A stretch of 64,000 nucleotides of DNA from Niebla homalea (Eukaryota; Ascomycota; Lecanoromycetes; Lecanorales; Ramalinaceae): positions 1,364,001-1,428,000 of the forward strand of contig JAHGAU010000003.1 in the NCBI GenBank assembly GCA_019925105.1, in the 5' to 3' direction. Shown in pieces: positions 1 to 64,000 of the stretch. How positions within the stretch are numbered: position 1 is the stretch's first letter; every line of letters begins with the position of its first letter. Under the pieces are notes generated by a model. The model saw only the letters and a list, made by a program, of their open reading frames with translations. It searched no databases and was not told the DNA's origin. A program made the position numbers and the translations under genes.

Positions 1-377
1 TGGAACCGGCTCCCCTTTTGCCATTCCCAACCCCAGGGCGAGAAGAGCAAGCGAGGGTTGGTTATTTTGAACCGAGTTGGGCAACCTTTCGGTGCAACCA
101 GAACGTCTGTTCTACCAGAGCCAACCTCGCGAGCCTCTCTCACCCCTGTTACCTCGTTCCCCCGCTGGGTTTCCGACCCCCGTTCCTTTCCCCCACTCCC
201 CATTCCCCTTGCCGTTCACCCCGGTAGGTTTCCGACCCTCGGTTTCCCCTTGGTGGGTAGCACGGTCCGGTGAGAAATCCAAACCCCATCGCCACAAACC
301 AACAGAGACACGCAAAAGGCAGCAGCAAACACCCCACATCTCCTCTCCGCCCTCTCTACTCCTTTTGCCAGACCCCA
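1..377. other. Window edge, no gene recognised
   Basis: C/T-rich sequence downstream of the stop codon of the first minus-strand gene. Short open frames occur on both strands but have biased, low-complexity composition and no recognisable motif. It is probably the 3' untranslated and intergenic sequence of that gene. Confidence 0.4.
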
Positions 378-3317
378 TCACTCTTGCCTACATCGCAAGT
401 TATTCTCGATCTCCCTGATCCGCTGACTCCGTCTCACACCACCGTTGGCATTCGCCTCGGCACGCCAGTCCTTCTTCTTGTGGTTGGCTTTTGGCTTGGC
501 CACAAGGCCAGTCTTCGTGCCCCCAGCGGCTTGGGCTTTGCCTTCCCCCTTTTTGGGCTTGGCTGGGGCCTTCTTGCCGCGACTGGTCTTCCCCGTCTTG
601 CCACTAGGCTCGTCGTCCTCAGTGTCTGGGTTGGAAGTCGAGGGGCTGGGAGGAGGAGGGGAGGGGTTGTGAGGACGAGGGGAGGCGGTACGGGCGCGTT
701 TTGGAGATGGTGGAGAGGGTGTGGGTGAGTGGCCCGGGGAGCGAGTGTTGTCCGCTTCGTCCTCCTCGGCTGGTGAGTCGGAACGCTTACGTTTGTGGGA
801 GGATGTGGCAGGTGGTGAGGCGTTGCCCGCATCCCACGCAAGTTGGTCGTTGGATGGAGGAGGTGGCGAGGGTGGAGGTGCAGGTGGAGATGGAGGCGAG
901 GGTGGAGGCGGAGGTGGAGGTGAGGTTGAAGATGGAGGTGGAGGCAAGGATGGTGATGGAGGCGGCGACGGAGTCGGTGAGTATCTAGGGGAGCGAGTGT
1001 CGTCTTCTTCAGACTTGGACGCCGCGGAGACAGAGCGCTTGCGCTTCTTCGAGGGACCGGGAGATTGTGACTCGTTGCGCACATCCAACGCCGGTTGATC
1101 GTTGGCTGGAGGTGGAGGCGGGGACGGAGTAGAAGAGTGTTGGGAAGAGCGAACATCGTCATCCTCAGGCTCGGATGCATCAGACCCAGAACGCTTGCGC
1201 TTGTTCGAGGGACGGGGAGATTGTGATCCGTTGCGCACATCCGTCATCGGAGGGTTGCCTGATGGAGATGGTGGCGATGCTGACTTGGATCGCCGTTCTG
1301 TGCTAGCTTCCGGAGGGGGAGGGGCTATCTCGTCCTGGCTGTTCCCGCCTGGTGACGTCTGATCAACGGGCTTAGGCGTCGTCTCATCTTCCGCGTTCTT
1401 CTTCGACCGAGCATCTTTGGGGAGCCACGCGTCTTCGTTGTCCGCGTCTTCGTAGTCAGGAAGATCGTCCACATCGAGAGTCGGTTGACCGGACCACTGC
1501 TGATCCACGGGCTTGGGCGTCAGCTCATCGATCGGCGCGTTCTCGTTCGACCGAGAATGCTTGGGGAGCCACGCATCCTCGTTGTCCGCGTCCTCGTAGT
1601 CTGGAAGATCGTCCACGTCGAGCTGCTCTGCTCGGTTTGAAGACGGGGGAATTGCGTCTTCAAGCTCGCTCTGGACTTGTGCCCCTGGAGAGGGAACATT
1701 TGCGTTCTGAGACGCGGCGGCGGCAATCGGCTGGAAGAGGTTCGTTTCCGGCATTGGAATTGAAGATATGTAGGTGTTCGTTGAGTCTTGGGCAGGAAGA
1801 AAAATCCTGGTCCCAGGAAGAGAGTGGTGTGATTTAAGGGAACCTTGCTCGACACTGGTCGACTGTGTCGCCGGCGCTTTTGTCCCGCGGTTAACTGAGA
1901 ACACAAGACGTAAGCATTGTTCCTAACAAAGAGTCGTATGCAACGCTCGTGTTGTAATTGCAAGGGGATAGGTGCTTCTGACGTTGTCCATCTGACATCT
2001 GAGAGCTCATCGAAATTACTCACATTCATTGAAATGAATTTTTGCCATCCTGATGCTCTGTTGCATCCCCCACGCAGCCGACAGATTACTGGCAACTGCA
2101 TTCTGTGCTCGGTGCAATTCCTCGTAAAGGGTGCTTGGCACAGCTTGCCCGGCATGCCCTTTTGAAACCAGGTCCTGAATCTTGTCTTCAATATGCGGCA
2201 CGAGCCGTTGCCACAAGTTGGAAAACGCCTGAAAGCGATCTGCCCTAAGTTGCAGGAAGCGAAGCATGGTCTGTTGCTTCTGCTCAGGCGTTGCATTAGC
2301 CATCATGGTACCTTTGGGTTCGCCCTCCAACGCAATGGCCCAGCTCGTAGCTCCGTTCATGATATAGGTCATTTGGTTATCAAATGCCCTGAACGTCTCG
2401 AGGGGAGTGCTGTCTCCAATGCTGGATATGTCCCAAATCTTGGATTCACCCATGAATGCTGCCGTCTTCTCCTGAATATTGGCAACAAAATTGGTGTAGA
2501 AGTATAGGACATCTTCGAAACGCTTTTTGGAGTTTGCAAGCTCAGCGAGATCGTTCTGGAGCTTGAAAGACTGTTGCTCAATTGAAGAGATCGTAACTCG
2601 AGTCGCATCTGCAATGACGCTGTAGACGTCAAATCGATCCAGCCATTGCCTGGATCATAGCTGTGTCAGCGTCGCTTTGGGTGATAGAAGAGGGCTACTT
2701 ACTGAGCAGTTTTGCCAAAATGTTTGGCTGTGGCGTCGCCAAGGGAGCCGTTGGCGATGACATCTTCCAATGCATATTGAGCCTCATTGGCCCTTTGCAT
2801 GACCATTTCTAAGATCCAGAAGTGGTAGTTGTGGTAGGCCTTGAGGTCGAACATCATCACTAGTTTGTCCAGCAGATCCTCATCGCACCTGGGTAAAACA
2901 CCGAATTAGCATTGCTTTCTTACGATATGGGAACTCCGAGACATTGAGGAAATTACGGAAAATGCTTCTGAGCTTGACTCACCACACTCGGAACTCGGTC
3001 TTGTCGATGGAGCGGAGCAAACCGTTGGGGTTAAGGTCTTGCTGGACGAGCTTGAAATGCTTCCAGAGTTTGAGTTCCAAAGTTAAGCGGGCGCTTTCTG
3101 CCTTGTGAACCATCGCAGTAGGCTGAGGTTGGTCGCATTTGCACTCGGTCAGAGTGTCATCCTGCCCTGGGGAAAGGCCATAGGGATGTCCGAGCGGTCG
3201 AGTTGGGTTGCCTCCAGCCTTGATGAGGTCGTCACAAGTGTTATGGCATGCTGAAAGATGGGCCGAAAGGTGGAAGTCGTGGCTTGGCTCTTTTGGTCGA
3301 GAACTGCACACCAGCAC
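378..3317 (-). CDS. LRDWRAY-family protein, divergent member A (proline/serine-rich tail)
   Basis: Four exons give one frame: 3317-2983, 2888-2703, 2649-2024 and 1894-378, all with GT-AG introns that keep phase (about 887 aa). The start is uncertain, because the other members have a separate 98 nt first exon that I did not find here. Homology to members B-D shows in DDLIKAGGNPTRP near the N-terminus, corresponding to DDLLKLGGRPTRP of B, and in the spacing of W, F, Q and AY residues after it. The last exon encodes about 500 aa of low complexity: two 48-residue repeats containing DVDDLPDYEDADNEDAW, several KKRKRS basic stretches, long Pro-Ser runs, and a C-terminal NGGVRRSQRIREIE motif almost identical to member C. 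Function is unknown. The basic stretches and terminal motif suggest a nuclear, possibly nucleic-acid-associated protein (inference). Unlike B, C and D, no kinase gene lies head to head with it. Confidence 0.72.
1335..1622 (-). repeat. 144 bp in-frame tandem repeat, two units
   Basis: Two units (1622-1479 and 1478-1335) encode nearly identical 48-residue acidic blocks with DVDDLPDYEDADNEDAWLPK as their shared core. The period is a multiple of three, so the repeat keeps the reading frame of member A. Confidence 0.8.
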
Positions 3318-3406
3318 ATGAGCCAGGTTCCCCTCAATTGAGAATCGGTGTTATTTACCTCTGAGAGACACAAACCCTGTCTGCTCCATTTGGATAATGT
3401 GAGCAA

Positions 3407-4365
3407 TGGTAGTGGACAAGCTCTGCCTCAGCCCACAACAGATAACTCAGAATCATCTTGAGATCCTGAGGTTGAGTATGAAAGGCAAGTCTAGAATGTT
3501 TTGAATATGAGATCCACGAAAGCTGTCAAGACGTCGAAAGCAGGGTTTGAGGTGTAGAGAATACGTTGACTTGCAGAGGAAGTTTGGAAGAGTATGGAGG
3601 ACAAAGAGTTGCGAGATTAGCATTGAGAAAGTCAAGGACAACACAAGAACCCAGAAGAACAATGCAACACGACGCGACCCTAAAGACAGCATTTGTGTGA
3701 ATTTCATTGTGAACGATAGAACCCCGCGAAAGTGTCACCACCGAAGTGTCACGGCCATAATAAAGCACAACACCAGGCGGGTGCATTTCGGGCACAACGT
3801 CATTGTTGAACAATTGTACCAACCTCTAATTGCTGAAGGAACATAGAATACCGCCCCAGTGCCTGCCGAGGCTCCGAGGACTTCTTTTCTCCAATCTGCC
3901 CACACCAATTGTGGTGAAATACTTCATATCTACTCAGTTGTCGCCGGCTCTACTCATCGAGCTCCAAGCAGGAGATGGAGGCCTCGATAGGACAGAGGCA
4001 TATACGCCACCACTTTTTTGGCACGTCAATGAACATAGGCTGAGATGTTGATTGTGATGATAATGATGCATGCTTGGGAGTGGGAGGCGACGTCGAGTTG
4101 TACAGCTTTGGCAGGAGCTAGCTGCACAAGTCCACTACAGCGATCGTTCTATCGATTTGTTCTTCATTGCCGTCATCGCAAGATGCAAATACATTCAATT
4201 TCTTGGTCTAGATAGATCTACAAAGATAGACATACTAAAACAATGCATGAGGAAATTCATCCCAAGTTCAACTCGCAAGCTTGACTCCCCATGACTTTCC
4301 CATGCCGGTACTGCAGCCACCCGGTTTCCAGCACCTTCCGCTTTCAATATTTGGAGCTTCTGGAA
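3407..4365. other. Intergenic, no gene recognised
   Basis: This lies upstream of member A and downstream of member B. No frame on either strand shows a recognisable motif or kinase/LRDWRAY similarity. It probably contains the promoter of member A, and possibly a missed first exon of that gene. Confidence 0.35.
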
Positions 4366-4368
4366 TGA

Positions 4369-4560
4369 ACCAAAAAGCCACATCACCCCTAGTCGTACAT
4401 CTCCAACACCTTCCGCCGTGTATCCTGCACGTAGGGAGGCTCTTCAGATTCAACTCTCTTCTGAACCAAAAAGCCACATCACTCCTAGTCCTACATCTCC
4501 AACACCTTCCGTCGCGTATCCTGCACGTAGCGAGGCTATTCAGATCCAACTCTCATGTGG
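4369..4560. repeat. 96 bp tandem repeat, two units
   Basis: The word caaaaagccacatcac recurs at about 4371 and 4467, followed in both by the same arrangement (tacatctccaacaccttccg, then a cctgcacgtag word). The period of 96 bp is divisible by three. It lies immediately 3' of member B and may be a decayed extension of its tail. No coding function can be shown. Confidence 0.7.
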
Positions 4561-4576
4561 ATAGGGGTCCTTGCAA

Positions 4577-6940
4577 TCAGTAAGGAGACCATCTGCTCTT
4601 CTGCTTTTGAATCCGAATGCTCCGTCGAAGCTTGGGAGCATCCACTGCTTGGTCGTTCTGCAAATTTTCAATGGCGCCCATCTCTCGTCCATGCGAAGAC
4701 CGACTGCTCGGCTTGCTTCTCTGGTCAAGTTTGTTGACACCACTCTCTCGTTCATGCGAAGATCGATTGCTCGGCTTGCTTCGCTGGACACGATTACTGG
4801 TACCGTCCTCTCGTCCATGCGAAGATCGATTGCTCGGCTTGCTTCGCTGGACACGATTACTGGTACCGTCCTCTCGTCCATGCGAAGATCGATTGCTCGG
4901 CTTGCTTCGCCGGACAAAATTTTTGGTTTTATGATTTTTTGTAGACCTCAGGTGTTGAGAAATAGCTGTGGCTTCTTCCTTTTCGATGGGTGGAGCTCCA
5001 GTGGCCTTCTTCAAAGTATGTGAGTCTGGTGACGATGGACGGGGCCGCAAGTTGTAGCGTAGGGCGCCTGGCACATGTGCACCCTTGTTAAGGTTTTGAT
5101 GATCAGTATTCTTCGCACGCCTACCACCGCGACAGTTTGGCGCGCCATGCTGAGCTGCTTGCGCTACCACTGGTATGGGTGCGACTAAAGCTGCAACAGA
5201 AGTAGATACCATTGGCGTTGGCGCAACTGATGCTGCTATAAATAACCTGCCTTGTCGATTTGAGTCGACTTGGGCACTGCTTGGTGATATAGTCGATGGT
5301 GGGGTAGGATATGGTAGGCATGGTGAGCTTTCATTGCTCTGTTCAGTTGCCCCACGGTAGGAAGTTGGCGTTAATGACGGATGGGCTTGTTGAAGAGACA
5401 CATCGAAATTCATCTCTTCGGTACTGACCCTGTCCTGGGAGAGACGAATGCGCTTTTTTGGTGGTGTCATTGGTGAATCGTCATCCGCCTTGCGTTTTCT
5501 TATGATGTCTGCATCGACCCAGATGGATGTAGTATCCCAAGTGCACGTAGGTAGCTGAAGCTCATGTTCAAGGTGATCGAGTCTTCCTAGAGCCTTGGAA
5601 GTCTCTGCCCTTGCGACATCTAGCGCTAAGGTAGCGTCTTGCACCACAGACTGAGCCGCGGATCGTTCCTTCCTGGCGAAATCTTTGTAACTAAGAGATT
5701 TTGACAGCCAGATCTTCTTGAACTGTTGGTCCGTGCAGTCGCTCTCGATCTCTTCCCAGCAAGTTTCCCACAGCTTCGCATAATCAAGACATTTTTGACG
5801 ATACCAGACGTGAAGATCCCAGAGCTTCCTATTACGAACGGGGTTAGGTTTCACCGCCTGTACGTAATTGGCTTCATCATCCATTGGGTCTTGCTTTTCC
5901 TGTATCCACATGAGGTTCTCTTTCCAATCCGTATAAAGGTCGGCGAATCGAGAGACTTCCCGCTCCCAGTGGCAAAGCCGATCTAAGGTGGACGAAGTGT
6001 CCGAGGGTAAGCGTACAGACCAGCTAGTACCGCTCAACTCCCCCAGTCTCTTGGCTAGGTACCTTACGGTTCTCAGAATATCATTTTCAAGGTTTCTAAG
6101 TGACACTGGATCGTGGGCGTTGTTGAGTTCATTGACCGCGTCTTCGAGAATCTTGGACATCTCGCCCTCAATTTGATCCGTTTTCGCCTTCTCTGCGAGC
6201 CATTCTTCGTGACTTCTGTCTAGGTAGCCAGCTATCCTCTCGAGGTCGTACTCGGCATCTTCCAAATGGGTTGGGTGCGTGATACTCAGGCATGCTTGCT
6301 TCAAGCTAGAGAAGTCACGTCGACGAGCGTTACGAGAATGATTGTAGCGCTCCAGTCTCGTACGCTGATAGGTACGATATGCTCGCCAGTCGCGAATCTT
6401 GATAAGGTTATTAGTGAGCAACGGTTTACCAGGCCTTAGTAACCGAGAAGGTTTCAACAACAAGTGTTGTTGGAGGGATCCATCAGCTTTCCATACGGCT
6501 TGTGCTTCACGGAACTCAGTCCAACGGTCGAGCTGATCTTGGAACATGCGCCACTCTGTCTTCCAATGATGAGGCATTAGTTGGTCCCGCTCTGCGTATT
6601 GTTGGATACCCTCCTCGTCGTACCAATACTGACGTCTATCATCGAACGCTTGAAATGTGGGGTAAGCAAACTCCTCTCGGATCGGTCGAGTTGGCCTTCC
6701 TCCTAGCTTTAGGAGATCATCATACGCAGCTCTCGCTTGTGCCTCGCGTTTCTCCATCAGGTCCCAATCATTAGGTGTTCTTTCCCTGCCGTCGACGTTA
6801 TTTGATGATCAATGTAAAAGAGCCATACGTCCATGGACGTACCGTATGTGGCGGTCAAGATAGTCTAAGTCTAGAGAATTATCGACGGCTTCACTGGGAG
6901 TCAAGTGTCCCGGCTGCGTGGGCTCCGGCGTACTGAACAT
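4577..6940 (-). CDS. LRDWRAY-family protein, member B
   Basis: Two exons: 6940-6843 (98 nt, starting MFSTPEPTQPG and ending in DLDYLDRHIR) and 6785-4577, joined by a 57 nt GT-AG intron in phase, giving 768 aa. The N-terminal half (about residues 40-470) is rich in Trp, Leu and charged residues and looks helical. It carries the family signatures GGRPTRPIREEFAYP, MPHHWKTEW, and IRDWRAYRTYQRTRLERYNHSR. A basic PPKKRIRL stretch then starts a disordered half, and close to the end are four 21-residue repeats (RSKPSNRSSHGRE type) and a terminal LRRSIRIQK motif. No known domain is recognised. It is divergent to the FHA-kinase gene at 7476, with 535 bp between the starts. The same arrangement occurs for members C and D. 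A role linked to the kinase (partner or substrate) is only an inference from that context. Confidence 0.82.
4681..4932 (-). repeat. 63 bp tandem repeat, four units, within member B
   Basis: The word gcgaagatcgattgctcgg recurs at 4756, 4819 and 4882, with a diverged copy at 4693, giving an exact 63 bp period (21 codons). The two central units are nearly identical, suggesting recent expansion. Confidence 0.9.
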
Positions 6941-7475
6941 GGTGACCTTGTGAGGATGGATCTTTGGCTGTGATTCTGAGACGTCGACTTGATGGTGTAG
7001 TGAAGGAGTATTCGATGTCTTTGGCAAGCGGGTTTAGTATTGAAGTGGTGTTCAGGTGATCATGGGTCTTTCAGAGAAGTTGTTTTGAAATTATTACGGG
7101 AGTGAAGGTGGAAAGTCGCGCGCGGTGTGACATCACGGTGCACTTCGTACGCGACACAAGTTAGAACACAGCTCTTTCAATTCTTTCAAGAAGTGAATTT
7201 CAGACAACACTTCACAACACCTCACAACACTATTTCTGTGTGTTCCTCAAAATGATCCCACCGCGGAGCTCCAACGCGGACCACGATGAGTCCATTAATT
7301 ATGCCCTGAAAAACTTGCTCGACTCTGATGAACACATTCGGAAAGCTAACACTTCCTCAACACCCACTTTGAGTTACATTTTAGAAGCCCGCACTTCTTC
7401 TTCTCTCTTTCATTTTTCCACAATCTTTCCCTTTCATACCATAATCCAGAACGATTTCATCCACCTCTCATCAGC
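6941..7475. promoter_or_regulatory. Shared upstream region of divergent pair 1
   Basis: 535 bp separate the start codons of member B (-) and FHA-kinase 1 (+). A palindrome-like gtgacatcacggtg word lies near 7129, roughly midway. No TATA box could be assigned with confidence. Its role as a bidirectional promoter is inferred from gene arrangement only. Confidence 0.45.
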
Positions 7476-10054
7476 ATGCCGTCTACACAGGAGAGAAAGG
7501 ACGACCACAACCTCTTCTTGTCCCTCGTTCCAATTGGCAGCCTAGCTCGGCAGACATTCGAGCACGAATTTAATCAGAGCCGCCACTGGTTACCTCCCCG
7601 AGTCGTCGATCCCAAATTGACGCTGCCCCCCAACGTCCCAAGACAATTAACACCGACTGAAGAGCCTGTAAAGGCTAAACAGGCTTTGGAACCAGAGTTG
7701 CAACTCTCCTTTTCACACCCTCCTCGTTGTCCCTCCAGGGGATATGTCTTCGGGAGTGCTCCGGTAAACCACCTGAATTCATGCTTAACCTCCTTTGATT
7801 CGCTTCACTGAACTGGATCTATGGCTTACTTTTTGTCGCTTTTGCCGAAATAGGATGTATGTGACATTTGGCTTGGCTTGAAGGAGGACCAAATCAGTGC
7901 TCAGACATTTGCCATCATGCTCACCAAGGTAAGGATCCCCACCAAGTCTACTGCTGATATGCTCGAAATCACGCTGAAACTGCTCTACTTGTAGGACGGC
8001 CATATTGTGATGATCACAGACCGTGAAGAAAACCCTTTGGTCGTCTCGTACGGTAAAGACGAAGAGCCAATTAAATCCGCGAGGTACAACTTTGTTCTCT
8101 TCCCTGAAAAGAAAAACGACATCAACGTCACTCTCGAAAACAATTTGCAGTTTCATTTCAGATTCCCTCGCCACGGTGAGCTCATGTCTAGACATGAGAA
8201 AGCCAAGGCAAATTTCATAGAAAATCACAAGGACGATATTCTTGGTGTCCAACAACTTCTTGAAAAGACCCATGGGGTAAGACAGGACGATACTACTGGT
8301 GCCTTGGTAGTTACCCATCCCTCCACAACATCATTCACCAAATTCTCAGAATTAGGTGAGGGCGGTTTTGGTACTGTCTTTGGAGTCCGAGAGATCAGTA
8401 CTGCAAGATCTTATGCCATGAAAATTCTTTTCCGAGGAAATCCCGAGAATTATCAGTATCAACAAGCACGCAGGCTGCTCCTCAATGAGTTCAAGACGCT
8501 GTCTAGGCTCGAACATGTAAGACAATCACTCCTCGCTGAACTCCAGCTGACGCTCTCAGGCTCGTATTGTTCGGCCCAATAGGTGCCTCCATGCATTTGG
8601 GTCACTGTGCTTCACTATGGACCTCTTGCCAGAAGGACATCTGGAGGCGCAAGCCGACAACCAAAGACTGAGTCACGAAGAAGTGGCAATGGTCTTATGG
8701 CAAGGCTTAGATGCTCTTGAGTATCTTCAGAAACAAGGCATTACACACCGGGACCTTAAAATGCAGAATATCTTGGTCAGTCTTTATCGTCTTTATAAGA
8801 ACTCGTACTCCCGTCAAAGGTCCCATAGTGCATACGATCAGGGATTCGCTCACATGACGAGAATCTGACCATGAATCTACATTTTAGGTCAAACGACGTT
8901 ATCCTCATATCAGCATCAAATTGGTCGATTTTGGTCTTTCAAAAGCACCCCAGGGCCCACGAGACCTCATGAAGTCAACATGTGGCACATGCACATACAT
9001 GGCTCCCGAAATGTGGACGCGTAAGTCCACCTAAATGTCTTTTATGATGAAAGAATTCATGCAATGCTTTTTCCGACAGTATCGAGGTTTCAAGGCTGAT
9101 CCTCCTCTTCTTTCAGGGGCCGCATACACTAGTGCAGTCGATGTCTGGTCATTAGCCGTAGTCGTCATGAATTGCCTCGGACTGATGCCTCGTCAGCCAT
9201 ACTGGTAAGCAGATCTCAGATACCTTTCCGTCATTCGACTCACATCTCGAGAGTCACAAAGGGACTGTATAAAGTATAGCTAATTGTTGCGCGTTTTGCT
9301 AAGGATGGGAGCACAACAAAAATGGTGCAATCTGCTTCGAGAAACCCTCGCCCTGACGAAATACAAGGTTAAGATGCCAGCCGAGACATATTTGATCCAT
9401 ATGATTGGGACGGATATGCTCCGGCATGACGCAGATGCACGCCTCAGCTCCAGCGACATGATCAAGCTCAACCGGGGCTTCTTTCAGCCTCTACTTCTGA
9501 GGGACGACGCTATTACGCGTCAGACAAAGGATGGACATGGGCAAGACGTTCCGAATGTCCCATCCACCAATGAGTGGTCTAAGATGTTTGAGGACTTTTG
9601 TCTCCTCGAGACAGCAAACAATGACCTCTTCCCGACCGAAGAGCCAACTGACTTAGATATCATTAAAGCTCATCAGGAGCGGCAGGTGGAGACGTTGCCC
9701 AAAAAGCAGCGCCCAGCAGCTCGGAAAGAGAATCGGGAGATTTTCTCAGGAAAGCCGAGGATGTATTCATGCCTCCAAGCAATGGGATCACAGCACCAGC
9801 TCCTAGAGCTTCCCGAGCAGGTCAAGGTACGGCAAAAGCCCCAAAGGCCGCCCCAGGGCAAAAGCGCGCGAGCGACCATCACGGGCCCCAAGGACCTGTA
9901 CCTGGAAACAGCTCCCAGAAGAAGAGACGTGGATAGGCTTTCAACGGATGAAGACCCGGTCCAAGCGCTGCTGTCTTCTGCATCCCCGGTTCGGTACAGG
10001 ATATGGTTTGAGATCGTTCCAAGCATGTCTTCAAAGTCCAGCGGTATTCTGTGA
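7476..10054 (+). CDS. FHA-like domain Ser/Thr protein kinase, copy 1 (intact)
   Basis: Seven exons: 7476-7763, 7854-7928, 7995-8516, 8560-8775, 8888-9020, 9117-9204 and 9304-10054. All introns are GT-AG and in phase, giving 690 aa. Residues about 85-190 look like an FHA domain: GYVFGSAP, DVCDIWLG, a QISAQTF strand, then VVSYG and a YNFVLFPE strand. The kinase domain follows: glycine loop LGEGGFGTVF (about residue 241), catalytic lysine in YAMKILF (about 264), HRDLKMQN (about 358), VDFGLSK (about 381) and YMAPEMW (about 409). All key catalytic residues are present, so it is probably active. The tail of about 220 aa is poorly conserved. FHA domains bind phosphothreonine, so this may be a phospho-dependent signalling kinase; the substrate is unknown. 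It is divergent to LRDWRAY member B. Confidence 0.85.
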
Positions 10055-10619
10055 AGCATAGTCTTTGATTTGATTACGGATACGATGGGGAGAGCGGGTC
10101 CTTCAGCGAGATCTCTGAAGCACTGCATATCGATTGTGGACAAAAAAGATGGCGATTGTCGGGGACATTCAGAATGTTAGTATCCAGGATATGGCAACCT
10201 CTATCCAGAAAATACGGAATGAGCATGGCAACTTTCTACTGCAAAAGACTGTCCACTAATGTGTACATAACATGTGACGTTTCTGGGCAAATTGAACTGT
10301 CCATTTCATTAATCAGCTCGTCTTGTGGATTAAAGAGTAAAGCGTTGATGATCTCATACTTCATGCACTCACACTTCACTGAATATCGAAGCTATCTCCA
10401 GACATGACCTTGACCTTTGCCGGCGCATACAACGTGTCTGCAGGGTTGTTATATGCGAACACCTTTGATCGCTGTTGGTCAACTCTCCGCCACCCCGCAG
10501 AGTTCACACCCTAACCGGACAAACCGACTAGCCGGACACGCTAACCCGATTTGGGGACAGTGTTGGCCTTGGCGTAAGTAGCAATAGATTTCTTAGGGAC
10601 GAAGAGAGAGAGAGAGAGA
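10055..10619. other. Intergenic with a GA microsatellite
   Basis: No gene is recognised. An uninterrupted GA tract lies at about 10604-10620. Short open frames here have no family similarity. Confidence 0.5.
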
Positions 10620-11345
10620 GATCTTGTCATTGAGTCTGAGATTTGACGATCGTACTACCGTCGCGGATGCTGCGGGGCAGGTTTCGGCGCAAGCCTACGC
10701 AAGGTTGCTTCTGGGGTCTGGCTACAGGTGCACCCATTTTGCCTGCATGTGCACCGTCGATCCGTCTGCATGTGTACGCCCTGTTTTTGCAGGTATATTG
10801 ATTGATTTCGGTTGTATTTCTGAGAGTATAGCGGAAAAACTTGGACCGAAATAATGTACGTATACTACTACTACGGCGGCAAGAAGCAGATAGTCTTGGT
10901 GCTTTGGATCGTTCAAGGTAGTGGGTAGATGAATGATACGCCGAGGACTACGACCAGAGCGAAAGTGCATTTGGTTATTGAGAAGCAGGTATATGCTGAA
11001 ATTACCTAGGTAGATCCACCAAGAGGAGTCGATTGAAATTTTTTCTTGGTCTTTATTAAGTAGTCTGTCAGACGTGAGGACGCATGAGTGTGATGGGTAT
11101 GTCTTCATTGAGAGTGATATATGTAGATCGATCTATGGAAGAAGACAAAAGATGCAGGAAATACCCGGCTGGTCTAGGATGTACTGCCAGGTGATGAGAT
11201 ATACGTCTGTCATGCAGATGTCTTGGCACCTCTCGCATGACGGGTCAATGACAATCCATGCCTGCACTTAGGCTAACATATTCACTCCTTCATATGATAT
11301 TTATGGAAAGCAGCGGTTGAAGTCGGCGCTATGGCTTAGTGAGCC
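10620..11345. repeat. Segmental duplicate, left copy (of 21960-22575)
   Basis: Colinear similarity to 21960-22575 shows in several blocks: a gtgcaccc/tgcatgtgcacc word pair, ttttttgc/tttttgca followed by ggttgtatttct or ggctgtatttct, then tggttattgagaa, and gaagtcggcgctatggct versus gaagtcggctctatggct. On the minus strand both copies can encode a short hydrophobic stretch after an ITK word (LV.VLG.SFIY type), so the ancestor may have held a membrane protein gene. The frames are broken in both. Confidence 0.6.
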
Positions 11346-11625
11346 TGTTCGTGAAGCTGTGTTCTGTGGCCCGGCTTTCCATGCACTGGTTGCTTCATTC
11401 TTCTCTTCACTGGTGATAGCAAGCGTTGGAGTTGCTTCGCCCGCAGCTCTCTAGTCACACCCAATTGCCACTTCGAAAGATATGGGATGAATCCTTGGTT
11501 CTTCGTAGTAAGGGTCGGTCAGCCATGGTTGAGGAGTTGTGAAGTGTATGTGTTAAGGGTGAGTTCAGGCCTGGCCTCTATTACATTCCCTTCGCTAATC
11601 GACAATTGAAGCTCATCCCATGACT

Positions 11626-11964
11626 CTATGAATCGATGATTATGGGTAATATGCTTGATGCGGGTGAGGATTGCCTTCGGGGGACGGCGGAAGAAGGCGC
11701 GCTGTCCTCAGCCGCAGATGGCCTTTGAAGTATGGATGTAGATTTCGTACTCTGCGGAGATGGTGTTCCTGGTGTGGCTAGAGATGACGTCTGGGAGATG
11801 GGAGGCGACAGCGTGCTGAATGCGGGCGAAGGTGGCCCTTGGGGTACTGACAGAGTGTGAGCCTGCAGACTGTACTTCTCAAGCTCAGCCGTGAAAAGGA
11901 GCTCAACGTTGCCAAGAGCTTGGTGGTTTTGTGATGCGTTCGTGTCAATGTCCATGGCAGACAT
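11626..11964 (-). CDS. Small Ser/Pro-rich hypothetical protein
   Basis: Uninterrupted 112-codon frame starting MSAMDIDTNASQNHQ. After a short helical-looking stretch (NVELLFTAELEKYSLQ) it is rich in Ser, Pro and Thr. There is no recognised domain. It lies downstream of kinase relics on the same strand and could be a detached tail of one of them rather than an independent gene. Support is weak: the only evidence is a clean frame with protein-like composition. Confidence 0.3.
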   Translation of the reverse strand: MSAMDIDTNASQNHQALGNVELLFTAELEKYSLQAHTLSVPQGPPSPAFSTLSPPISQTSSLATPGTPSPQSTKSTSILQRPSAAEDSAPSSAVPRRQSSPASSILPIIIDS

Positions 11965-12225
11965 TGAGGGAGAATTGGGAGGTAGTTGACGATATAATGG
12001 TATGGAGGTAGGTCAAGGCAAAACAAGCAGCTGTGCTCACTTCGCGGACCTCATGAATCGTTCCATACCTGCCTTCTCCAAGATTTTTCACCTTTGTGAA
12101 TTCTTGCTGATAGGCGTAAGCCATATCAATTACCTCGGCTGTGGTCTTCTCTCTGCGCTTCTATGGAGTAAGTCCTTTGTCTCATAGTATCCAGTTCTGG
12201 GGGACTCCGCGTACCTCTGAACATA

Positions 12226-12480
12226 TCATCTAGATACATGGTGTCCAGTCGCTGATAATGTTCCCCAGGACCGCACGTAAACGAGAAGCGGGTTAGTGTC
12301 CCTTGCCGTATGTATGACCAGAATAGTGGTCATAAGGGCATTGCACCATTCGATGTCGGCGCCTGCGCGAAGCAGAACCCGACACCTCATATCCAGGCAG
12401 TACATGATTACTACTGCCAGCGCCCAGTACATGACTACTACTGCCAGCGCCCAGAACAAGTCGATATACTCATGAGTTAT
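12226..12480 (-). pseudogene. FHA-kinase relic (C-lobe fragment)
   Basis: The minus strand encodes WALAVVIMYCLDMR, RAGADIEWCNALMTTI, matching the kinase 2 segment WALAVAVMYCLGMR, RTNIEWCNTLMTTI. The WALAVVVMY unit is duplicated in tandem (27 bp), which breaks the helix after the activation segment. Other parts of the kinase domain are absent nearby, so this is a fragment. Confidence 0.75.
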
Positions 12481-12527
12481 ATATTTAGGTGTTTCGAGAG
12501 TTGAACATCTCCGTCGTAACCATGCTT

Positions 12528-12812
12528 CTATCCTGACGATGACTTTTGCTCCACAGTTTTACGCTGGGTAGAGCGAAAAATCTTCGGATCTGAGGTGGCC
12601 TTCACTGGATGTTGTGCGGCAGCAAGGGTCTTTCGTGTTGCTGCAGCCTTTGGGATAGTGTTTCGCATGGAAGCTGTCCGGCCGTCCTTGTTGACATGGA
12701 TGTTGCGAAGGGTCTTTCGTGTTGCTGCAGCCTTTGGGATAGTGTTTCGCATGGAAGTTGTCCAGCCGTCCTTGTTGACATGGATGTTGCGCGATGCATC
12801 TTCTGGGTGCAA
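12528..12812 (-). repeat. 84 bp tandem repeat (two units) in a probable kinase tail relic
   Basis: The block aagggtctttcgtgttgctg recurs at 12624 and 12708, period 84 bp (28 codons). On the minus strand the frame is open through both units (KAAATRKTLRNIHVNKDG) and ends EQKSSSG followed by a stop. The position, downstream of the kinase fragments at 13.3-14.2 kb on the same strand, suggests a decayed kinase C-terminal tail. Confidence 0.75.
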
Positions 12813-13249
12813 AGATCGTAGTTCATCAGACCATCCCGCGGGCGCGTTTTTATGGAGCCGAAATTGTCTGCCGAGTCACTTGCGGCTGCGAAGTCTATTC
12901 TCTGGACTTCCACGCAGGGTCCTGTTTTCGCATCTCCTGCGCCAAGACGTGAGACTGCTTGTTGCCTTAGTGGTGTACGGCCGACTAAATTGATCAAGTA
13001 CGGACCGAAAGGCACTTTTGGTTCGTCTGACTGTTGAGCACTGCAAGGTGCGTTGACGTCTCTTTCGAGTACTACAGTCTTGTAGAAAGGGTTATATATG
13101 TAGTGATGTGGCCAACCTTTGCTGCCTGGAGATCTGTGGGTTCAGACACATCTCCCTCCATCTGACACCTTTCCCGCTCAAGGCTCTGTATACGGCAATG
13201 TTGCTCAATTAGCCAAGACCAGGATCCCAGTGTATCAAAAAGATCATCT
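12813..13249. other. No gene recognised
   Basis: This lies between two kinase-derived pieces on the minus strand. It is probably decayed kinase tail sequence, but I see no alignable motif. Confidence 0.3.
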
Positions 13250-14220
13250 TAACACAGAGGGTCTGATGTCCTCTCTCTCTCTAGAGATTGCACCAACTCG
13301 CGTTCGACTTTGGTCCATACCGCTTCTTCCATTCGGCTGTTTCTTGGGGGCCGATGGCCATGCAATCCATGATGACTACGGCTAACACCCAGATATCCAC
13401 CGTGTCATCGTAGCGTTTAACTGTTCAAGTTGTTTGATCAGCATTATGTCGTTTGTGTTCGTTGTCTTGTTGGCCACTTTGTCCACAGGGCAAGCTATCA
13501 CAAAAGAGGCATAGAGTGCTTGCCAGCCTCTACCGGGCCATTCCGGAATGGTGTCCCTGTGGGATGATGGAGAAAGAATGAGAGCTGCAACTCTGACTCG
13601 TGGGCTGTTTTGATTCTGTTAGGCTCTCCAGTCGACGTCGCTTCTCTTGCTTGAGACGAGACCGGTGTCTGGTAGGTCTATTCATTACTGTCTCCCAATA
13701 TCTCTTGCAAAGCAGAAGCTGATTAGAGATGACTGATAGTCAAAAATGATTGGGGACTGTGAGGTGATATTTATCCTAGCTGAGTGCAGTGTCGAGAAAT
13801 TTCAGGCGTATTGATGTAGCCGAGCTTCACTAGTGGGAGTGTTATCATGTACTCATTTCTGTGTCGTGTCCACCGCTTGAACGTTTCAAGTCCGCTGCCT
13901 AGGCTTCCGTCTTTGTCCACTGAATATGTATGTGTCGTGGCTGGGGATTTGTTCTGTGCGGCCTAAGGCTCTTGTCTCGAGGATGTCTTCTGAGGTAAAG
14001 GTGAGGGAGCCTGTGAGGTCTTTGCGTGCTCCGGCGTTGAGGAATGAGGAAGAGGGTAACTGTGACTGACTTCTGCCGAGTTTGGTGCTTACTTCAGATA
14101 GAGGACTTGGAGCGTCTGAATCCACTTCTTCAAATGCAACATAGTGCCGCTAACTCAGAGGTATTGAACGTTTTCAACGTTCACATCATCTCCATACGAG
14201 ACCTCGAATGTATTTATCTC
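13250..14220 (-). pseudogene. FHA-kinase relic (FHA piece plus C-lobe piece)
   Basis: Two pieces in the expected order on the minus strand. At about 14215-14155, EVSYGDDVNVENVQYL matches the end of the FHA-like domain (ISYEDNEEAEKRLKYVWV in copy 2). At about 13410-13265, VDIWVLAVVIMDCMA followed by a W-C-N-L motif matches the C-lobe. The glycine loop, HRD and DFG segments between them are not found, and several stops interrupt the frame. Confidence 0.7.
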
Positions 14221-14339
14221 TCATTGCTCCAGAAGCAAGACTTTTTTGTTTGGAAGAACCCTTCCTTGGGGTCGTTGATGTCCTTAGCGCTGAGACTTGC
14301 TTCTGGATGGCATCAAAACATACTGGTGCCGACCATGTG

Positions 14340-14800
14340 GATGAGATACCGTCATCATGGAACGGATCAAGAGGCTGGCTTTGCGTCCTGATTTCCGCGG
14401 AAAAGGGATTTCATCGCATAACATTCGGCAGTGCTAATCTCCTTAACTTTACAGACACTTGCGTAACTGCCCTCACCTAATTCTGAGAACTTGGTGAATC
14501 CAGAAGTATAAGGGTACGTGGTAACCCAGGCACCAGTAGTAGTATCTCGTACTACGTGGTGGGTCTTCTTGACAAGTTCTCCGAGATTGAAGGTGTCGTC
14601 CTTCAGTCCTTTGAGGAAATCTGCTCTGGCTTTCTTCCCTCCCCCCAAATGAGTGGGGTTCATAGAAAGCCCAACGTGTTAGACCAGATAGCTGCAACTC
14701 TGGTTCCCAGGCGGATCTAGGATTCGTAGGCTCTCCAGACCGTGTCGATTCTCTGGAGATGGGGCGGGGGCGGTGTCTGGCTGGGATCGACAACTCGCGG
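14340..14800 (-). pseudogene. FHA-kinase relic (N-terminus and N-lobe joined to a tail piece)
   Basis: On the minus strand EPELQLS is an N-terminal tract also seen in copies 1 and 3. KTHHVVRDTTTGAWVTTYP and FTKFSELGEGSYASVCKVKE match copy 1 just before and in the glycine loop, followed by CYAMKSLFRGN (catalytic lysine). Immediately after that, the DNA at about 14395-14350 resembles the RSQPLDLFHD tail of copy 2 rather than the rest of a kinase domain, implying an internal deletion of about 300 codons. The glycine loop is also altered (GEGSYAS). Confidence 0.72.
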
Positions 14801-15666
14801 AAGGGGAAAATGGCCTTGAAGGGCTAGAAGGTATATATTTAGGTCTTCCAAAACCTCGTGCAAAGGAGAAGATGTATGGAATGTACTAGTGGAAGAAGGA
14901 AGAAAGTCGAGGTCTCTGGGGTGGTATTTATGCCAGCGGATTCAAGTGTTGAGTGAAGTCCACACCTTCTAAGTGTCAGGATTGGAAGGCGACGCGTTTG
15001 CGTGACACTCCCTCGTGAACACCACAACAATGCGCTCCGCCTTTGGATTCACTTCGACAGAGCAATACGTCCCTGATGGTCAGCAGATATGTTGGTGGTG
15101 CCCCACATCGCCCAAAGCTAGCGTCACGTTGCAAATGCCCGTGTCGAGTAACACCTAAAGTGTCTATGGTGTTTTTTTGCAGACCCGCAGTGTTTCGTCG
15201 TTACACTACTACGTCATAGTGGAGATGTGAAGTCTCCAACTCCGGTTTTGTTCAAGTGAGGCGCCCCACCAGGACCCCGCCTTTCCCTCTGTACTTTGGC
15301 TTCCTCTGAAAATCTTGCAGGAACAGCAAAAAAAGACAATGTTAGGAGCTAACAGTAAGTCAGCAGGAAGGTTTGATCATCTTGGTGGAATTTATCCAGC
15401 GGCTGTAGATATACCAGTACATGATGTGCATTCATATACCGTTGATCATCCTTCCAAAGTCTCGATCATCAAATACAAGCCTTGACCAGAGTCTAAATCC
15501 ACCCAGATGCCTTTAGATAGATGATTGCCCATCGCTGATGCCAAGGACATAGAATCCCAAACTGATTTTGACTGAGATGCCGCTAGACTCCAAACTTCCT
15601 CTGTTCTCAATGCCATTCCACAGAGCTCATCAGGTATTTTCAGTCCACAGATCAGTAGCACATGAC
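14801..15666. other. No gene recognised
   Basis: This is the 3' flank of kinase copy 2. An 81-codon frame at 15446-15691 overlaps the end of that gene but has no recognisable motif. Nothing else can be supported. Confidence 0.4.
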
Positions 15667-18127
15667 TTATAGACGCCTTTTTTTGGAACAAATCTCAGTG
15701 ACGGCTTCTTCAGATTGAGAAGAGTTCCGACGGTGCTTCTGACTGGGCAACGCGTTCGCGAGCTCGGACTCAGTCTGCCAGTCTGAGAAAGGCCGACTGT
15801 TCTCATCATGGAACAGATCGGAAATCTGGCCTCGCTCCACAGGCTTGTGTTCGGAATGGACCTTGGCGAGCTCCGACTCGGTCTGCCAGTCTGTCAAAGG
15901 CCGACCGTTCGCGTCATGGAACAAATCAAGAGGCTGGCTTCGCCCCTCAAGATCTTTTTCCGACTGCTCTGTAGCAGCATCTAGTTGCTTCGTCGGCTGC
16001 TCCAGGGCCTTTTGAGTAGCGCATGCCCACCATGCATCTGGGCCGAAAATAGGATCGAAGTCGACGGTGGCATTACGCACTATATTCTCCCACATACAAT
16101 GACATTCGAGGTCATTGCTTAGGACCTTTATCTCCTCTGTAAGGTCTGCATCGAACTCAAAGGGCGACTGGAGGTTTCGTGACTCCACAGCTCTCTCCAT
16201 CTGCTGGAGGAAGGTGAAGAACGGATCGTACTTTCTCAGCAATTCATGAGCACTACGTCGATCCTCCGCATCCATCTGAATCATGTGATACCAAATCATG
16301 TTCACCAGTTGTCTTCGAATGTTAGGCTGGTCGCCCTTGTCGTTCCTAGCATTGTCAATGGTGGTCATGAGGGTGTTACACCATTCGATGTTGGTGCGTG
16401 CGCGGGGTGGAACCCCACCCCTCATACCCAGGCAGTACATGACTGCTACTGCCAGTGCCCAGATGTCTACCTTGTTAGTGTAATGTGTATCTGCATAGCA
16501 GTTTAGCCAAAGCGACAGATTCAAGTAAATATGTTCGATAAATCTCTGATGAAGAAAAGAATGGTAGGGTCGATCGCTTACCAATGAATTGTTCGGGCGC
16601 TAAGAATTCCAGCGTGCCGCATTATGTCTTCATTTTGGATCTCGGTGTTTGCCCTGGTTTTGGCGCGTCCGAAAGACCGAAATCAACGAGCTTGATTTTG
16701 AACAGAGGGAGTTGTTCCACCTACGCAAGCAAGCACGTTAGTCAATATGGTTAATGGTACGAGTGTGGTAACCTGTGGAGTGCAAAAATGGACTGTGCCG
16801 TGAAGCTGGGCTACTGTACCATGATGTTCCTTGGTTTCAGGTCTCTGTGAGTGATGTTCTTCTGATGAAGATACTCGAGGGCCTCAAGACCCTGCCAAAG
16901 GACTATAGAGGTCTTTTCGTCAGGTAAACCCTGAGGCACAGTCTGGTCCAGAAGATTTTGCAGGTCGCCCTGCGGCAATAGCTCCATCAACATGCATAGG
17001 GAGTCGAAACCCTTGAAAAGATTGTAATATCGAACTATTCGATGCTGTAGATACGTTAGCTCTTGTCTTGGCACGTTTACACAACTTACATGATCGAGAC
17101 CAGCTAATGTAGCGGCTTCCTTTTTAAGAACTTGGCGTGCCAACCTATACTCCTCGTACCGCACATGACCCGGTAAGAGCTTTTTCATGGCGAACCGTGC
17201 GGCAGTGCTAACATCTGCAACCTCGTGTACAGAGCCAAAGCCGCCCGCACCAAGCTCTCCGAACTTGGTGTATATCTTCTTGTAAGAAGTCGTTAGTGCT
17301 TTGCTGCGATCTCCGGTTCTTTGATGTGTGTTGTGGTTGAGCGGGATAATGCTGAGACACCCATTGTCAAGGTTCTTGATAAAAGTATCCCTGGTTCTCT
17401 GATATGCAGGCACAAGATCGCCGTGATGGGGAAATCTGAATTTGAACCGGAGCCCGCTGGCAAGTGTCACTGTGATATCTTCCTTCTCCGGGAAAAGAAC
17501 CCAGACGTATTTCAAACGTTTCTCCGCCTCCTCATTATCTTCATATGAGATCTTGAGTGCATTTGTTTCTGAATGAGAGTGTAAAATTAAGAGTCCCTCC
17601 TAGACAAAGACCGTATTCAGTAAACGTAGGGTGCTTTCGGTATACGAAAGGCAGCAACCTTTCTGGTGACTACTAACCGTGGTAAACTTTATGCTGAAGG
17701 TGACTGAGCTGATACCACTCGCTCGGCTTCCAAGGAAAATGTCACATACGTTCTGATCCATTAAACAGTCAGTTACAACGGTAGATATTTAGGGGAACCT
17801 TATATTCAGAGAAAGTCTTGTTACCGGGTCGCTCCCGCAGACATAGCCACTAGGCGGATGCTGAGGAGGGTGAGCAAAGGACAAGTCGAGTGTCGACTCA
17901 TCTTGACCTTCTGTATGCTTCCCCTCCGGAGTCTCTCTGACCGGCGTGGTCTGTCGCTCATCCTTCCAGACTACTGGATCTTTTGATTCTGTTGTAGATT
18001 CATGGCGGTGATAGTGTCTCCAATTGACAGAACGTTTGAATGACTTTCGGGCTTTCCTGTTCAATGGGACCAAAGACAAGATAAGATCTGGGTTGTCTTG
18101 CTCTGGATTTGAGGGGGAGGTGTCCAT
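15667..18127 (-). pseudogene. FHA-like domain Ser/Thr kinase, copy 2, with one nonsense codon
   Basis: Exons 18127-17825, 17752-17678, 17599-17090, 17044-16820, 16720-16582 and 16490-15667 keep phase throughout (692 codons). The FHA-like part has GYVCGSDP, NVCDIFLG, SGISSVTFSI and LKISYEDNEEAEKRLKYVWV. The kinase has LGAGGFGSV, FAMKKLL, HRDLKPRN and VDFGLSD. At codon 404 (minus strand, plus positions 16622-16624) TAA stands where copy 3 has CAA: MKT-stop-CGT against MKTQCGT. The rest of the domain (LEFLAPEQ, VDIWALAVAVMYC) and a tail with two 36-residue DLFHD repeats is open and well conserved. Translation would stop before the APE motif and lose the C-lobe. It is either a recent pseudogene or a readthrough/allelic case, and it is divergent to LRDWRAY member C. 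Confidence 0.85.
15745..15960 (-). repeat. 108 bp in-frame repeat (two units) in the kinase 2 tail
   Basis: Two 36-residue units begin DLFHDANGRPLTDWQTESEL and DLFHDENSRPFSDWQTESEL. They are diverged but clearly tandem, and the period is divisible by three. Confidence 0.8.
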
Positions 18128-18764
18128 GTTCGTGGGTCATGCTCTTTGAATTGGAGAAGGCAGAAAATCGGTTGGCATGAAGCCAAAGTCTTCGCTTCGA
18201 AATAGAAAAAGGGAGCAGAATGGTCGGTAGGAAGAAGAAAAGAATCATGGTCAGGGCCGTTCAATTCAAGGGACTTGTCTCTGTGTTCCAAGATGTGTTT
18301 ATGGATACAAGCGCAGGACTAAGCCCACAACACGACATTCAACGGAGGGTGTTACAAAAGAGAATGCTCGGTATACCCTGCTACACAAGAAGACCGCGTA
18401 TACAGAAGCGCGTTCGGCGTTCGGGCATCAACTTAACAATGCACCAATAGACGCATCACTGTAGCGTATCTCAGTCTTAGGTGAAGTGTCGAGATCCGAC
18501 AAGGACGAAGCGAAGACACAGGTGTTTCTAATCAGACTGTAGGTGTTGCACCATAGCCACTCAACATCTTAAAGTTCCTGCAAACTTCAAACCCTTTAAA
18601 GCACCATTTTCATACAATTTTTCTTCCACTCAGCTTACAGAGTCTCACCAAATCCTTCGCAATCCTGATCATTCATACAGCAATTAAACCCCACCTCTAC
18701 TGCTACCACCAGTCGTTTTCTTGCACGTAGATCGTTCGTCCAAATCTTGATCGGCTCTTGAACC
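18128..18764. promoter_or_regulatory. Shared upstream region of divergent pair 2
   Basis: 637 bp separate the start codons of kinase copy 2 (-) and LRDWRAY member C (+). A ctttcc/tttaaag-type AT-rich stretch and a caccattttcatacaattttt tract occur near 18600, before the member C start. Bidirectional promoter function is inferred from arrangement only. Confidence 0.45.
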
Positions 18765-20878
18765 ATGCTCAACACACCAGAACGTTCGGTACTTGGTAAC
18801 ATGAGTCCGGCCATTTCAATCAACCAAAGCGTGGACCTTGAGGACGTTGATCGTAAATTATTGTGAGTTTACGTTCGCTGTCTTTCTGACAGGTAAATGA
18901 CTGAGAGACTCTTTCTAGCGCTAGTCGAAGACCGCCCTACGAGTGGAACCACATGAAGATCGACGAAGCAAACGCAAAAGCTGCTTACAACGAGCTCGTG
19001 AGGCTGGAAGCTCGGCCATCGAGGCACATCCGGGAAGAATTTGCGTATCACACCTGGACCTATAAGCCTGGTGTTGCAGAGCACGAAGGAGTTGTCGAAT
19101 GGTACGATGCGGAGGCTGATACCCTAGACCACGCAGACGAGGCTTCTTTGATGCCTTATCACTGGAAAATGGAGCGAAACCTATTTCAAGGACAGCTCCA
19201 ACAATGGAAGGAATTTCGAAAAGCACAAGCAACGTTCAAAGAAGACCATTACCTGAGAAACCGTTTTCTTGCACGGTCAACAATGTTTCCCGCACTGAAG
19301 TCCCGTGACTCGGTACTTACACAAAAATTAACAACACTCCACGATTGGCGAGCATATCGCGCGTACGCCCTGGGAAAAATCACACACCAAGACTCTTGTA
19401 GGACGGCTGATCGAGACCAGATTTCTCAATTGAAGAAAACCTTCTCACGTCTTTGGGATTTTTCGCAAAAGTTTGAGGCCCGACCCAAATTGACGCAGAA
19501 GATCATCCATTTAAAGATCCATCACAAAGCATGGTCGGTTGAAAAAGGACTACTGGGACGCATTAATGCGGAAATTCTTAGGATCCTCGAAGAAACGGTT
19601 GATGAACTTTTCACTCGGGATCCAGCGCTACTTGTTGAACTTGAACAGGACTCGGAAGAGACCGCGCAGTATCTTGCCGAAAAACTAGGAGATTTGTGCG
19701 GCTTTAAGTGGCCGTTACGTCCGCCATCTGCCTCACTATCAGCACTGGACAAGCTATATCAATGGGAGCGAGAAATCTCAAGATTGTCAGATCTCTACCA
19801 GGAGTGGAAAAACAACCTCGAGTGGTTACGGATAAACCACGATGCCAATGATGATAATGCTGCTTACGTGTTGCCACTGGAGCCCAACGTGATACGAGCT
19901 AGAAGCCTATGGAAACTACATGTTCAGTCTAGACAGAAGCAACTTTCGGATGCGAGAAATTGGCAGACATGTTGGAAAGATGTTGAGGACTTCTGCGAGA
20001 AGGACTTCGGTGCTCCGCTTGTACAGGGGCTTTCAAACTGTTACCCTGAAGGGACGCAAAAAGAGCAGTGTGCAGCTTTTTTCTCTATTCAGGAGGCTGC
20101 TATGGCTCTTAAGACTGCGGAGCAAGAAGCTGCTGAGGCACTGACTATACTCAATCAGTCTAAGGAGCTTCCAGAATGTCCACAGGGCACTCCATCAATG
20201 TTGGGTAATGCAAAGATCGGGAGAAAACGCAAGGCGAATGATGAAGCACCGATGGAACCGCATGCTAAGCGCATTTGTCTTCCTGGTGAGGTGTCTGCTG
20301 AAGACAAGGTCAGCAGACCTCGGCATCAGCCAGTTCCATCAGCAAAGCCTACGTCAATCAGTAGGATTACGAAGCGTGTCCGCCGCGCTTCCCCTACCCC
20401 CAAACCGTCTCTTTCCACCGCCGTCAAATTGGAGGACGACGAGCTTCCTTGGGATGGGTCTGCTGCAGACAAGGTCGACGTGCCTCTTTACCAAGCGCTT
20501 TCACCAGCAACGCCTGAACCAGCCAATAGTGCACCTCCACCTACGAAGCGAGTCTATTCCGCTTCCCATGTCCCCGAACCGTCTGTCCCCATAGCCGGGA
20601 AAATTGAGGACGAGCAAATTCAGCTCGTGACAAAGAAGCCGGATCGGGGCAAACAGGCCGCGCAAACCTCCAAAAACGGCAAGGGGATTACAACAAAATC
20701 CACAAAAGACACAGGTAAAGCCGCAGTCACAAAGACGGGCCGTGTAACCAAGCCCAAAGATCATCGTGCTGAGGCTAAGGCTAATGGTGGTGTGAGACGG
20801 AGCGAGCGGGTCAAGGAGATGGAAAAGAACTTGCGATGCAGGCAGGGCTGTACGGAGACGCATGAGCGTCAGTACTGA
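18765..20878 (+). CDS. LRDWRAY-family protein, member C
   Basis: Exon 1 (18765-18862, 98 nt) encodes MLNTPERSVLGN and ends in VDLEDVDRKLL. Exon 2 is 18925-20878, joined by a 62 nt GT-AG intron in phase, giving 683 aa. Family signatures: NAKAAYNELVRLEARPSRHI, MPYHWKMERNLFQGQL, LHDWRAYRAYALGK, and the WEREISRLSDLY segment. From about residue 450 the chain is basic and disordered, with HAKRICLP, two diverged repeats around KRV.SAS..PEPS, and a Lys-rich stretch. It ends in NGGVRRSERVKEMEKNLRC, almost the same as the end of member A and similar to D. No known domain is recognised; nuclear location is inferred from the basic motifs. It is divergent to kinase copy 2, which carries a stop, so this pair may be losing function. 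Confidence 0.82.
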
Positions 20879-21959
20879 GCAAGTGATCTTCCGGGTCCAT
20901 CCATTGCGGCTGTGACATGGGCATGAGTGTTCCGAGGGTTGAATATTCGTTCCGACTTTGTAGAAAAGTCGATCTTGACGACCATCTCGATGACGAGTTC
21001 GACGGAAGCTACTTTGTGCTGTCCTTTGAGGGGATGCCATTTGTCAGTCAACTGATGGCCGAGATACACAGTTTGCGGCGAGAGGGAGAGCTCCGGAAGC
21101 CAGGGTTCTGAACATGTGGGAGGATTGATGTATGACGACATGCCGTACCTTTTGTCAAGAAAGCGAGTATCGAAGTAGCTGCCGATTGCAATGATTTTTT
21201 ATGATGTTGTCACATCTGCAAGCGGCCATGCAGTAGCAGCTTATCAGCTTACCATTGGCGGCTTCGGGTCGACCTGTATCTCAGCTAGCTAGATAGTCCA
21301 GGCAGCTCCATACCGTGACAGGACCGTCGACCGTTGAGTGTACATCTTGGGCATTGAGGCTCCCATCACTGCGTTCATGGATGCATACCTTTCCTTCGTA
21401 GGTTGCATTTGCCCACATGAATCTTCTCTAGATTGACATCTGCTCTTGATTGCATGCAATCTACCGGAAATGCTAATCTCTGGCCGCCAAGGACATACTT
21501 GTCCCCAATATTTGCAATCATTCGCCTACCCGTGGTTTCTCTTCTGTGAGCTCCTTCCACTGACAGCCTCCTTTGCCCTGTCTCCACCACAGCCAATTTT
21601 CTGGCCTGATAGTAGCTTCTGCGCCGGGGTATATCCATCTTGGGCACTGTGGGGAATAGGGGCATTTTGCGGTCACATTCGCCCTGTACAGACCCCTGAT
21701 TAGCACTTCTGCATGGCTGCAGGGGTCTTCGAGATCGAGGGAGCTTTGTGTTGAGTCTGAGTTGGAACGATCGTTTTTCTCTCCTTACTCACGTGGATGC
21801 TGCGGGGCTGCTTTGACTACGGCGATGGTCGGTCGGATGAATAGGCACAATTTCTTGCACTGAGCCTCAGAGCGACAAAAAGTTGCCGGAGCCTCAGACA
21901 AACCAGAAGGTGTGCGTGCCACCCCCAAAGGATTGTCTCTTCCAAGACCCTTTGTCGCG
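20879..21959. other. No gene recognised
   Basis: The 3' flank of member C. The first 100 bases resemble the 3' flank of member D (cagtactgagcaagtgatc versus tagtactgggcagatccac), indicating that the duplicated unit includes downstream sequence. No other gene signal is seen. Confidence 0.4.
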
Positions 21960-22575
21960 TCCTCCCGGGATTGAGTTTGCCAGACAATGCCGGTACTAAA
22001 TGCGCCAAGTTGTGCCTCAGGATCTTCTCTCAGCACATCAGTGCCAAACAGATGTCCCAGATGGAAAAGCATACACGCACAACTCATTCTTTTGCTGAGA
22101 CACCGTTTAATCGTCTGCACGTGCACCCCCAAATCGTTTGCATATGCACCAATTTTTTGCGGGTCTTCTGAGTAATGCCGGCTGTATTTCTTTGTATTGC
22201 GGAAGAATTCAGAAGAACTTTTTAGGATCTCAACTCAAAGTTTACGTATGCCACTACGGCAACAATGAGCACATAGTCTAGGTGATCTAACTGGTTCCAG
22301 AAATAATATGTAGATAAATGATATGCCGAGCACTGCAACGAGGACAAAATGACGTTTGGTTATTGAGAAACGGATGCATGCTGAAGCCACTTATGTAAAT
22401 TCACAACTGTTTCCTGGTCTTCACCAAGTAATTACACCTTTATATTCAGATAAAGTAGCGTCTATGCTCGTCTTCTGAACCCTGACAGCTGACCCCTACC
22501 AGGACGACGGTGTGGGAGGTTTAGCAATCCAGCGCTCCTTGTCCAAATCGTAATGAAGTCGGCTCTATGGCTCAA
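21960..22575. repeat. Segmental duplicate, right copy (of 10620-11345)
   Basis: Same order of shared blocks as the left copy: gcacccccaaatcgtttgca, ggctgtatttct, tggttattgagaa, and gaagtcggctctatggct near 22552. The copies are diverged with many indels, so the duplication is not recent. Confidence 0.6.
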
Positions 22576-22619
22576 TAAGTCTATATCCCTCTGACCGGAT
22601 CCTGAGCAGAACGTACGTC

Positions 22620-22975
22620 TTTCCCATCTGGAAAACCCTCTGGGATCTCATGTCCGAAGGAATTCAGCACCCATTGACCATCTGCATTTCGCTCCCACGT
22701 CTACCAATCCCCCTCGCCTTTCCCCCTCTGATATGACTCTGATCGAGGCAAACTTCTTCCCTGTTCAGGAGAAGGCTCTGGGGTCTCATGTCCGAAGGGA
22801 ATGAGCGTCCATTCGCCATCTGCCTGTTCGCTCCCACATCTACCAAACGCCCCCACCTACCCTCTCTGACTTGACCATGATCGAGACATACGTCTTCCCC
22901 ATTCAGGAGAAGCCTCTGGGGTCTCAAGTCTGAAGGGTATTAGCGCCTATTCGCCATCTGCCTGTCGCTCCCACA
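22620..22975 (-). repeat. 138 bp tandem repeat, about 2.5 units
   Basis: A ctctgg-ggtctca-tgtccgaagg block recurs at 22638, 22776 and 22914, an exact 138 bp period (46 codons). The minus-strand frame is open over two units (RPQSLLLNREEVCLDQ type). Its position downstream of a kinase fragment at about 23.4 kb suggests a decayed kinase tail. Confidence 0.85.
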
Positions 22976-23369
22976 ACCCGATCCAAGTTTGTGGCTCTTC
23001 GGCTTTGATAGTCATGGTGAGAGGTGAGAAGGATTTTGGTGGTTCAGCTTGAGGAAGTTGAGGGGCTCGATGCGCTCGCCACGTGCCCAGAACGAATCGA
23101 ATGCTGTCACGGTGGATTATATATTTAGGTACTCCAGGCATTGGAAATCTTCGTCTGGGCTCGAATCGAGTATCGCGGGGAAATGGCCAGAACCGCCCTG
23201 CACTAGCTTGTCAAGATTCGTATGTGTCTTTGCGACCTTGGAACTCTTGGCGTTACGTTGAGTGACAGGAGGAGCTCTTGGGCCTAATTTGGCCTTTACT
23301 GAATTTAGCGTATGCTTGTCCTTCCTGGGGCTTGTGTATGCCAGTTCTTCCTGGTGGGCTGAATGTTGG

Positions 23370-23430
23370 ATTTATCCAAGAATGACGACGCCGAGTGCTC
23401 ACACGTCGACAGCATTGGTATAATTCAATC
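23370..23430 (-). pseudogene. FHA-kinase relic (C-lobe fragment with stop)
   Basis: The minus strand reads YTNAVDV-stop-ALGVVILG, matching YTNKVDIWALAVVIMYC of copy 3, with TGG changed to TGA at the invariant Trp. No glycine loop, HRD or DFG is found upstream. With the 138 bp repeat block it probably represents one dead kinase gene spanning about 22.6-23.5 kb. Confidence 0.65.
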
Positions 23431-24196
23431 TAACAAAGTAATGCTTATTAGACTTTGTTTGGCAACGACGGTCCAGAATCGCTCAAATCAAAGACCATAA
23501 GAAGCTACCGCGAGCGTGTGACGGACAAGGAAGGACTCACTCATTGGAAGACTAGCCCGCATTACGGATGTCATGAGTGGAGAAGTAGCACAGATCGTCT
23601 TCAGATAATCTGCTGGAATCTTTGCACATTTGCCAGACCAGAATCTACCAACATGATCGTGATTAAGGGACGATTTTGAAGAAGGATTATTTATTTAGTG
23701 TCGTGGAGAATTCCTGAGATGTCTGAAAGATACTGACAGTTGAAGGAATACTTGCTAATATAATGCAGTGTCAAGCCGTATTCATAATTCGTGTCAATTT
23801 TCGCGGAATCTCAAAATGAGATTCATGACACAGCTCGCGCGACGTGTATCACGTGGAATTATGTCACTTTCTAAAGCCACTCATGTGATCAATGTTTGAC
23901 AAGTTTACGGCGGGCGAGGATCTTCTGGGAATAGTCCGACATGGGAATAAGCAGGTTGTTCATTTTGAATCTATCATGTGTTGTTCCGATAATGTTTGTA
24001 ATGTTGATGGCTATTTCATTACGTCGTGTGAGATTGCCACTGTTCGCAGCTCGTATTCGGTGAAAGATGTCGCCAAGATTCGCTAGATAGATATTCCAAA
24101 TTTCCTTCAGTGCAAAGTGAGCCCCAAAAGGCCACACCCGCTAATCCCAAGGCCTTTCAAACAGGCCGAAGTCAATGCGATATGAACGCGGGACCC
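23431..24196. other. No gene recognised
   Basis: Sequence between a kinase relic and the stop codon of kinase copy 3. It is moderately AT-rich with only short frames. Confidence 0.4.
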
Positions 24197-26520
24197 TTAT
24201 CTACGTCTCTTCCTCTGGGAGCTCCCATCAGCCACGACGTCCTTTGGACCACCTTGCACCCTGTCATGTTTCTGACCCAATGACCCTTTCGCCAATTTTG
24301 TGGTTTTTGTTGACCCAGAGAAACGCTGGGAGCCGGAAAAAGCTACACCGCTATCATCAATGAATGGAGGCGGCGCCTGCTCTGCAAGCTTTCGACTCTT
24401 TCTCCTGGCCTTCATCGCCTTGAGTTCTGCAAGCTTGGCATCGTACTCGCAGGTTCGCGACGCCTCTCGTCTCTCGGCGTCTCGTCTTTTGGCGCCTTCC
24501 TTTCGACAATAGGCCTCGAATCTGTTCGTCCAGTCTTGAAGTGTCCGTGTGTCATTTCCAGACGAAGTATCAGCCACGCTAGACGCATGTTCGTCAGCTG
24601 CAGCCTCCATTTGTTCGACTATTCGGAAAAACGGCTGGCACTGCTGAAGCATGCCAATAGCCTTGGAGCGGTGCACCGCTCTGTGTCGAAGCATGCTGCT
24701 TGCCACCTGGTGAATTAGAGTCTGCTGGATGGGATCTGCATTACTGAACTTTGCCTTGTCCAGAGCTTCAACCAGTATGTCACACCAGGTTTTGTCGCGG
24801 CGTAGGCCGTACATAACGTCACGTTCAGGCCTCTCACTGGGCCTGATGTTCAAGCAGTACATTATGACGACCGCAAGAGCCCAGATGTCAACTTTGTTCG
24901 TGTAATGCGGATCTGCGGGAGCTATTTGTTAGCCTCAGGTCATACAATCAACCCTTGCTATTGGCCGCTTTCAAAGAGAACTGACCTGTCGACTGCTCCG
25001 GGGCATAGTATTCCAAAGTACCGCATTGCGTTTTCATCTCCATCTGCGACTCGACTGGCTGTCCATCTACCGGCACACTCGAAAGACCAAAATCAACGAG
25101 CTTGACCTTGATGAATGGACTCTTTTGCTCGACCTAAATTACCTGAGTCAGTAATCATGTTTTAATTCAAATAGTCGTTTTGGATGCCACCTCCTCTATG
25201 CACGAAAAGTCAAATGAATAGGGCTTGAATAACTTACCATTATGTTCGACAGTTTTAGGTCTCTGTGCGTAATGCCTTTCCCATGAAGGTACTCCAGAGC
25301 TTGAAGACCTTGCCAAAGGATCCCGGAGACCTGATTCGCGCCCAGTTTTCTGCCTCTTGTCTGCCTGAGGAGGCTATGAAGGTCACCGGCTGGCAGCAAA
25401 TCCATGACCAAGCACAGGCAGTCGGACCCCTTGAAGTGATCGTACTGTCGAACGATCCGGCACTTGATATACGTTAGTCGTGATCTCCAGGAAAGCTCGT
25501 TGCCTTACATGATCTAAGACAGCTAAAGCGCTGGCTTCCTTTTCGAGGCTTCTCTGCGCGTACCTGTACTCTGAAAATCTATCATTTCCCGGCAAAAATA
25601 CCTTCATCGCGAATTCACACCCGGTGCTTATCTCCTTGACTTTGTAGACGGCGCCAAAGCCGCCTTCCCCTAGCTTTTGAAATTTAGTATAGAGCTTCCG
25701 GTAAGTTGATATTCCCCGTCCATCCTGATCCTTCACCCGGGGGTGTGCATCAGCATTGAGCTGCGCCAGGTCTGGACCGCGTGCTAGGAAGTTTTGGAAG
25801 AACCTCTTTTGAATATCCGTATGTCTAGAGATTATATGGCCGTGCTTCGGAAACCGGAACTTGAAACGAATTCCGTTGGGAAGTGTCACCGAGATGCTTT
25901 TCTCTCGGAACAGAACCCAGATGTAGCGATATTCTTTATAAGCTTCGTTCTCGTCATAAGATACTCTTAGCTGATTGGAAGCAGACTCCGCAACCATAAC
26001 AAGAAGTGCCTCCTGAAAACAACGATCTGTCAGTGTATATGCTGCGGATCTCTGAAAAAAAAAATCGGGCTGCTTACCCTTGTGAATAGAATCCGAAATG
26101 TGATTGGGCTTATCTTGTCACTTCTCGCACCCAGGTATATGTCAGATTTCTCCTATTCAATCATCTTGTCAGCTACGGAGAGTGCGCAACAAGGGACAAA
26201 GGAGAGAGCTCAAGGGCGTCTACTGGATCACTTCCAAACACATAGCCACTTCGAGGATGAAGAGGGGGATTGTCAAGAGACAGCTGCAATTCTGGCTCAT
26301 CGTCGCTTCTAGCGTCCCCTTCATCGTCGGTATCCCCAGTCGGAGTGGTCTCTTTATAGTTGATTCTGGGCCGCTTGGCCTGAGGGTCGATCTTGAATGA
26401 AGAGTGCCGATAGCGACTGGGACTATATTGTTCGAAAGTCGTCCGAGCTCTTGCATTTAGAGGAACCAAGGAAAGAAGTAGATGAGGGTCATCGAGTGCC
26501 TGAGATTTCAGGGGAGCCAT
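24197..26520 (-). CDS. FHA-like domain Ser/Thr protein kinase, copy 3 (intact)
   Basis: Six exons: 26520-26224, 26152-26078, 26012-25509, 25462-25238, 25133-24986 and 24912-24197. All have GT-AG boundaries and phase holds, giving 654 aa. Exon 2 is 75 nt in all three full-length copies. FHA-like part: GYVFGSDP, KSDIYLGARSDKISPITF, LRVSYDENEAYKEYRYIWVL. Kinase part: LGEGGFGAVYKVKE, FAMKVFLPGN, HRDLKLSN, VDFGLSS, CGTLEYYAPEQS, then VDIWALAVVIMYC. All catalytic residues are present. The tail (about 240 aa) is Lys/Arg/Ala-rich with a coiled-coil-like stretch (KRRDAERREASRTCEYDAKL) and ends SSQRKRRR, a possible nuclear signal. It lacks the intron after the C-lobe Trp seen in copy 1. Divergent to LRDWRAY member D. 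Confidence 0.87.
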
Positions 26521-27106
26521 GTTTTTTCGAAATTTGTGGAAATTTTTTTGACAATGCAAAGAGTGAAGAATGGTAGCATTTGCAAAAGAACCAGGGAAAT
26601 CAGATGGGAGATTTTAAGATATAGAAGACGCCAGTGGAAAGTGTTCATTGGGAACGTTCGGAGGTCTCTTTCAAAGGTAGTGTTCACAAAACGTGCTCGG
26701 CTCTTGCCACCTCGCAACACCCTCAAAGGGTGCCCACCGCCACTCTGACCTCGCGGACATGATATTGTGACACTCTCTTCTTTCCGTTGAGGCTAGGCTA
26801 CAATGAATACTCTCGGGTGATTGATGACGTGACGCGCTCATTCATGTAACACTGAACAAAGTGCCGTTTTTGCGTGCCACTTAAGGTCCAGTGTTGTGCT
26901 TCCGGCTTGTGTTATTTTTCAATACGTGTAAGTTAAGGTTTAACAGTCCTCTCGATCTCACAAGTCTCATCAATCCAGTACACGACAATCAAAGAACGTT
27001 TGCCAACGCCTGAAATCATCGAACCCAACTCGAACAAATATTGTCGCTTCATTGGATCTATCTTCTAGCCCACAGATCTTTCTCAAAGTCCTTCACAGCA
27101 GTCAAG
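26521..27106. promoter_or_regulatory. Shared upstream region of divergent pair 3
   Basis: 586 bp separate the start codons of kinase copy 3 (-) and member D (+). A CRE-like tgatgacgtgacgcg word lies near 26822, roughly midway, comparable in position to gtgacatcacgg in pair 1. Regulatory function is inferred. Confidence 0.45.
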
Positions 27107-29165
27107 ATGTGCAACAGCCCAGAAGTGATTGGGCCCATCAGCCCAAGTGATAGTAATTCGCTCCATCAAGATTTAGACCTAGAATACCTCGATCGACAGA
27201 TACGGTAAGAATGGTGATATATTGACCGGAAAATAGGTAGCTATTGACGTTATCTCTAGACCAAGAACACCTGATTGGCTGGACAACATGGAAGGAGATG
27301 AGGCCAATGCCAAAGCTGCTTACGCCGAGCTTGTGAGGCTAGGAGCAAGACCATCAAGGCCCATTCGCGAAAGATTTGCTTATACAACCGTCAACAACGG
27401 TGACTACCGCAACTGGAGAGATGAAGAGGACGGCACCTGGTATGGAGCTAACGTGGAGCTGCTGATGCCTCATCACTGGGAAGTTGAGTCTGCATTGTTC
27501 CAAGGGCAGCTTGATCGTTGGCATGAGTTTCGAGAAGTACAGGCTACTTCTGGAGACGATTGTTATTACAAGAATCACTTGCTGTTGAGGCCAACCGAGA
27601 CCCATGTGTTGGAATACAATGACCCGATACTCACTCAGAAACTCACCACTCTTCGTGATTGGCGAGCATACCGTACTTTCTACTACACCAAGCTTAGATA
27701 TTACGACCAAAGCCGCGATGCTCCTCGAAGACAAGTCACAAGCTCACTGCAACGCTTCAAAGATCTGGCAGATCCGCCCCAAAAGCAAGCGGCCATGTAC
27801 AACGTATTTAGAGGGACGGGCACTTTGGAGACTCGCCAGAAAGAATGGCTAGTTGAAAAAGCCATATCCGATCGCATCGAGGACGAGATTCCCAAAATTC
27901 TAGAGGAAACGGTAAATCAACTAAGCACTTACGATCCGATACTACTCGTCAAGCTTGAAGAGGATGCAGCGAGGACCGCATACGCTTTAGCTGATCGACT
28001 TGGCGCCTTGAGTGGTTCCAAGTGGCCAGTACACTTACCAGACACTTTAGGCTCTTTCTTGGAGAAGCTTAACCATTGGGAGCGAGAGATTTCTCGATTG
28101 GCTAGCCTCTTCACGGACTGGGCAGAAAACATAGAGTGGATGCAGCAAAACCACGATCCGATGGACGATGATGCAATCTACTTACTTGCGATCGAGCCGA
28201 ATGCAATCCGCAATCGTAAGCTGTGGGGGTTACATGTCCGGTGGCGCCAGCGGCAGCTTGAGAAAGCTGAAAAGTGGGAGAAATGCTGGGAGGGTCTGCA
28301 AGCTTTCTGTGCCGTAGAACATGAAAAAGGTAGCAGATTCTCGCCTTCGCTACCAAACAACTTCGCAGAAGAGGCAAGAAAGCATCGTCTCGCCTCTCAG
28401 CCTCGTGTTCACGCCGCTGTTGAAGCTCTCAAACTTGCACAGACGGAAACCTCAGAGGCCTTGCACCAACTGGATCAAGAAAATGTTCAGCTTCCGAAAT
28501 GTCCTTGGGGCACACCATCCGAGTGGGTTGAAGCTATTATTGTGAGAAAGCGTAAAGCAGATGAGGATGCACCAATGACTCCGCCGGCCAAACGAGTGTG
28601 CCTCCCTGACGAAATGGCTGTTGCCGGCAAGCTCAGAAAAGCCGGGTACCACGTCACCGCATCAACCCCCATTTCCGGCAATCACTCCAGTGGACACACT
28701 GATGGAACGTCAGCACATCCAGTCTATCCTACGCCACCATCGACGGGCTCACCAGGTAGTGCCGATAGGCCTGTTATTATACAGGATACTCCGCCATCGC
28801 AAGCATCGAGCGTGCTTCCGAAGCCTGCAACACCAAGTGGTCGTCGTGTTAGAATTCCCAAGAATACAGATCATCAGAATCTGAACAAGAACGCAAGAAT
28901 TCCGGGCGCACCACGATACAACCTCCGTCCCCGCATTTCAACTCCAGAAGGCGAAGGCTCTACCACACTGAAGCCTGACGAGACCCGATCGACCACGAAG
29001 GATGCTACTACGATGTCTTTGAATCCCAGGTCTAAAAAGGAAGACAAAGTTACAGTAACAAAGACAGGCCGTGTGTCCAAGCTAAAGCCTACTACGCAAA
29101 AGAATCAACGCGCTGAAGCTAAGGCTAATAGCGGGTTGAGACGGAGCGAGCGAGTCAAGAGATGA
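27107..29165 (+). CDS. LRDWRAY-family protein, member D
   Basis: Exon 1 (27107-27204, 98 nt) starts MCNSPEVIGPIS and ends DLDLEYLDRQIR. Exon 2 is 27260-29165, with a 55 nt intron in phase, giving 667 aa. It has the clearest family signatures: NAKAAYAELVRLGARPSRPI, MPHHWEVESALFQGQLDRWH, LTTLRDWRAYRTF, WEREISRLASLFTDW and NRKLWGLHVRWRQRQLEKAE. The last third is disordered, with PPAKRVCLPDEM, a Thr/Pro/Ser stretch, and a segment NTDHQNLNKNARIPGAPRYN almost identical to one in member B, ending SGLRRSERVKR. It is thus a mosaic in similarity: closest to C at the very end, to B in the NTDHQNLN segment. Function unknown. Divergent to intact kinase copy 3, making this pair and pair 1 the complete modules. 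Confidence 0.85.
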
Positions 29166-30280
29166 ACAGAATTTGAGATGAAGGCGGGGGGAAGGGTCTG
29201 GAAGCTCATAAGCACTAGTACTGGGCAGATCCACTGGTTGCAGGTGTAACGCCGGCGCGAGTGCCTGGATGGTGAACACTCGATCTGGTTCATTCAAGAG
29301 GTTGACTCTAACGGAAATATCAATGATTACATTGATGACAGCACGAAAAAGCTGTCGTCAGAAGTGATGCTCTATGTCAGAGCTGAACGTCGAGATCCTG
29401 GGAAATTTTCCAATTTGCCATGCTATTCTGTACCTTTGACGACGTGCTGACTGCTGAATGACCGAATCAAGTTTCGTGTGCGGGTGCAGGAAGTCGTGTC
29501 CAGCTCTGCTGGACATCGCAAGAACATATTCACAGTGACCGAAGGGATTTCTCTGACATGTACGGACTTCTGTCTAATTTGTGCTTTATTGTATACTAGA
29601 CTTAGACTTTTGAATGAATATGATTTATATGCAGTACATAAAAATGACTTCGAGAGCTCAGATGTCAGCCTTCTTATAATCATAGCATCTGCTCGGGCAA
29701 GACTTCCTCCCTAAAGGGTTTTTAGAAAAAGCGCCCAACGCTACCTATCATTTCACTTCACCAGTTGATGTTGGACTCCGCAAGAAGAGTGGGGGGCCTG
29801 ACGACATATCTGTCATAATGGCTCGTGAAGTTAAGTTACTCTGGAATGCACAGGTGTCACGGACTGATTCGCGGAAACGGCTTGTGACGGCTACGCCTCA
29901 GTGCACAAGCAAATCTATGTGAGCATAGTCTACTATCACGTGTATTTGTGACGAGTGGTGTGAATCCGCGTGTATCACAGTGACAGTGTTGCATCCACGG
30001 TATTATACCTAGTGACACAATATTGTCATGTGTAGAAGTGATTCAACACCAAGAGCCAGTATTATAAGAATCTTGTTGTCTCCCCTCTCTTTCTCTTCTT
30101 CTTCTTCCTTCAATATCTCGTATCCTTGGGATCCTTCCCAAAAACCCGCAGAGACCTTTAAATATATAGAGCTCTGCCAAGCCCAAGGCCCTCAAACAAA
30201 GTCTCAACGCACCTACTCTGCCTTCGAGACCAGGCTATCGACAAAACTTCGAGCCTGGAAGCACGATTGCACACACACAT
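29166..30280. other. No gene recognised
   Basis: The 3' flank of member D followed by AT-rich sequence with direct gtgac-type words around 29860-30010. Short frames only. The last part may be the degraded 5' end of the kinase relic that follows. Confidence 0.4.
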
Positions 30281-30469
30281 TTGATCAAGCAAAAGAAAAC
30301 GGCAGCGTGGAAGCTTTATACCATCCATGAGCATATCTTGATTTTCTTGACTTCTCAGAGGCTCTTGCAATTGCAGAAGAAGTCCGACACAACGCGGGTC
30401 TTTCCAAGCCCACTTTTCAACACACCGGCAGGTCTGACAAAGGCCAGTCAGATTCGCAAGGTACAGCTT

Positions 30470-30870
30470 TGCTCTATTCCTGGGAAAAGAGGACATCACC
30501 GTCACTCTGATGAACACTCTGCAACTTCGTTTCAGGTTCCCTTGCCACGGTAGGCCCGTGTCTAGATATGAGGAAGCCAGGGCAAAGTTCGTCCAAGAAT
30601 CTCAAGGACGACATCTTCAATGTCCGACAGCTTGTCTCGAAGACCCACTAGGTAGTACGCAATACTGCTGGTGCCCGGATTGCGACCCATCCATGATCAC
30701 CATCTCCCTTATACTCGCAATCCCCTTGGTCCTCGCAATTTTCCTCAACCTCGCCATCTCTACCTACCCATTCGGCCTCTACATCGCAGCTATACGGCCA
30801 AGTTTACCAAGTTCTCAGAGTCAGGTGAAGGCGGTTTCCGGAGTGTCTTCAAAATCCGAGGTATCAGCCA
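30470..30870 (+). pseudogene. FHA-kinase relic (end of FHA-like domain and glycine loop)
   Basis: The plus strand encodes, with frame changes, GKEDITVTLMNTLQLRFRFP and CHGRPVSRYEEARAKFVQ (copy 1: INVTLENNLQFHFRFPRHGE), then KDDIFNVRQLVSKTH-stop-VV, then AKFTKFSESGEGGFRSVFK. The stop is TAG where a Gln (CAG) or similar codon is expected. About 110 bp of unrelated sequence separates the FHA end from the glycine-loop piece. Catalytic lysine, HRD and DFG are absent. Confidence 0.75.
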
Positions 30871-30922
30871 CCATAATTCTCCTACCGCTCTCACCACACC
30901 ATCGCCAAGCACACTTCTCGGA

Positions 30923-30998
30923 CCTTCCACGGGTACACGGGCTGGTCTGACATTCTCGAACTTTCCACGGGTACACGGGCTGGCCTGACATTCTCGAA
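30923..30998. repeat. 38 bp tandem repeat, two units
   Basis: ttccacgggtacacgggctgg recurs at 30925 and 30963 with a single difference over the 38 bp unit. Unlike the tail repeats, the period is not a multiple of three, consistent with non-coding sequence. Confidence 0.85.
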
Positions 30999-31349
30999 CT
31001 AACTAACCTGGTTGAGTATCGTGGCTTGAGAAGCATTCTCGAAGTATAATCCAGATCAATTTCAACGCCAGATCTGTACGATGGCTTATTTCACGTCTGC
31101 ACCTATGGCTATTAGCTCACAGCAATCGGAGATCATGCAGTGCCAACAGTATCTCCAATCGCAGTCCGGCGTAAATCTCACATTGGGAGAGACGGAGATG
31201 TTGGCCACTGTGTTAGGGATCGAAATGCAGACCATGCATCAGCAGAAGGGCTGATCGAACAAAGATCAATTACTGGGAGATCGCACCAACGAAGGACTCA
31301 GTTAGTGATGGGTCCTAAGAGAATGCAGAAAGAAATGGCGCAGCTTATG

Positions 31350-31500
31350 CCAATGCCCACCACCAGGTGAAGGATCAAGATGGACGGTGGGTCTCACCCT
31401 ACCGGAAACTCTGCACCAGATTTGAAGATCTGGGGGAAGACGGCTTGGGCGCCGTCTATAAAGTGAAGGAGATAAGCACCGAGAACGACAGCGGAAACAG
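31350..31500 (+). pseudogene. FHA-kinase relic (glycine-loop piece)
   Basis: VKDQDGRWVSPYRKLCTRFE and DLGEDGLGAVYKVKEISTEN closely match copy 3 (VKDQDGRGISTYRKLYTKF, LGEGGFGAVYKVKEIST). The glycine loop is damaged (GEDGLG). Similarity ends abruptly after EISTEN, and the frame then runs into unrelated sequence. It derives from a copy-3-like gene and is distinct from the relic 600 bp upstream. Confidence 0.78.
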
Positions 31501-32262
31501 GACTGATGGCGAGGTAGAAATATATCCAAACTTGCCTAGAGGCCGCGGACTCGAGTGAAGAGGCATTTAGCAGTATCGTCAAAGAACTCCTTTGGATCGT
31601 CGGAATGAGCATGCGGTCATCTGAGATATGCTGGCTCCAAGCATAACCGGCGATAGCATGGAAATCGACAGCACGCACGCTCAAGGGGATGAGTAGGACC
31701 TCCGCCTCCAATTAGCTCATTTGAACAGAACAGGACCGTCATCAACTTGGATGACCCAATCCCACCAACCAACGCAGATGAAGCCCTCATTCTGCTCTGG
31801 GCCTTTCTAGATCTGCCCCACCGAGCGAGCATCGATACGAGGAAAAGAATGGTTTGGCGGAAGGCATGCAAAGGTCAAAGCAGCCACCCAAAAGCAACCC
31901 ACACTATAATACAACACACATGGGCTATGTCCATCTCATGGCGGATTGCAAAATCAGACATCTCGACCGGGTACCTTCCTGTCGTCTTCGCGACCAGTGA
32001 ATCTAGAAGGAGATGACCGTACGGAGAATTCAACGTCAGATTTGACCAGAGAGGAAAGAAGGGACCTCTCACCCTCAGAGAGGCAGAGTTGGCGTCGCCG
32101 TAGGCGTAACTCTCACAATACTAACAACGTCTTTTGTCGTTCCGGGTTCGGCAGTCAGACAGGAACCTATCACGACCACCGACGTAGCGGCACGCATAGC
32201 GGTGGCTGCAACAAGGCCCCCAATGAAGGAGGTCAAAGAAACCGCAGACGGGTCGTGTCCGG

Positions 32263-32345
32263 ATGTGCCCAAGACTCAACGGCCACCTACATATCTTCAA
32301 TACCGATGCCGGAGACCAACCTCTTCCAGCCGATAGCTCTACCCA
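32263..32345 (+). pseudogene. Fragment duplicated from the last exon of LRDWRAY member A
   Basis: The plus strand encodes AQDSTATYISSIPMPETNLF (then QPIA), against AQDSTNTYISSIPMPETNLF and QPIA in member A (minus strand, about 1805-1725). DNA identity is high over about 75 bp and falls away on both sides. It is an isolated fragment in the opposite orientation, about 30 kb away. Confidence 0.75.
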
Positions 32346-32569
32346 ACGGAGCTGTCGCCTCTCTCCTAGCTGGGATCCCTGCAAAGGATACAGACCTACA
32401 AAGTCTTCCGCCTGTGGCAGCAAGGTGCCACGAACACCAAGAGTGAAATAGTAAATATATACACCAGAACACTGGAACCCATGCAGGACCGAGAATAGCG
32501 TAGAAGCCGCGGTCTACGCTGCAACCTTTCTCTCAGCTGAACGCCTTGCAAAGGAGGCAAGCCTACCAG

Positions 32570-32900
32570 GACTTCCGCCACTTCCACGGACGACCTCACC
32601 GCCTTCACCGGCAACATCGCGCCCTCCGCCCGCGAGGTCAGCCCAGTCCTCGCCGCCGCCGAAGAGCCGTAGGTTCCACACATCAACGACCCGCTCGAAC
32701 ACGCTACGACGCCCGAGGAGCGTGCCGGCATCCTGTGGGCCCGCAAGATGTTCGAAGTGGAAAAGGTGTCCCTTCGTGTTGGAATCGGTGCCGCGGCCGT
32801 GTACAACGTCTTGTTCATGGCGGGTGCACCAACCTTTGATGAGTGTCGAGCACGTTGGAGAAGCTGGGAAAAAGAAGGGAAGGGTTTTGTGATATGAGAG
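32570..32900 (+). pseudogene. Unrecognised protein fragment with one stop
   Basis: One plus-strand frame reads STDDLTAFTGNIAPSAREVS and AAAEEP-stop-VPHINDPLEHA, then WARKMFEVEKVSLRVGIGAA and ends in a stop after GFVI at about 32897. Its composition is protein-like and it is interrupted once by TAG (about 32669-32671). The family is not recognised. Antisense frames over the same stretch look like GC-skew shadows. Confidence 0.4.
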
Positions 32901-32989
32901 GAGAGAGGGGCGAGGGGGTGGGGGAAATGCGCTTTGTCGTTGAATTAATAGCAGGAACGTGATGAAAGAGGCCTGGCTTGTGCACATCT

Positions 32990-33240
32990 TCCGGGCAAGG
33001 ACAAATGGAGGAGAGTGGTCTCACATGGTCCACTACGAGATCATGATCCATTTCTGCCCGACGCTAGAGCCAAAGGTGGACATTGTAAAGCATTCACTGG
33101 CCAACCTTTCACACTGGATCCCTACGACGATGATCCAGTCCTAATCATGTGCCTCATCGAATTCATGTACGATCGTGATTATACGCATCTAGCATGCGCA
33201 CAGAGCTACCCCAGAGACCGCTTAGGTGGACGCCCAAATG
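32990..33240 (+). pseudogene. BTB/POZ-like domain relic
   Basis: Across two frames the plus strand reads VHYEIMIHFCPTLEPKVDIV then FTLDPYDDDPVLIMCLIEFM and YDRDYTHL. This fits the BTB pattern of V-H...L....F..A, then L.E.DP..V..ml.ylY..dY. The frame change lies near 33090. No upstream start or downstream domain can be supported. Confidence 0.5.
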
Positions 33241-33299
33241 CTTCTCATAAACACGCAGGAAGCAAGGATAGAAATCGAGGGTGAGAAAGTACCACTCAC

Positions 33300-34931
33300 A
33301 CCACACAACATCGTTCATGGTATGTTGTGTCGCAGACTTATTACCTGGCAGCTCGTTCACACCATGCAGGTGGAGATCCTCCTCCCTGGTGGAGGGGCCA
33401 ATGTTCCAGATCGAGGCAAGGTCAAGGGAATAAAGCCATCCTTTAATGGAGAGAAAGCTTGCGATAGAGATGAGGGTGAAAGGGTCACCGAAGAAGAGGA
33501 AGAGAAGGCGTAGAATTTTCACACCAGCAATGGCGGCACATGACGCGAGTTTGGGAGCTGCGGAATGCACTTCTGGCGTCAGAGGTATTAGCGAGTGGGA
33601 GAAATTGATGTCGGAAGATGTAAACTTCGAGATCATTATCGACAGCATCCCTTTCATTTAAATAGGACGAGGATGGCAACCAAAAAGTCAGACATGAACT
33701 ATGCTGCGTTCTGAGAAACCATGCGGCTCACTTTGATGCACACTCGGCTGTTTGCTTGGGACCCAGTTTGCTCCCCCCCGCAATCAACCACAACCTCAAG
33801 TATAAAGAAACGAAGGACAGCCATGACAGCAGAACAATCCAAACCAAATCAAACCTTAATCTTAGCACCGGGAAGAATTCTCCAGAGATCAGCAAGGCTG
33901 GTCAAACACTCCAAGACTGCGATCATGTTTTTTTTTTTGGGCAGCATATAGCTGTACTTGGGAACGACTCCATCATCGCCCACTGCAAGAACAACGTGAA
34001 TTACGCACAAGCTCCCCCCCGATCCTCACGGTAGGAAGAAGTGGCTCTAGCAGGAGCGAAGCCGCTTGAGGCGCGGACGTATCTCTGAGCAATTGTGGCA
34101 TTGAGGTGCCAAAGTTGAAAGATGACGCACGCACCATTTTATTTTCGGAAAGGGTAGGAGTGATTCTGAGCAGAGTACGAGTTCGCATAGTATACCTTCG
34201 AACCTAGCTAGATGAATGGATCCAGAACGCGGATCAGGAGCATGGCAACGGCCCTCGGGGGACCTGGACGGATCAGCATTCTGTAAGAAAAGCAACGGGG
34301 GGGAGACCGAATCTAGGGCAGCTGCGTATGGTAAAACACATGAAGTAGCAATAAATTAATGGCTTTTTCGGGTGATTTTTAGGAAAGTTCATCGCGCCCA
34401 AAAAATGTTTTTACTTCTGTTCATGCTTGCAGCTTAGACGATCAACATGCTATCACCAGTCGTATCGATCTCGCGTCCTCCCTTTCTCGGTATTTTCATC
34501 ATAGCTTTTCATGACCACGTCCTTGCCCACGAAGGCCGCTGTCAGCACAGTATGATATAGGCAGCGATACTCGTGGAATCGCCAAGCGAGTAGCTAGCTG
34601 GTCTCTTAGTAAAGACTTTAGGATAAAGGAGAAAGAGAGCACTATGGCAGCGCTCGAGGGGGGGAAATACAATTTGGCACCGGCAACGATCGTGCAGGGG
34701 CAGGCTCAGAAGTGGTAAGGTATGGCTTCAACAATCACGATGACCAAGAAAACCGACTTCACAGAAGGCCAAGCTAAATATACATGAATAAACCATTTTA
34801 GAACAAGATTCACGAAAGCACAAAAGGTGCAGGATCGACCCCATCGTACGCTTGGCCCCTCACCCTGCAGATGCAACGGCCTCCCCAATCCATGTGAGAT
34901 ATCCAAAATTCACTGCTGTACATGGATCAAA
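33300..34931. other. No gene recognised
   Basis: Short frames on both strands with no motif. A T9-10 tract (about 33930) and several A/C homopolymers are present. This is the right-hand edge of the accessory block. Confidence 0.4.
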
Positions 34932-35462
34932 TCATTTGCTGATGCCCGAATTAACAGCAGGAGCCCCGACGGCCGTTTTTGTTGGATTATCCACATCCCC
35001 TTGTTTGTGCATCATCGCGGAAAGAAAGGGTCCACCATAGTCACTTGTATTGAAGCAAGTGATGGCTGAATTAATATCAGAACCGTCTCCCTTCTGCCCA
35101 CCCTGGACGTACCACTTGGCGACATGTTGGCAGGCGGTGTCAGTGTAGAGAGTTACTTGCTTGGCTTCCATGCCGTTATCTGGATTTTTGTTCGCTGAGG
35201 CAGCACCCCAGCTAATTCCCAGGAAGTCGTATTGACCAGCATCATATTTCTTGAGAGTGCCACATACGTCTGGGTCTCCCGTACTTTGAATTGCGAGCAT
35301 GGCTGAGCTGTCCGGAGTCTTGGACGATGGCCCGCAATCCGATGCGCTGAACAGAGCTAGATGAGCGTGGTTACTCACATCGCCATCGACGGCAGCAGAA
35401 ACCATGAGTCGATCGGCATTGATAAGAAGAACCAGAGCTAGAATCTTAGGTAAGTCAAACAT
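34932..35462 (-). CDS. Small secreted cysteine-containing protein, effector-like
   Basis: Single-exon frame of 176 aa if started at the ATG at 35462, which is chosen because it begins a good signal peptide: MFDLPKILALVLLINADRLM, with a likely cut near VSAA/VDGD. An in-frame upstream extension to 35606 would bury the signal. The mature chain has four cysteines (SDCGPS, DVCGTL, TACQHV, ITCFNT), enough for two disulphides. No known family is recognised. A protein of this size, with a signal peptide and few cysteines, next to a repeat-rich block, fits a candidate effector or other apoplastic protein (inference). Confidence 0.65.
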   Translation of the reverse strand: MFDLPKILALVLLINADRLMVSAAVDGDVSNHAHLALFSASDCGPSSKTPDSSAMLAIQSTGDPDVCGTLKKYDAGQYDFLGISWGAASANKNPDNGMEAKQVTLYTDTACQHVAKWYVQGGQKGDGSDINSAITCFNTSDYGGPFLSAMMHKQGDVDNPTKTAVGAPAVNSGISK

Positions 35463-36350
35463 GTTGATTGAAAATGTTCTTATTTTTGTCTGAAAGATCA
35501 GTGCTTCTTCTGGGGGGAAAAGGGGACATGGTCCTCTCATATGAACGAGAGCAAATGAGGCACAGCAAAAGATAAAGCACTCATCAAAAGCAGAATTGTC
35601 CATCAAAGGGAGATCCTTTCTCTTCTGGAAGACTGTGAATACTATTGAGACCCAGATCGGGTTAGCTCACTATTTTTGCAGTGCAGCACAAGGCTTATTG
35701 GACGCCAACTCATTGATCTCATGCATTCCATTCACGCATTGAGCGGTCAGGGACATTCAACCTTGATGCTGCTGAAGTGGACATTGGTAGGGTACGGATC
35801 TTTGGCCGCTTTGCTCAGCCCAGTGTAGGTAAACTCTGGCATGGCTATGATGCAAGTTCTAGGGAGACGATGGCTGCCAGCCTTGATGAGAAGCTTTGTA
35901 GCTGTTGTGCTGAGGCTGGTTTAGATAGAAATACTTGAGATGATGTTGGACAGATGCTTTTGAGCAATCAATGTGCCATACAGGCTTTTCACTGGCTGCT
36001 CTTTAGATTTTAGGTAGAATACGATCCAAAGAGCGACGGTAGTGAGTAGCTATGAATCACTCGTGAGCTCTAGTATTCTTCTTCGCTAAATATAGAGGTG
36101 CCTTGCTGAGTGAAGTCTGTCCGTCTATTGGAGTCCGCACTGATCTTCTGTATGTTGCCTGTGATGAAGGAGGAATGAGCATTGGCTCGATTTCGGGTCT
36201 CTCGATCCCTCGTCCGGGGTTAAGCTCCGGCGTTTGTGTTATCTTATCGTGGAGTGATTTGCACTAAGGTTTGTATAGCTTCACCAGCTTCAAAAAAGCC
36301 GTGGAAAATACACCAGATCCTTAGTCAAGTAGTTGGCCATCTGTTCAAAG
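35463..36350. other. Intergenic, no gene recognised
   Basis: Upstream region of both the secreted protein gene (-) and the A49 gene (+). It presumably contains both promoters, but no specific element could be assigned. Confidence 0.4.
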
Positions 36351-37813
36351 ATGTCGCAGAAGAAGCGTAAAAGAGTCTCCGACCATGAGAGTCATCCTCC
36401 GGCGAAGAAGCCTGCGACTGACCATCAATCCCATTCAATTCGTGTATCCCTTGTCGATGAAGCACATTGGAAACCCGTCTTAGGTGCATTTCCACCCATT
36501 GCCTTTGAAACAACATCATATCTGACTGACAGCATAGCTTCGACTCCAGGACTGTCCGCTATAGAAGGCGGTGCTTTCAAACCATACTCTAATCCACATG
36601 CCGCATCGCGAGATTTGCTCCTGCACTCAGATTCGCACCCAAAGCTTGACTTCAGCGCACAGGAGGAAGCTCCCGGTGGCCCTGACCAATATCTCAAGCA
36701 CTATGTCGGCATCTACGATCCTCGAAGGCGCAAATTGAAGCTCGTGCCGGCGACCAGCATGGTCATGCAGAGCACCTTGAAAACCGCACGGAGACCAACA
36801 ACTCCTGACTCTTCCGATTCAGAAGACCATGCCATGGGTGTAGGTTCTCCCCATTCTCCCTTTCCCATAGATTCTCGTGTCTGACTTGATGAATAACATC
36901 TCCAGACCCGCACCGCCCTCGGCCTTGCCTTCGGCACCAAGAAAGCCCAAAAAGCAATCCGATCCCAAACCACCAACGCCATCACCCCCTCCCAGGGTAG
37001 GCAAAACCCCCCAACTCGTCCTCCTCCCCACCCCCACTCGACCCCCTCGCCTCCGCCGTCCTCTCCACCATGCCAGCCACCGCCACCACCACCACAACCA
37101 CAGCCGCCCAAGCAGCCGAACTCGACGCCGCCAAACCGCGCCCCCAACCCAACCTGCTCGCCCAAACCCCCGCCGAAGTCTACGACCCCACCCTCCTCGC
37201 CGGCGGCGCCGACGTCCTCGCCAAGCTCAAAGTCAAGGACTGGATCGACGCCGTCAAAGCCGGGCGCGACATCATCCTCCCCTCCCTCTACGTCGCCAAA
37301 CGCATCCCCACCGTCGTCGGCGACGGCAAGAAGGAAGATGTGCCGCGAGTCCGCTTACTCAAATACGTCTACCTGCTGCTGCGGTGGTACAAGTGCCTCC
37401 GACCGCCGCAGGGCAAGAAGCGGGGGCGCATGGTGCCCAAGCTCGAGGCTCCCGATCTGGCGCCCCTGGTCGCGGAGTTCGGGAGCGAGCTGGTGTCGGG
37501 CTTGAAGACGCGCTTCGCGGATGAGGCGGGCGAGTTGAATAAATGGCACGTCGACAACCTGATCACGCATGCCCTGGCGTGTATGCTGGTGATTGATGGG
37601 TTCGAGGTCGATACCCACAATCCCGGGTTCGATCTCGATGTGGAGCAAGCGGCGTTGGGGAATTATTTCAAGGTGCTCGGCTGCCAGGTGGGGAAGATGG
37701 GGAAGAAGGAGTGTGAGGCACGCGGGTTGAGCAGGGCGGAGGGCCAGAGTCGGCGGCTGGCGCGGTTGAGGCTGCCGTTGGTGTTTCCGAAGGAGAGGAA
37801 GGGCGGGAGGTAA
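36351..37813 (+). CDS. RPA49: RNA polymerase I subunit A49 (PAF53-like)
   Basis: A49 is a Pol I-specific subunit acting in rRNA transcription in the nucleolus. Exon 1 is 36351-36839 (start MSQKKRKRVSDHES, with VGIYDPRRRKLKLVPA), then an intron to 36905, then exon 2 from 36906. Exon 2 begins TRTALGLAFGTKKAQKAIRS, the family hallmark joining the dimerisation module to the tandem winged-helix half. That half follows in another frame from about 37030 (LDPLASAVLSTM, then VYDPTLLAGGADVL, VRLLKYVYLLLRWYKCLRPP, LITHALACMLVIDGFEVDT). The shift lies in or near a C6 run at 37007-37012; one extra base there would join the frames (about 465 aa). A GT-AG intron at 36997-37076 would also fit but removes the LDPLAS segment. 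The gene identity is secure; the junction is not. Confidence 0.85.
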
Positions 37814-38281
37814 GCTTGATTGTGTGTGAGGTGCCGCAGATATGGGAATCGTGCATGGGAACGCGCGCTGTGGGCTGGTGGAGTCACTCGTTCTCAGAGA
37901 CGGGAGATGGTCAAGAGGAAGCGACGTTGCAAGCTCTGCAAGGGGGTTAGTGGATTCATCAGGGAGGAGCTTACAGCCATGACCCTTCAAGTAGAGCTTG
38001 ATGGGAGCTGGAGGGATTGCACAAAGTCAAGGATTCCCCGGATGGCCATGGGTGATGCATTCATGATATCAACAATGATTGAAGATCTGATCAAGAGGGA
38101 GGAAATCGCGGGGAGTAACCTAGAACCGGTGCAGTAATAATACCTTGCACGAAAATAGCTTCTGCAGCTCAACAAATAGGCAACTATAATCATAATAATC
38201 ATTCGATATCATCGATTCTCCCAAATCATCTCCTCCAGTTCAATCCACAGGCAGTTCACAAATCACAAGCACACCCATTCA
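37814..38281. other. Convergent 3' region of A49 and HEM1
   Basis: The two genes converge here. A 105-codon plus-strand frame (37820-38137) lies directly after the A49 stop; it has no motif and is most likely 3' untranslated sequence. Confidence 0.5.
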
Positions 38282-40207
38282 TCAAGCAGCAGCTACAACC
38301 ATCGGCGGTGCCACCCCATGCTCGTCCAAACTCCCCTCAATCGCCCTCGCTTCTTCTCCGACCCTCAACTCCGCCCTCCCGACCTCATCTCCCTCCCCCA
38401 AACCCAACTGTTCATCCGTCCAGAGCGGTTCCACCTCTTGCACACCCGCCACCCCAACCCCGACAAACCCACCCTGCCGTGCCCAATCCTCCGTCCGCTT
38501 GATCCCGAGCTCGGTCCAAACCGCATCTAATGCTCTCACCAGCTCAGTCTGATATTTCGCCACATGCCCCGGGGTGGGCGTGAACCTCAGCCTCTCCTCC
38601 CCAACGGGGACGGTCGGGTAGTTGATCGCCTGGACATAGATCCCGTGATCCCTCAACAGCAGATCCGAAGCCTGTTTCGCGACCTCGGCATTGCCCACCA
38701 GCACCGGGATGATGTGGCTGGGGTTCGGCATGACGGGTATGCCCCTCGCCACAAGAGCAGCTTTGGTGGACCGCGTGTGCAGCTGCTGCAACCGCCGATC
38801 CTCCGTGTGCGCAGCCTGATACTCAATCGCCGTCTTCGCCCCGGCCATCGTCGCCGGTGGGAGCGAAGTCGTGAAGATGAACCCCGGAGCGAGCGAGCGG
38901 ATCGTGTCCACCATCTTCGCGGAACCGGCGATGTACCCACCCACGCATCCGTAGGCTTTGCCCAACGTTCCTGTGATGATGTCGATGCGCTCCATGATGG
39001 TGCCTTTTGTGTTGCCGCCTGTGGCGTGGGCTTCAAAGTCCAGATGCTCGGCCACGCCGGCGCCATTTGGTCCGTACATCCCCACGGCGTGGACTTCATC
39101 GAGGAAGGTGAGGGCGCCGTACTTGTCGGCTAGGTCGCAGATCGAGGAAATGGGCCCAATAGAACCGCACATGCTGTAGACGCTCTCAAAGGCGATGATT
39201 TTAGGGACGTGGGGCGGCAGGGAAGCGAGCTTGTTCTCCAAGTCGGTGAGGTCGTTGTGCTTGAAGACCATTTTTTTCGCGCCGGAGTGGCGGATCCCTT
39301 GGATCATGGAGGCGTGGTTCATGCTGTCGCTGAGGATGACGCAGTCCGGGAGTTTGGAGCCAAGGGTTGCGAGCGTGGCATCGTTGGCGACGTAGCAGGA
39401 AGAGAAGACAAGGGCGGATTCCTGGGCGTGGAGTTTGGCTATTGTGGATTCCAATGCAACCGCATGCTGGTTATGTCCCGAGATATTTCTGGTGCCGCCT
39501 GCACCGGAGCCATAGTCGTCAAGTGTCTCGTGCATGGTCTTGAGGACTTCTGGATTGCGACCCATGCCGAGGTAATCATTGGAGCACCAGACGGTGACTC
39601 GCTCATTTTTGTCGGACATGTGCGCTTGGGGAAACTCGCGTGCAAGACGATTGATGTTGTTGAAGTAGCGGTAGGATTTATCCTTGTGCTTCTTGTCAAG
39701 TTCATTGTTGTAGAAGCCTTCATAGTCGAATTTGCCAGACATGGGACAAGCTGGCCTAGGACCTGGGATCACGGTCTCCTGGTGCGCCTTAGTTGGACTT
39801 TTGACCACGCCAGCAGCCAATGGCACTATGGGTCGTCAGCTAGATTCCCAATCATGAGTGCTGCGGGTTTTGGTTACCGTGCTCGTCTCGCTTCATCGTG
39901 TTCGTCGCAACGTTGGCATGCTGAGCTCGAGTCGTATGCATTTTCGCTTTACCTCCATAGCCTCCATACGCTCGTGTTCCACCAAAGACCCCGTTCAGAG
40001 CGCAATGGCCGGTCTTAGAGGATTGAACCGCCATAGCCTTACCCATGACCGGGCACCGGCGCGCAAGAACCTGGAGATTGGACATGCTTCCTCCACCAGG
40101 TGAGACTTGACGGGGGTTGTCGATGTAGAGAGCGTCCGCAGGGTGGCGGGAGAGGTTTTAGCAAGAAAGGGACACATTGAGCGCCCTTGTCTGAGAATAG
40201 CATCCAT
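38282..40207 (-). CDS. HEM1: 5-aminolevulinate synthase, mitochondrial
   Basis: Catalyses glycine plus succinyl-CoA to 5-aminolevulinate, the first step of haem synthesis, in mitochondria with PLP. The start at 40207 gives [17 protein letters not shown], a presequence with a haem-regulatory CP motif; further CP motifs are [10 protein letters not shown] and RPACPMSG. Main exon 39825-38282 holds [71 protein letters not shown] and the PLP lysine in [13 protein letters not shown] 52 nt intron (39877-39826) joins it to the presequence exon. Within that exon the frame shifts at a G5 run (plus 40112-40116): TLSTSTTP is in one frame, [18 protein letters not shown] in the next. One more base restores the usual fungal reading. 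A 41 nt splice would also fit but is too short and removes conserved residues. Confidence 0.92.
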
Positions 40208-40739
40208 AATGGTAGACCGAAAAAAACGAGAATCACGGCAGAACGGTATGTAGTATGAGGGGATGGAGGAATCAGAAATTAGAGGAGTGACCGAGAACCG
40301 TTTTGTCCAACCTTTCTCCTCACTTCTCGGCGACTGATGGCGATCCTCGGGAGAAATATTCATTGCATAATCCCTCGATCATCTAAAATGATCATGAGTA
40401 TTTGAAGCTAGGCTATTCTTGGCCGTGTCCAAATCGAGTCTTATAAGGCTACAACCAATCATAATCGCTCTGATTACGCTGCTTGGCACTATCAGCCCTA
40501 TCAGAACATGAAGCTATTGATCATCGGAACCAAGTAAACACATTGTAACAGTCCCTAGCTCATGTAAAGGGGACTTGAATGTAGCTAGACATTTTTGATT
40601 AACGATACTTACAGCGAATTCTAGCTAGTAGTACAATAAAATACAGTGGAGACCAGCTCCACAAGTCTTCAAACATCGCTCATACAATCATGCAAATGCT
40701 AGCAACGATACAGCAAAAAGCACCCAGCAAGGCAATCTC
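40208..40739. other. Intergenic between HEM1 and YPP1
   Basis: HEM1 promoter side on the left and YPP1 3' flank on the right, both genes on the minus strand. Moderately AT-rich, no other feature recognised. Confidence 0.45.
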
Positions 40740-43700
40740 TCATCCAACCACACACCAGGGACGGATTGGCACCGCCCTGCCCAACTTGGCCGCCTTGCTG
40801 TACGCAGCCGAAGCCGCGCGGCTCCGCTTGGAGACCTGGTAGGCCCTCCCCAATTGGAACCACGCGGCTTCGCTGTCCCTCCCTTCTCCCTTCACAACGT
40901 CAGAGAGTATGATGAGGGCGCGATCCTTCGCGCCTGGCCAGCTCGTTTCCGCCTCTGGAATGGGCCCCCCGTGCTCCACCATCGTGACCTCGCTTGGCTG
41001 GAAGTTTCCCAGCACCGGGAGCCTCAGGGCGGGCCGGGCGCGCCCGAAGTTGATGGATGGCGAGATGTGCAAGCCATCCAGGAGCTGCTTGCCAAGGTTC
41101 ACCACCGTTTCGACAGAGGCAGGGCAGTTGTCAAAGGCCTCTTCGTAGAGCTCGCACATCAATTTGCGCCCCTGGTCGCCGAAGAGGGCGGCCTTGGCAC
41201 AGAGGACCTTCGCGTGTAGCCACCCGGAGGATGGCAGCCCACCCGGACCAGGATTGTCTAAGTTGGCGGTACTGCTCCCGTCAGAGGAAGCGATGCTCCT
41301 TTGAAACGCGGCTACCAGCTCTTCGGCCTCGTGGATAGCTTCGTCCGCATCTCGCTTCATCCCGGAATGCCTGTAGATTGTGGCCAGATTAAGCCAAATA
41401 TCGCACTCCAAAGCCTGCTGGAAACGTTGCTGCTCTGGGATAGGGTAGTTAGGCTCCAGAACGTCACTGCTTGGCATGAATGCTGGGGACGAGGGCGACG
41501 TAGGCGGCGAAATACCTGACTGGGACGGGCCAGGGCGCTTGTTGGGGTCTCTCCGACTCAAATCTTCTGCAGGTGGGACAGAGATCGAAAGGGCTGCAGG
41601 CTTCGCAGCGCGCGATTTCGACGACGGTACTGACATCGTGTCTTGCGTCATGGCTACCCCAATATCGTCAGGCGAGAAGGCTGTCCGATGCCCGGGGCTC
41701 TGACCCTGATCGCGGGATGGCGGAGTTTGTTGCGGCTCAGTGTGACGCTGTTGCGACTGGCTAGAAGAAGGCTGATCGCTCGCGGTCGGCATGCTCTTCT
41801 GACTCTGTTGCTTGCGAAGCTTTCCAGGCTCGTTTCGCCCGATTGGGGTGGTCTTTCGAAATCCTTTTGGTAATCCTAGAATGCTTCCTCGAAGACCTCG
41901 ATGAGTATGCGTCGTACTAGGTGCTGGTGATGATGGACGCCAATCGAAAGATGGTAAATTCTGCTTCTCGTGAGAACCGAAAGCATTGGCGTAGACTGTC
42001 AAGAGCCACTTGCTTGAAGCAATGGCAACTTCGCCACCCTCGAGGTTTTCAATCAACAGCATATTTGTGATCCCCATCTCCATGACATGTATCTTCTCGA
42101 ACATTTGTAATCCAGGGACCGATCTGAATGCCTGTGGGGAGCGATGGAGCAGATCTCTACCACCGTAAAGTTCCCAGGCTGCATTGCAAGAATTAGCTGC
42201 GCTCTCATACTGCGAGTCTGCACTAAGAAGTAAAGCTGCGAGATGCCAACATTTGAGGATGCGATGGCGTATTCGAGGAGTAATAAGATACGGCTTCGAG
42301 CGCCCCGGACCCAAACCCACATCTATCGCTTTCTTGATGGTGGAGAGCGCTTTTGACGTGTCGCTCATTGATGCTTCAATCCTGGCGGAACTGTAGAGAA
42401 GCTCGATATGATCTTCATTCCTGATAGGGAATCGGAGTGCGGTCTCGATGTTGGTAAGAGCCGAATCGTACTGAGATTCTCGCACGGCCTCATCCTCGGC
42501 ATGCTCAGCCCAGGTGGCCATACATAGGAAGAGCGAATTCCCCACATAGATGAGCACTCTGTCCATACCTTCGGTCTCTTCTGACTTTGTCTTCTTTTCG
42601 TGTTCTGAACGGACCGTATCATACCACGAATCGAGCGTTTTCCAGAGCTCGTAGTAGCGCTCGAAATCGTCTTGAGTGCCATGGTAGCATAAGGCTTTCA
42701 GGCCCCGAGCTGCGGCTACTAGAGCGGTAGCTTCGTCATCAGTCCCAGAGTGGATGGTGCCAGATGAAGCTGAGCGAGCCATCCCTGCCGAAACAAGCTC
42801 GAAGTACTGTTCCAGGGACCTAAGGGCTAATTCGAGCTCGCCAAGCGACAAATGAAGGAAGAAGAGATAACGCATTATCCGAGCGGAGTGAAAGGTGTGG
42901 CGAGAAGCCTGCTTGATGATCTATCCCAAGCTTCATGAGTGATTGTCTTGGAAGCATGACCGAGGACAAGGACGGTAAGCTTACCTTGAGCACGTCCTGG
43001 CAAAGATCGATCCTATTGGCTGGACCCAGAATTATCTGATCCCACGGCGGAGTCATGAGAATACACCAATTCCGCGAGACATGATCAATAAAATTATCCA
43101 CAGAAGTTGTAGCTTCATTAGCCTGGGGAAAGTGGGCACTTTCAAAGAGCTGTTGTGCACACATGAGTTCGACATGCTTGAATTCCGAGAGTTGGTGTCT
43201 GCGAGAGTCGAAGACCGGCTCAGCTATGTGCTTGCGAAGGAGAAGTCCCAGGGCCTTGTAGTAGTATAGCCACATCTTTGCTCGCGAAAACCTGAACTTT
43301 GCGTCGTTCCTCTGCCGATGCTTTTGACTTGTCGCCTCGGTGAGTGTACAGTAGAGATCCCATGCTCGGAAAGGGCTGAGTAGAGTATTCGGCTTCAGTG
43401 CAGCCTTGGTGGTCATCATCTGTTGAGGCTCTGACGCATGGTCTGCCATATATTCTGCCACAATCGAGCACCAGGTGTTGAGCATTTGCTCCGTCCAGAG
43501 CTGGAATTCTCGAGTTGCGCCAGCATGCGTCTGTATGACGGCCTCGACGTAGGGGAATATGGATGTGAAAAGGTCGATAGCAGCCTTGGCTTCGCCAGTT
43601 TTCTCAAGTATCTCACCTGGTGAAGGTCAGATCGACTCTTGGCATTACCGAGAGGTGGATCTGGACGTACCTTTTATGTGGGCTGCTCTTACTATACAGC

Positions 43701-44275
43701 AATGTGTCCATAGTGACCATTTGTTAGGTTCTTGCGCGAAGTGCCTTGACTCTGCAACAAGATCTTCTGACACACGACCTATTACATTATTGTCGTCGTC
43801 AAAGGAATCATAAATCCACATCTGGGACATTTTTGAAATGAAGACCTCCTCAACGGTGGTACCAGGCTTTTCAGCCGCCGTACGAAGCTCTGGAATTGCC
43901 AGCAATTCTTCCTTTTGTCGACTGGAGACGGCGGTTTGGGGACGGTCATTGGGAGGAGGGGCAAAGACGCGCTGGTCTGCTTGAGCAGAGAGTATGAGAC
44001 CTGAAACACCTCAGTCTCTGCTTTTGACGACAAGGGAGACTTGTGGACTTACATTGTGCTTGCGGAGCGTGTTTGGTCAGCTTCCTGCACAGCTCCGGAA
44101 TATCTTCCCATCTGCCATCGGCACGTGCTTCATCGAGCAAGCGATTATAGAGCTCGCCCTTCTTCTTGAGCACGCGTACTTCGTTCTGTATTGGCCGTCA
44201 GCGAAGATTGGGTGAGCTGGCCAACATTGAACCGACTCGTTCCATTACAGCTTCCATTACATGTATCGACCGCTT
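40740..44275 (-). CDS. YPP1: YPP1/TTC7-like TPR protein, PI4-kinase complex scaffold
   Basis: Ypp1 (TTC7 in animals) links the phosphatidylinositol 4-kinase Stt4 to Efr3 at the plasma membrane and supports endocytosis and polar growth. Exons 44185-44053, 44000-43671, 43616-42985 and 42920-40740 keep phase, totalling 1,092 codons including the stop. A very short first exon, probably within about 44245-44275, is not certain. The N-terminus GELYNRLLDEARADGRWEDI fits the family start. Throughout are TPR-like helical hairpins (MRYLFFLHLSLGELELALRS, LALGWSQ-free; YDSALTNIETALRFP; ECDIWLNLATIYRHSGMKRD). A Ser/Pro/Gln-rich disordered insert of about 150 residues separates the last TPR block, as in other filamentous fungi. 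The C-terminus AWFQLGRAYQVSKRSRAASA with GRAVPIRPW is typical. Confidence 0.8.
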
Positions 44276-44779
44276 CTCCGCATCCCAGGCGTGGCCGAAC
44301 CAATTACATGCGAAGTACAAAGGGGAAACAAGGGCTCATGCCCAGGTTGGACACGTAAAGGAGTGTGGTGTGCGACGTCAACATCACGACCGGCACAAGT
44401 TCGTGGGTCACGGGTATTTTACTCATGGGCTAATCACGTTGTTTAGCGTCATAACCCTCGTACGGGATACTGCCCATTTGGGAAGTCGCCCAATGACTAT
44501 GTGAATGGGCAGCAGACATCTATATTGCGAAATTGTTTACATTCTATACGGTTGTGGGAATTACGGTCACAGATATAAGCACAGAAAGTGGCGACCAGCA
44601 CATCGCGATGGTAAAAATTTGTCTCAACCAGTAGGATGATTCATTGGAATGGTCCTGACAGTATTCTAGTTCTTCCCATTGAAGGCCAGAACGACTCTTC
44701 CCCCGCATCCCACCCTTCGTCTCCTTCTTGAAGCCGTAGCTCCAGTAGCCCAATGGGGTGCATCCATGAATATCGCTTC

Positions 44780-45080
44780 TTATCCATTTGGATAACCAAA
44801 TCCAAATGAGAATTCGAAATGGGCTTCATCTGCTGTATATGGCATAAGAACCGTATAGTTGTTGGGATATGCTTTCGCACTTTTATGACACTGATTAACA
44901 TGGACGGGAATGGTCCATATGGTATTTGCTACTAGGTCGACGTTGGCTGCGAAGCTGAGCTGGCAATCGGCTTTCCCCGGAAGCGTAATGGTGAGTGTAG
45001 TTGCGCCATCTCCCTTTTCCCAGCCGCTGAATTGAAATTCTTCAATCTGGGAACATGAAACAAATTGTGATATCGTGTCC
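44780..45080 (-). CDS. Possible small protein, incomplete model
   Basis: A minus-strand frame from an acceptor near 45097 (VEPTDTISQFVSCSQIEEFQ onwards) runs to a stop at 44780 after FGFGYPNG and has three cysteines and a beta-rich composition. Upstream (45160-45460) frames encode two hydrophobic stretches (FFVVTGILLNVLATLYL and ATACLACLINLFADGLL), but frame changes prevent a continuous model. It could be a degraded secreted or membrane protein gene. No family recognised. Confidence 0.35.
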
Positions 45081-45859
45081 GTGGGTTCCACGTCCTGTTA
45101 CAGGCTATGGGACCCGAAAAGAATTGTGAAGATCTCTCTGCTTCTTCCTCGCACAGCATCTGTTGAAAAGAGGACCAGAATTGGGTGACAAGAGGCCATC
45201 AGCGAAGAGGTTAATGAGACAGGCTAGACACGCGGTCGCGTCCAACACTGCAAGGTATCGTAGAAGAGGAGCCTTCCCAGGCGTAGGGTTCTGTCTTGTT
45301 TCGAGACCAGAGTCTGAGATATAGTGTAGCGAGCACGTTCAGCAGTATACCTGTGACAACAAAGAAACTACAATGGATGTGCACTGCGGTAGAGACTGTA
45401 GCAGCCGTATATTCAACATGTATGCAGGATCTTCATGTAGACCTCAATCTTGCAGCAACGACCAAAAGGTGAGGAAGCTGATAGGGTGAGGAAGAGGGCT
45501 ATAATTTAAAGCGTCTCAAGCTAATACGTGAAGCATCCTAGTGGCACTTTCAGCGATGGACAAGTCTTGAGATTGGGTGGATGGATGATTGATCTACGTA
45601 ATCCGATTCCAATTCGGCTATGCTGGAACGACAGTGAGACCACATGTTGGCTTGATGACAGAGAGACGAAGAAGCGGACGGAGCGTCGAACAGTGAGATA
45701 GAGGCAAGGATTGGAGCGCGCATGTATTGCCATAGACCGGAATGAATTTTCGGACCAACAATCGAATGGATTGAACCACAAGGGTGAGGAATGAAAATAA
45801 GTCTGACAATTTCCGACAATTATGCGTACCGCGTATTAAACCCGGCCCGAGGGTTTTCA

Positions 45860-46550
45860 TTAAGGGGGTAGTGGCGGGGTCGGCATTCAGATCTCGAACG
45901 CGGTGGGGGCTAAGGAAGTCGTTGTGGCGTGCTCGAAGGGGAATTTTACGTTGTGTGAGGGGTTGGGCGCGGATCGGTGCGTAAATTATCGGGGTGAGGA
46001 TGTGGTGGAGGTGGTGAAGCGGATGGCGGAGGAGGGAGGGGTTTTAATCTCGTGATACTGTTGGGGTGCCGGGGCAGTTGTATTATTAATCCCATCAGTT
46101 TTTGAGCGAGGGGATAAAGTTTATACAGGCTGATAAGGGGTTCGCTTTAGGGGATAGAAGGATGGACCCCCCAACCGGACAGATCTACCAACTGGACAGT
46201 ACAGATAATATGGTACCGGGATTCTAGATGCGCATAAGACCCCAGGGCGCTTCACGCAACAACAGGTAGCATAGGGTGCGCATTATCTGTACTGTCCGCT
46301 TGCCGGTGGGGGGGTCACCCTTTCTACTAAGGCTTTTATGAGTAAAATGGCGTGGTCGCGCTGGTTTAAGGGGTGGAGAATTCGACGGAGGATGTTAAGA
46401 GGATTAATGGCTAGTTAAAGGAGGGGAAGTGTAAGGCTATCATTGCGGAGAAGGTGGATGCGCAATAAAAAGGGGGCCCGAAGAAGGCGTTCGAGATGTT
46501 GAAGACGGGAAGAGTGAAGGTTAAGATTGTGGTGAATGGGTGCGAGTAAG
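45860..46550 (+). pseudogene. Zinc-type alcohol dehydrogenase/quinone oxidoreductase pseudogene, split by a MITE
   Basis: Before the insertion the plus strand reads GSGGVGIQISNAVGAKEVVV then ACSKGNFTLCEGLGADRCVN and YRGEDVVEVVKRMAEEGG, the NAD(P)-binding Rossmann part of a medium-chain reductase. It then decays at the expected DLVLDTVG strand. After the insertion, LKEGKCKAIIAEKVDAQ-stop then KGGPKKAFEMLKTGRVKVKI and VVNG gives the family C-terminus. Two or more stops and a frameshift are present and the N-terminal catalytic half is missing. It is therefore a pseudogene. Confidence 0.78.
46157..46324. mobile_element. 168 bp MITE with TA target duplication, inside the reductase pseudogene
   Basis: The left end gaaggatggaccccccaacc is matched by the reverse complement of the right end, gaaagggtgacccccccacc. 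Further in, ggacagtacagataat (about 46193-46208) is matched by the exact reverse complement attatctgtactgtcc (about 46282-46297). The inverted repeats are about 45-50 nt with a small indel. TA dinucleotides flank both ends (46155-46156 and 46325-46326), as for Tc1/mariner-type MITEs. There is no coding capacity. Confidence 0.8.
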
Positions 46551-47210
46551 CTGGAGCATTGACTAGCGGAAGGACGCGACGCTAGAACGAACGAGGAGGT
46601 GAGCTTGTGCTGGTGTGATTTCCTTTGGGGAGTGGCTGTGGAGGCCTCGGCAAATGTGAATACGTTTGACTGTTTATCCAGGCGAAATATTCGCCAAATC
46701 TCACGATGCTATCAATAAAGCTATGAATGTCGCACTGCTTTGACTGATCGGGTTCTGCTGGCTGGAGAGCACCAGTCCGGTTTACCAGATACCCGCTTAC
46801 CGACAACGTCATAAGAAGAAGACTTTTCACATCTCTTCAGCGACCCCAAAGGTTTGCTGAGTATCATGTGTAAGGAAATCAATGTGAATTTGCTCCTCCC
46901 CAATTAAGACTGAGTTTCACGGCACAGGTGCCGTTCGGAAATTTTCCAATTTTTCTGATAATGGAATAACATCCTTGGAAATAAGAGACTCCAATTTCGA
47001 TCAATTCAAGATTCTCAAAGCTATGTATCATACTTGCGGTCCTATATAATCAAAAAGTGGTGGGTGCTGGATCTCGGAGCCCAAGTTCATATTCTCTGTT
47101 CACGTCGGACATATCACGTATTCTTTTCGTTTCGTTTGCGAGGAGCCTGGGTCGCTGAGCACCAGGCGAGGGGGACTCTCCGTGTGTGCACTGGAACTTC
47201 AATCAGCATG
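46551..47210. other. No gene recognised
   Basis: Short frames only. Sequence lies between the reductase pseudogene and the 3' end of the ubiquitin-like domain gene. Confidence 0.4.
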
Positions 47211-48608
47211 TTATTTCAAATAGTGCCATACTAGTTGCATACACACCTTGATCTTCGCTTGCCTACAATAATCGCAAACTGTGCGATGGATCCGGGCGTG
47301 CTTCATCTGCTCTATCTCCGCTGCACTCATACCCCCTAAAAGTTGACTCCAGGACATTGAAGAAATACGCGGTTTCATAGTTCGAAGTCTGACTCTCTGG
47401 AATTTTGTCAAGTCCTCCTCATCCTTAGCTATATGTTTTAACACTTGAGACGTCCCGACTGAAATTGAAGGCGCCGACGCCTGAGAACCTGCGTTGAAAG
47501 TTTTCCTGGGGTCCGAGAAGCTCCGAAATACCAGACCACAGGTTTCACTGCTCAAAGCTTGAGTACTAATACATCACGCGCTGAAGATCAGTACTCACCA
47601 CTTGACGTCCTTCGCAGACTTCACCACACATCCGGACTGACATTTCGGGCAGAAATTGGTACATCGTTCGGGTCTTTCGAAAATCATACTCATCTCGACA
47701 TGCTGGCCCGGCACAAAGCATTCCTCCCAAGAGCGACTCAGTTCGATGTCTTGCTTCGTATGTGTGTCATGGATGGCAAAGTCGCCATTTTGGATTTTCT
47801 CTGCTGCAGAGCCGATCCACTTGAAGTTGATACTGAGCACACTGACCAGCGCTTCTGGTGACCTGATGAACTCAAGGTGGAACGGTGTGTATCGTCCTAA
47901 AGCATCATTTAGGTATACTGGCTGTTGACGCTCCACTTGCCCTGGTATGTTCTTCAGGTGGTTTTGAGTATCGAGGATCATTTGGAAGACACGAATGTTC
48001 ATACTAATGATCTGTCTAGTGTTCTCGAGACAGTCTATTGTTCGAGCAGATATCGTTGACAATGTATCGCTGATTGGGCACAATCTGGCCATGCAATCCC
48101 CGAACCCGGCCTGAATCTGCGAAGCAAGCGATGTCCGGGCTTGCTCCTGGCGGTTCTGATCCAACTGCATGCTCTTCATTTGGAGCGTGCCGAGAAGCAT
48201 TTGGATGGACTCCGTATGAGCCCAGAGATCACTCTTGAATTTCACTACTTCCCTCTTTGTGCATATCGCCCATTTGAGCCTGCTCCACTTGGCCTGGAGA
48301 GTGTATTTAGTACCATACGTATTCAGAACTTGCGGCTGATATGCTTGTGTTCTGTCCAGGAAGTCGGAAATGGTTCGTTGACATTGTGCAGCACTCTGCT
48401 TTAATGCAAGCAGCTCTGCATGCAACCTTTGGTGGACTTCGAGAACCTTCACGTCCCGGAGTGCGGTCTCCAGGCTGTAGAGCTGATGAAGCAGTTCGCG
48501 AAGCTCGTCACTTGATTTGCTGCTCGCGCTTAAGGAGTCAATCACGGTGCCCACGAGCTTGATAGCTTGCAAGAAGTCGCCTGCAGAGAAGCCGAAACCG
48601 ACCGACAT
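47211..48608 (-). CDS. Fungal STAND-type N-terminal domain plus ubiquitin-like domain protein
   Basis: Exon 1 48608-47599 and exon 2 47547-47211 join in phase over a 51 nt GT-AG intron, giving 448 aa. Residues 1-150, starting MSVGFGFSAGDFLQAIKLVG, resemble the N-terminal domain often placed in front of fungal NACHT/ankyrin or NLR-like proteins (VIDSLSASSKSSDELREL, LYSLETALRDVKVLEVHQRL). Residues about 215-320 look like the ubiquitin-like domain found with it: PVYLNDALGRYTPFHLEFIR, then FAIHDTHTKQDIELSRSWEE, CFVPGQHVEMSM. CPKCQSGC follows, and the chain ends with VCDYCRQAKIK, a Zn-cluster-like fragment. The end is uncertain: a GT donor directly after QAKIK could lead to further exons, but no convincing one is seen. 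Exact role unknown; signalling or self-recognition is suggested by the family. Confidence 0.68.
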
Positions 48609-49379
48609 CCTTCACAACAGCGCGACTCATCTTGAGGAAGGGTTTTAGTTTCTCAGGTCGTTGTCAAAGATGCACTGCCTTCTTCAGCCTTGTGCGGAGG
48701 GAAATAGTACGCTAGAGAAGTACATCCCGAGTATCCAATCATAGCCTTAGGAACCTTTCAGAAGGTTGACGAGTATTTTACCCCACCATCCATCGAGTCA
48801 GCGAACAGCCCCTTCACTGTCTTCATCTGAGCCTTGGACCCAGAGGAACAAGAGCGTCGATCCGCAGGAGTAGCGGCACCTAGATTGATGACTGGATATG
48901 GATTCGGGACTTGTGGTCGCCATCGACCTCCATGACGGTACGACTCCCACCGTACACACGATTTCGGAAAGCCATGACATGGCCTTGGGTCCAGGGGGCG
49001 CCGGTCGGCCAAATCAATAAACCAGAATGGTGTGAAGAACGCCCAGGACGAGCGAGCGAAGCGCGTTGACGTCCGCGGGTAAAGAGTCAAGGGCGAGACT
49101 CTGCCCAGCAGCGAGTAAGAGGGGGATCATAAAGGCTTCATGGATGGGCAGAAGCAAATTAGGGCCATAAGGGTATAGTCGCGCGGAGCGCCGTGGCGGT
49201 CCTCGGGTTCGACTGGGTGAAGAGAATGGATGAGCTAGGACTTCAACGAGGTAGTGTGACTGCCAGTCGCCGATCGGCCTCCGCCGTCCGTAACGTACGA
49301 GCTTGAGCCGCTGGGGGTATGGAACGAGAGTAAGGAACCCACAGGGCGGCCAGAGGAGCGTATCTTATAAAGAGATTAC
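48609..49379. other. No gene recognised
   Basis: Promoter side of the ubiquitin-like domain gene, then GC-rich sequence with short frames on both strands. None carries a recognisable motif. Confidence 0.4.
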
Positions 49380-49690
49380 AGATGGTAACATCCGCAAATT
49401 TATTTCCCAGCATATAAGTACTCTGAGTTCACGCGAGTTAAACGAGCATAAAAATCTTATGTCCCCCCTCGCTTGGCCTCTGAGCGCTCGCGAGTTTCAT
49501 AAGTTTTTTAACTTAACGCTTTTTTTTTTTTTTACCCCCTTTAACTAACCCCCCCCTTTATATTAAATACCGCTAGTTCCTCGAGTAAATATTAGTCTCA
49601 AAACGTTGTCTGTAATTAATTTTAAAAACGCTGAATATTACGGCTTATAAAGGGTCTAACCGAATCAGACCAATATATTACACAGTAAGC
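49380..49690. repeat. AT- and TpA-rich patch, probable RIP-degraded repeat
   Basis: Dense TTAA/TAA words (ttaacttaacgc, attaattttaaaaacgctg), a T14 tract at about 49520-49533 and loss of CpA relative to the flanks. It contrasts sharply with the GC-rich genes around it. No transposon domain is detectable, so the origin from a transposon is inferred. Confidence 0.45.
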
Positions 49691-49858
49691 TCATGCTATC
49701 CTCCATGATCGCTTGATAATGGCCGCTGTACTTGCAGGGCGTTTAATCATTTGCCTGTTGCTCAGATACCGCAATAAGTGGCCGAAGTATACTATTCTCG
49801 TCCCCTTGCACAGCTCGTGCGCGTAGGCTGCAGTCAGACTTCGGACGTCTGAGCAGCC

Positions 49859-51988
49859 ATGGTTGTACAACATCTACCAGTTAAGATCAGGACACTACGC
49901 TTATTGACGAAGAGAATTGAAGCCATACAATCAGGGCAAGATTTTCAAGTTGCTGCAGCATTGGCTTTTGAACTCAGTCAGTGTGGTGACCTGTTTTCTC
50001 TTTCTGACTCTGAAGCAAAAAGCCAAGAAGGATCCGAGGCTGCTGTCCTGGTTCACAAGTTCAAAACTCAAGTGACTGCTTTGTTCGGTGGCAAAAAGCC
50101 AGAGCAAAGATATGCCGCCGTTGTCTTGGCTCACACCGCCGTTCAGATTGGCGGTCTCGGCATCTTACAAGACACGAGACCATGGGTGAAGGCTTTACTC
50201 GTGATGCTGAAGGTGAGACTGATTGTGGGGTCTTAGTTTGAGGAGATTGGGACCAGAATCCCCAATGACATTGAATACTAGGGCCATGATTGGAATCCTT
50301 TGAAGCAATTATGCATCCTCGCAGTGACGAAACTCCTTTGGGTCTCTCGCGAATATGCAAGTATTCTTCGTGAAATCATGACGCCAGCGCTGCCAGGCTT
50401 TATCAGCGCTTGTCTCAATCTACTCAAGCTACGACCTGGCCAGGACATACGCTTATTGTCCGGTCGACTCAACATTGTCCTTCAATCATTCATCGAACTG
50501 CTTCCGAGCTTTCCAAATTCATTTAGGCCATATCTGACTCCACTCAGAGACCTCATCTTTCCATATCTGGCTCCGACTTCTACTTCTACGTCCCCAATTG
50601 AGACCACTGGGTTATCGGCATCGTTGACTTGTAAATACGCCCGCAGACTACTCATTCTAACCGAAATGGTGGTTGATTTTGATCGCGATAAATATTTTGA
50701 AACGGGTGTGAAAGATACTATTCTGTCGCTGCATAGGACAGCCAACTTGGTGTTTCGCTCTCTCATTGAAGAATGGACTCCGCATCCAGATCTACGCCCG
50801 TCAAATTCTACTTATCTCAACTCCAGCGGGGTCGAAGATCATGAAGTCAAAGATTTGCAACCCCAAGATCTGCCTCTTCCCGGTTGGCGCGGCATCTGGG
50901 CTGGACTGGACCGCTTAGATGGTATTCTCCAGACCCTTCAAGCCTATATTGCCACTCGAAGAACCAAACCCTCCCTCTACCGCCTCCATGGCGTTCTCGA
51001 TGCTCTGGATCGCGTCATGTCAGCTATAGCGCCAATGACTGACGAGAGTATACGCGCTAGGCCTGGATTCAGCAAAGATGAGCGCGAGGCGTTATTCTCG
51101 AGACTCCCATCTCTCCACGTTTCAGCAATGAGGGCCTACTACCTGCTATCGCTTCGTTTCGGTGTGAGTCTGGCGCCAACAATTCCTCTCATTCTCCTGC
51201 AGATGCAGTGGGTTTTCGATATTGAGTCCCTGAATCTGGACATCCGCCGAATATCCTATGATCTCATTAGCCACTTCCTGACTGCTACCAGAGCAGGCCT
51301 GTCGCTTCACTACCAAGCCTCAGAAGGGCTGCTGCGTGTGGTCCAGGCAGCTTGCAATGACATAGCGAAAGCACAGCGCTCGGCCGACATGGATCCCTTC
51401 TACGAAGTGACGGCAGCGGCTTCCAGACTCCTTGCCACCGTATTATCCAACACTCCAGACACATTTCTCAGCATGCCTCTCCGCGCTCAGATCGAGCGCA
51501 TGGCCATCCTCACCAAGGATAAGGACATTCTGCTCGCCAGCGCCATGAACCCACCAGCCAAACACGGCCGCGCCAATTCGGCGCCAAGTGTCTTGCCCTT
51601 TCTGGCAAGGCAGGCGCCGGCAATGCCAGCTGTGGAGGCGTTGGTACATCCCCAATTGCCCGTGATTGGGCAATTGGCAGAGGCGCTCCCAGCGGAATCT
51701 TCCAGAGAGGAAGATGAAGGGATCGCGGCATCACCGGCTCCTGCGGCGAATTTGGAGATGGCGGAGCCTGTGTCTCAGGTTGTAGATGAGCCTGCGCCTC
51801 AGGTTGTGGATGAGCCTGCGGGGGCTCCTGTCGCAGGCGACAGCGAGTCCGGATTGGGGAGGCCTGGGCGGGAGCAGGGTTCCCAATCTGACTCCAGCGA
51901 TTTTGAGATACCCAAACTGGACACAGGGTTCAGTAGCGACGAGGACGAGGATGAGGACGACGAAGATGTTGCTATGAATGAAGAATGA
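49859..51988 (+). CDS. RIX1: Pre-rRNA processing protein RIX1 (PELP1-like)
   Basis: Rix1 works with Ipi1, Ipi3 and the AAA ATPase Mdn1/Rea1 in maturation of pre-60S ribosomes in the nucleus. Exon 1 49859-50212 and exon 2 50282-51988 join in phase (69 nt intron), giving 686 aa. The N-terminal alpha-helical repeat domain shows the family pattern: VLVHKFKTQVTALFGGKK, RYAAVVLAHTAVQIGGLGIL, PWVKALLVMLK, and LREIMTPALPGFISACLNLL. The tail has two TVSQVVDEPA-like repeats and ends in the acidic SDSSDFEIPKLDTGFSSDED motif followed by an Asp/Glu run, characteristic of Rix1/PELP1 proteins. The start is accepted because alignment to the expected family start needs no upstream exon. Confidence 0.8.
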
Positions 51989-52035
51989 GTAGGAAATTCA
52001 AATTAATCTATATATGGCTTTGCTTCGCTAGCTTT

Positions 52036-53631
52036 TCAGAATCTTAATCCAGTATTCCATGGTGTTCCTCCCTGATGCCATCTCAGCCAAGTACCTCCCC
52101 AGAACCACCACCCATCTCCTCTCAATCCTCTGATCGGACTAATCGGCACAGGCTCCAACAGCCAAATCCCCGTCCCTGCAAAATCATCCGCTACCAAAGC
52201 CCCCGTCACCATAAACCACCCCAGCACAACCGCCACATTGGTCCCCTCCCTCACCCACCACGGCATGTGATTCCTTAACCCCATCCTCGCCATCCACCCA
52301 CTCACCGCCCTCTGCACCAAGATCCCCACGGCCTGCAGAATGAAGAACGCGAACGACCCCCACGGCCGCCTATCCGCCCCAATGGTCGTATAACTCGCAC
52401 ATGCATGCAACACCCCACTGCACCCGAACGCGACAAACAGCCTCAACGTCCCCCCACGCGTCGTCCGCTTCCCCCACCCGTTCGCGTCACCGCCAAGCAC
52501 CCCCGCTGCACCCTCCCCCATCGTCTCGAACCCAAACCGAAAGAGTTGATGCCACCACTGTCCCCACGCGCCCGCCAATCCCTTCCGACTCACGGCGCGC
52601 AAATCGCCGAAGTAGGGGGCGTAAAGCCAGGGCCATGCCCACTCGCCGATGAGGTCCGGGCCGAGGAGGCAGGCGTAGAAGAGGGGGCTGAGGGTGGTGA
52701 TGGCTTGGAGTGCGGTGAGTGCGGAGACGGCGGAGAGGGTGATGCGGGTTGTCCTCGCGAAGGGGAAGGGTGAGGCGGTGTGAGGGCCGAGGGACCAGAA
52801 GTAGGGGTCCAGGGTGGTGAGGGTCTTGCAAATGTCGAGGAGGAGGTAGTAGAGGCAGAGCCTGGGGAGGTGGTGGCGGAGGAGCTGGCGACGCGTGGTG
52901 GTTGAGTGGGGTGAGGGTTGGGTGGTGGGGATTGAGAGTTGAGAGGAGATTTCCGGAGGTGGAGGGGGCAGGTCGGGGATGGCCATGGACCAGCGGGGAT
53001 AGCGGAGGGAGGAGAACAGTTCTGTGGCCCATTCGAGGCGGTGGAAGAATGAGGGGGGAAGAGACTGCCATTTGTAATTCCCGTTGGGTCTCGATCCGTT
53101 TCTGCCCGATTGTTTGGTTGTGGGAGATGACTTCTGACGAAGTTTCACCTGAGACTGATCGCTTTGACTTGATCGGGCCTCAGGCGGTCTGGTGTCGGTT
53201 CTCGAATCATCCGCAATTCCATCCTTGGCCGTACGCTTATCTCTCTGATTGACGGTGGCAACAGCCTCAATTCGCCTGAAATCTGCTCTCCCATCATGGA
53301 CAAATAGCACACATACACTCCAGAGGATAATCCATGTGTTGAGCAGACCATTCCCATAGCTCAATGTGAGCCACGTGCTCCTGCAATGAAGAATCTGATC
53401 AAGAGCCATGAGGCAAATGATGGGGAAGATCGCATAGCGGAAATTGTACAGATATTGCGACCTGGTAGGTGGTATAAGGAAATACAACAAAAGTGTGCTG
53501 ACTCCAAAGGCACAAGAAGGGTATACCAATGGTCTATATTTGCCTGCCTGAATGTCCTGAAGAATGACTTGCTGAAGATGATGAAGAACCTCATGATGGC
53601 TTGTCGGCATTACTTTGCTAATCGCCGGCAT
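52036..53631 (-). CDS. Wax synthase-domain O-acyltransferase (membrane-bound)
   Basis: Single-exon 531 aa frame. Several hydrophobic segments are spread along the chain (PSCAFGVSTLLLYFLIP, YAIFPIICLMALDQIL, NTWIILWSVCVLFVH, LCLYYLLLDI, SFAFFILQAVGILV, VAVVLGWFMVTGALV). The wax-synthase motif GQWWHQLFRFGFET (residues about 375-390) is present, with a following segment containing a possible catalytic His (FGCSGVLHACASY). A polar, Ser/Gln/Lys-rich insert and a Pro-rich stretch lie in the cytoplasmic loop (about 125-250). Members of this family esterify fatty alcohols or, in secondary-metabolite clusters, acetylate terpenoid or polyketide intermediates in the ER membrane. It lies 5-9 kb from the SDR and PKS genes; a pathway link is possible but unproven. 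Confidence 0.75.
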   Translation of the reverse strand: MPAISKVMPTSHHEVLHHLQQVILQDIQAGKYRPLVYPSCAFGVSTLLLYFLIPPTRSQYLYNFRYAIFPIICLMALDQILHCRSTWLTLSYGNGLLNTWIILWSVCVLFVHDGRADFRRIEAVATVNQRDKRTAKDGIADDSRTDTRPPEARSSQSDQSQVKLRQKSSPTTKQSGRNGSRPNGNYKWQSLPPSFFHRLEWATELFSSLRYPRWSMAIPDLPPPPPEISSQLSIPTTQPSPHSTTTRRQLLRHHLPRLCLYYLLLDICKTLTTLDPYFWSLGPHTASPFPFARTTRITLSAVSALTALQAITTLSPLFYACLLGPDLIGEWAWPWLYAPYFGDLRAVSRKGLAGAWGQWWHQLFRFGFETMGEGAAGVLGGDANGWGKRTTRGGTLRLFVAFGCSGVLHACASYTTIGADRRPWGSFAFFILQAVGILVQRAVSGWMARMGLRNHMPWWVREGTNVAVVLGWFMVTGALVADDFAGTGIWLLEPVPISPIRGLRGDGWWFWGGTWLRWHQGGTPWNTGLRF

Positions 53632-55089
53632 ATCGCCAACACTTCACTCCGATAATCAAGATGACCTCCAGTATTAGGGAGCCCAATGTGTAGACTTCTT
53701 CATGAGCATCCTACCTGATCCTGCCGGTCTATCGGAAACAAAGCTCAGACTCCACCAGCATCTCACATGTCATTGGTCCTTGACATAATATGTCCTATAC
53801 GCATAAAGACTTCATCTCGCTCTTCGAAGATGCTGCAACAACATGACCTTGCACTGACGCAATTACTAAGCAACTTAATGAGAGACGCCATCCATTGCAA
53901 CTTCAGGTGTGCCACCTATTAGACTACATCATCCAATCCACCTATTACCCTGGCAAGCACCTATTACCCTGGCAAGCACTACCGCTCCTCTCTTTGCCTT
54001 TAATCAACTTCCGCAACTCCGGACGTCAACCCACGATGTTGGATAGTCGCTCAGAACAAAAGGAGATGCCACACTGTCATTGTCCAGTACTAATCAATGT
54101 CCCGTGAGCTTATACTCTTCAGCATTGCGATTCGGACTAAGATCGCCTTGGAGCCTACGAGTACGATGGCGCCTATTGGCGTGTTCAATCGAAACAAAGC
54201 TCCAGCAGTTTCAATTCAGGCGACTAAAGCGCGCTGATGGATTTTCCTGGTTCTTAGTGGATCGCGCGAAGGCATTTGCTCCTGGAGGGACAGGCTTTCC
54301 GCGACTGCATGTATCATCCAGCCATCTTTACTCATCCGTCTCATAGAGTGGTGGAGCAGCTATTCGGTAGCATTGCCGATGATTAATATTGTGAGATAAT
54401 TAGTCTCTTCAACCAGTTCTCCACATCAAATGAGGCCCTGTGCCAATCAATTGCAAGATAGCTGCCTGTCTTCACGCGTATCATAAGGGCGAGAATCGTA
54501 AGGACCACTTGTCATCACCCCATCAGATTTATCTCCCGAATATCTCAATACATTAGTCACCTAGTCAGAATTCTTTGTTGCATAGATCTTATTCAGCATC
54601 CGCTCCTCCTAGGGGCGCTGCTTCGGATGGCGCTTCAGGGCTTGGGACGAGTATACAGGTCCCACGCCCATTGCTTCTGGTCGTGAGTATACGAGCAAGC
54701 TATCATATGCGGAAATTACGTCTATGTTTTCCCCAGAATTCTTTGTTCAACACCATTTTCACGAGGGAAGAGTGGAAAAGTATTCGATTGCGCATTCTTC
54801 CATCACCGCCACGCGATGATGGCGAGGAGGCTGGGCGACATTTTGCCTACAATGCCATTCTTCTGCACGGATACTCTTTGTCCAACAATTCCTTTGTTCT
54901 CTTTCGACATTGCTTCTGAATCTAAGCTATGATAAAACCTGCTGTCCCACTGAATCCATATCCATTGCATCGACTTTCCTAGGCTCTACCTTTACTGCGT
55001 ACCCTGTTCCCTCAATTGCAACAGCTCTTCCCACACTGCTTTTCCCACACCAGCAAGCAGACCTCGAGTATCTGACAAGGTTTCATCAA
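53632..55089. other. Intergenic, no gene recognised
   Basis: Contains a 20 bp direct repeat (acctattaccctggcaagc at about 53940 and 53960). Short frames only. It should include the promoters of the acyltransferase (-) and of the next gene (+). Confidence 0.45.
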
Positions 55090-57368
55090 ATGTCGAACGA
55101 ACCCCATCAAGAGTCGCAGTGGGATGGCAACGCTCAACAACCCTTCTACCAGCCACCCACCGACTATGCGTTTGGTGGTGGTGTGTCCCTTACCCCGTAC
55201 CTGGACTCGATCCCGGAGTCTGCTGGATTTGAACCGTACCAAGGACCTGCTTCGGCGTACTCGTACTACCCTGAGCCCCCAAGCAGAAGCTATACAGTTG
55301 GAACAAAAAGACAATGGGGTTGTATGGATGAGACGGATGAGACGGACGAAACTGCTGGTGAAGAGAATGAAACAATGCAGATACAGGTTCGTACAAAACA
55401 GCCAAGACGCACGTTGGCTAGACGCAAGGCGGAATCTAACCTGTCGAAGAAGAAGAAAGAGTTAGAGAAGATATACGGCGTGGGAAACATCACCAATGAC
55501 AACAAGGTACGAGGCAGCGTTGTCATGCACGGAAATCAAAGTAAGCAAATCTTCGCCCCTATGGCTATTTGGTGGAAGATCATACTAACTTGGGGTCTTT
55601 GCAGTGAAGTGGTATGATATCAAACAGAGAAAATACCATCCATGCGTCTATCATGATGACATACGTGAAGATCTGATTCGCATTGCCAAGGATATCTATC
55701 CGGACTACCAGGTCGCTCCTGAGAAAGGCCTACATCCGTTAGACATCACAAGCAATTGTTCAGTCCTATCTCAACACACTTGGAGCGCCACCACAGCCGA
55801 GGATCGAGCTCAAATTTGTGATGCGGACGGCCTTCAGGTCATGATGCTTCAAGATAGACCCAAACAGTCAGAACCTGATCTGCCAGGTGTATGGTAAGCA
55901 AAATTCAGTGACTGCGTACTCCACTTTTGACCTGAACGAGCAAGGCTGACTCCACATTTGATCTAGGCGCTTTAGGGGCTGCCTAGTCCTTGATCAAGAA
56001 AGTCATCCAATTCTCGATTGGACTCAGCTACCACACACATTGTCCTCGAAGCTCGAAGGGTGGCGTATTGAAGCCCTTCGACGAACTATCCCGGGGCTCG
56101 AAGCCTCGCAATTGAGGGCGAGGATGCCGCGGTCGATTACCGTCGGCAATGTTAAGGCTAAAACAATCTACGGATTCAGTACGCTGCGCCATCGTGCCAG
56201 CAGATTCAGGGACGAGCATCAGATGGTAGGTCATCTTCCCAGACGTTTTCTCCACTTTCATCGATCTCTCGGGAGTCTTGTGTCGTATGAAGCAATACTA
56301 ATTCCGCATTCTACTTAGGGGGCATGGGACGAGCGGATAGGCACCGCCCAGAAAAAGCAGAGATACAGCGAGTCCCAATCGACGTCGCTGGTCTCCACTC
56401 CACGATTACGGTCCCGAAGCGAGACCGTGTTCTCTTCAACACCGCCTGTCACACGACCGCCAACAGGCCTCCGTCAATCATACTCAATGACCGATCAACA
56501 TTTTGCCGAACAATTGTCTCAGGGCTTACGCAATCTTGACAGTGAGACCTACCTGAGCTCACCAGCAACGCTCTCCGAGTCAAGGCCGGCAACAGCACCA
56601 AATGAGCAGATGCAGGTACTGGTAGAGAATGCTCCAGAGGATGAAGCTGACCCAGATACTGCGGCTGATCATTTGAGTCAAGACGCAGACTTCCGCCTCT
56701 CCTCGAGCGATTACCGTGAAATGGCTCTTGAATTTGGTAATGATATCAAAGGGCTCGGAGCAGACTCTTGGAACTATGATGAGACCTACCTAAGCCCACC
56801 AGCAACGATATCCGAGTCAAGGCCGGTAACAGCAACAAATGAGCAGATACAGGGACTAGTAGAGAATGCTCCCCAGGACGAAGCGGACCCAGACACAAGG
56901 ACTGGCCATTTGAGTCAGGATGGGGAATTCGACCTCTTCTCGAGCAATTTTCAGGCCTCGGACTTTGACCCTTCTCCGAGCGATTTTCATAACATGGCTC
57001 TTCAACTTGGTGGTGATGTCAGTAATTTCGGAGCAGACTCTTGGAACTACAATGAGACGTACTCAAGCCTAACAGCAACCAACTCGGAGTCAAGGCCGGC
57101 AACAGTACCAAATGACCGGATGCAAGGATTAACAGAGAATGCTCCCGCAGAGGAAGCTGCCCTAGACACCACGGCTCTTCATCTGAATCAGGACGCGGAC
57201 TTTGACCTTTACTCGAGCAACCTTCAGGCCACGGATTTCAACCCTTCTTTCAGCAATTTTCAGGCCGCGGACTACGATCCTTCTTCGAGCAATTTCCACG
57301 ACATGGCTCTTGAACTTGGTGATGATGTCAACGGGTTCGGAGCAGACTTGTGGAATTATGACCTGTGA
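55090..57368 (+). CDS. Uncharacterised fungal protein with three internal repeats
   Basis: Exons 55090-55540, 55605-55893, 55967-56225 and 56319-57368 join in phase, giving 682 aa. The N-terminal 110 residues are Tyr/Pro/Gln-rich and disordered (YAFGGGVSLTPYLDSIPE), followed by a basic stretch (RRTLARRKAESNLSKKKKEL). The central 220 residues look folded: MKWYDIKQRKYHPCVYHDDI, IAKDIYPDYQVAPEKG, FRGCLVLDQESHPILDW, LSSKLEGWRIEALRRTIPGL, LRARMPRSITVGNVKAKTIY. Then GAWDERIGTAQKKQRY. I recall this arrangement only from unnamed Dothideomycete proteins and assign no function. The C-terminal 270 residues are acidic and repeated, each unit ending near GADSWNYDE or GADLWNYDL. The basic-plus-acidic layout would fit a transcription regulator, but this is speculation. 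Confidence 0.7.
56544..57368 (+). repeat. Three imperfect in-frame repeats (79-105 codons) in the preceding gene
   Basis: Units start at 56544, 56781 and 57054 with ETYLSSPATLSESRPATAPN, ETYLSPPATISESRPVTATN and ETYSSLTATNSESRPATVPN and end with GADSWNY or GADLWNY. All spacings are multiples of three. Within the third unit a short SSNFQA-type motif is itself repeated. Confidence 0.85.
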
Positions 57369-58512
57369 TTCATCTTGGAGAGATTGAGCACTTGACAAGG
57401 AGCTTGACAGTAAGTACGGAGCCCATGAAAATCACGAGAGCTATGCCTGAGGTGTTGAAGGAGTTTTAGTGCAAATCGATAATCAAGTCAGGATATTCTC
57501 TCCTCTCACACATGATATATCAGCAATTCCACAAGCGCATCCACCGTGCAAGATTTCGATGCTCGATCCGACCTTTTTGTCATGGATCGCAGTTTCATTG
57601 GGGTAAGAGAACCATTCAATTCTGTCGTCCTGCAGTCTTTTGTCTACCAACCCTCGAAGATCCATTCCGCCGGCAGAGTTGTTGCATTATTTTCTGATCC
57701 TCTCCCTGAACCGTTAGTGAGTCGGAACACCGGTCCAGCAGGATCGAACCCTCTCCAGGAGATCAGCAGTCTTACACTCAATATTGTTCTATCTCAACTT
57801 GAGTAATATTTGGCAAGCGCTCCCTGGTCCGATATGCGATTCATCCGGATTCTGGCATACAGGCCTGGAAGTAAGATAAGCACCTCCCACACCACCGCAG
57901 CTATCAGTTGCGCGGTAAGTAGGGAGCGTTCTATGGCTAGACGGGTTGGGGCCACGTCAGGCCCTCGGCGGGTACATCCTGAAAGTGGCATGCTCCGCAG
58001 TGCGAGCCTTGGAAGGAGCTCCAGGGAGAAGAAGATGGGATTGAATGCTGAGATTACGCGAACGAAGCCTGGGGCCACACGCTATCTCGGCTTGGTGGCA
58101 CGACTGGATGCAAGCAAATCGCACGCACTCACTAATGATCATAAGCGTGTACCTAGATGATGAGCACCTAGTAGAGTCCATCAAGTTAGGTATATCCAAA
58201 GAACATATACGGCATTGATAATTTTTTTTCCTTCGGATTATTGGATAGGTAAGTTGCTTGCGAACCGCTTCCCCTCCTTCACACATTGTTGAAGAGTGAT
58301 TATGGTCTGACAAAGCTCATTGCAGCAATCCACGTCGTCGAATTCGAACAACGCAGGATCAAAGTGTCCCCTCCTTGGGTCTCCTAATTCGAGCCTGTCA
58401 AACACACAAATCTCTCTCGATTTTCCACAACATGCTCTCTACTTCTCGTCCTAGGACTATCTTTCCTCGGAAAGTAAGTCCTTATACCCCCCTCCCTTTT
58501 CAATACACATCC
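57369..58512. other. No gene recognised
   Basis: Short open frames on both strands, none with a recognisable motif. Convergent 3' region of the repeat-containing gene (+) and the SDR gene (-). Confidence 0.4.
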
Positions 58513-59654
58513 TCACTGCGCAGTGTATCCCCCATCCACTACCAGCGGCACCCCAGTCATCCATTTCGCATCCTCACTGGCCAGAAACACCGCCGGTCCC
58601 ACGATGTCCCCCACTTCGCCCAACCCGCGGAAGGGGTGCCTGGCAGCGAGTCTTTCCTTCTGATCAGGGGTCGCGCGGGCGAGGAGGCTTGTTTGTACGA
58701 CTGTTGCTCATGGGCAAAAAAGAGAATATCAGGTGGGGTCATGAGAGGGGAGGAAGGGGAGGAGGCTTGGGGGGGAGGGAGAGCGAAGGCGGGAGGGGAT
58801 GGCTCACAGCCGGGACAGATGGCATTGCAGTGGATTCGATCGCCGGCGTAGTCGAGGGCCATTTGTTTCGTCAATTGCACCACTGCGCCTTTGGAGGCTA
58901 CATATGCCGCTGTTGGTTGGGGAGGGTGGCGGGTCAGTTGGCTTGCTGACCGGGCGAGGCAGCTCATATAACAATAATAGAAAGGCTTTTCAATAGCAGA
59001 GGGGAAGGTCGGAGTCTACTCACGCGATCCAGAAAAGGCGACCAAGCCCGCGGCACTTGCCATATTGATGATCCATCCCCTATCCCCCCCGGGATGCGGT
59101 TCCTGCTTCAGCATCTGCCGAATCACATACTTGGACGCTAGAAAGACGGAGCGCACGTTCACGGCCATCACGGTCTCGAAGCTGTCGATGCTGGCTTCGT
59201 GCAGGGGGGCGCGAGGGGCGCTGATGCCGGCGTTGTTGACTAATCTACATCAACCAGTTGCCTCGATCGTTAGTATTATGCTCCTTTGCCTGCCGACAAC
59301 GCCCTGTGCATCCCTCCAATTCAAGGCGAGGTAAAAAGGCGGGTGGGATACCTACATATCAACTCTCCCCCACTTCCCTACACACGCCTCCACCATCTTT
59401 TCCACATCCTCGGAGCTACTGACATCGCATCGTACGAACATCGATCTCTCCTCGGGAGCTTCCAATCGGAGCAGGTCTAAAGTGGTAGATGTGGTTTCAT
59501 CCGGTGATTCCGGCCGGGCGTTGGGAGTAACGTCGGCACACGCGACGGAGCAGCCTTCACGGATGTAGGCGAGAGCGATGGCGCGGCCGAGGCCGGAGGA
59601 CGCACCTGTGATTATTGCGGTGCGATCATTGAGGCGGCCGGAAGGGGGGGCCAT
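58513..59654 (-). CDS. Short-chain dehydrogenase/reductase (classical SDR)
   Basis: Exons 59654-59356, 59244-59024, 58909-58808 and 58700-58513 keep phase, giving 269 aa, the usual SDR length. Cofactor motif [13 protein letters not shown] at residues about 16-28, then [25 protein letters not shown], catalytic Ser in [16 protein letters not shown], and catalytic YVASK. The end is [20 protein letters not shown] with [12 protein letters not shown]. It is an NAD(P)-dependent oxidoreductase resembling 3-ketoacyl-ACP reductase-like SDRs; the substrate cannot be told. It is on the same strand as the PKS fragment and downstream of it (about 1.5 kb), which fits a tailoring enzyme of the same cluster (inference). 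Confidence 0.85.
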
Positions 59655-60843
59655 GCTTCAAATATCCTGGTCTTTCGCTGGTGGTGGTACAGATTGGGAA
59701 AGCTGGGATCAGACAAGCTTTAAGAAGCTTGTAGACATGAGAACGCCGATGTCACACTGCGCATTCATGAGACATCCTGTCGAACATATGGAGATGCGTT
59801 TGCATTGGCGATCTTATAAGCGCGGATAGAGCATCATGAGGGTGTCGTGGTGAAGAAGAAGCGTGCCAGTCGGGATCGTGCGGATTTTTTGCTCCTTCCG
59901 CATCCCTCATCGGCAACCTAAAGATGCTTGATCAGTCCATGTCTATGAGGTCATACTGCAGAGGGAGCATGTTGGTAAGGGATGTCCGCAGGAACCTACG
60001 GTCCGCTAGGAAGTTATGTATTAGGCATGCGTACCTTGTCCATGCGCAGCGTGACTCTCACACAAATGACGGATGCATGAGATCTGCGGCTCTGCAGCGG
60101 GACATGAGGGTGCATGATACGGAGCAGATGATGCGCGAAGCCCTATCTAGCAGCCAGATCACCTCAAGTGGGCGAGCGCAATGACTTCCCTGACGCATCT
60201 GATCTACACTCGGTTCTTTAGACTTCACAAGCGCCACCAACCGGGTCAGCTGAATGATTCATCTTGCAGTCGGCCGAACTAGACCATGTACTCTTCGTCT
60301 TGTGTGTGTAGGATCAGGATCTGCGATCTGCGACCTGCATGCTCGCAACCTCCTGCTGCAGCTAAGGTAGTCCAGCGATCGCCAAACTAGCTGGATTGAG
60401 AGTTTGGGCAAGTAGCTTGTACCGTGTGAATGGAGGTAAGCTGTGGGGGCATTCAATCAGAAGTGGAGGGTAGTATACTGACTGCTTTTGGCCCCAGGTC
60501 GAAGTGTCGGAGGCTTGAAGTGGTGTTTTTTATGGAAAGAAGCACAAGATGCAATCGCGGTGATACCATGAGCTGGTATGATTAACAGTCCCCTAATATT
60601 AATACACTACGAGACCACTGCCCATAAACATATTCCCACCTTTCTCCCACACCTTATCAACCTCCTTGAGGAAGAGAAATTATGGTTTTGCAATCCCATA
60701 ATTCAGCTATGTCCTTCTCCTGTATATTAGTTACCATCATGGAGAAGGTCCTTCCTTACTAATATGTTCCCGTTAACATTGACTAAGGCGACCAGCAATT
60801 CGAAGCTTATGAAAAGTTATAACCGTTTAAAAAGGTGACCACA
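59655..60843. other. No gene recognised
   Basis: Upstream region of the SDR gene and downstream flank of the PKS. Short frames only. Confidence 0.45.
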
Positions 60844-61110
60844 TTAGAAGACAACGGACCCGCTCTCCCCAAGTCTACTCAACCCGAAACACTCAGCTAA
60901 GCGAACGCCTCTTCGATCGCTCCACAAAGCAATTGCACATGCCCCGGATGGCATCTCAAGATGATCCGCATCAATAGCCAAACACAGCGTCTCCCCCACA
61001 TAATTCTCCCACCCATTGGGACCCAATTCCTTATCCGTCTTGCCCGGAAGCCCCCACGCGGTCGCAAACCCCTGCCGGCTTTGGATTTGCAGTGTGCAGA
61101 TTAGAGTCAT
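60844..61110 (-). CDS. Open frame after the PKS, possible C-terminal exon
   Basis: An 88-codon frame (FATAWGLPGKTDKELGPNGW, ENYVGETLCLAIDADHLEMP) lies 35 bp after the PKS stop. It can be joined in phase to the PKS only with a weak donor (GTAGTT, after DDTE) and the acceptor at gcgtag (61112-61113). The best donor nearby (GTGAGA) gives a different frame. The W....VG....IDADH.EM pattern resembles the ends of some thioesterase domains, but this is a weak resemblance. It may be a genuine extra module end or a relic. Confidence 0.35.
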   Translation of the reverse strand: MTLICTLQIQSRQGFATAWGLPGKTDKELGPNGWENYVGETLCLAIDADHLEMPSGACAIALWSDRRGVRLAECFGLSRLGESGSVVF

Positions 61111-61144
61111 CGCCTACGCACCGTCTCCGAATTAGCATAGCCGT

Positions 61145-64000
61145 TCACACCAATGCAACAAAATAAATCTCACCTAAGTCAACTACTTCCGTATCGTCGG
61201 TGATTTCAGACTCATCAGCACCAGTCCCCTTCGCCTCAACCAACGCGCTCTTCCTCATCACAGTCTCCACCACTCCCTCCACAGTCGAGCTGGCTATAAA
61301 GTCCAACGCGGGGATGTTGGCCGCCATCTCATTAGCGATCCAATTCCGGATCTCCACCGCAACCAAGGAATCCATACCGTATGCTGCAAGCGGCTTCTCT
61401 ACATCAATTTCCTCTTTAGGGATCATGGAGAGCGCGGCGATCTTCCCAATCAGAGCGGTTTTGATGATGGCGCGGATATCGCCGGTTCCTGAGGATTGGG
61501 CACGTTTAAGAGATTCACGGATCGAGATGGTGTTAGTGGCACCCTTGTCTGCACCAGCTTCTGAGGAATTGTCCTCTATGGCGTGGAGAACGTGTGAGAA
61601 TTTGGGATCGGCGGTCCACCATGGCAGGCTCCGATTTGGAACCAGCTTGCAGCCTGCGAGGATCTGGTGGCTACTAGCGGCGCCAGCATCTCCCTTCGGT
61701 GTGAAGTTGATGGCGGTCTTGACCAGCGCCAAGAGCTCCTTCTCATTGAGGAGATCGTGGGCCACGGCTCGGATCTGGGTTTCCCGGGCTTTGTTTTGAT
61801 GGGCTACGTAGCCGAAGTCTGCGACAACGCCAATGTCGATGGTTGAGGCTGGAAGGCCTTGGAGATTCCTGTAGTTGGCGAAGCTATCCATGAAGGTGTT
61901 GCTGGCAGCGTAGGCGGCTTGACCGCGGTTGCCGATGATGCCGGTGAGGGAGGCGAGCATGACGAAGAAGTCGAGGGGGGTGGTGAGGAGGTTGTTGTGG
62001 ATGTTCCAGGCTCCTTGGACACGGGGTTTGACGACCGTGTTCCAGTCGTCGAGCGTGGACTTTTCGTAGAGGATGTCCTGATGCGCTTATATGAATACTG
62101 AACGTTGGCTTGCTAATACGAGTGATAACTTACCTGCAACACCATGGCCCCGTGTAGGACTCCTCTAATCGGCGGCATTGTCTCCTGGACGAAAGAGACC
62201 ATCTTATTGACCTGTTCAGCTGCGGCAATGTCGCAAGTGTAGACCACGACATCTACACCATTGCCTTTGAGTTCATCAACCAATTCGCGTGTCGATACTT
62301 GACCCATACCACTCCTCGAGGCGAGGACTATGTGCTTTGCGCCTTGAGTGGAGAGCCACCGCGTGATCGAGCGACCAAGTCCGCCAGTGCCACCGGTGAT
62401 CAGGTATGTAAAGTCAGGGCTTACCACAGCCTTCTTGTCTGTGGTTGGCATTACCTATGTCATCGTCAGCTTGGGAGTTGAAGAAATGCTTTCCTGAATT
62501 TACTTGGACGACATCGCATCTCCCAGCGGTGATGACAATCTTGCCCACGAGCTGCTTCCCACTCTGCATCAAGCGCATCGCCTTTTGGAGCTCAGATATA
62601 TTGAAGGTCTCGATAGGCGAGACAGGTACCACCGCGCCTTCTCGATGCAGGTCCAGCGCTTTGCGGAGAATCTTATTGAAGGCCTTTGGTTTCTGGGCGG
62701 CCAGAACCCCCAGGTCGATTGCCGCGAAAGTGACCGAATCCAAGAACTTCTCCATCTCGAGGCCTTTATTAACTGCCAGATCATGCTTGCCAATCTCAAC
62801 GAAACGACCAAGAGGTGCAAGACACTGTGACCAGCCCAAGGCCAAGGCATCCCCCGCAAGAGAGTTCAGGATGACGTCTACGCCTCGGGCTTTTGTCAAG
62901 TCTCGAATTCGTTGAACAAAGGTCGTGTCTCTGCTGAAGAGAATGTGGTCTTCGGCAATGTCATAGTTGTCAATGAGGAAGGTCTTTTTCTCTAGTGAGC
63001 CGACCGTGGTGAAGATCTCGATGTCGCCAATGTGCTGGGCAATCATGATTGCGGCCTGACCGACTCCGCCAGCTGCGGCATGGATCAGAATTGATTCACC
63101 TGGTTCAAGTCTTGCGATGTCGATCAGAGAGTAGTATGCAGTGGAAAATACAACCGGAATTGAAGCTGCTGTAATGAAGCTCATGGTCTCTGGAATCTGG
63201 GTCATCATAGTTTCAGATTCTCGAGTGATGTTGTTGTATCCTCAGGTGGTCAATCCGCAGACGCGGTCGCCCACAGCGAGGCTTTGAACGTCGCGGCCAA
63301 TTGCAGTCACGACTCCACTGCACTCGATCCCCATTGGTCCGAAAGGAATTTGGCCGAGGCCAATCATAACATCTTTGAAATTCATCTGGTCAGGTGTTAG
63401 AACACGGACTTGAATGTGAAGCATTGGAGGAACTTACTCCCGTAGCTTTTATCTCCACCTCCACAGACCCACTGTCAATGGCTTGTTGGACCATCAGATC
63501 GTCTTCAAAGTAGATGCTGTCTAGTAGACCCGGGGTCTCAAGCTTCAGTCGTAGATTGCGGTTCGCTTGAACGAATGGTTGGGGCTCTGGTACCGGTCGC
63601 TGGGTCTCGCGCATAAAGTAATGGTCTGTCTCCACATCTTCAACAACACGGCGAATCTTGATCAGTCCATCCTCTTCCACAAACTCTTGATCCTGAACGT
63701 TCTCTGCCCTTGTTGATGCGAAGACGTGCTCATACACCTTTAAAACAAGGCTGGCGGTCTTTTCGTCGCAGACATCTGAACGGCTGTCTAAGTCCAAAGT
63801 GACGAGCTTGATGCCAGTGTTCTCGGACCGTACGACTCTAGTCAAACCATCGATCATGGCAGCCCCTGGCGAGTGATTCCTCGCTCCGCGTGTGACCTAC
63901 AATACACCATGACTCCTCATCAAGATACCTTGTAAGGCCATGAATTGGGCTTCGGAAAGTTGAAGTAGCGACAAGTTGTCGAGAGCAAGACGATCAGGGT
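61145..64000 (-). pseudogene. Highly reducing polyketide synthase, 3' part (ER-KR-ACP), with two in-frame stops
   Basis: HR-PKSs build reduced polyketides; the N-terminal KS-AT-DH part lies beyond the window. In coding order: a linker with VTRGARNHSPGAAMIDGL and VVRSENTGIKLVTLDLD; ER domain MNFKDVMIGLGQIPFG, GIECSGVVTAIGRDVQSLAV, AAAGGVGQAAIMIAQHIG; KR domain YLITGGTGGLGRSITRWLS, VLASRSGMGQ, LASLTGIIGNRGQAAYAASN; ACP with the phosphopantetheine serine in YGMDSLVAVEIRNW. Introns follow KATG (63437-63386), DVVQ and GAMVLQ. TAG at plus 63897-63899 replaces the Trp of the usual LWVTRG motif, and TGA at 63242-63244 interrupts the ER after VCGLTT. No short-intron model removes either. Unless both are sequencing errors, this allele is inactive. 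It is truncated by the window edge. Confidence 0.85.

Follow-up and report, generated by a model that had tools for sequence, protein, structure and literature searches.

Three head-to-head pairs of a kinase gene and an orphan gene in Niebla homalea: an old unit that may encode dedicated partners

Introduction

Within one 25-kb stretch of the Niebla homalea genome, gene models place a kinase gene (K) and a gene for a protein of the "LRDWRAY" family (D) in divergent pairs three times, and the question is whether the two products work together or whether two neighbours were merely copied side by side. The window analysed is a stretch of 64,000 nucleotides (contig JAHGAU010000003.1, 1,364,001 to 1,428,000), to whose first letter all positions refer (Table 1). 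The preliminary description of this locus proposed that the proteins are partners and that the pair multiplies as a cassette; here we weigh that proposal against co-duplication, decay and selfish behavior.

Table 1. Genes, intergenic regions and kinase fragments of the locus
Feature	Position	Strand	Description
Neighbouring gene	378..2654	-	open stretches 378-1922 and 2016-2654, left unjoined
D1	4577..6940	-	start 6940; exons 6940-6843 (98 nt), 6785-4577; 768 aa; open
Intergenic region, pair 1	6941..7475		535 bp
K1	7476..10054	+	start 7476; 7 exons; 690 aa as read; tail end out of register
Kinase fragments	12005..12582	-	closest to K2 (83% nt over 106 bp); scrambled order
Kinase fragments	13275..14813	-	largest 14385-14636, closest to K1 (56% aa over 84 aa); no D remnant found
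K2	15667..18127	-	start 18127; 6 exons; in-frame stop 16622-16624, activation segment
Intergenic region, pair 2	18128..18764		637 bp
D2	18765..20878	+	start 18765; exons 18765-18862 (98 nt), 18919-20878; 685 aa; open
K3	24197..26520	-	start 26520; exons 26520-26224, 26152-26078, 26012-25509, 25462-25238, 25133-24986, 24912-24197; 654 aa; open
Intergenic region, pair 3	26521..27106		586 bp
D3	27107..29165	+	start 27107; exons 27107-27204 (98 nt), 27260-29165; 667 aa; open
Kinase fragment	30438..30868	+	closest to K1
Kinase fragment	31349..31480	+	closest to K3 (73% aa over 44 aa; 82% nt over 147 bp)

Results

An old layout kept in three pairs

The gene models, whose introns are GT-AG, reproduce the three pairs and the distances between their start codons first noted (535, 637 and 586 bp). 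They also bear out that K lies on the plus strand in pair 1 and on the minus strand in pairs 2 and 3, so that the unit occurs in both orientations, and that exon structure is conserved, with a 98-nt first exon in all three D genes and a 75-nt second exon in all three K genes. Measured from start codon to start codon rather than from transcription start, all three are bidirectional pairs, divergent with starts less than 1 kb apart.

Pairwise comparisons of D give dS of 2.06 to 2.35 and dN of 0.48 to 0.64, while dS between the K genes is saturated at dN of 0.56 to 0.60 (K1 used only up to 9660). The three pairs are old, and both proteins are constrained in amino-acid change. Because D exceeds a dS of 2 and K is saturated, the head-to-head layout has outlasted neutral sequence similarity, which supports K and D as an old head-to-head unit kept repeatedly, in three pairs at a single locus.

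The main alternative to partnership is hitch-hiking, in which a chance K-D neighbourhood was copied as a block and each gene was kept for itself, the short common intergenic region making the two hard to separate. The confinement of all three pairs to one 25-kb stretch fits this reading, as does the layout itself, since divergent pairs with starts less than 1 kb apart are described as common in other eukaryotes (PMC2670823, PMC2648788). Against it, the layout persists in three of three copies despite this divergence, and K duplicates elsewhere at the locus were broken into pieces.

No promoter motif shared by the pairs was retained as a candidate, since none stood clearly above shuffles in the three intergenic regions. 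Same-strand 7-mers common to all three number 0 against 1.7 expected; on both strands there are 18 against 11.8 expected, and 31 of 200 shuffles gave at least as many. Pairs 2 and 3 have the strongest pairwise match (20 bp, E 0.045), which is out of register.

Integrity of the kinase genes

K2 carries a single in-frame TAA within its activation segment. Eleven introns that could bypass it were enumerated; none has a consensus donor, and each removes the DFG and activation segment partly or wholly. In K1, a C-terminal stretch like that of K3 lies in a different frame and ends at 9936 instead of 10054. Of the 119 introns that could link the two frames, only 6 satisfy even a relaxed donor pattern, and these share the weak donor 9586, so that a frame change seems likelier than an intron. 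The C-termini read KKRRL in K2 and RKRRR in K3, and K1 has KKRRG in its other frame. Thus two of the three kinase domains are open (K1 and K3), K3 alone is open throughout with the conserved basic C-terminus, and pair 3 is the sole fully whole pair in these models. The first description therefore holds for D1 to D3 and K3, but not for K2 with its stop or for the K1 end at 10054.

The K2 stop, the displaced K1 tail and the kinase fragments nearby could also mark a decaying locus, where formerly useful copies are being lost and pair 3 alone is still complete. We consider this very unlikely, as all three D frames are open over 667 to 768 codons at 36 to 46% identity, with dN well below dS.

Fragments and relatives without D

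Around the pairs lie at least four K fragments that have no D beside them, and no remnant of the D core was found near the K fragments at the locus. The nearest other K gene, on a different contig (C16, L013), is the only K relative elsewhere whose match extends into the FHA-like part described below; it appears open, though not fully modelled, and its divergent neighbour is a BTB gene rather than D. These K copies without D, together with a K2 that broke where D2 did not, favor hitch-hiking and count against a K-D module. The claim that pairing survived heavy decay of surrounding copies thus stands for K and not for D, and duplication as a cassette agrees with the pairing of all three D genes but not with the unaccompanied fragments and C16 relative.

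The neighbouring gene at 378-2654 was considered as a D paralogue and rejected: its final ~48 residues align with the tail at the C-terminus of D2, and less strongly with that of D3, but its 212-aa upstream stretch is unlike D (hhalign 0.1%), so that the tail alone is shared.

Repeat-induced point mutation (RIP) is indicated by indices of >0.89 and <1.03. Among 29 one-kilobase bins (4001 to 33000), only 17001-18000, inside K2, passes both, with 32001-33000 borderline, and RIP-type transitions are not in excess in three fragments, each set against the open copy nearest to it. RIP was therefore rejected as the cause of local decay for the cluster as a whole. Strongly AT-rich, RIP-like stretches occur elsewhere in the genome, in L033 and in the flanks of L013.

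A kinase with a remotely FHA-like region

The glycine loop, AMK, HRDLK, DFG and APE motifs are found in K1 to K3, the APE of K2 lying beyond its stop. Since K2's domain contains that stop, only K1 and K3 have a complete kinase domain with catalytic motifs (Pkinase in Pfam, E 2.7e-45 and 3.8e-48). The nearest solved structures to the K3 domain are CDPK, DAPK, DCLK and similar kinases, which we take to be the CAMK group.

The region before the kinase had been called FHA-like, a label that survives as remote homology but not as a Pfam match: PF00498 has 10 matches genome-wide, none of them in the window and none in the four K members. Searched against the PDB, a profile of this region hit Rad53 entries with E-values of 0.23 to 1.3. 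In hhalign, with 8 of the genome's 10 PF00498 segments each tried singly, the best of the eight was the FHA segment of the C28 FHA-kinase (94.6%, P 7.2e-8), and the other seven scored <1% each. An alignment of all eight gave 71.8%, and 10 column-shuffled control alignments gave 0.1 to 0.6%. The K N-terminal region thus appears remotely similar to FHA. FHA domains bind phospho-threonine through an arginine; that column holds Ser, Ser, Ser and Thr in K1, K2, K3 and K4, so that all four are without it.

In a kinase-domain tree that took in two FHA-kinases of this genome, the K clade adjoins the C28 kinase with support of 64/35, and the C31 kinase is placed elsewhere. Within K, the tree places K2 and K3 together. 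Sites shared by two of the three D proteins (D1D3 115, D2D3 111, D1D2 47; D has no outgroup) reveal no matching closeness, which we count against the module reading.

An orphan, predicted helical partner

Queries with D3, D2 and D1 residues 1-485, scored over the best candidates only, matched three genes in the 50.6-Mb genome, all of them paired with K. No recognised relative of D was found by Pfam on D1, by a fold search, which gave no usable match, or by these genome queries, which matched only this locus. D is predicted to be a helical protein, and the model of its core consists of long helices (mean pLDDT 67.4). It has a conserved basic stretch, within which D1 and D3 carry a TP site, and ends in a basic tail; the D1 tail also contains 21-aa tandem repeats. 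From these basic stretches, D looks nuclear.

Discussion

The three old, diverged back-to-back copies suggest that K and D may work together. The reading we put first, with confidence somewhat short of even, is an old, divergently transcribed two-gene module in which D would serve K as a dedicated partner in the nucleus or as a substrate. K would be an active nuclear serine/threonine kinase, as its basic C-terminus and kinase domain match indicate, whose ancestor would be an FHA-kinase with the Rad53/Chk2 layout. With the usual arginine lost, the FHA-like domain of K has probably stopped reading phospho-threonine and may dock a dedicated partner instead; D would be that partner, as substrate or scaffold. 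The pair would then stay together because both proteins are required in balanced amounts. That the two proteins work together, as first proposed, is hence plausible from the old, retained layout and is weakened by the lack of a clear promoter motif and by a broken K2 beside an open D2. Hitch-hiking, without physical partnership, is a serious possibility, and co-duplication of this kind is nearly as likely as partnership.

Should K and D prove to be dedicated partners, the three diverged pairs would offer a compact natural test of kinase-partner matching during duplication. Moreover, a checkpoint-type FHA-kinase layout would have been re-used for a lineage-specific task after losing phospho-threonine binding, and an orphan fungal protein family would gain a first hint of function. 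A bolder form, which the sequences make conceivable but which we think unlikely, is an undescribed two-component unit, in which an FHA-kinase past phospho-threonine reading is genetically locked to its own nuclear helical partner and the pairs diverge into private channels insulated from one another, as might serve self-recognition or selfish kill-and-rescue.

Comparison with known systems

We found no description of such a kinase-partner pair in the open-access literature. Another reading makes the locus a two-gene module for self-recognition, cell death or selfish (toxin-antidote) action, in which D would be the effector and K the controller or antidote. It would explain the copy-number turnover with broken duplicates, the sole basis for a drive or incompatibility role, which is speculation. 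The literature lends it some precedent: fungal regulated-cell-death pathways often form two- or three-gene clusters (PMC12881547), and the kinase domain of Spok, the Podospora spore killer, serves resistance (PMC6660238). Like K, Spok belongs to a kinase-containing, multi-copy, duplicating family, but it joins a predicted nuclease and a kinase in a single protein, whereas two genes are involved here and none of K1, K3 and D1 combines a PD-(D/E)XK nuclease with a kinase. The het-S/nwd2, HELLP/PNT1 and gasdermin/protease systems resemble K-D as clustered two-gene units (PMC12881547). However, Pfam detects no nuclease (E up to 1), HET, NLR, HeLo, gasdermin or protease family in K1, K3 and D1, the three of the six proteins scanned whole. 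Together with the apparently nuclear D and the overall constraint on both K and D, this leaves such a module quite improbable.

With lineage-specific "unclassified" fungal kinases, such as those of Fusarium, K shares membership in a small family outside the core kinome (PMC6001611); a word search of that paper's main text for FHA, forkhead, head-to-head and divergent gave no occurrence. K differs from the Rad53/Cds1/Chk2-type FHA-kinases in that its FHA-like region lies below Pfam detection and is without the phospho-threonine arginine, and in that the tree does not join it firmly to either included FHA-kinase. It is nonetheless like them in having an FHA-like region that precedes the kinase and in its CDPK-, DAPK- and DCLK-like nearest solved kinases.

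Layout and state of the gene pairs

The preliminary description placed three FHA-like kinase genes (K1 to K3) head to head with three genes of the LRDWRAY family (D1 to D3). Gene models built from the sequence match it exactly, with start codons 535, 637 and 586 bp apart in pairs 1, 2 and 3, a 98-nt first exon in all three D genes and a 75-nt second exon in all three K genes, and the layout is thus borne out. The kinase reading frames, however, did not hold up in two places: K2 carries an in-frame TAA between its DFG and APE motifs, and the reading of K1 loses register in its final part, which runs to 10054. None of the 11 hypothetical introns that could bypass the K2 stop has a consensus donor, and each would delete DFG and the activation segment wholly or in part. 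K2 as assembled thus cannot yield a normal kinase. In K1, a stretch resembling the K3 C terminus lies in another frame, ending at 9936 with KKRRG; only 6 of the 119 introns that would join the two frames have a donor matching a loose pattern, and all six use one weak donor at 9586. Since K2 ends in KKRRL and K3 in RKRRR, a basic C terminus looks like the conserved state, and it is probably a nuclear signal.

Features of the cluster and related loci (positions without a contig prefix are window positions)
Feature	Position	Strand	Remark
D1	6940-6843, 6785-4577	-	gene model
D2	18765-18862, 18919-20878	+	gene model
D3	27107-27204, 27260-29165	+	gene model
K1	7476-10054	+	gene model, seven exons
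K2	18127-15667	-	gene model, six exons
K3	26520-24197	-	gene model, six exons
K2 in-frame TAA	16622-16624		
1-kb bin	17001-18000		inside broken K2; the cluster's only bin meeting both RIP index thresholds
K fragments	12005-12157, 14385-14636, 30794-30868, 31349-31480		one kinase region
Neighbor gene	378-2654	-	
Inverted repeat, 72 bp, 90% nt identity	1723-1794 and 32266-32337		first copy inside neighbor gene; second on far side of cluster, beside kinase fragments
D basic stretch	about 5446-5503 (D1), 20221-20270 (D2), 28545-28590 (D3)		
D1 tail repeat	4682-4916		63-bp tandem repeat, 3.7 copies, encoding 21-aa repeats
Open frame	47595-48611	-	ULD_2 ubiquitin-like domain; PigL_N match under cut-off
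K4 (L013)	C16:145814-147133		fourth FHA-like kinase
K4 relative	C39:124841-125326		stop-riddled, within AT-rich, RIP-like DNA

Age, decay and tail exchange

Amino-acid identity is 36 to 46% among the D proteins (dN 0.48 to 0.64; dS 2.06 to 2.35, values so high that they are rough) and 41 to 42% among the K proteins (dN 0.56 to 0.60, dS saturated), with K1 taken only up to 9660. Judged from these sequences, the copies of both families are old duplicates whose proteins are constrained. Identity in K is 50 to 62% in the kinase domain, 39 to 41% in the N-terminal, FHA-like part and 24 to 25% at the C terminus. At least four K fragments covering one kinase region, and further pieces besides, lie at the locus; no remnant of the D core was found there at E 0.01. 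Decay at the locus is not RIP-like, judging by three of these fragments compared with the nearest open copy, in which C-to-T/G-to-A changes are not in excess over the reverse (9:6, 7:10 and 21:24). Farther out are genes for RNA polymerase I A49, RIX1 and an aminotransferase, so the cluster is set among ordinary genes.

The D tails are mosaic: residues 555 to 602 of D3 are alike in 27/47 positions with D1 versus 8/42 with D2, whereas residues 603 to 652 are alike in 22/41 with D2 versus 12/50 with D1. The neighbor gene, otherwise unrelated, ends in the basic RRSxR-type tail of D2 and D3 (65% over 48 aa with D2). Since this tail occurs in an otherwise unrelated gene and a genome search found no D-type tail outside the locus, tails seem to have been exchanged between neighboring genes.

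The kinase and its relatives

According to Pfam, K1 and K3 each contain a protein-kinase domain, the other matches being related kinase families, mostly under the cut-off; K1, K2 and K3 all carry the glycine loop, AMK, HRDLK, DFG and APE. Among the best 60 of 2577 matches to solved structures, those nearest K3 are CDPK, DAPK, DCLK, CaMK, Snf1, PAK and PLK-type kinases. Pfam detects no FHA domain in the N-terminal region, and all 10 PF00498 matches of the genome fall outside the window. A profile of four K sequences searched against PDB (E up to 10) gave ten matches. Seven carry the name Rad53, Spk1 or Forkhead-associated 1, with several representing one Rad53 domain, and a further two come from an unrelated methylase. 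The top match is 3gqs (E 0.034), an FHA domain, and the alignments of the best three matches span the FHA signature. Against eight of the genome's 10 FHA segments singly, the profile scored 94.6% with an FHA-kinase on contig C28 and below 1% with each of the other seven; against all eight aligned it scored 71.8%, versus 0.1 to 0.6% for ten column-shuffled alignments. The FHA arginine binds phospho-threonine; in that column K1 to K3 have Ser and K4 has Thr.

In the genome (50,566,743 bases, 52 contigs, the window being C3:1364001-1428000), scoring 68 of 94 candidates gave at least 72 matches for K3, of which 17 fall inside the window and 55 outside it. Among the matches listed, only K4 extends into the FHA-like part. 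Its open stretch also holds a weak KilA-N match under the Pfam cut-off (E 0.017), and a BTB gene lies upstream on the opposite strand; repeated KilA-N-like segments are visible by eye in open stretches downstream, and both flanks are AT-rich and RIP-like. A search of the 10 kb surrounding K4, and of that surrounding its relative on C39, gave no D match at E <0.5. In a tree of 23 kinase domains (K1 to K3, K4 and 19 of 20 loci chosen from the other K3 matches, L048 being dropped as under the cut-off), K1 to K3 form a clade (98/94) that K4 joins (93/90), and K2 and K3 are sisters (93/88). The link from this clade to the C28 FHA-kinase reaches only 64/35, and an FHA-kinase on C31 is placed elsewhere.

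The partner protein

Among the best candidates scored, genome queries with D (D3, D2 and residues 1-485 of D1) gave only the three window genes, plus the neighbor-gene tail with D2. D1 has a single sub-threshold Pfam match (Sld5, E 0.073), and a profile search gave no credible solved relative of the D core. A model of the D3 core, based on an alignment of three sequences, consists largely of long helices (mean pLDDT 67.4, pTM 0.59) and has no clear match in a fold search. In all three proteins the core is followed by a conserved basic stretch, RKRKA...PM.P..KR in type. The residue preceding the conserved proline next to this stretch is Thr in D1 and D3 and Glu in D2, the partner of the broken K2.

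Partnership or joint copying

We found no description of a pair of this type among open-access papers, and passages of PMC7849911 did not reveal what kind of kinase lies at a vic locus. One K-D layout has been kept in three old copies, in both orientations, where other K duplicates are fragmented. In the simplest functional reading, K would be a nuclear kinase that docks the helical D protein through its FHA-like domain and acts on it through its kinase domain. Several observations stand against such a partnership: the K2 stop adjoins an open D2, the K relative on C16 is unpaired, the intergenic regions share no promoter motifs clearly above shuffles, and the sisterhood of K2 and K3 has no matching signal in D. 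Hitch-hiking, in which the K and D neighborhood was copied as a block and each protein kept for itself with no physical partnership, is almost as likely as a nuclear kinase docking and acting on D.
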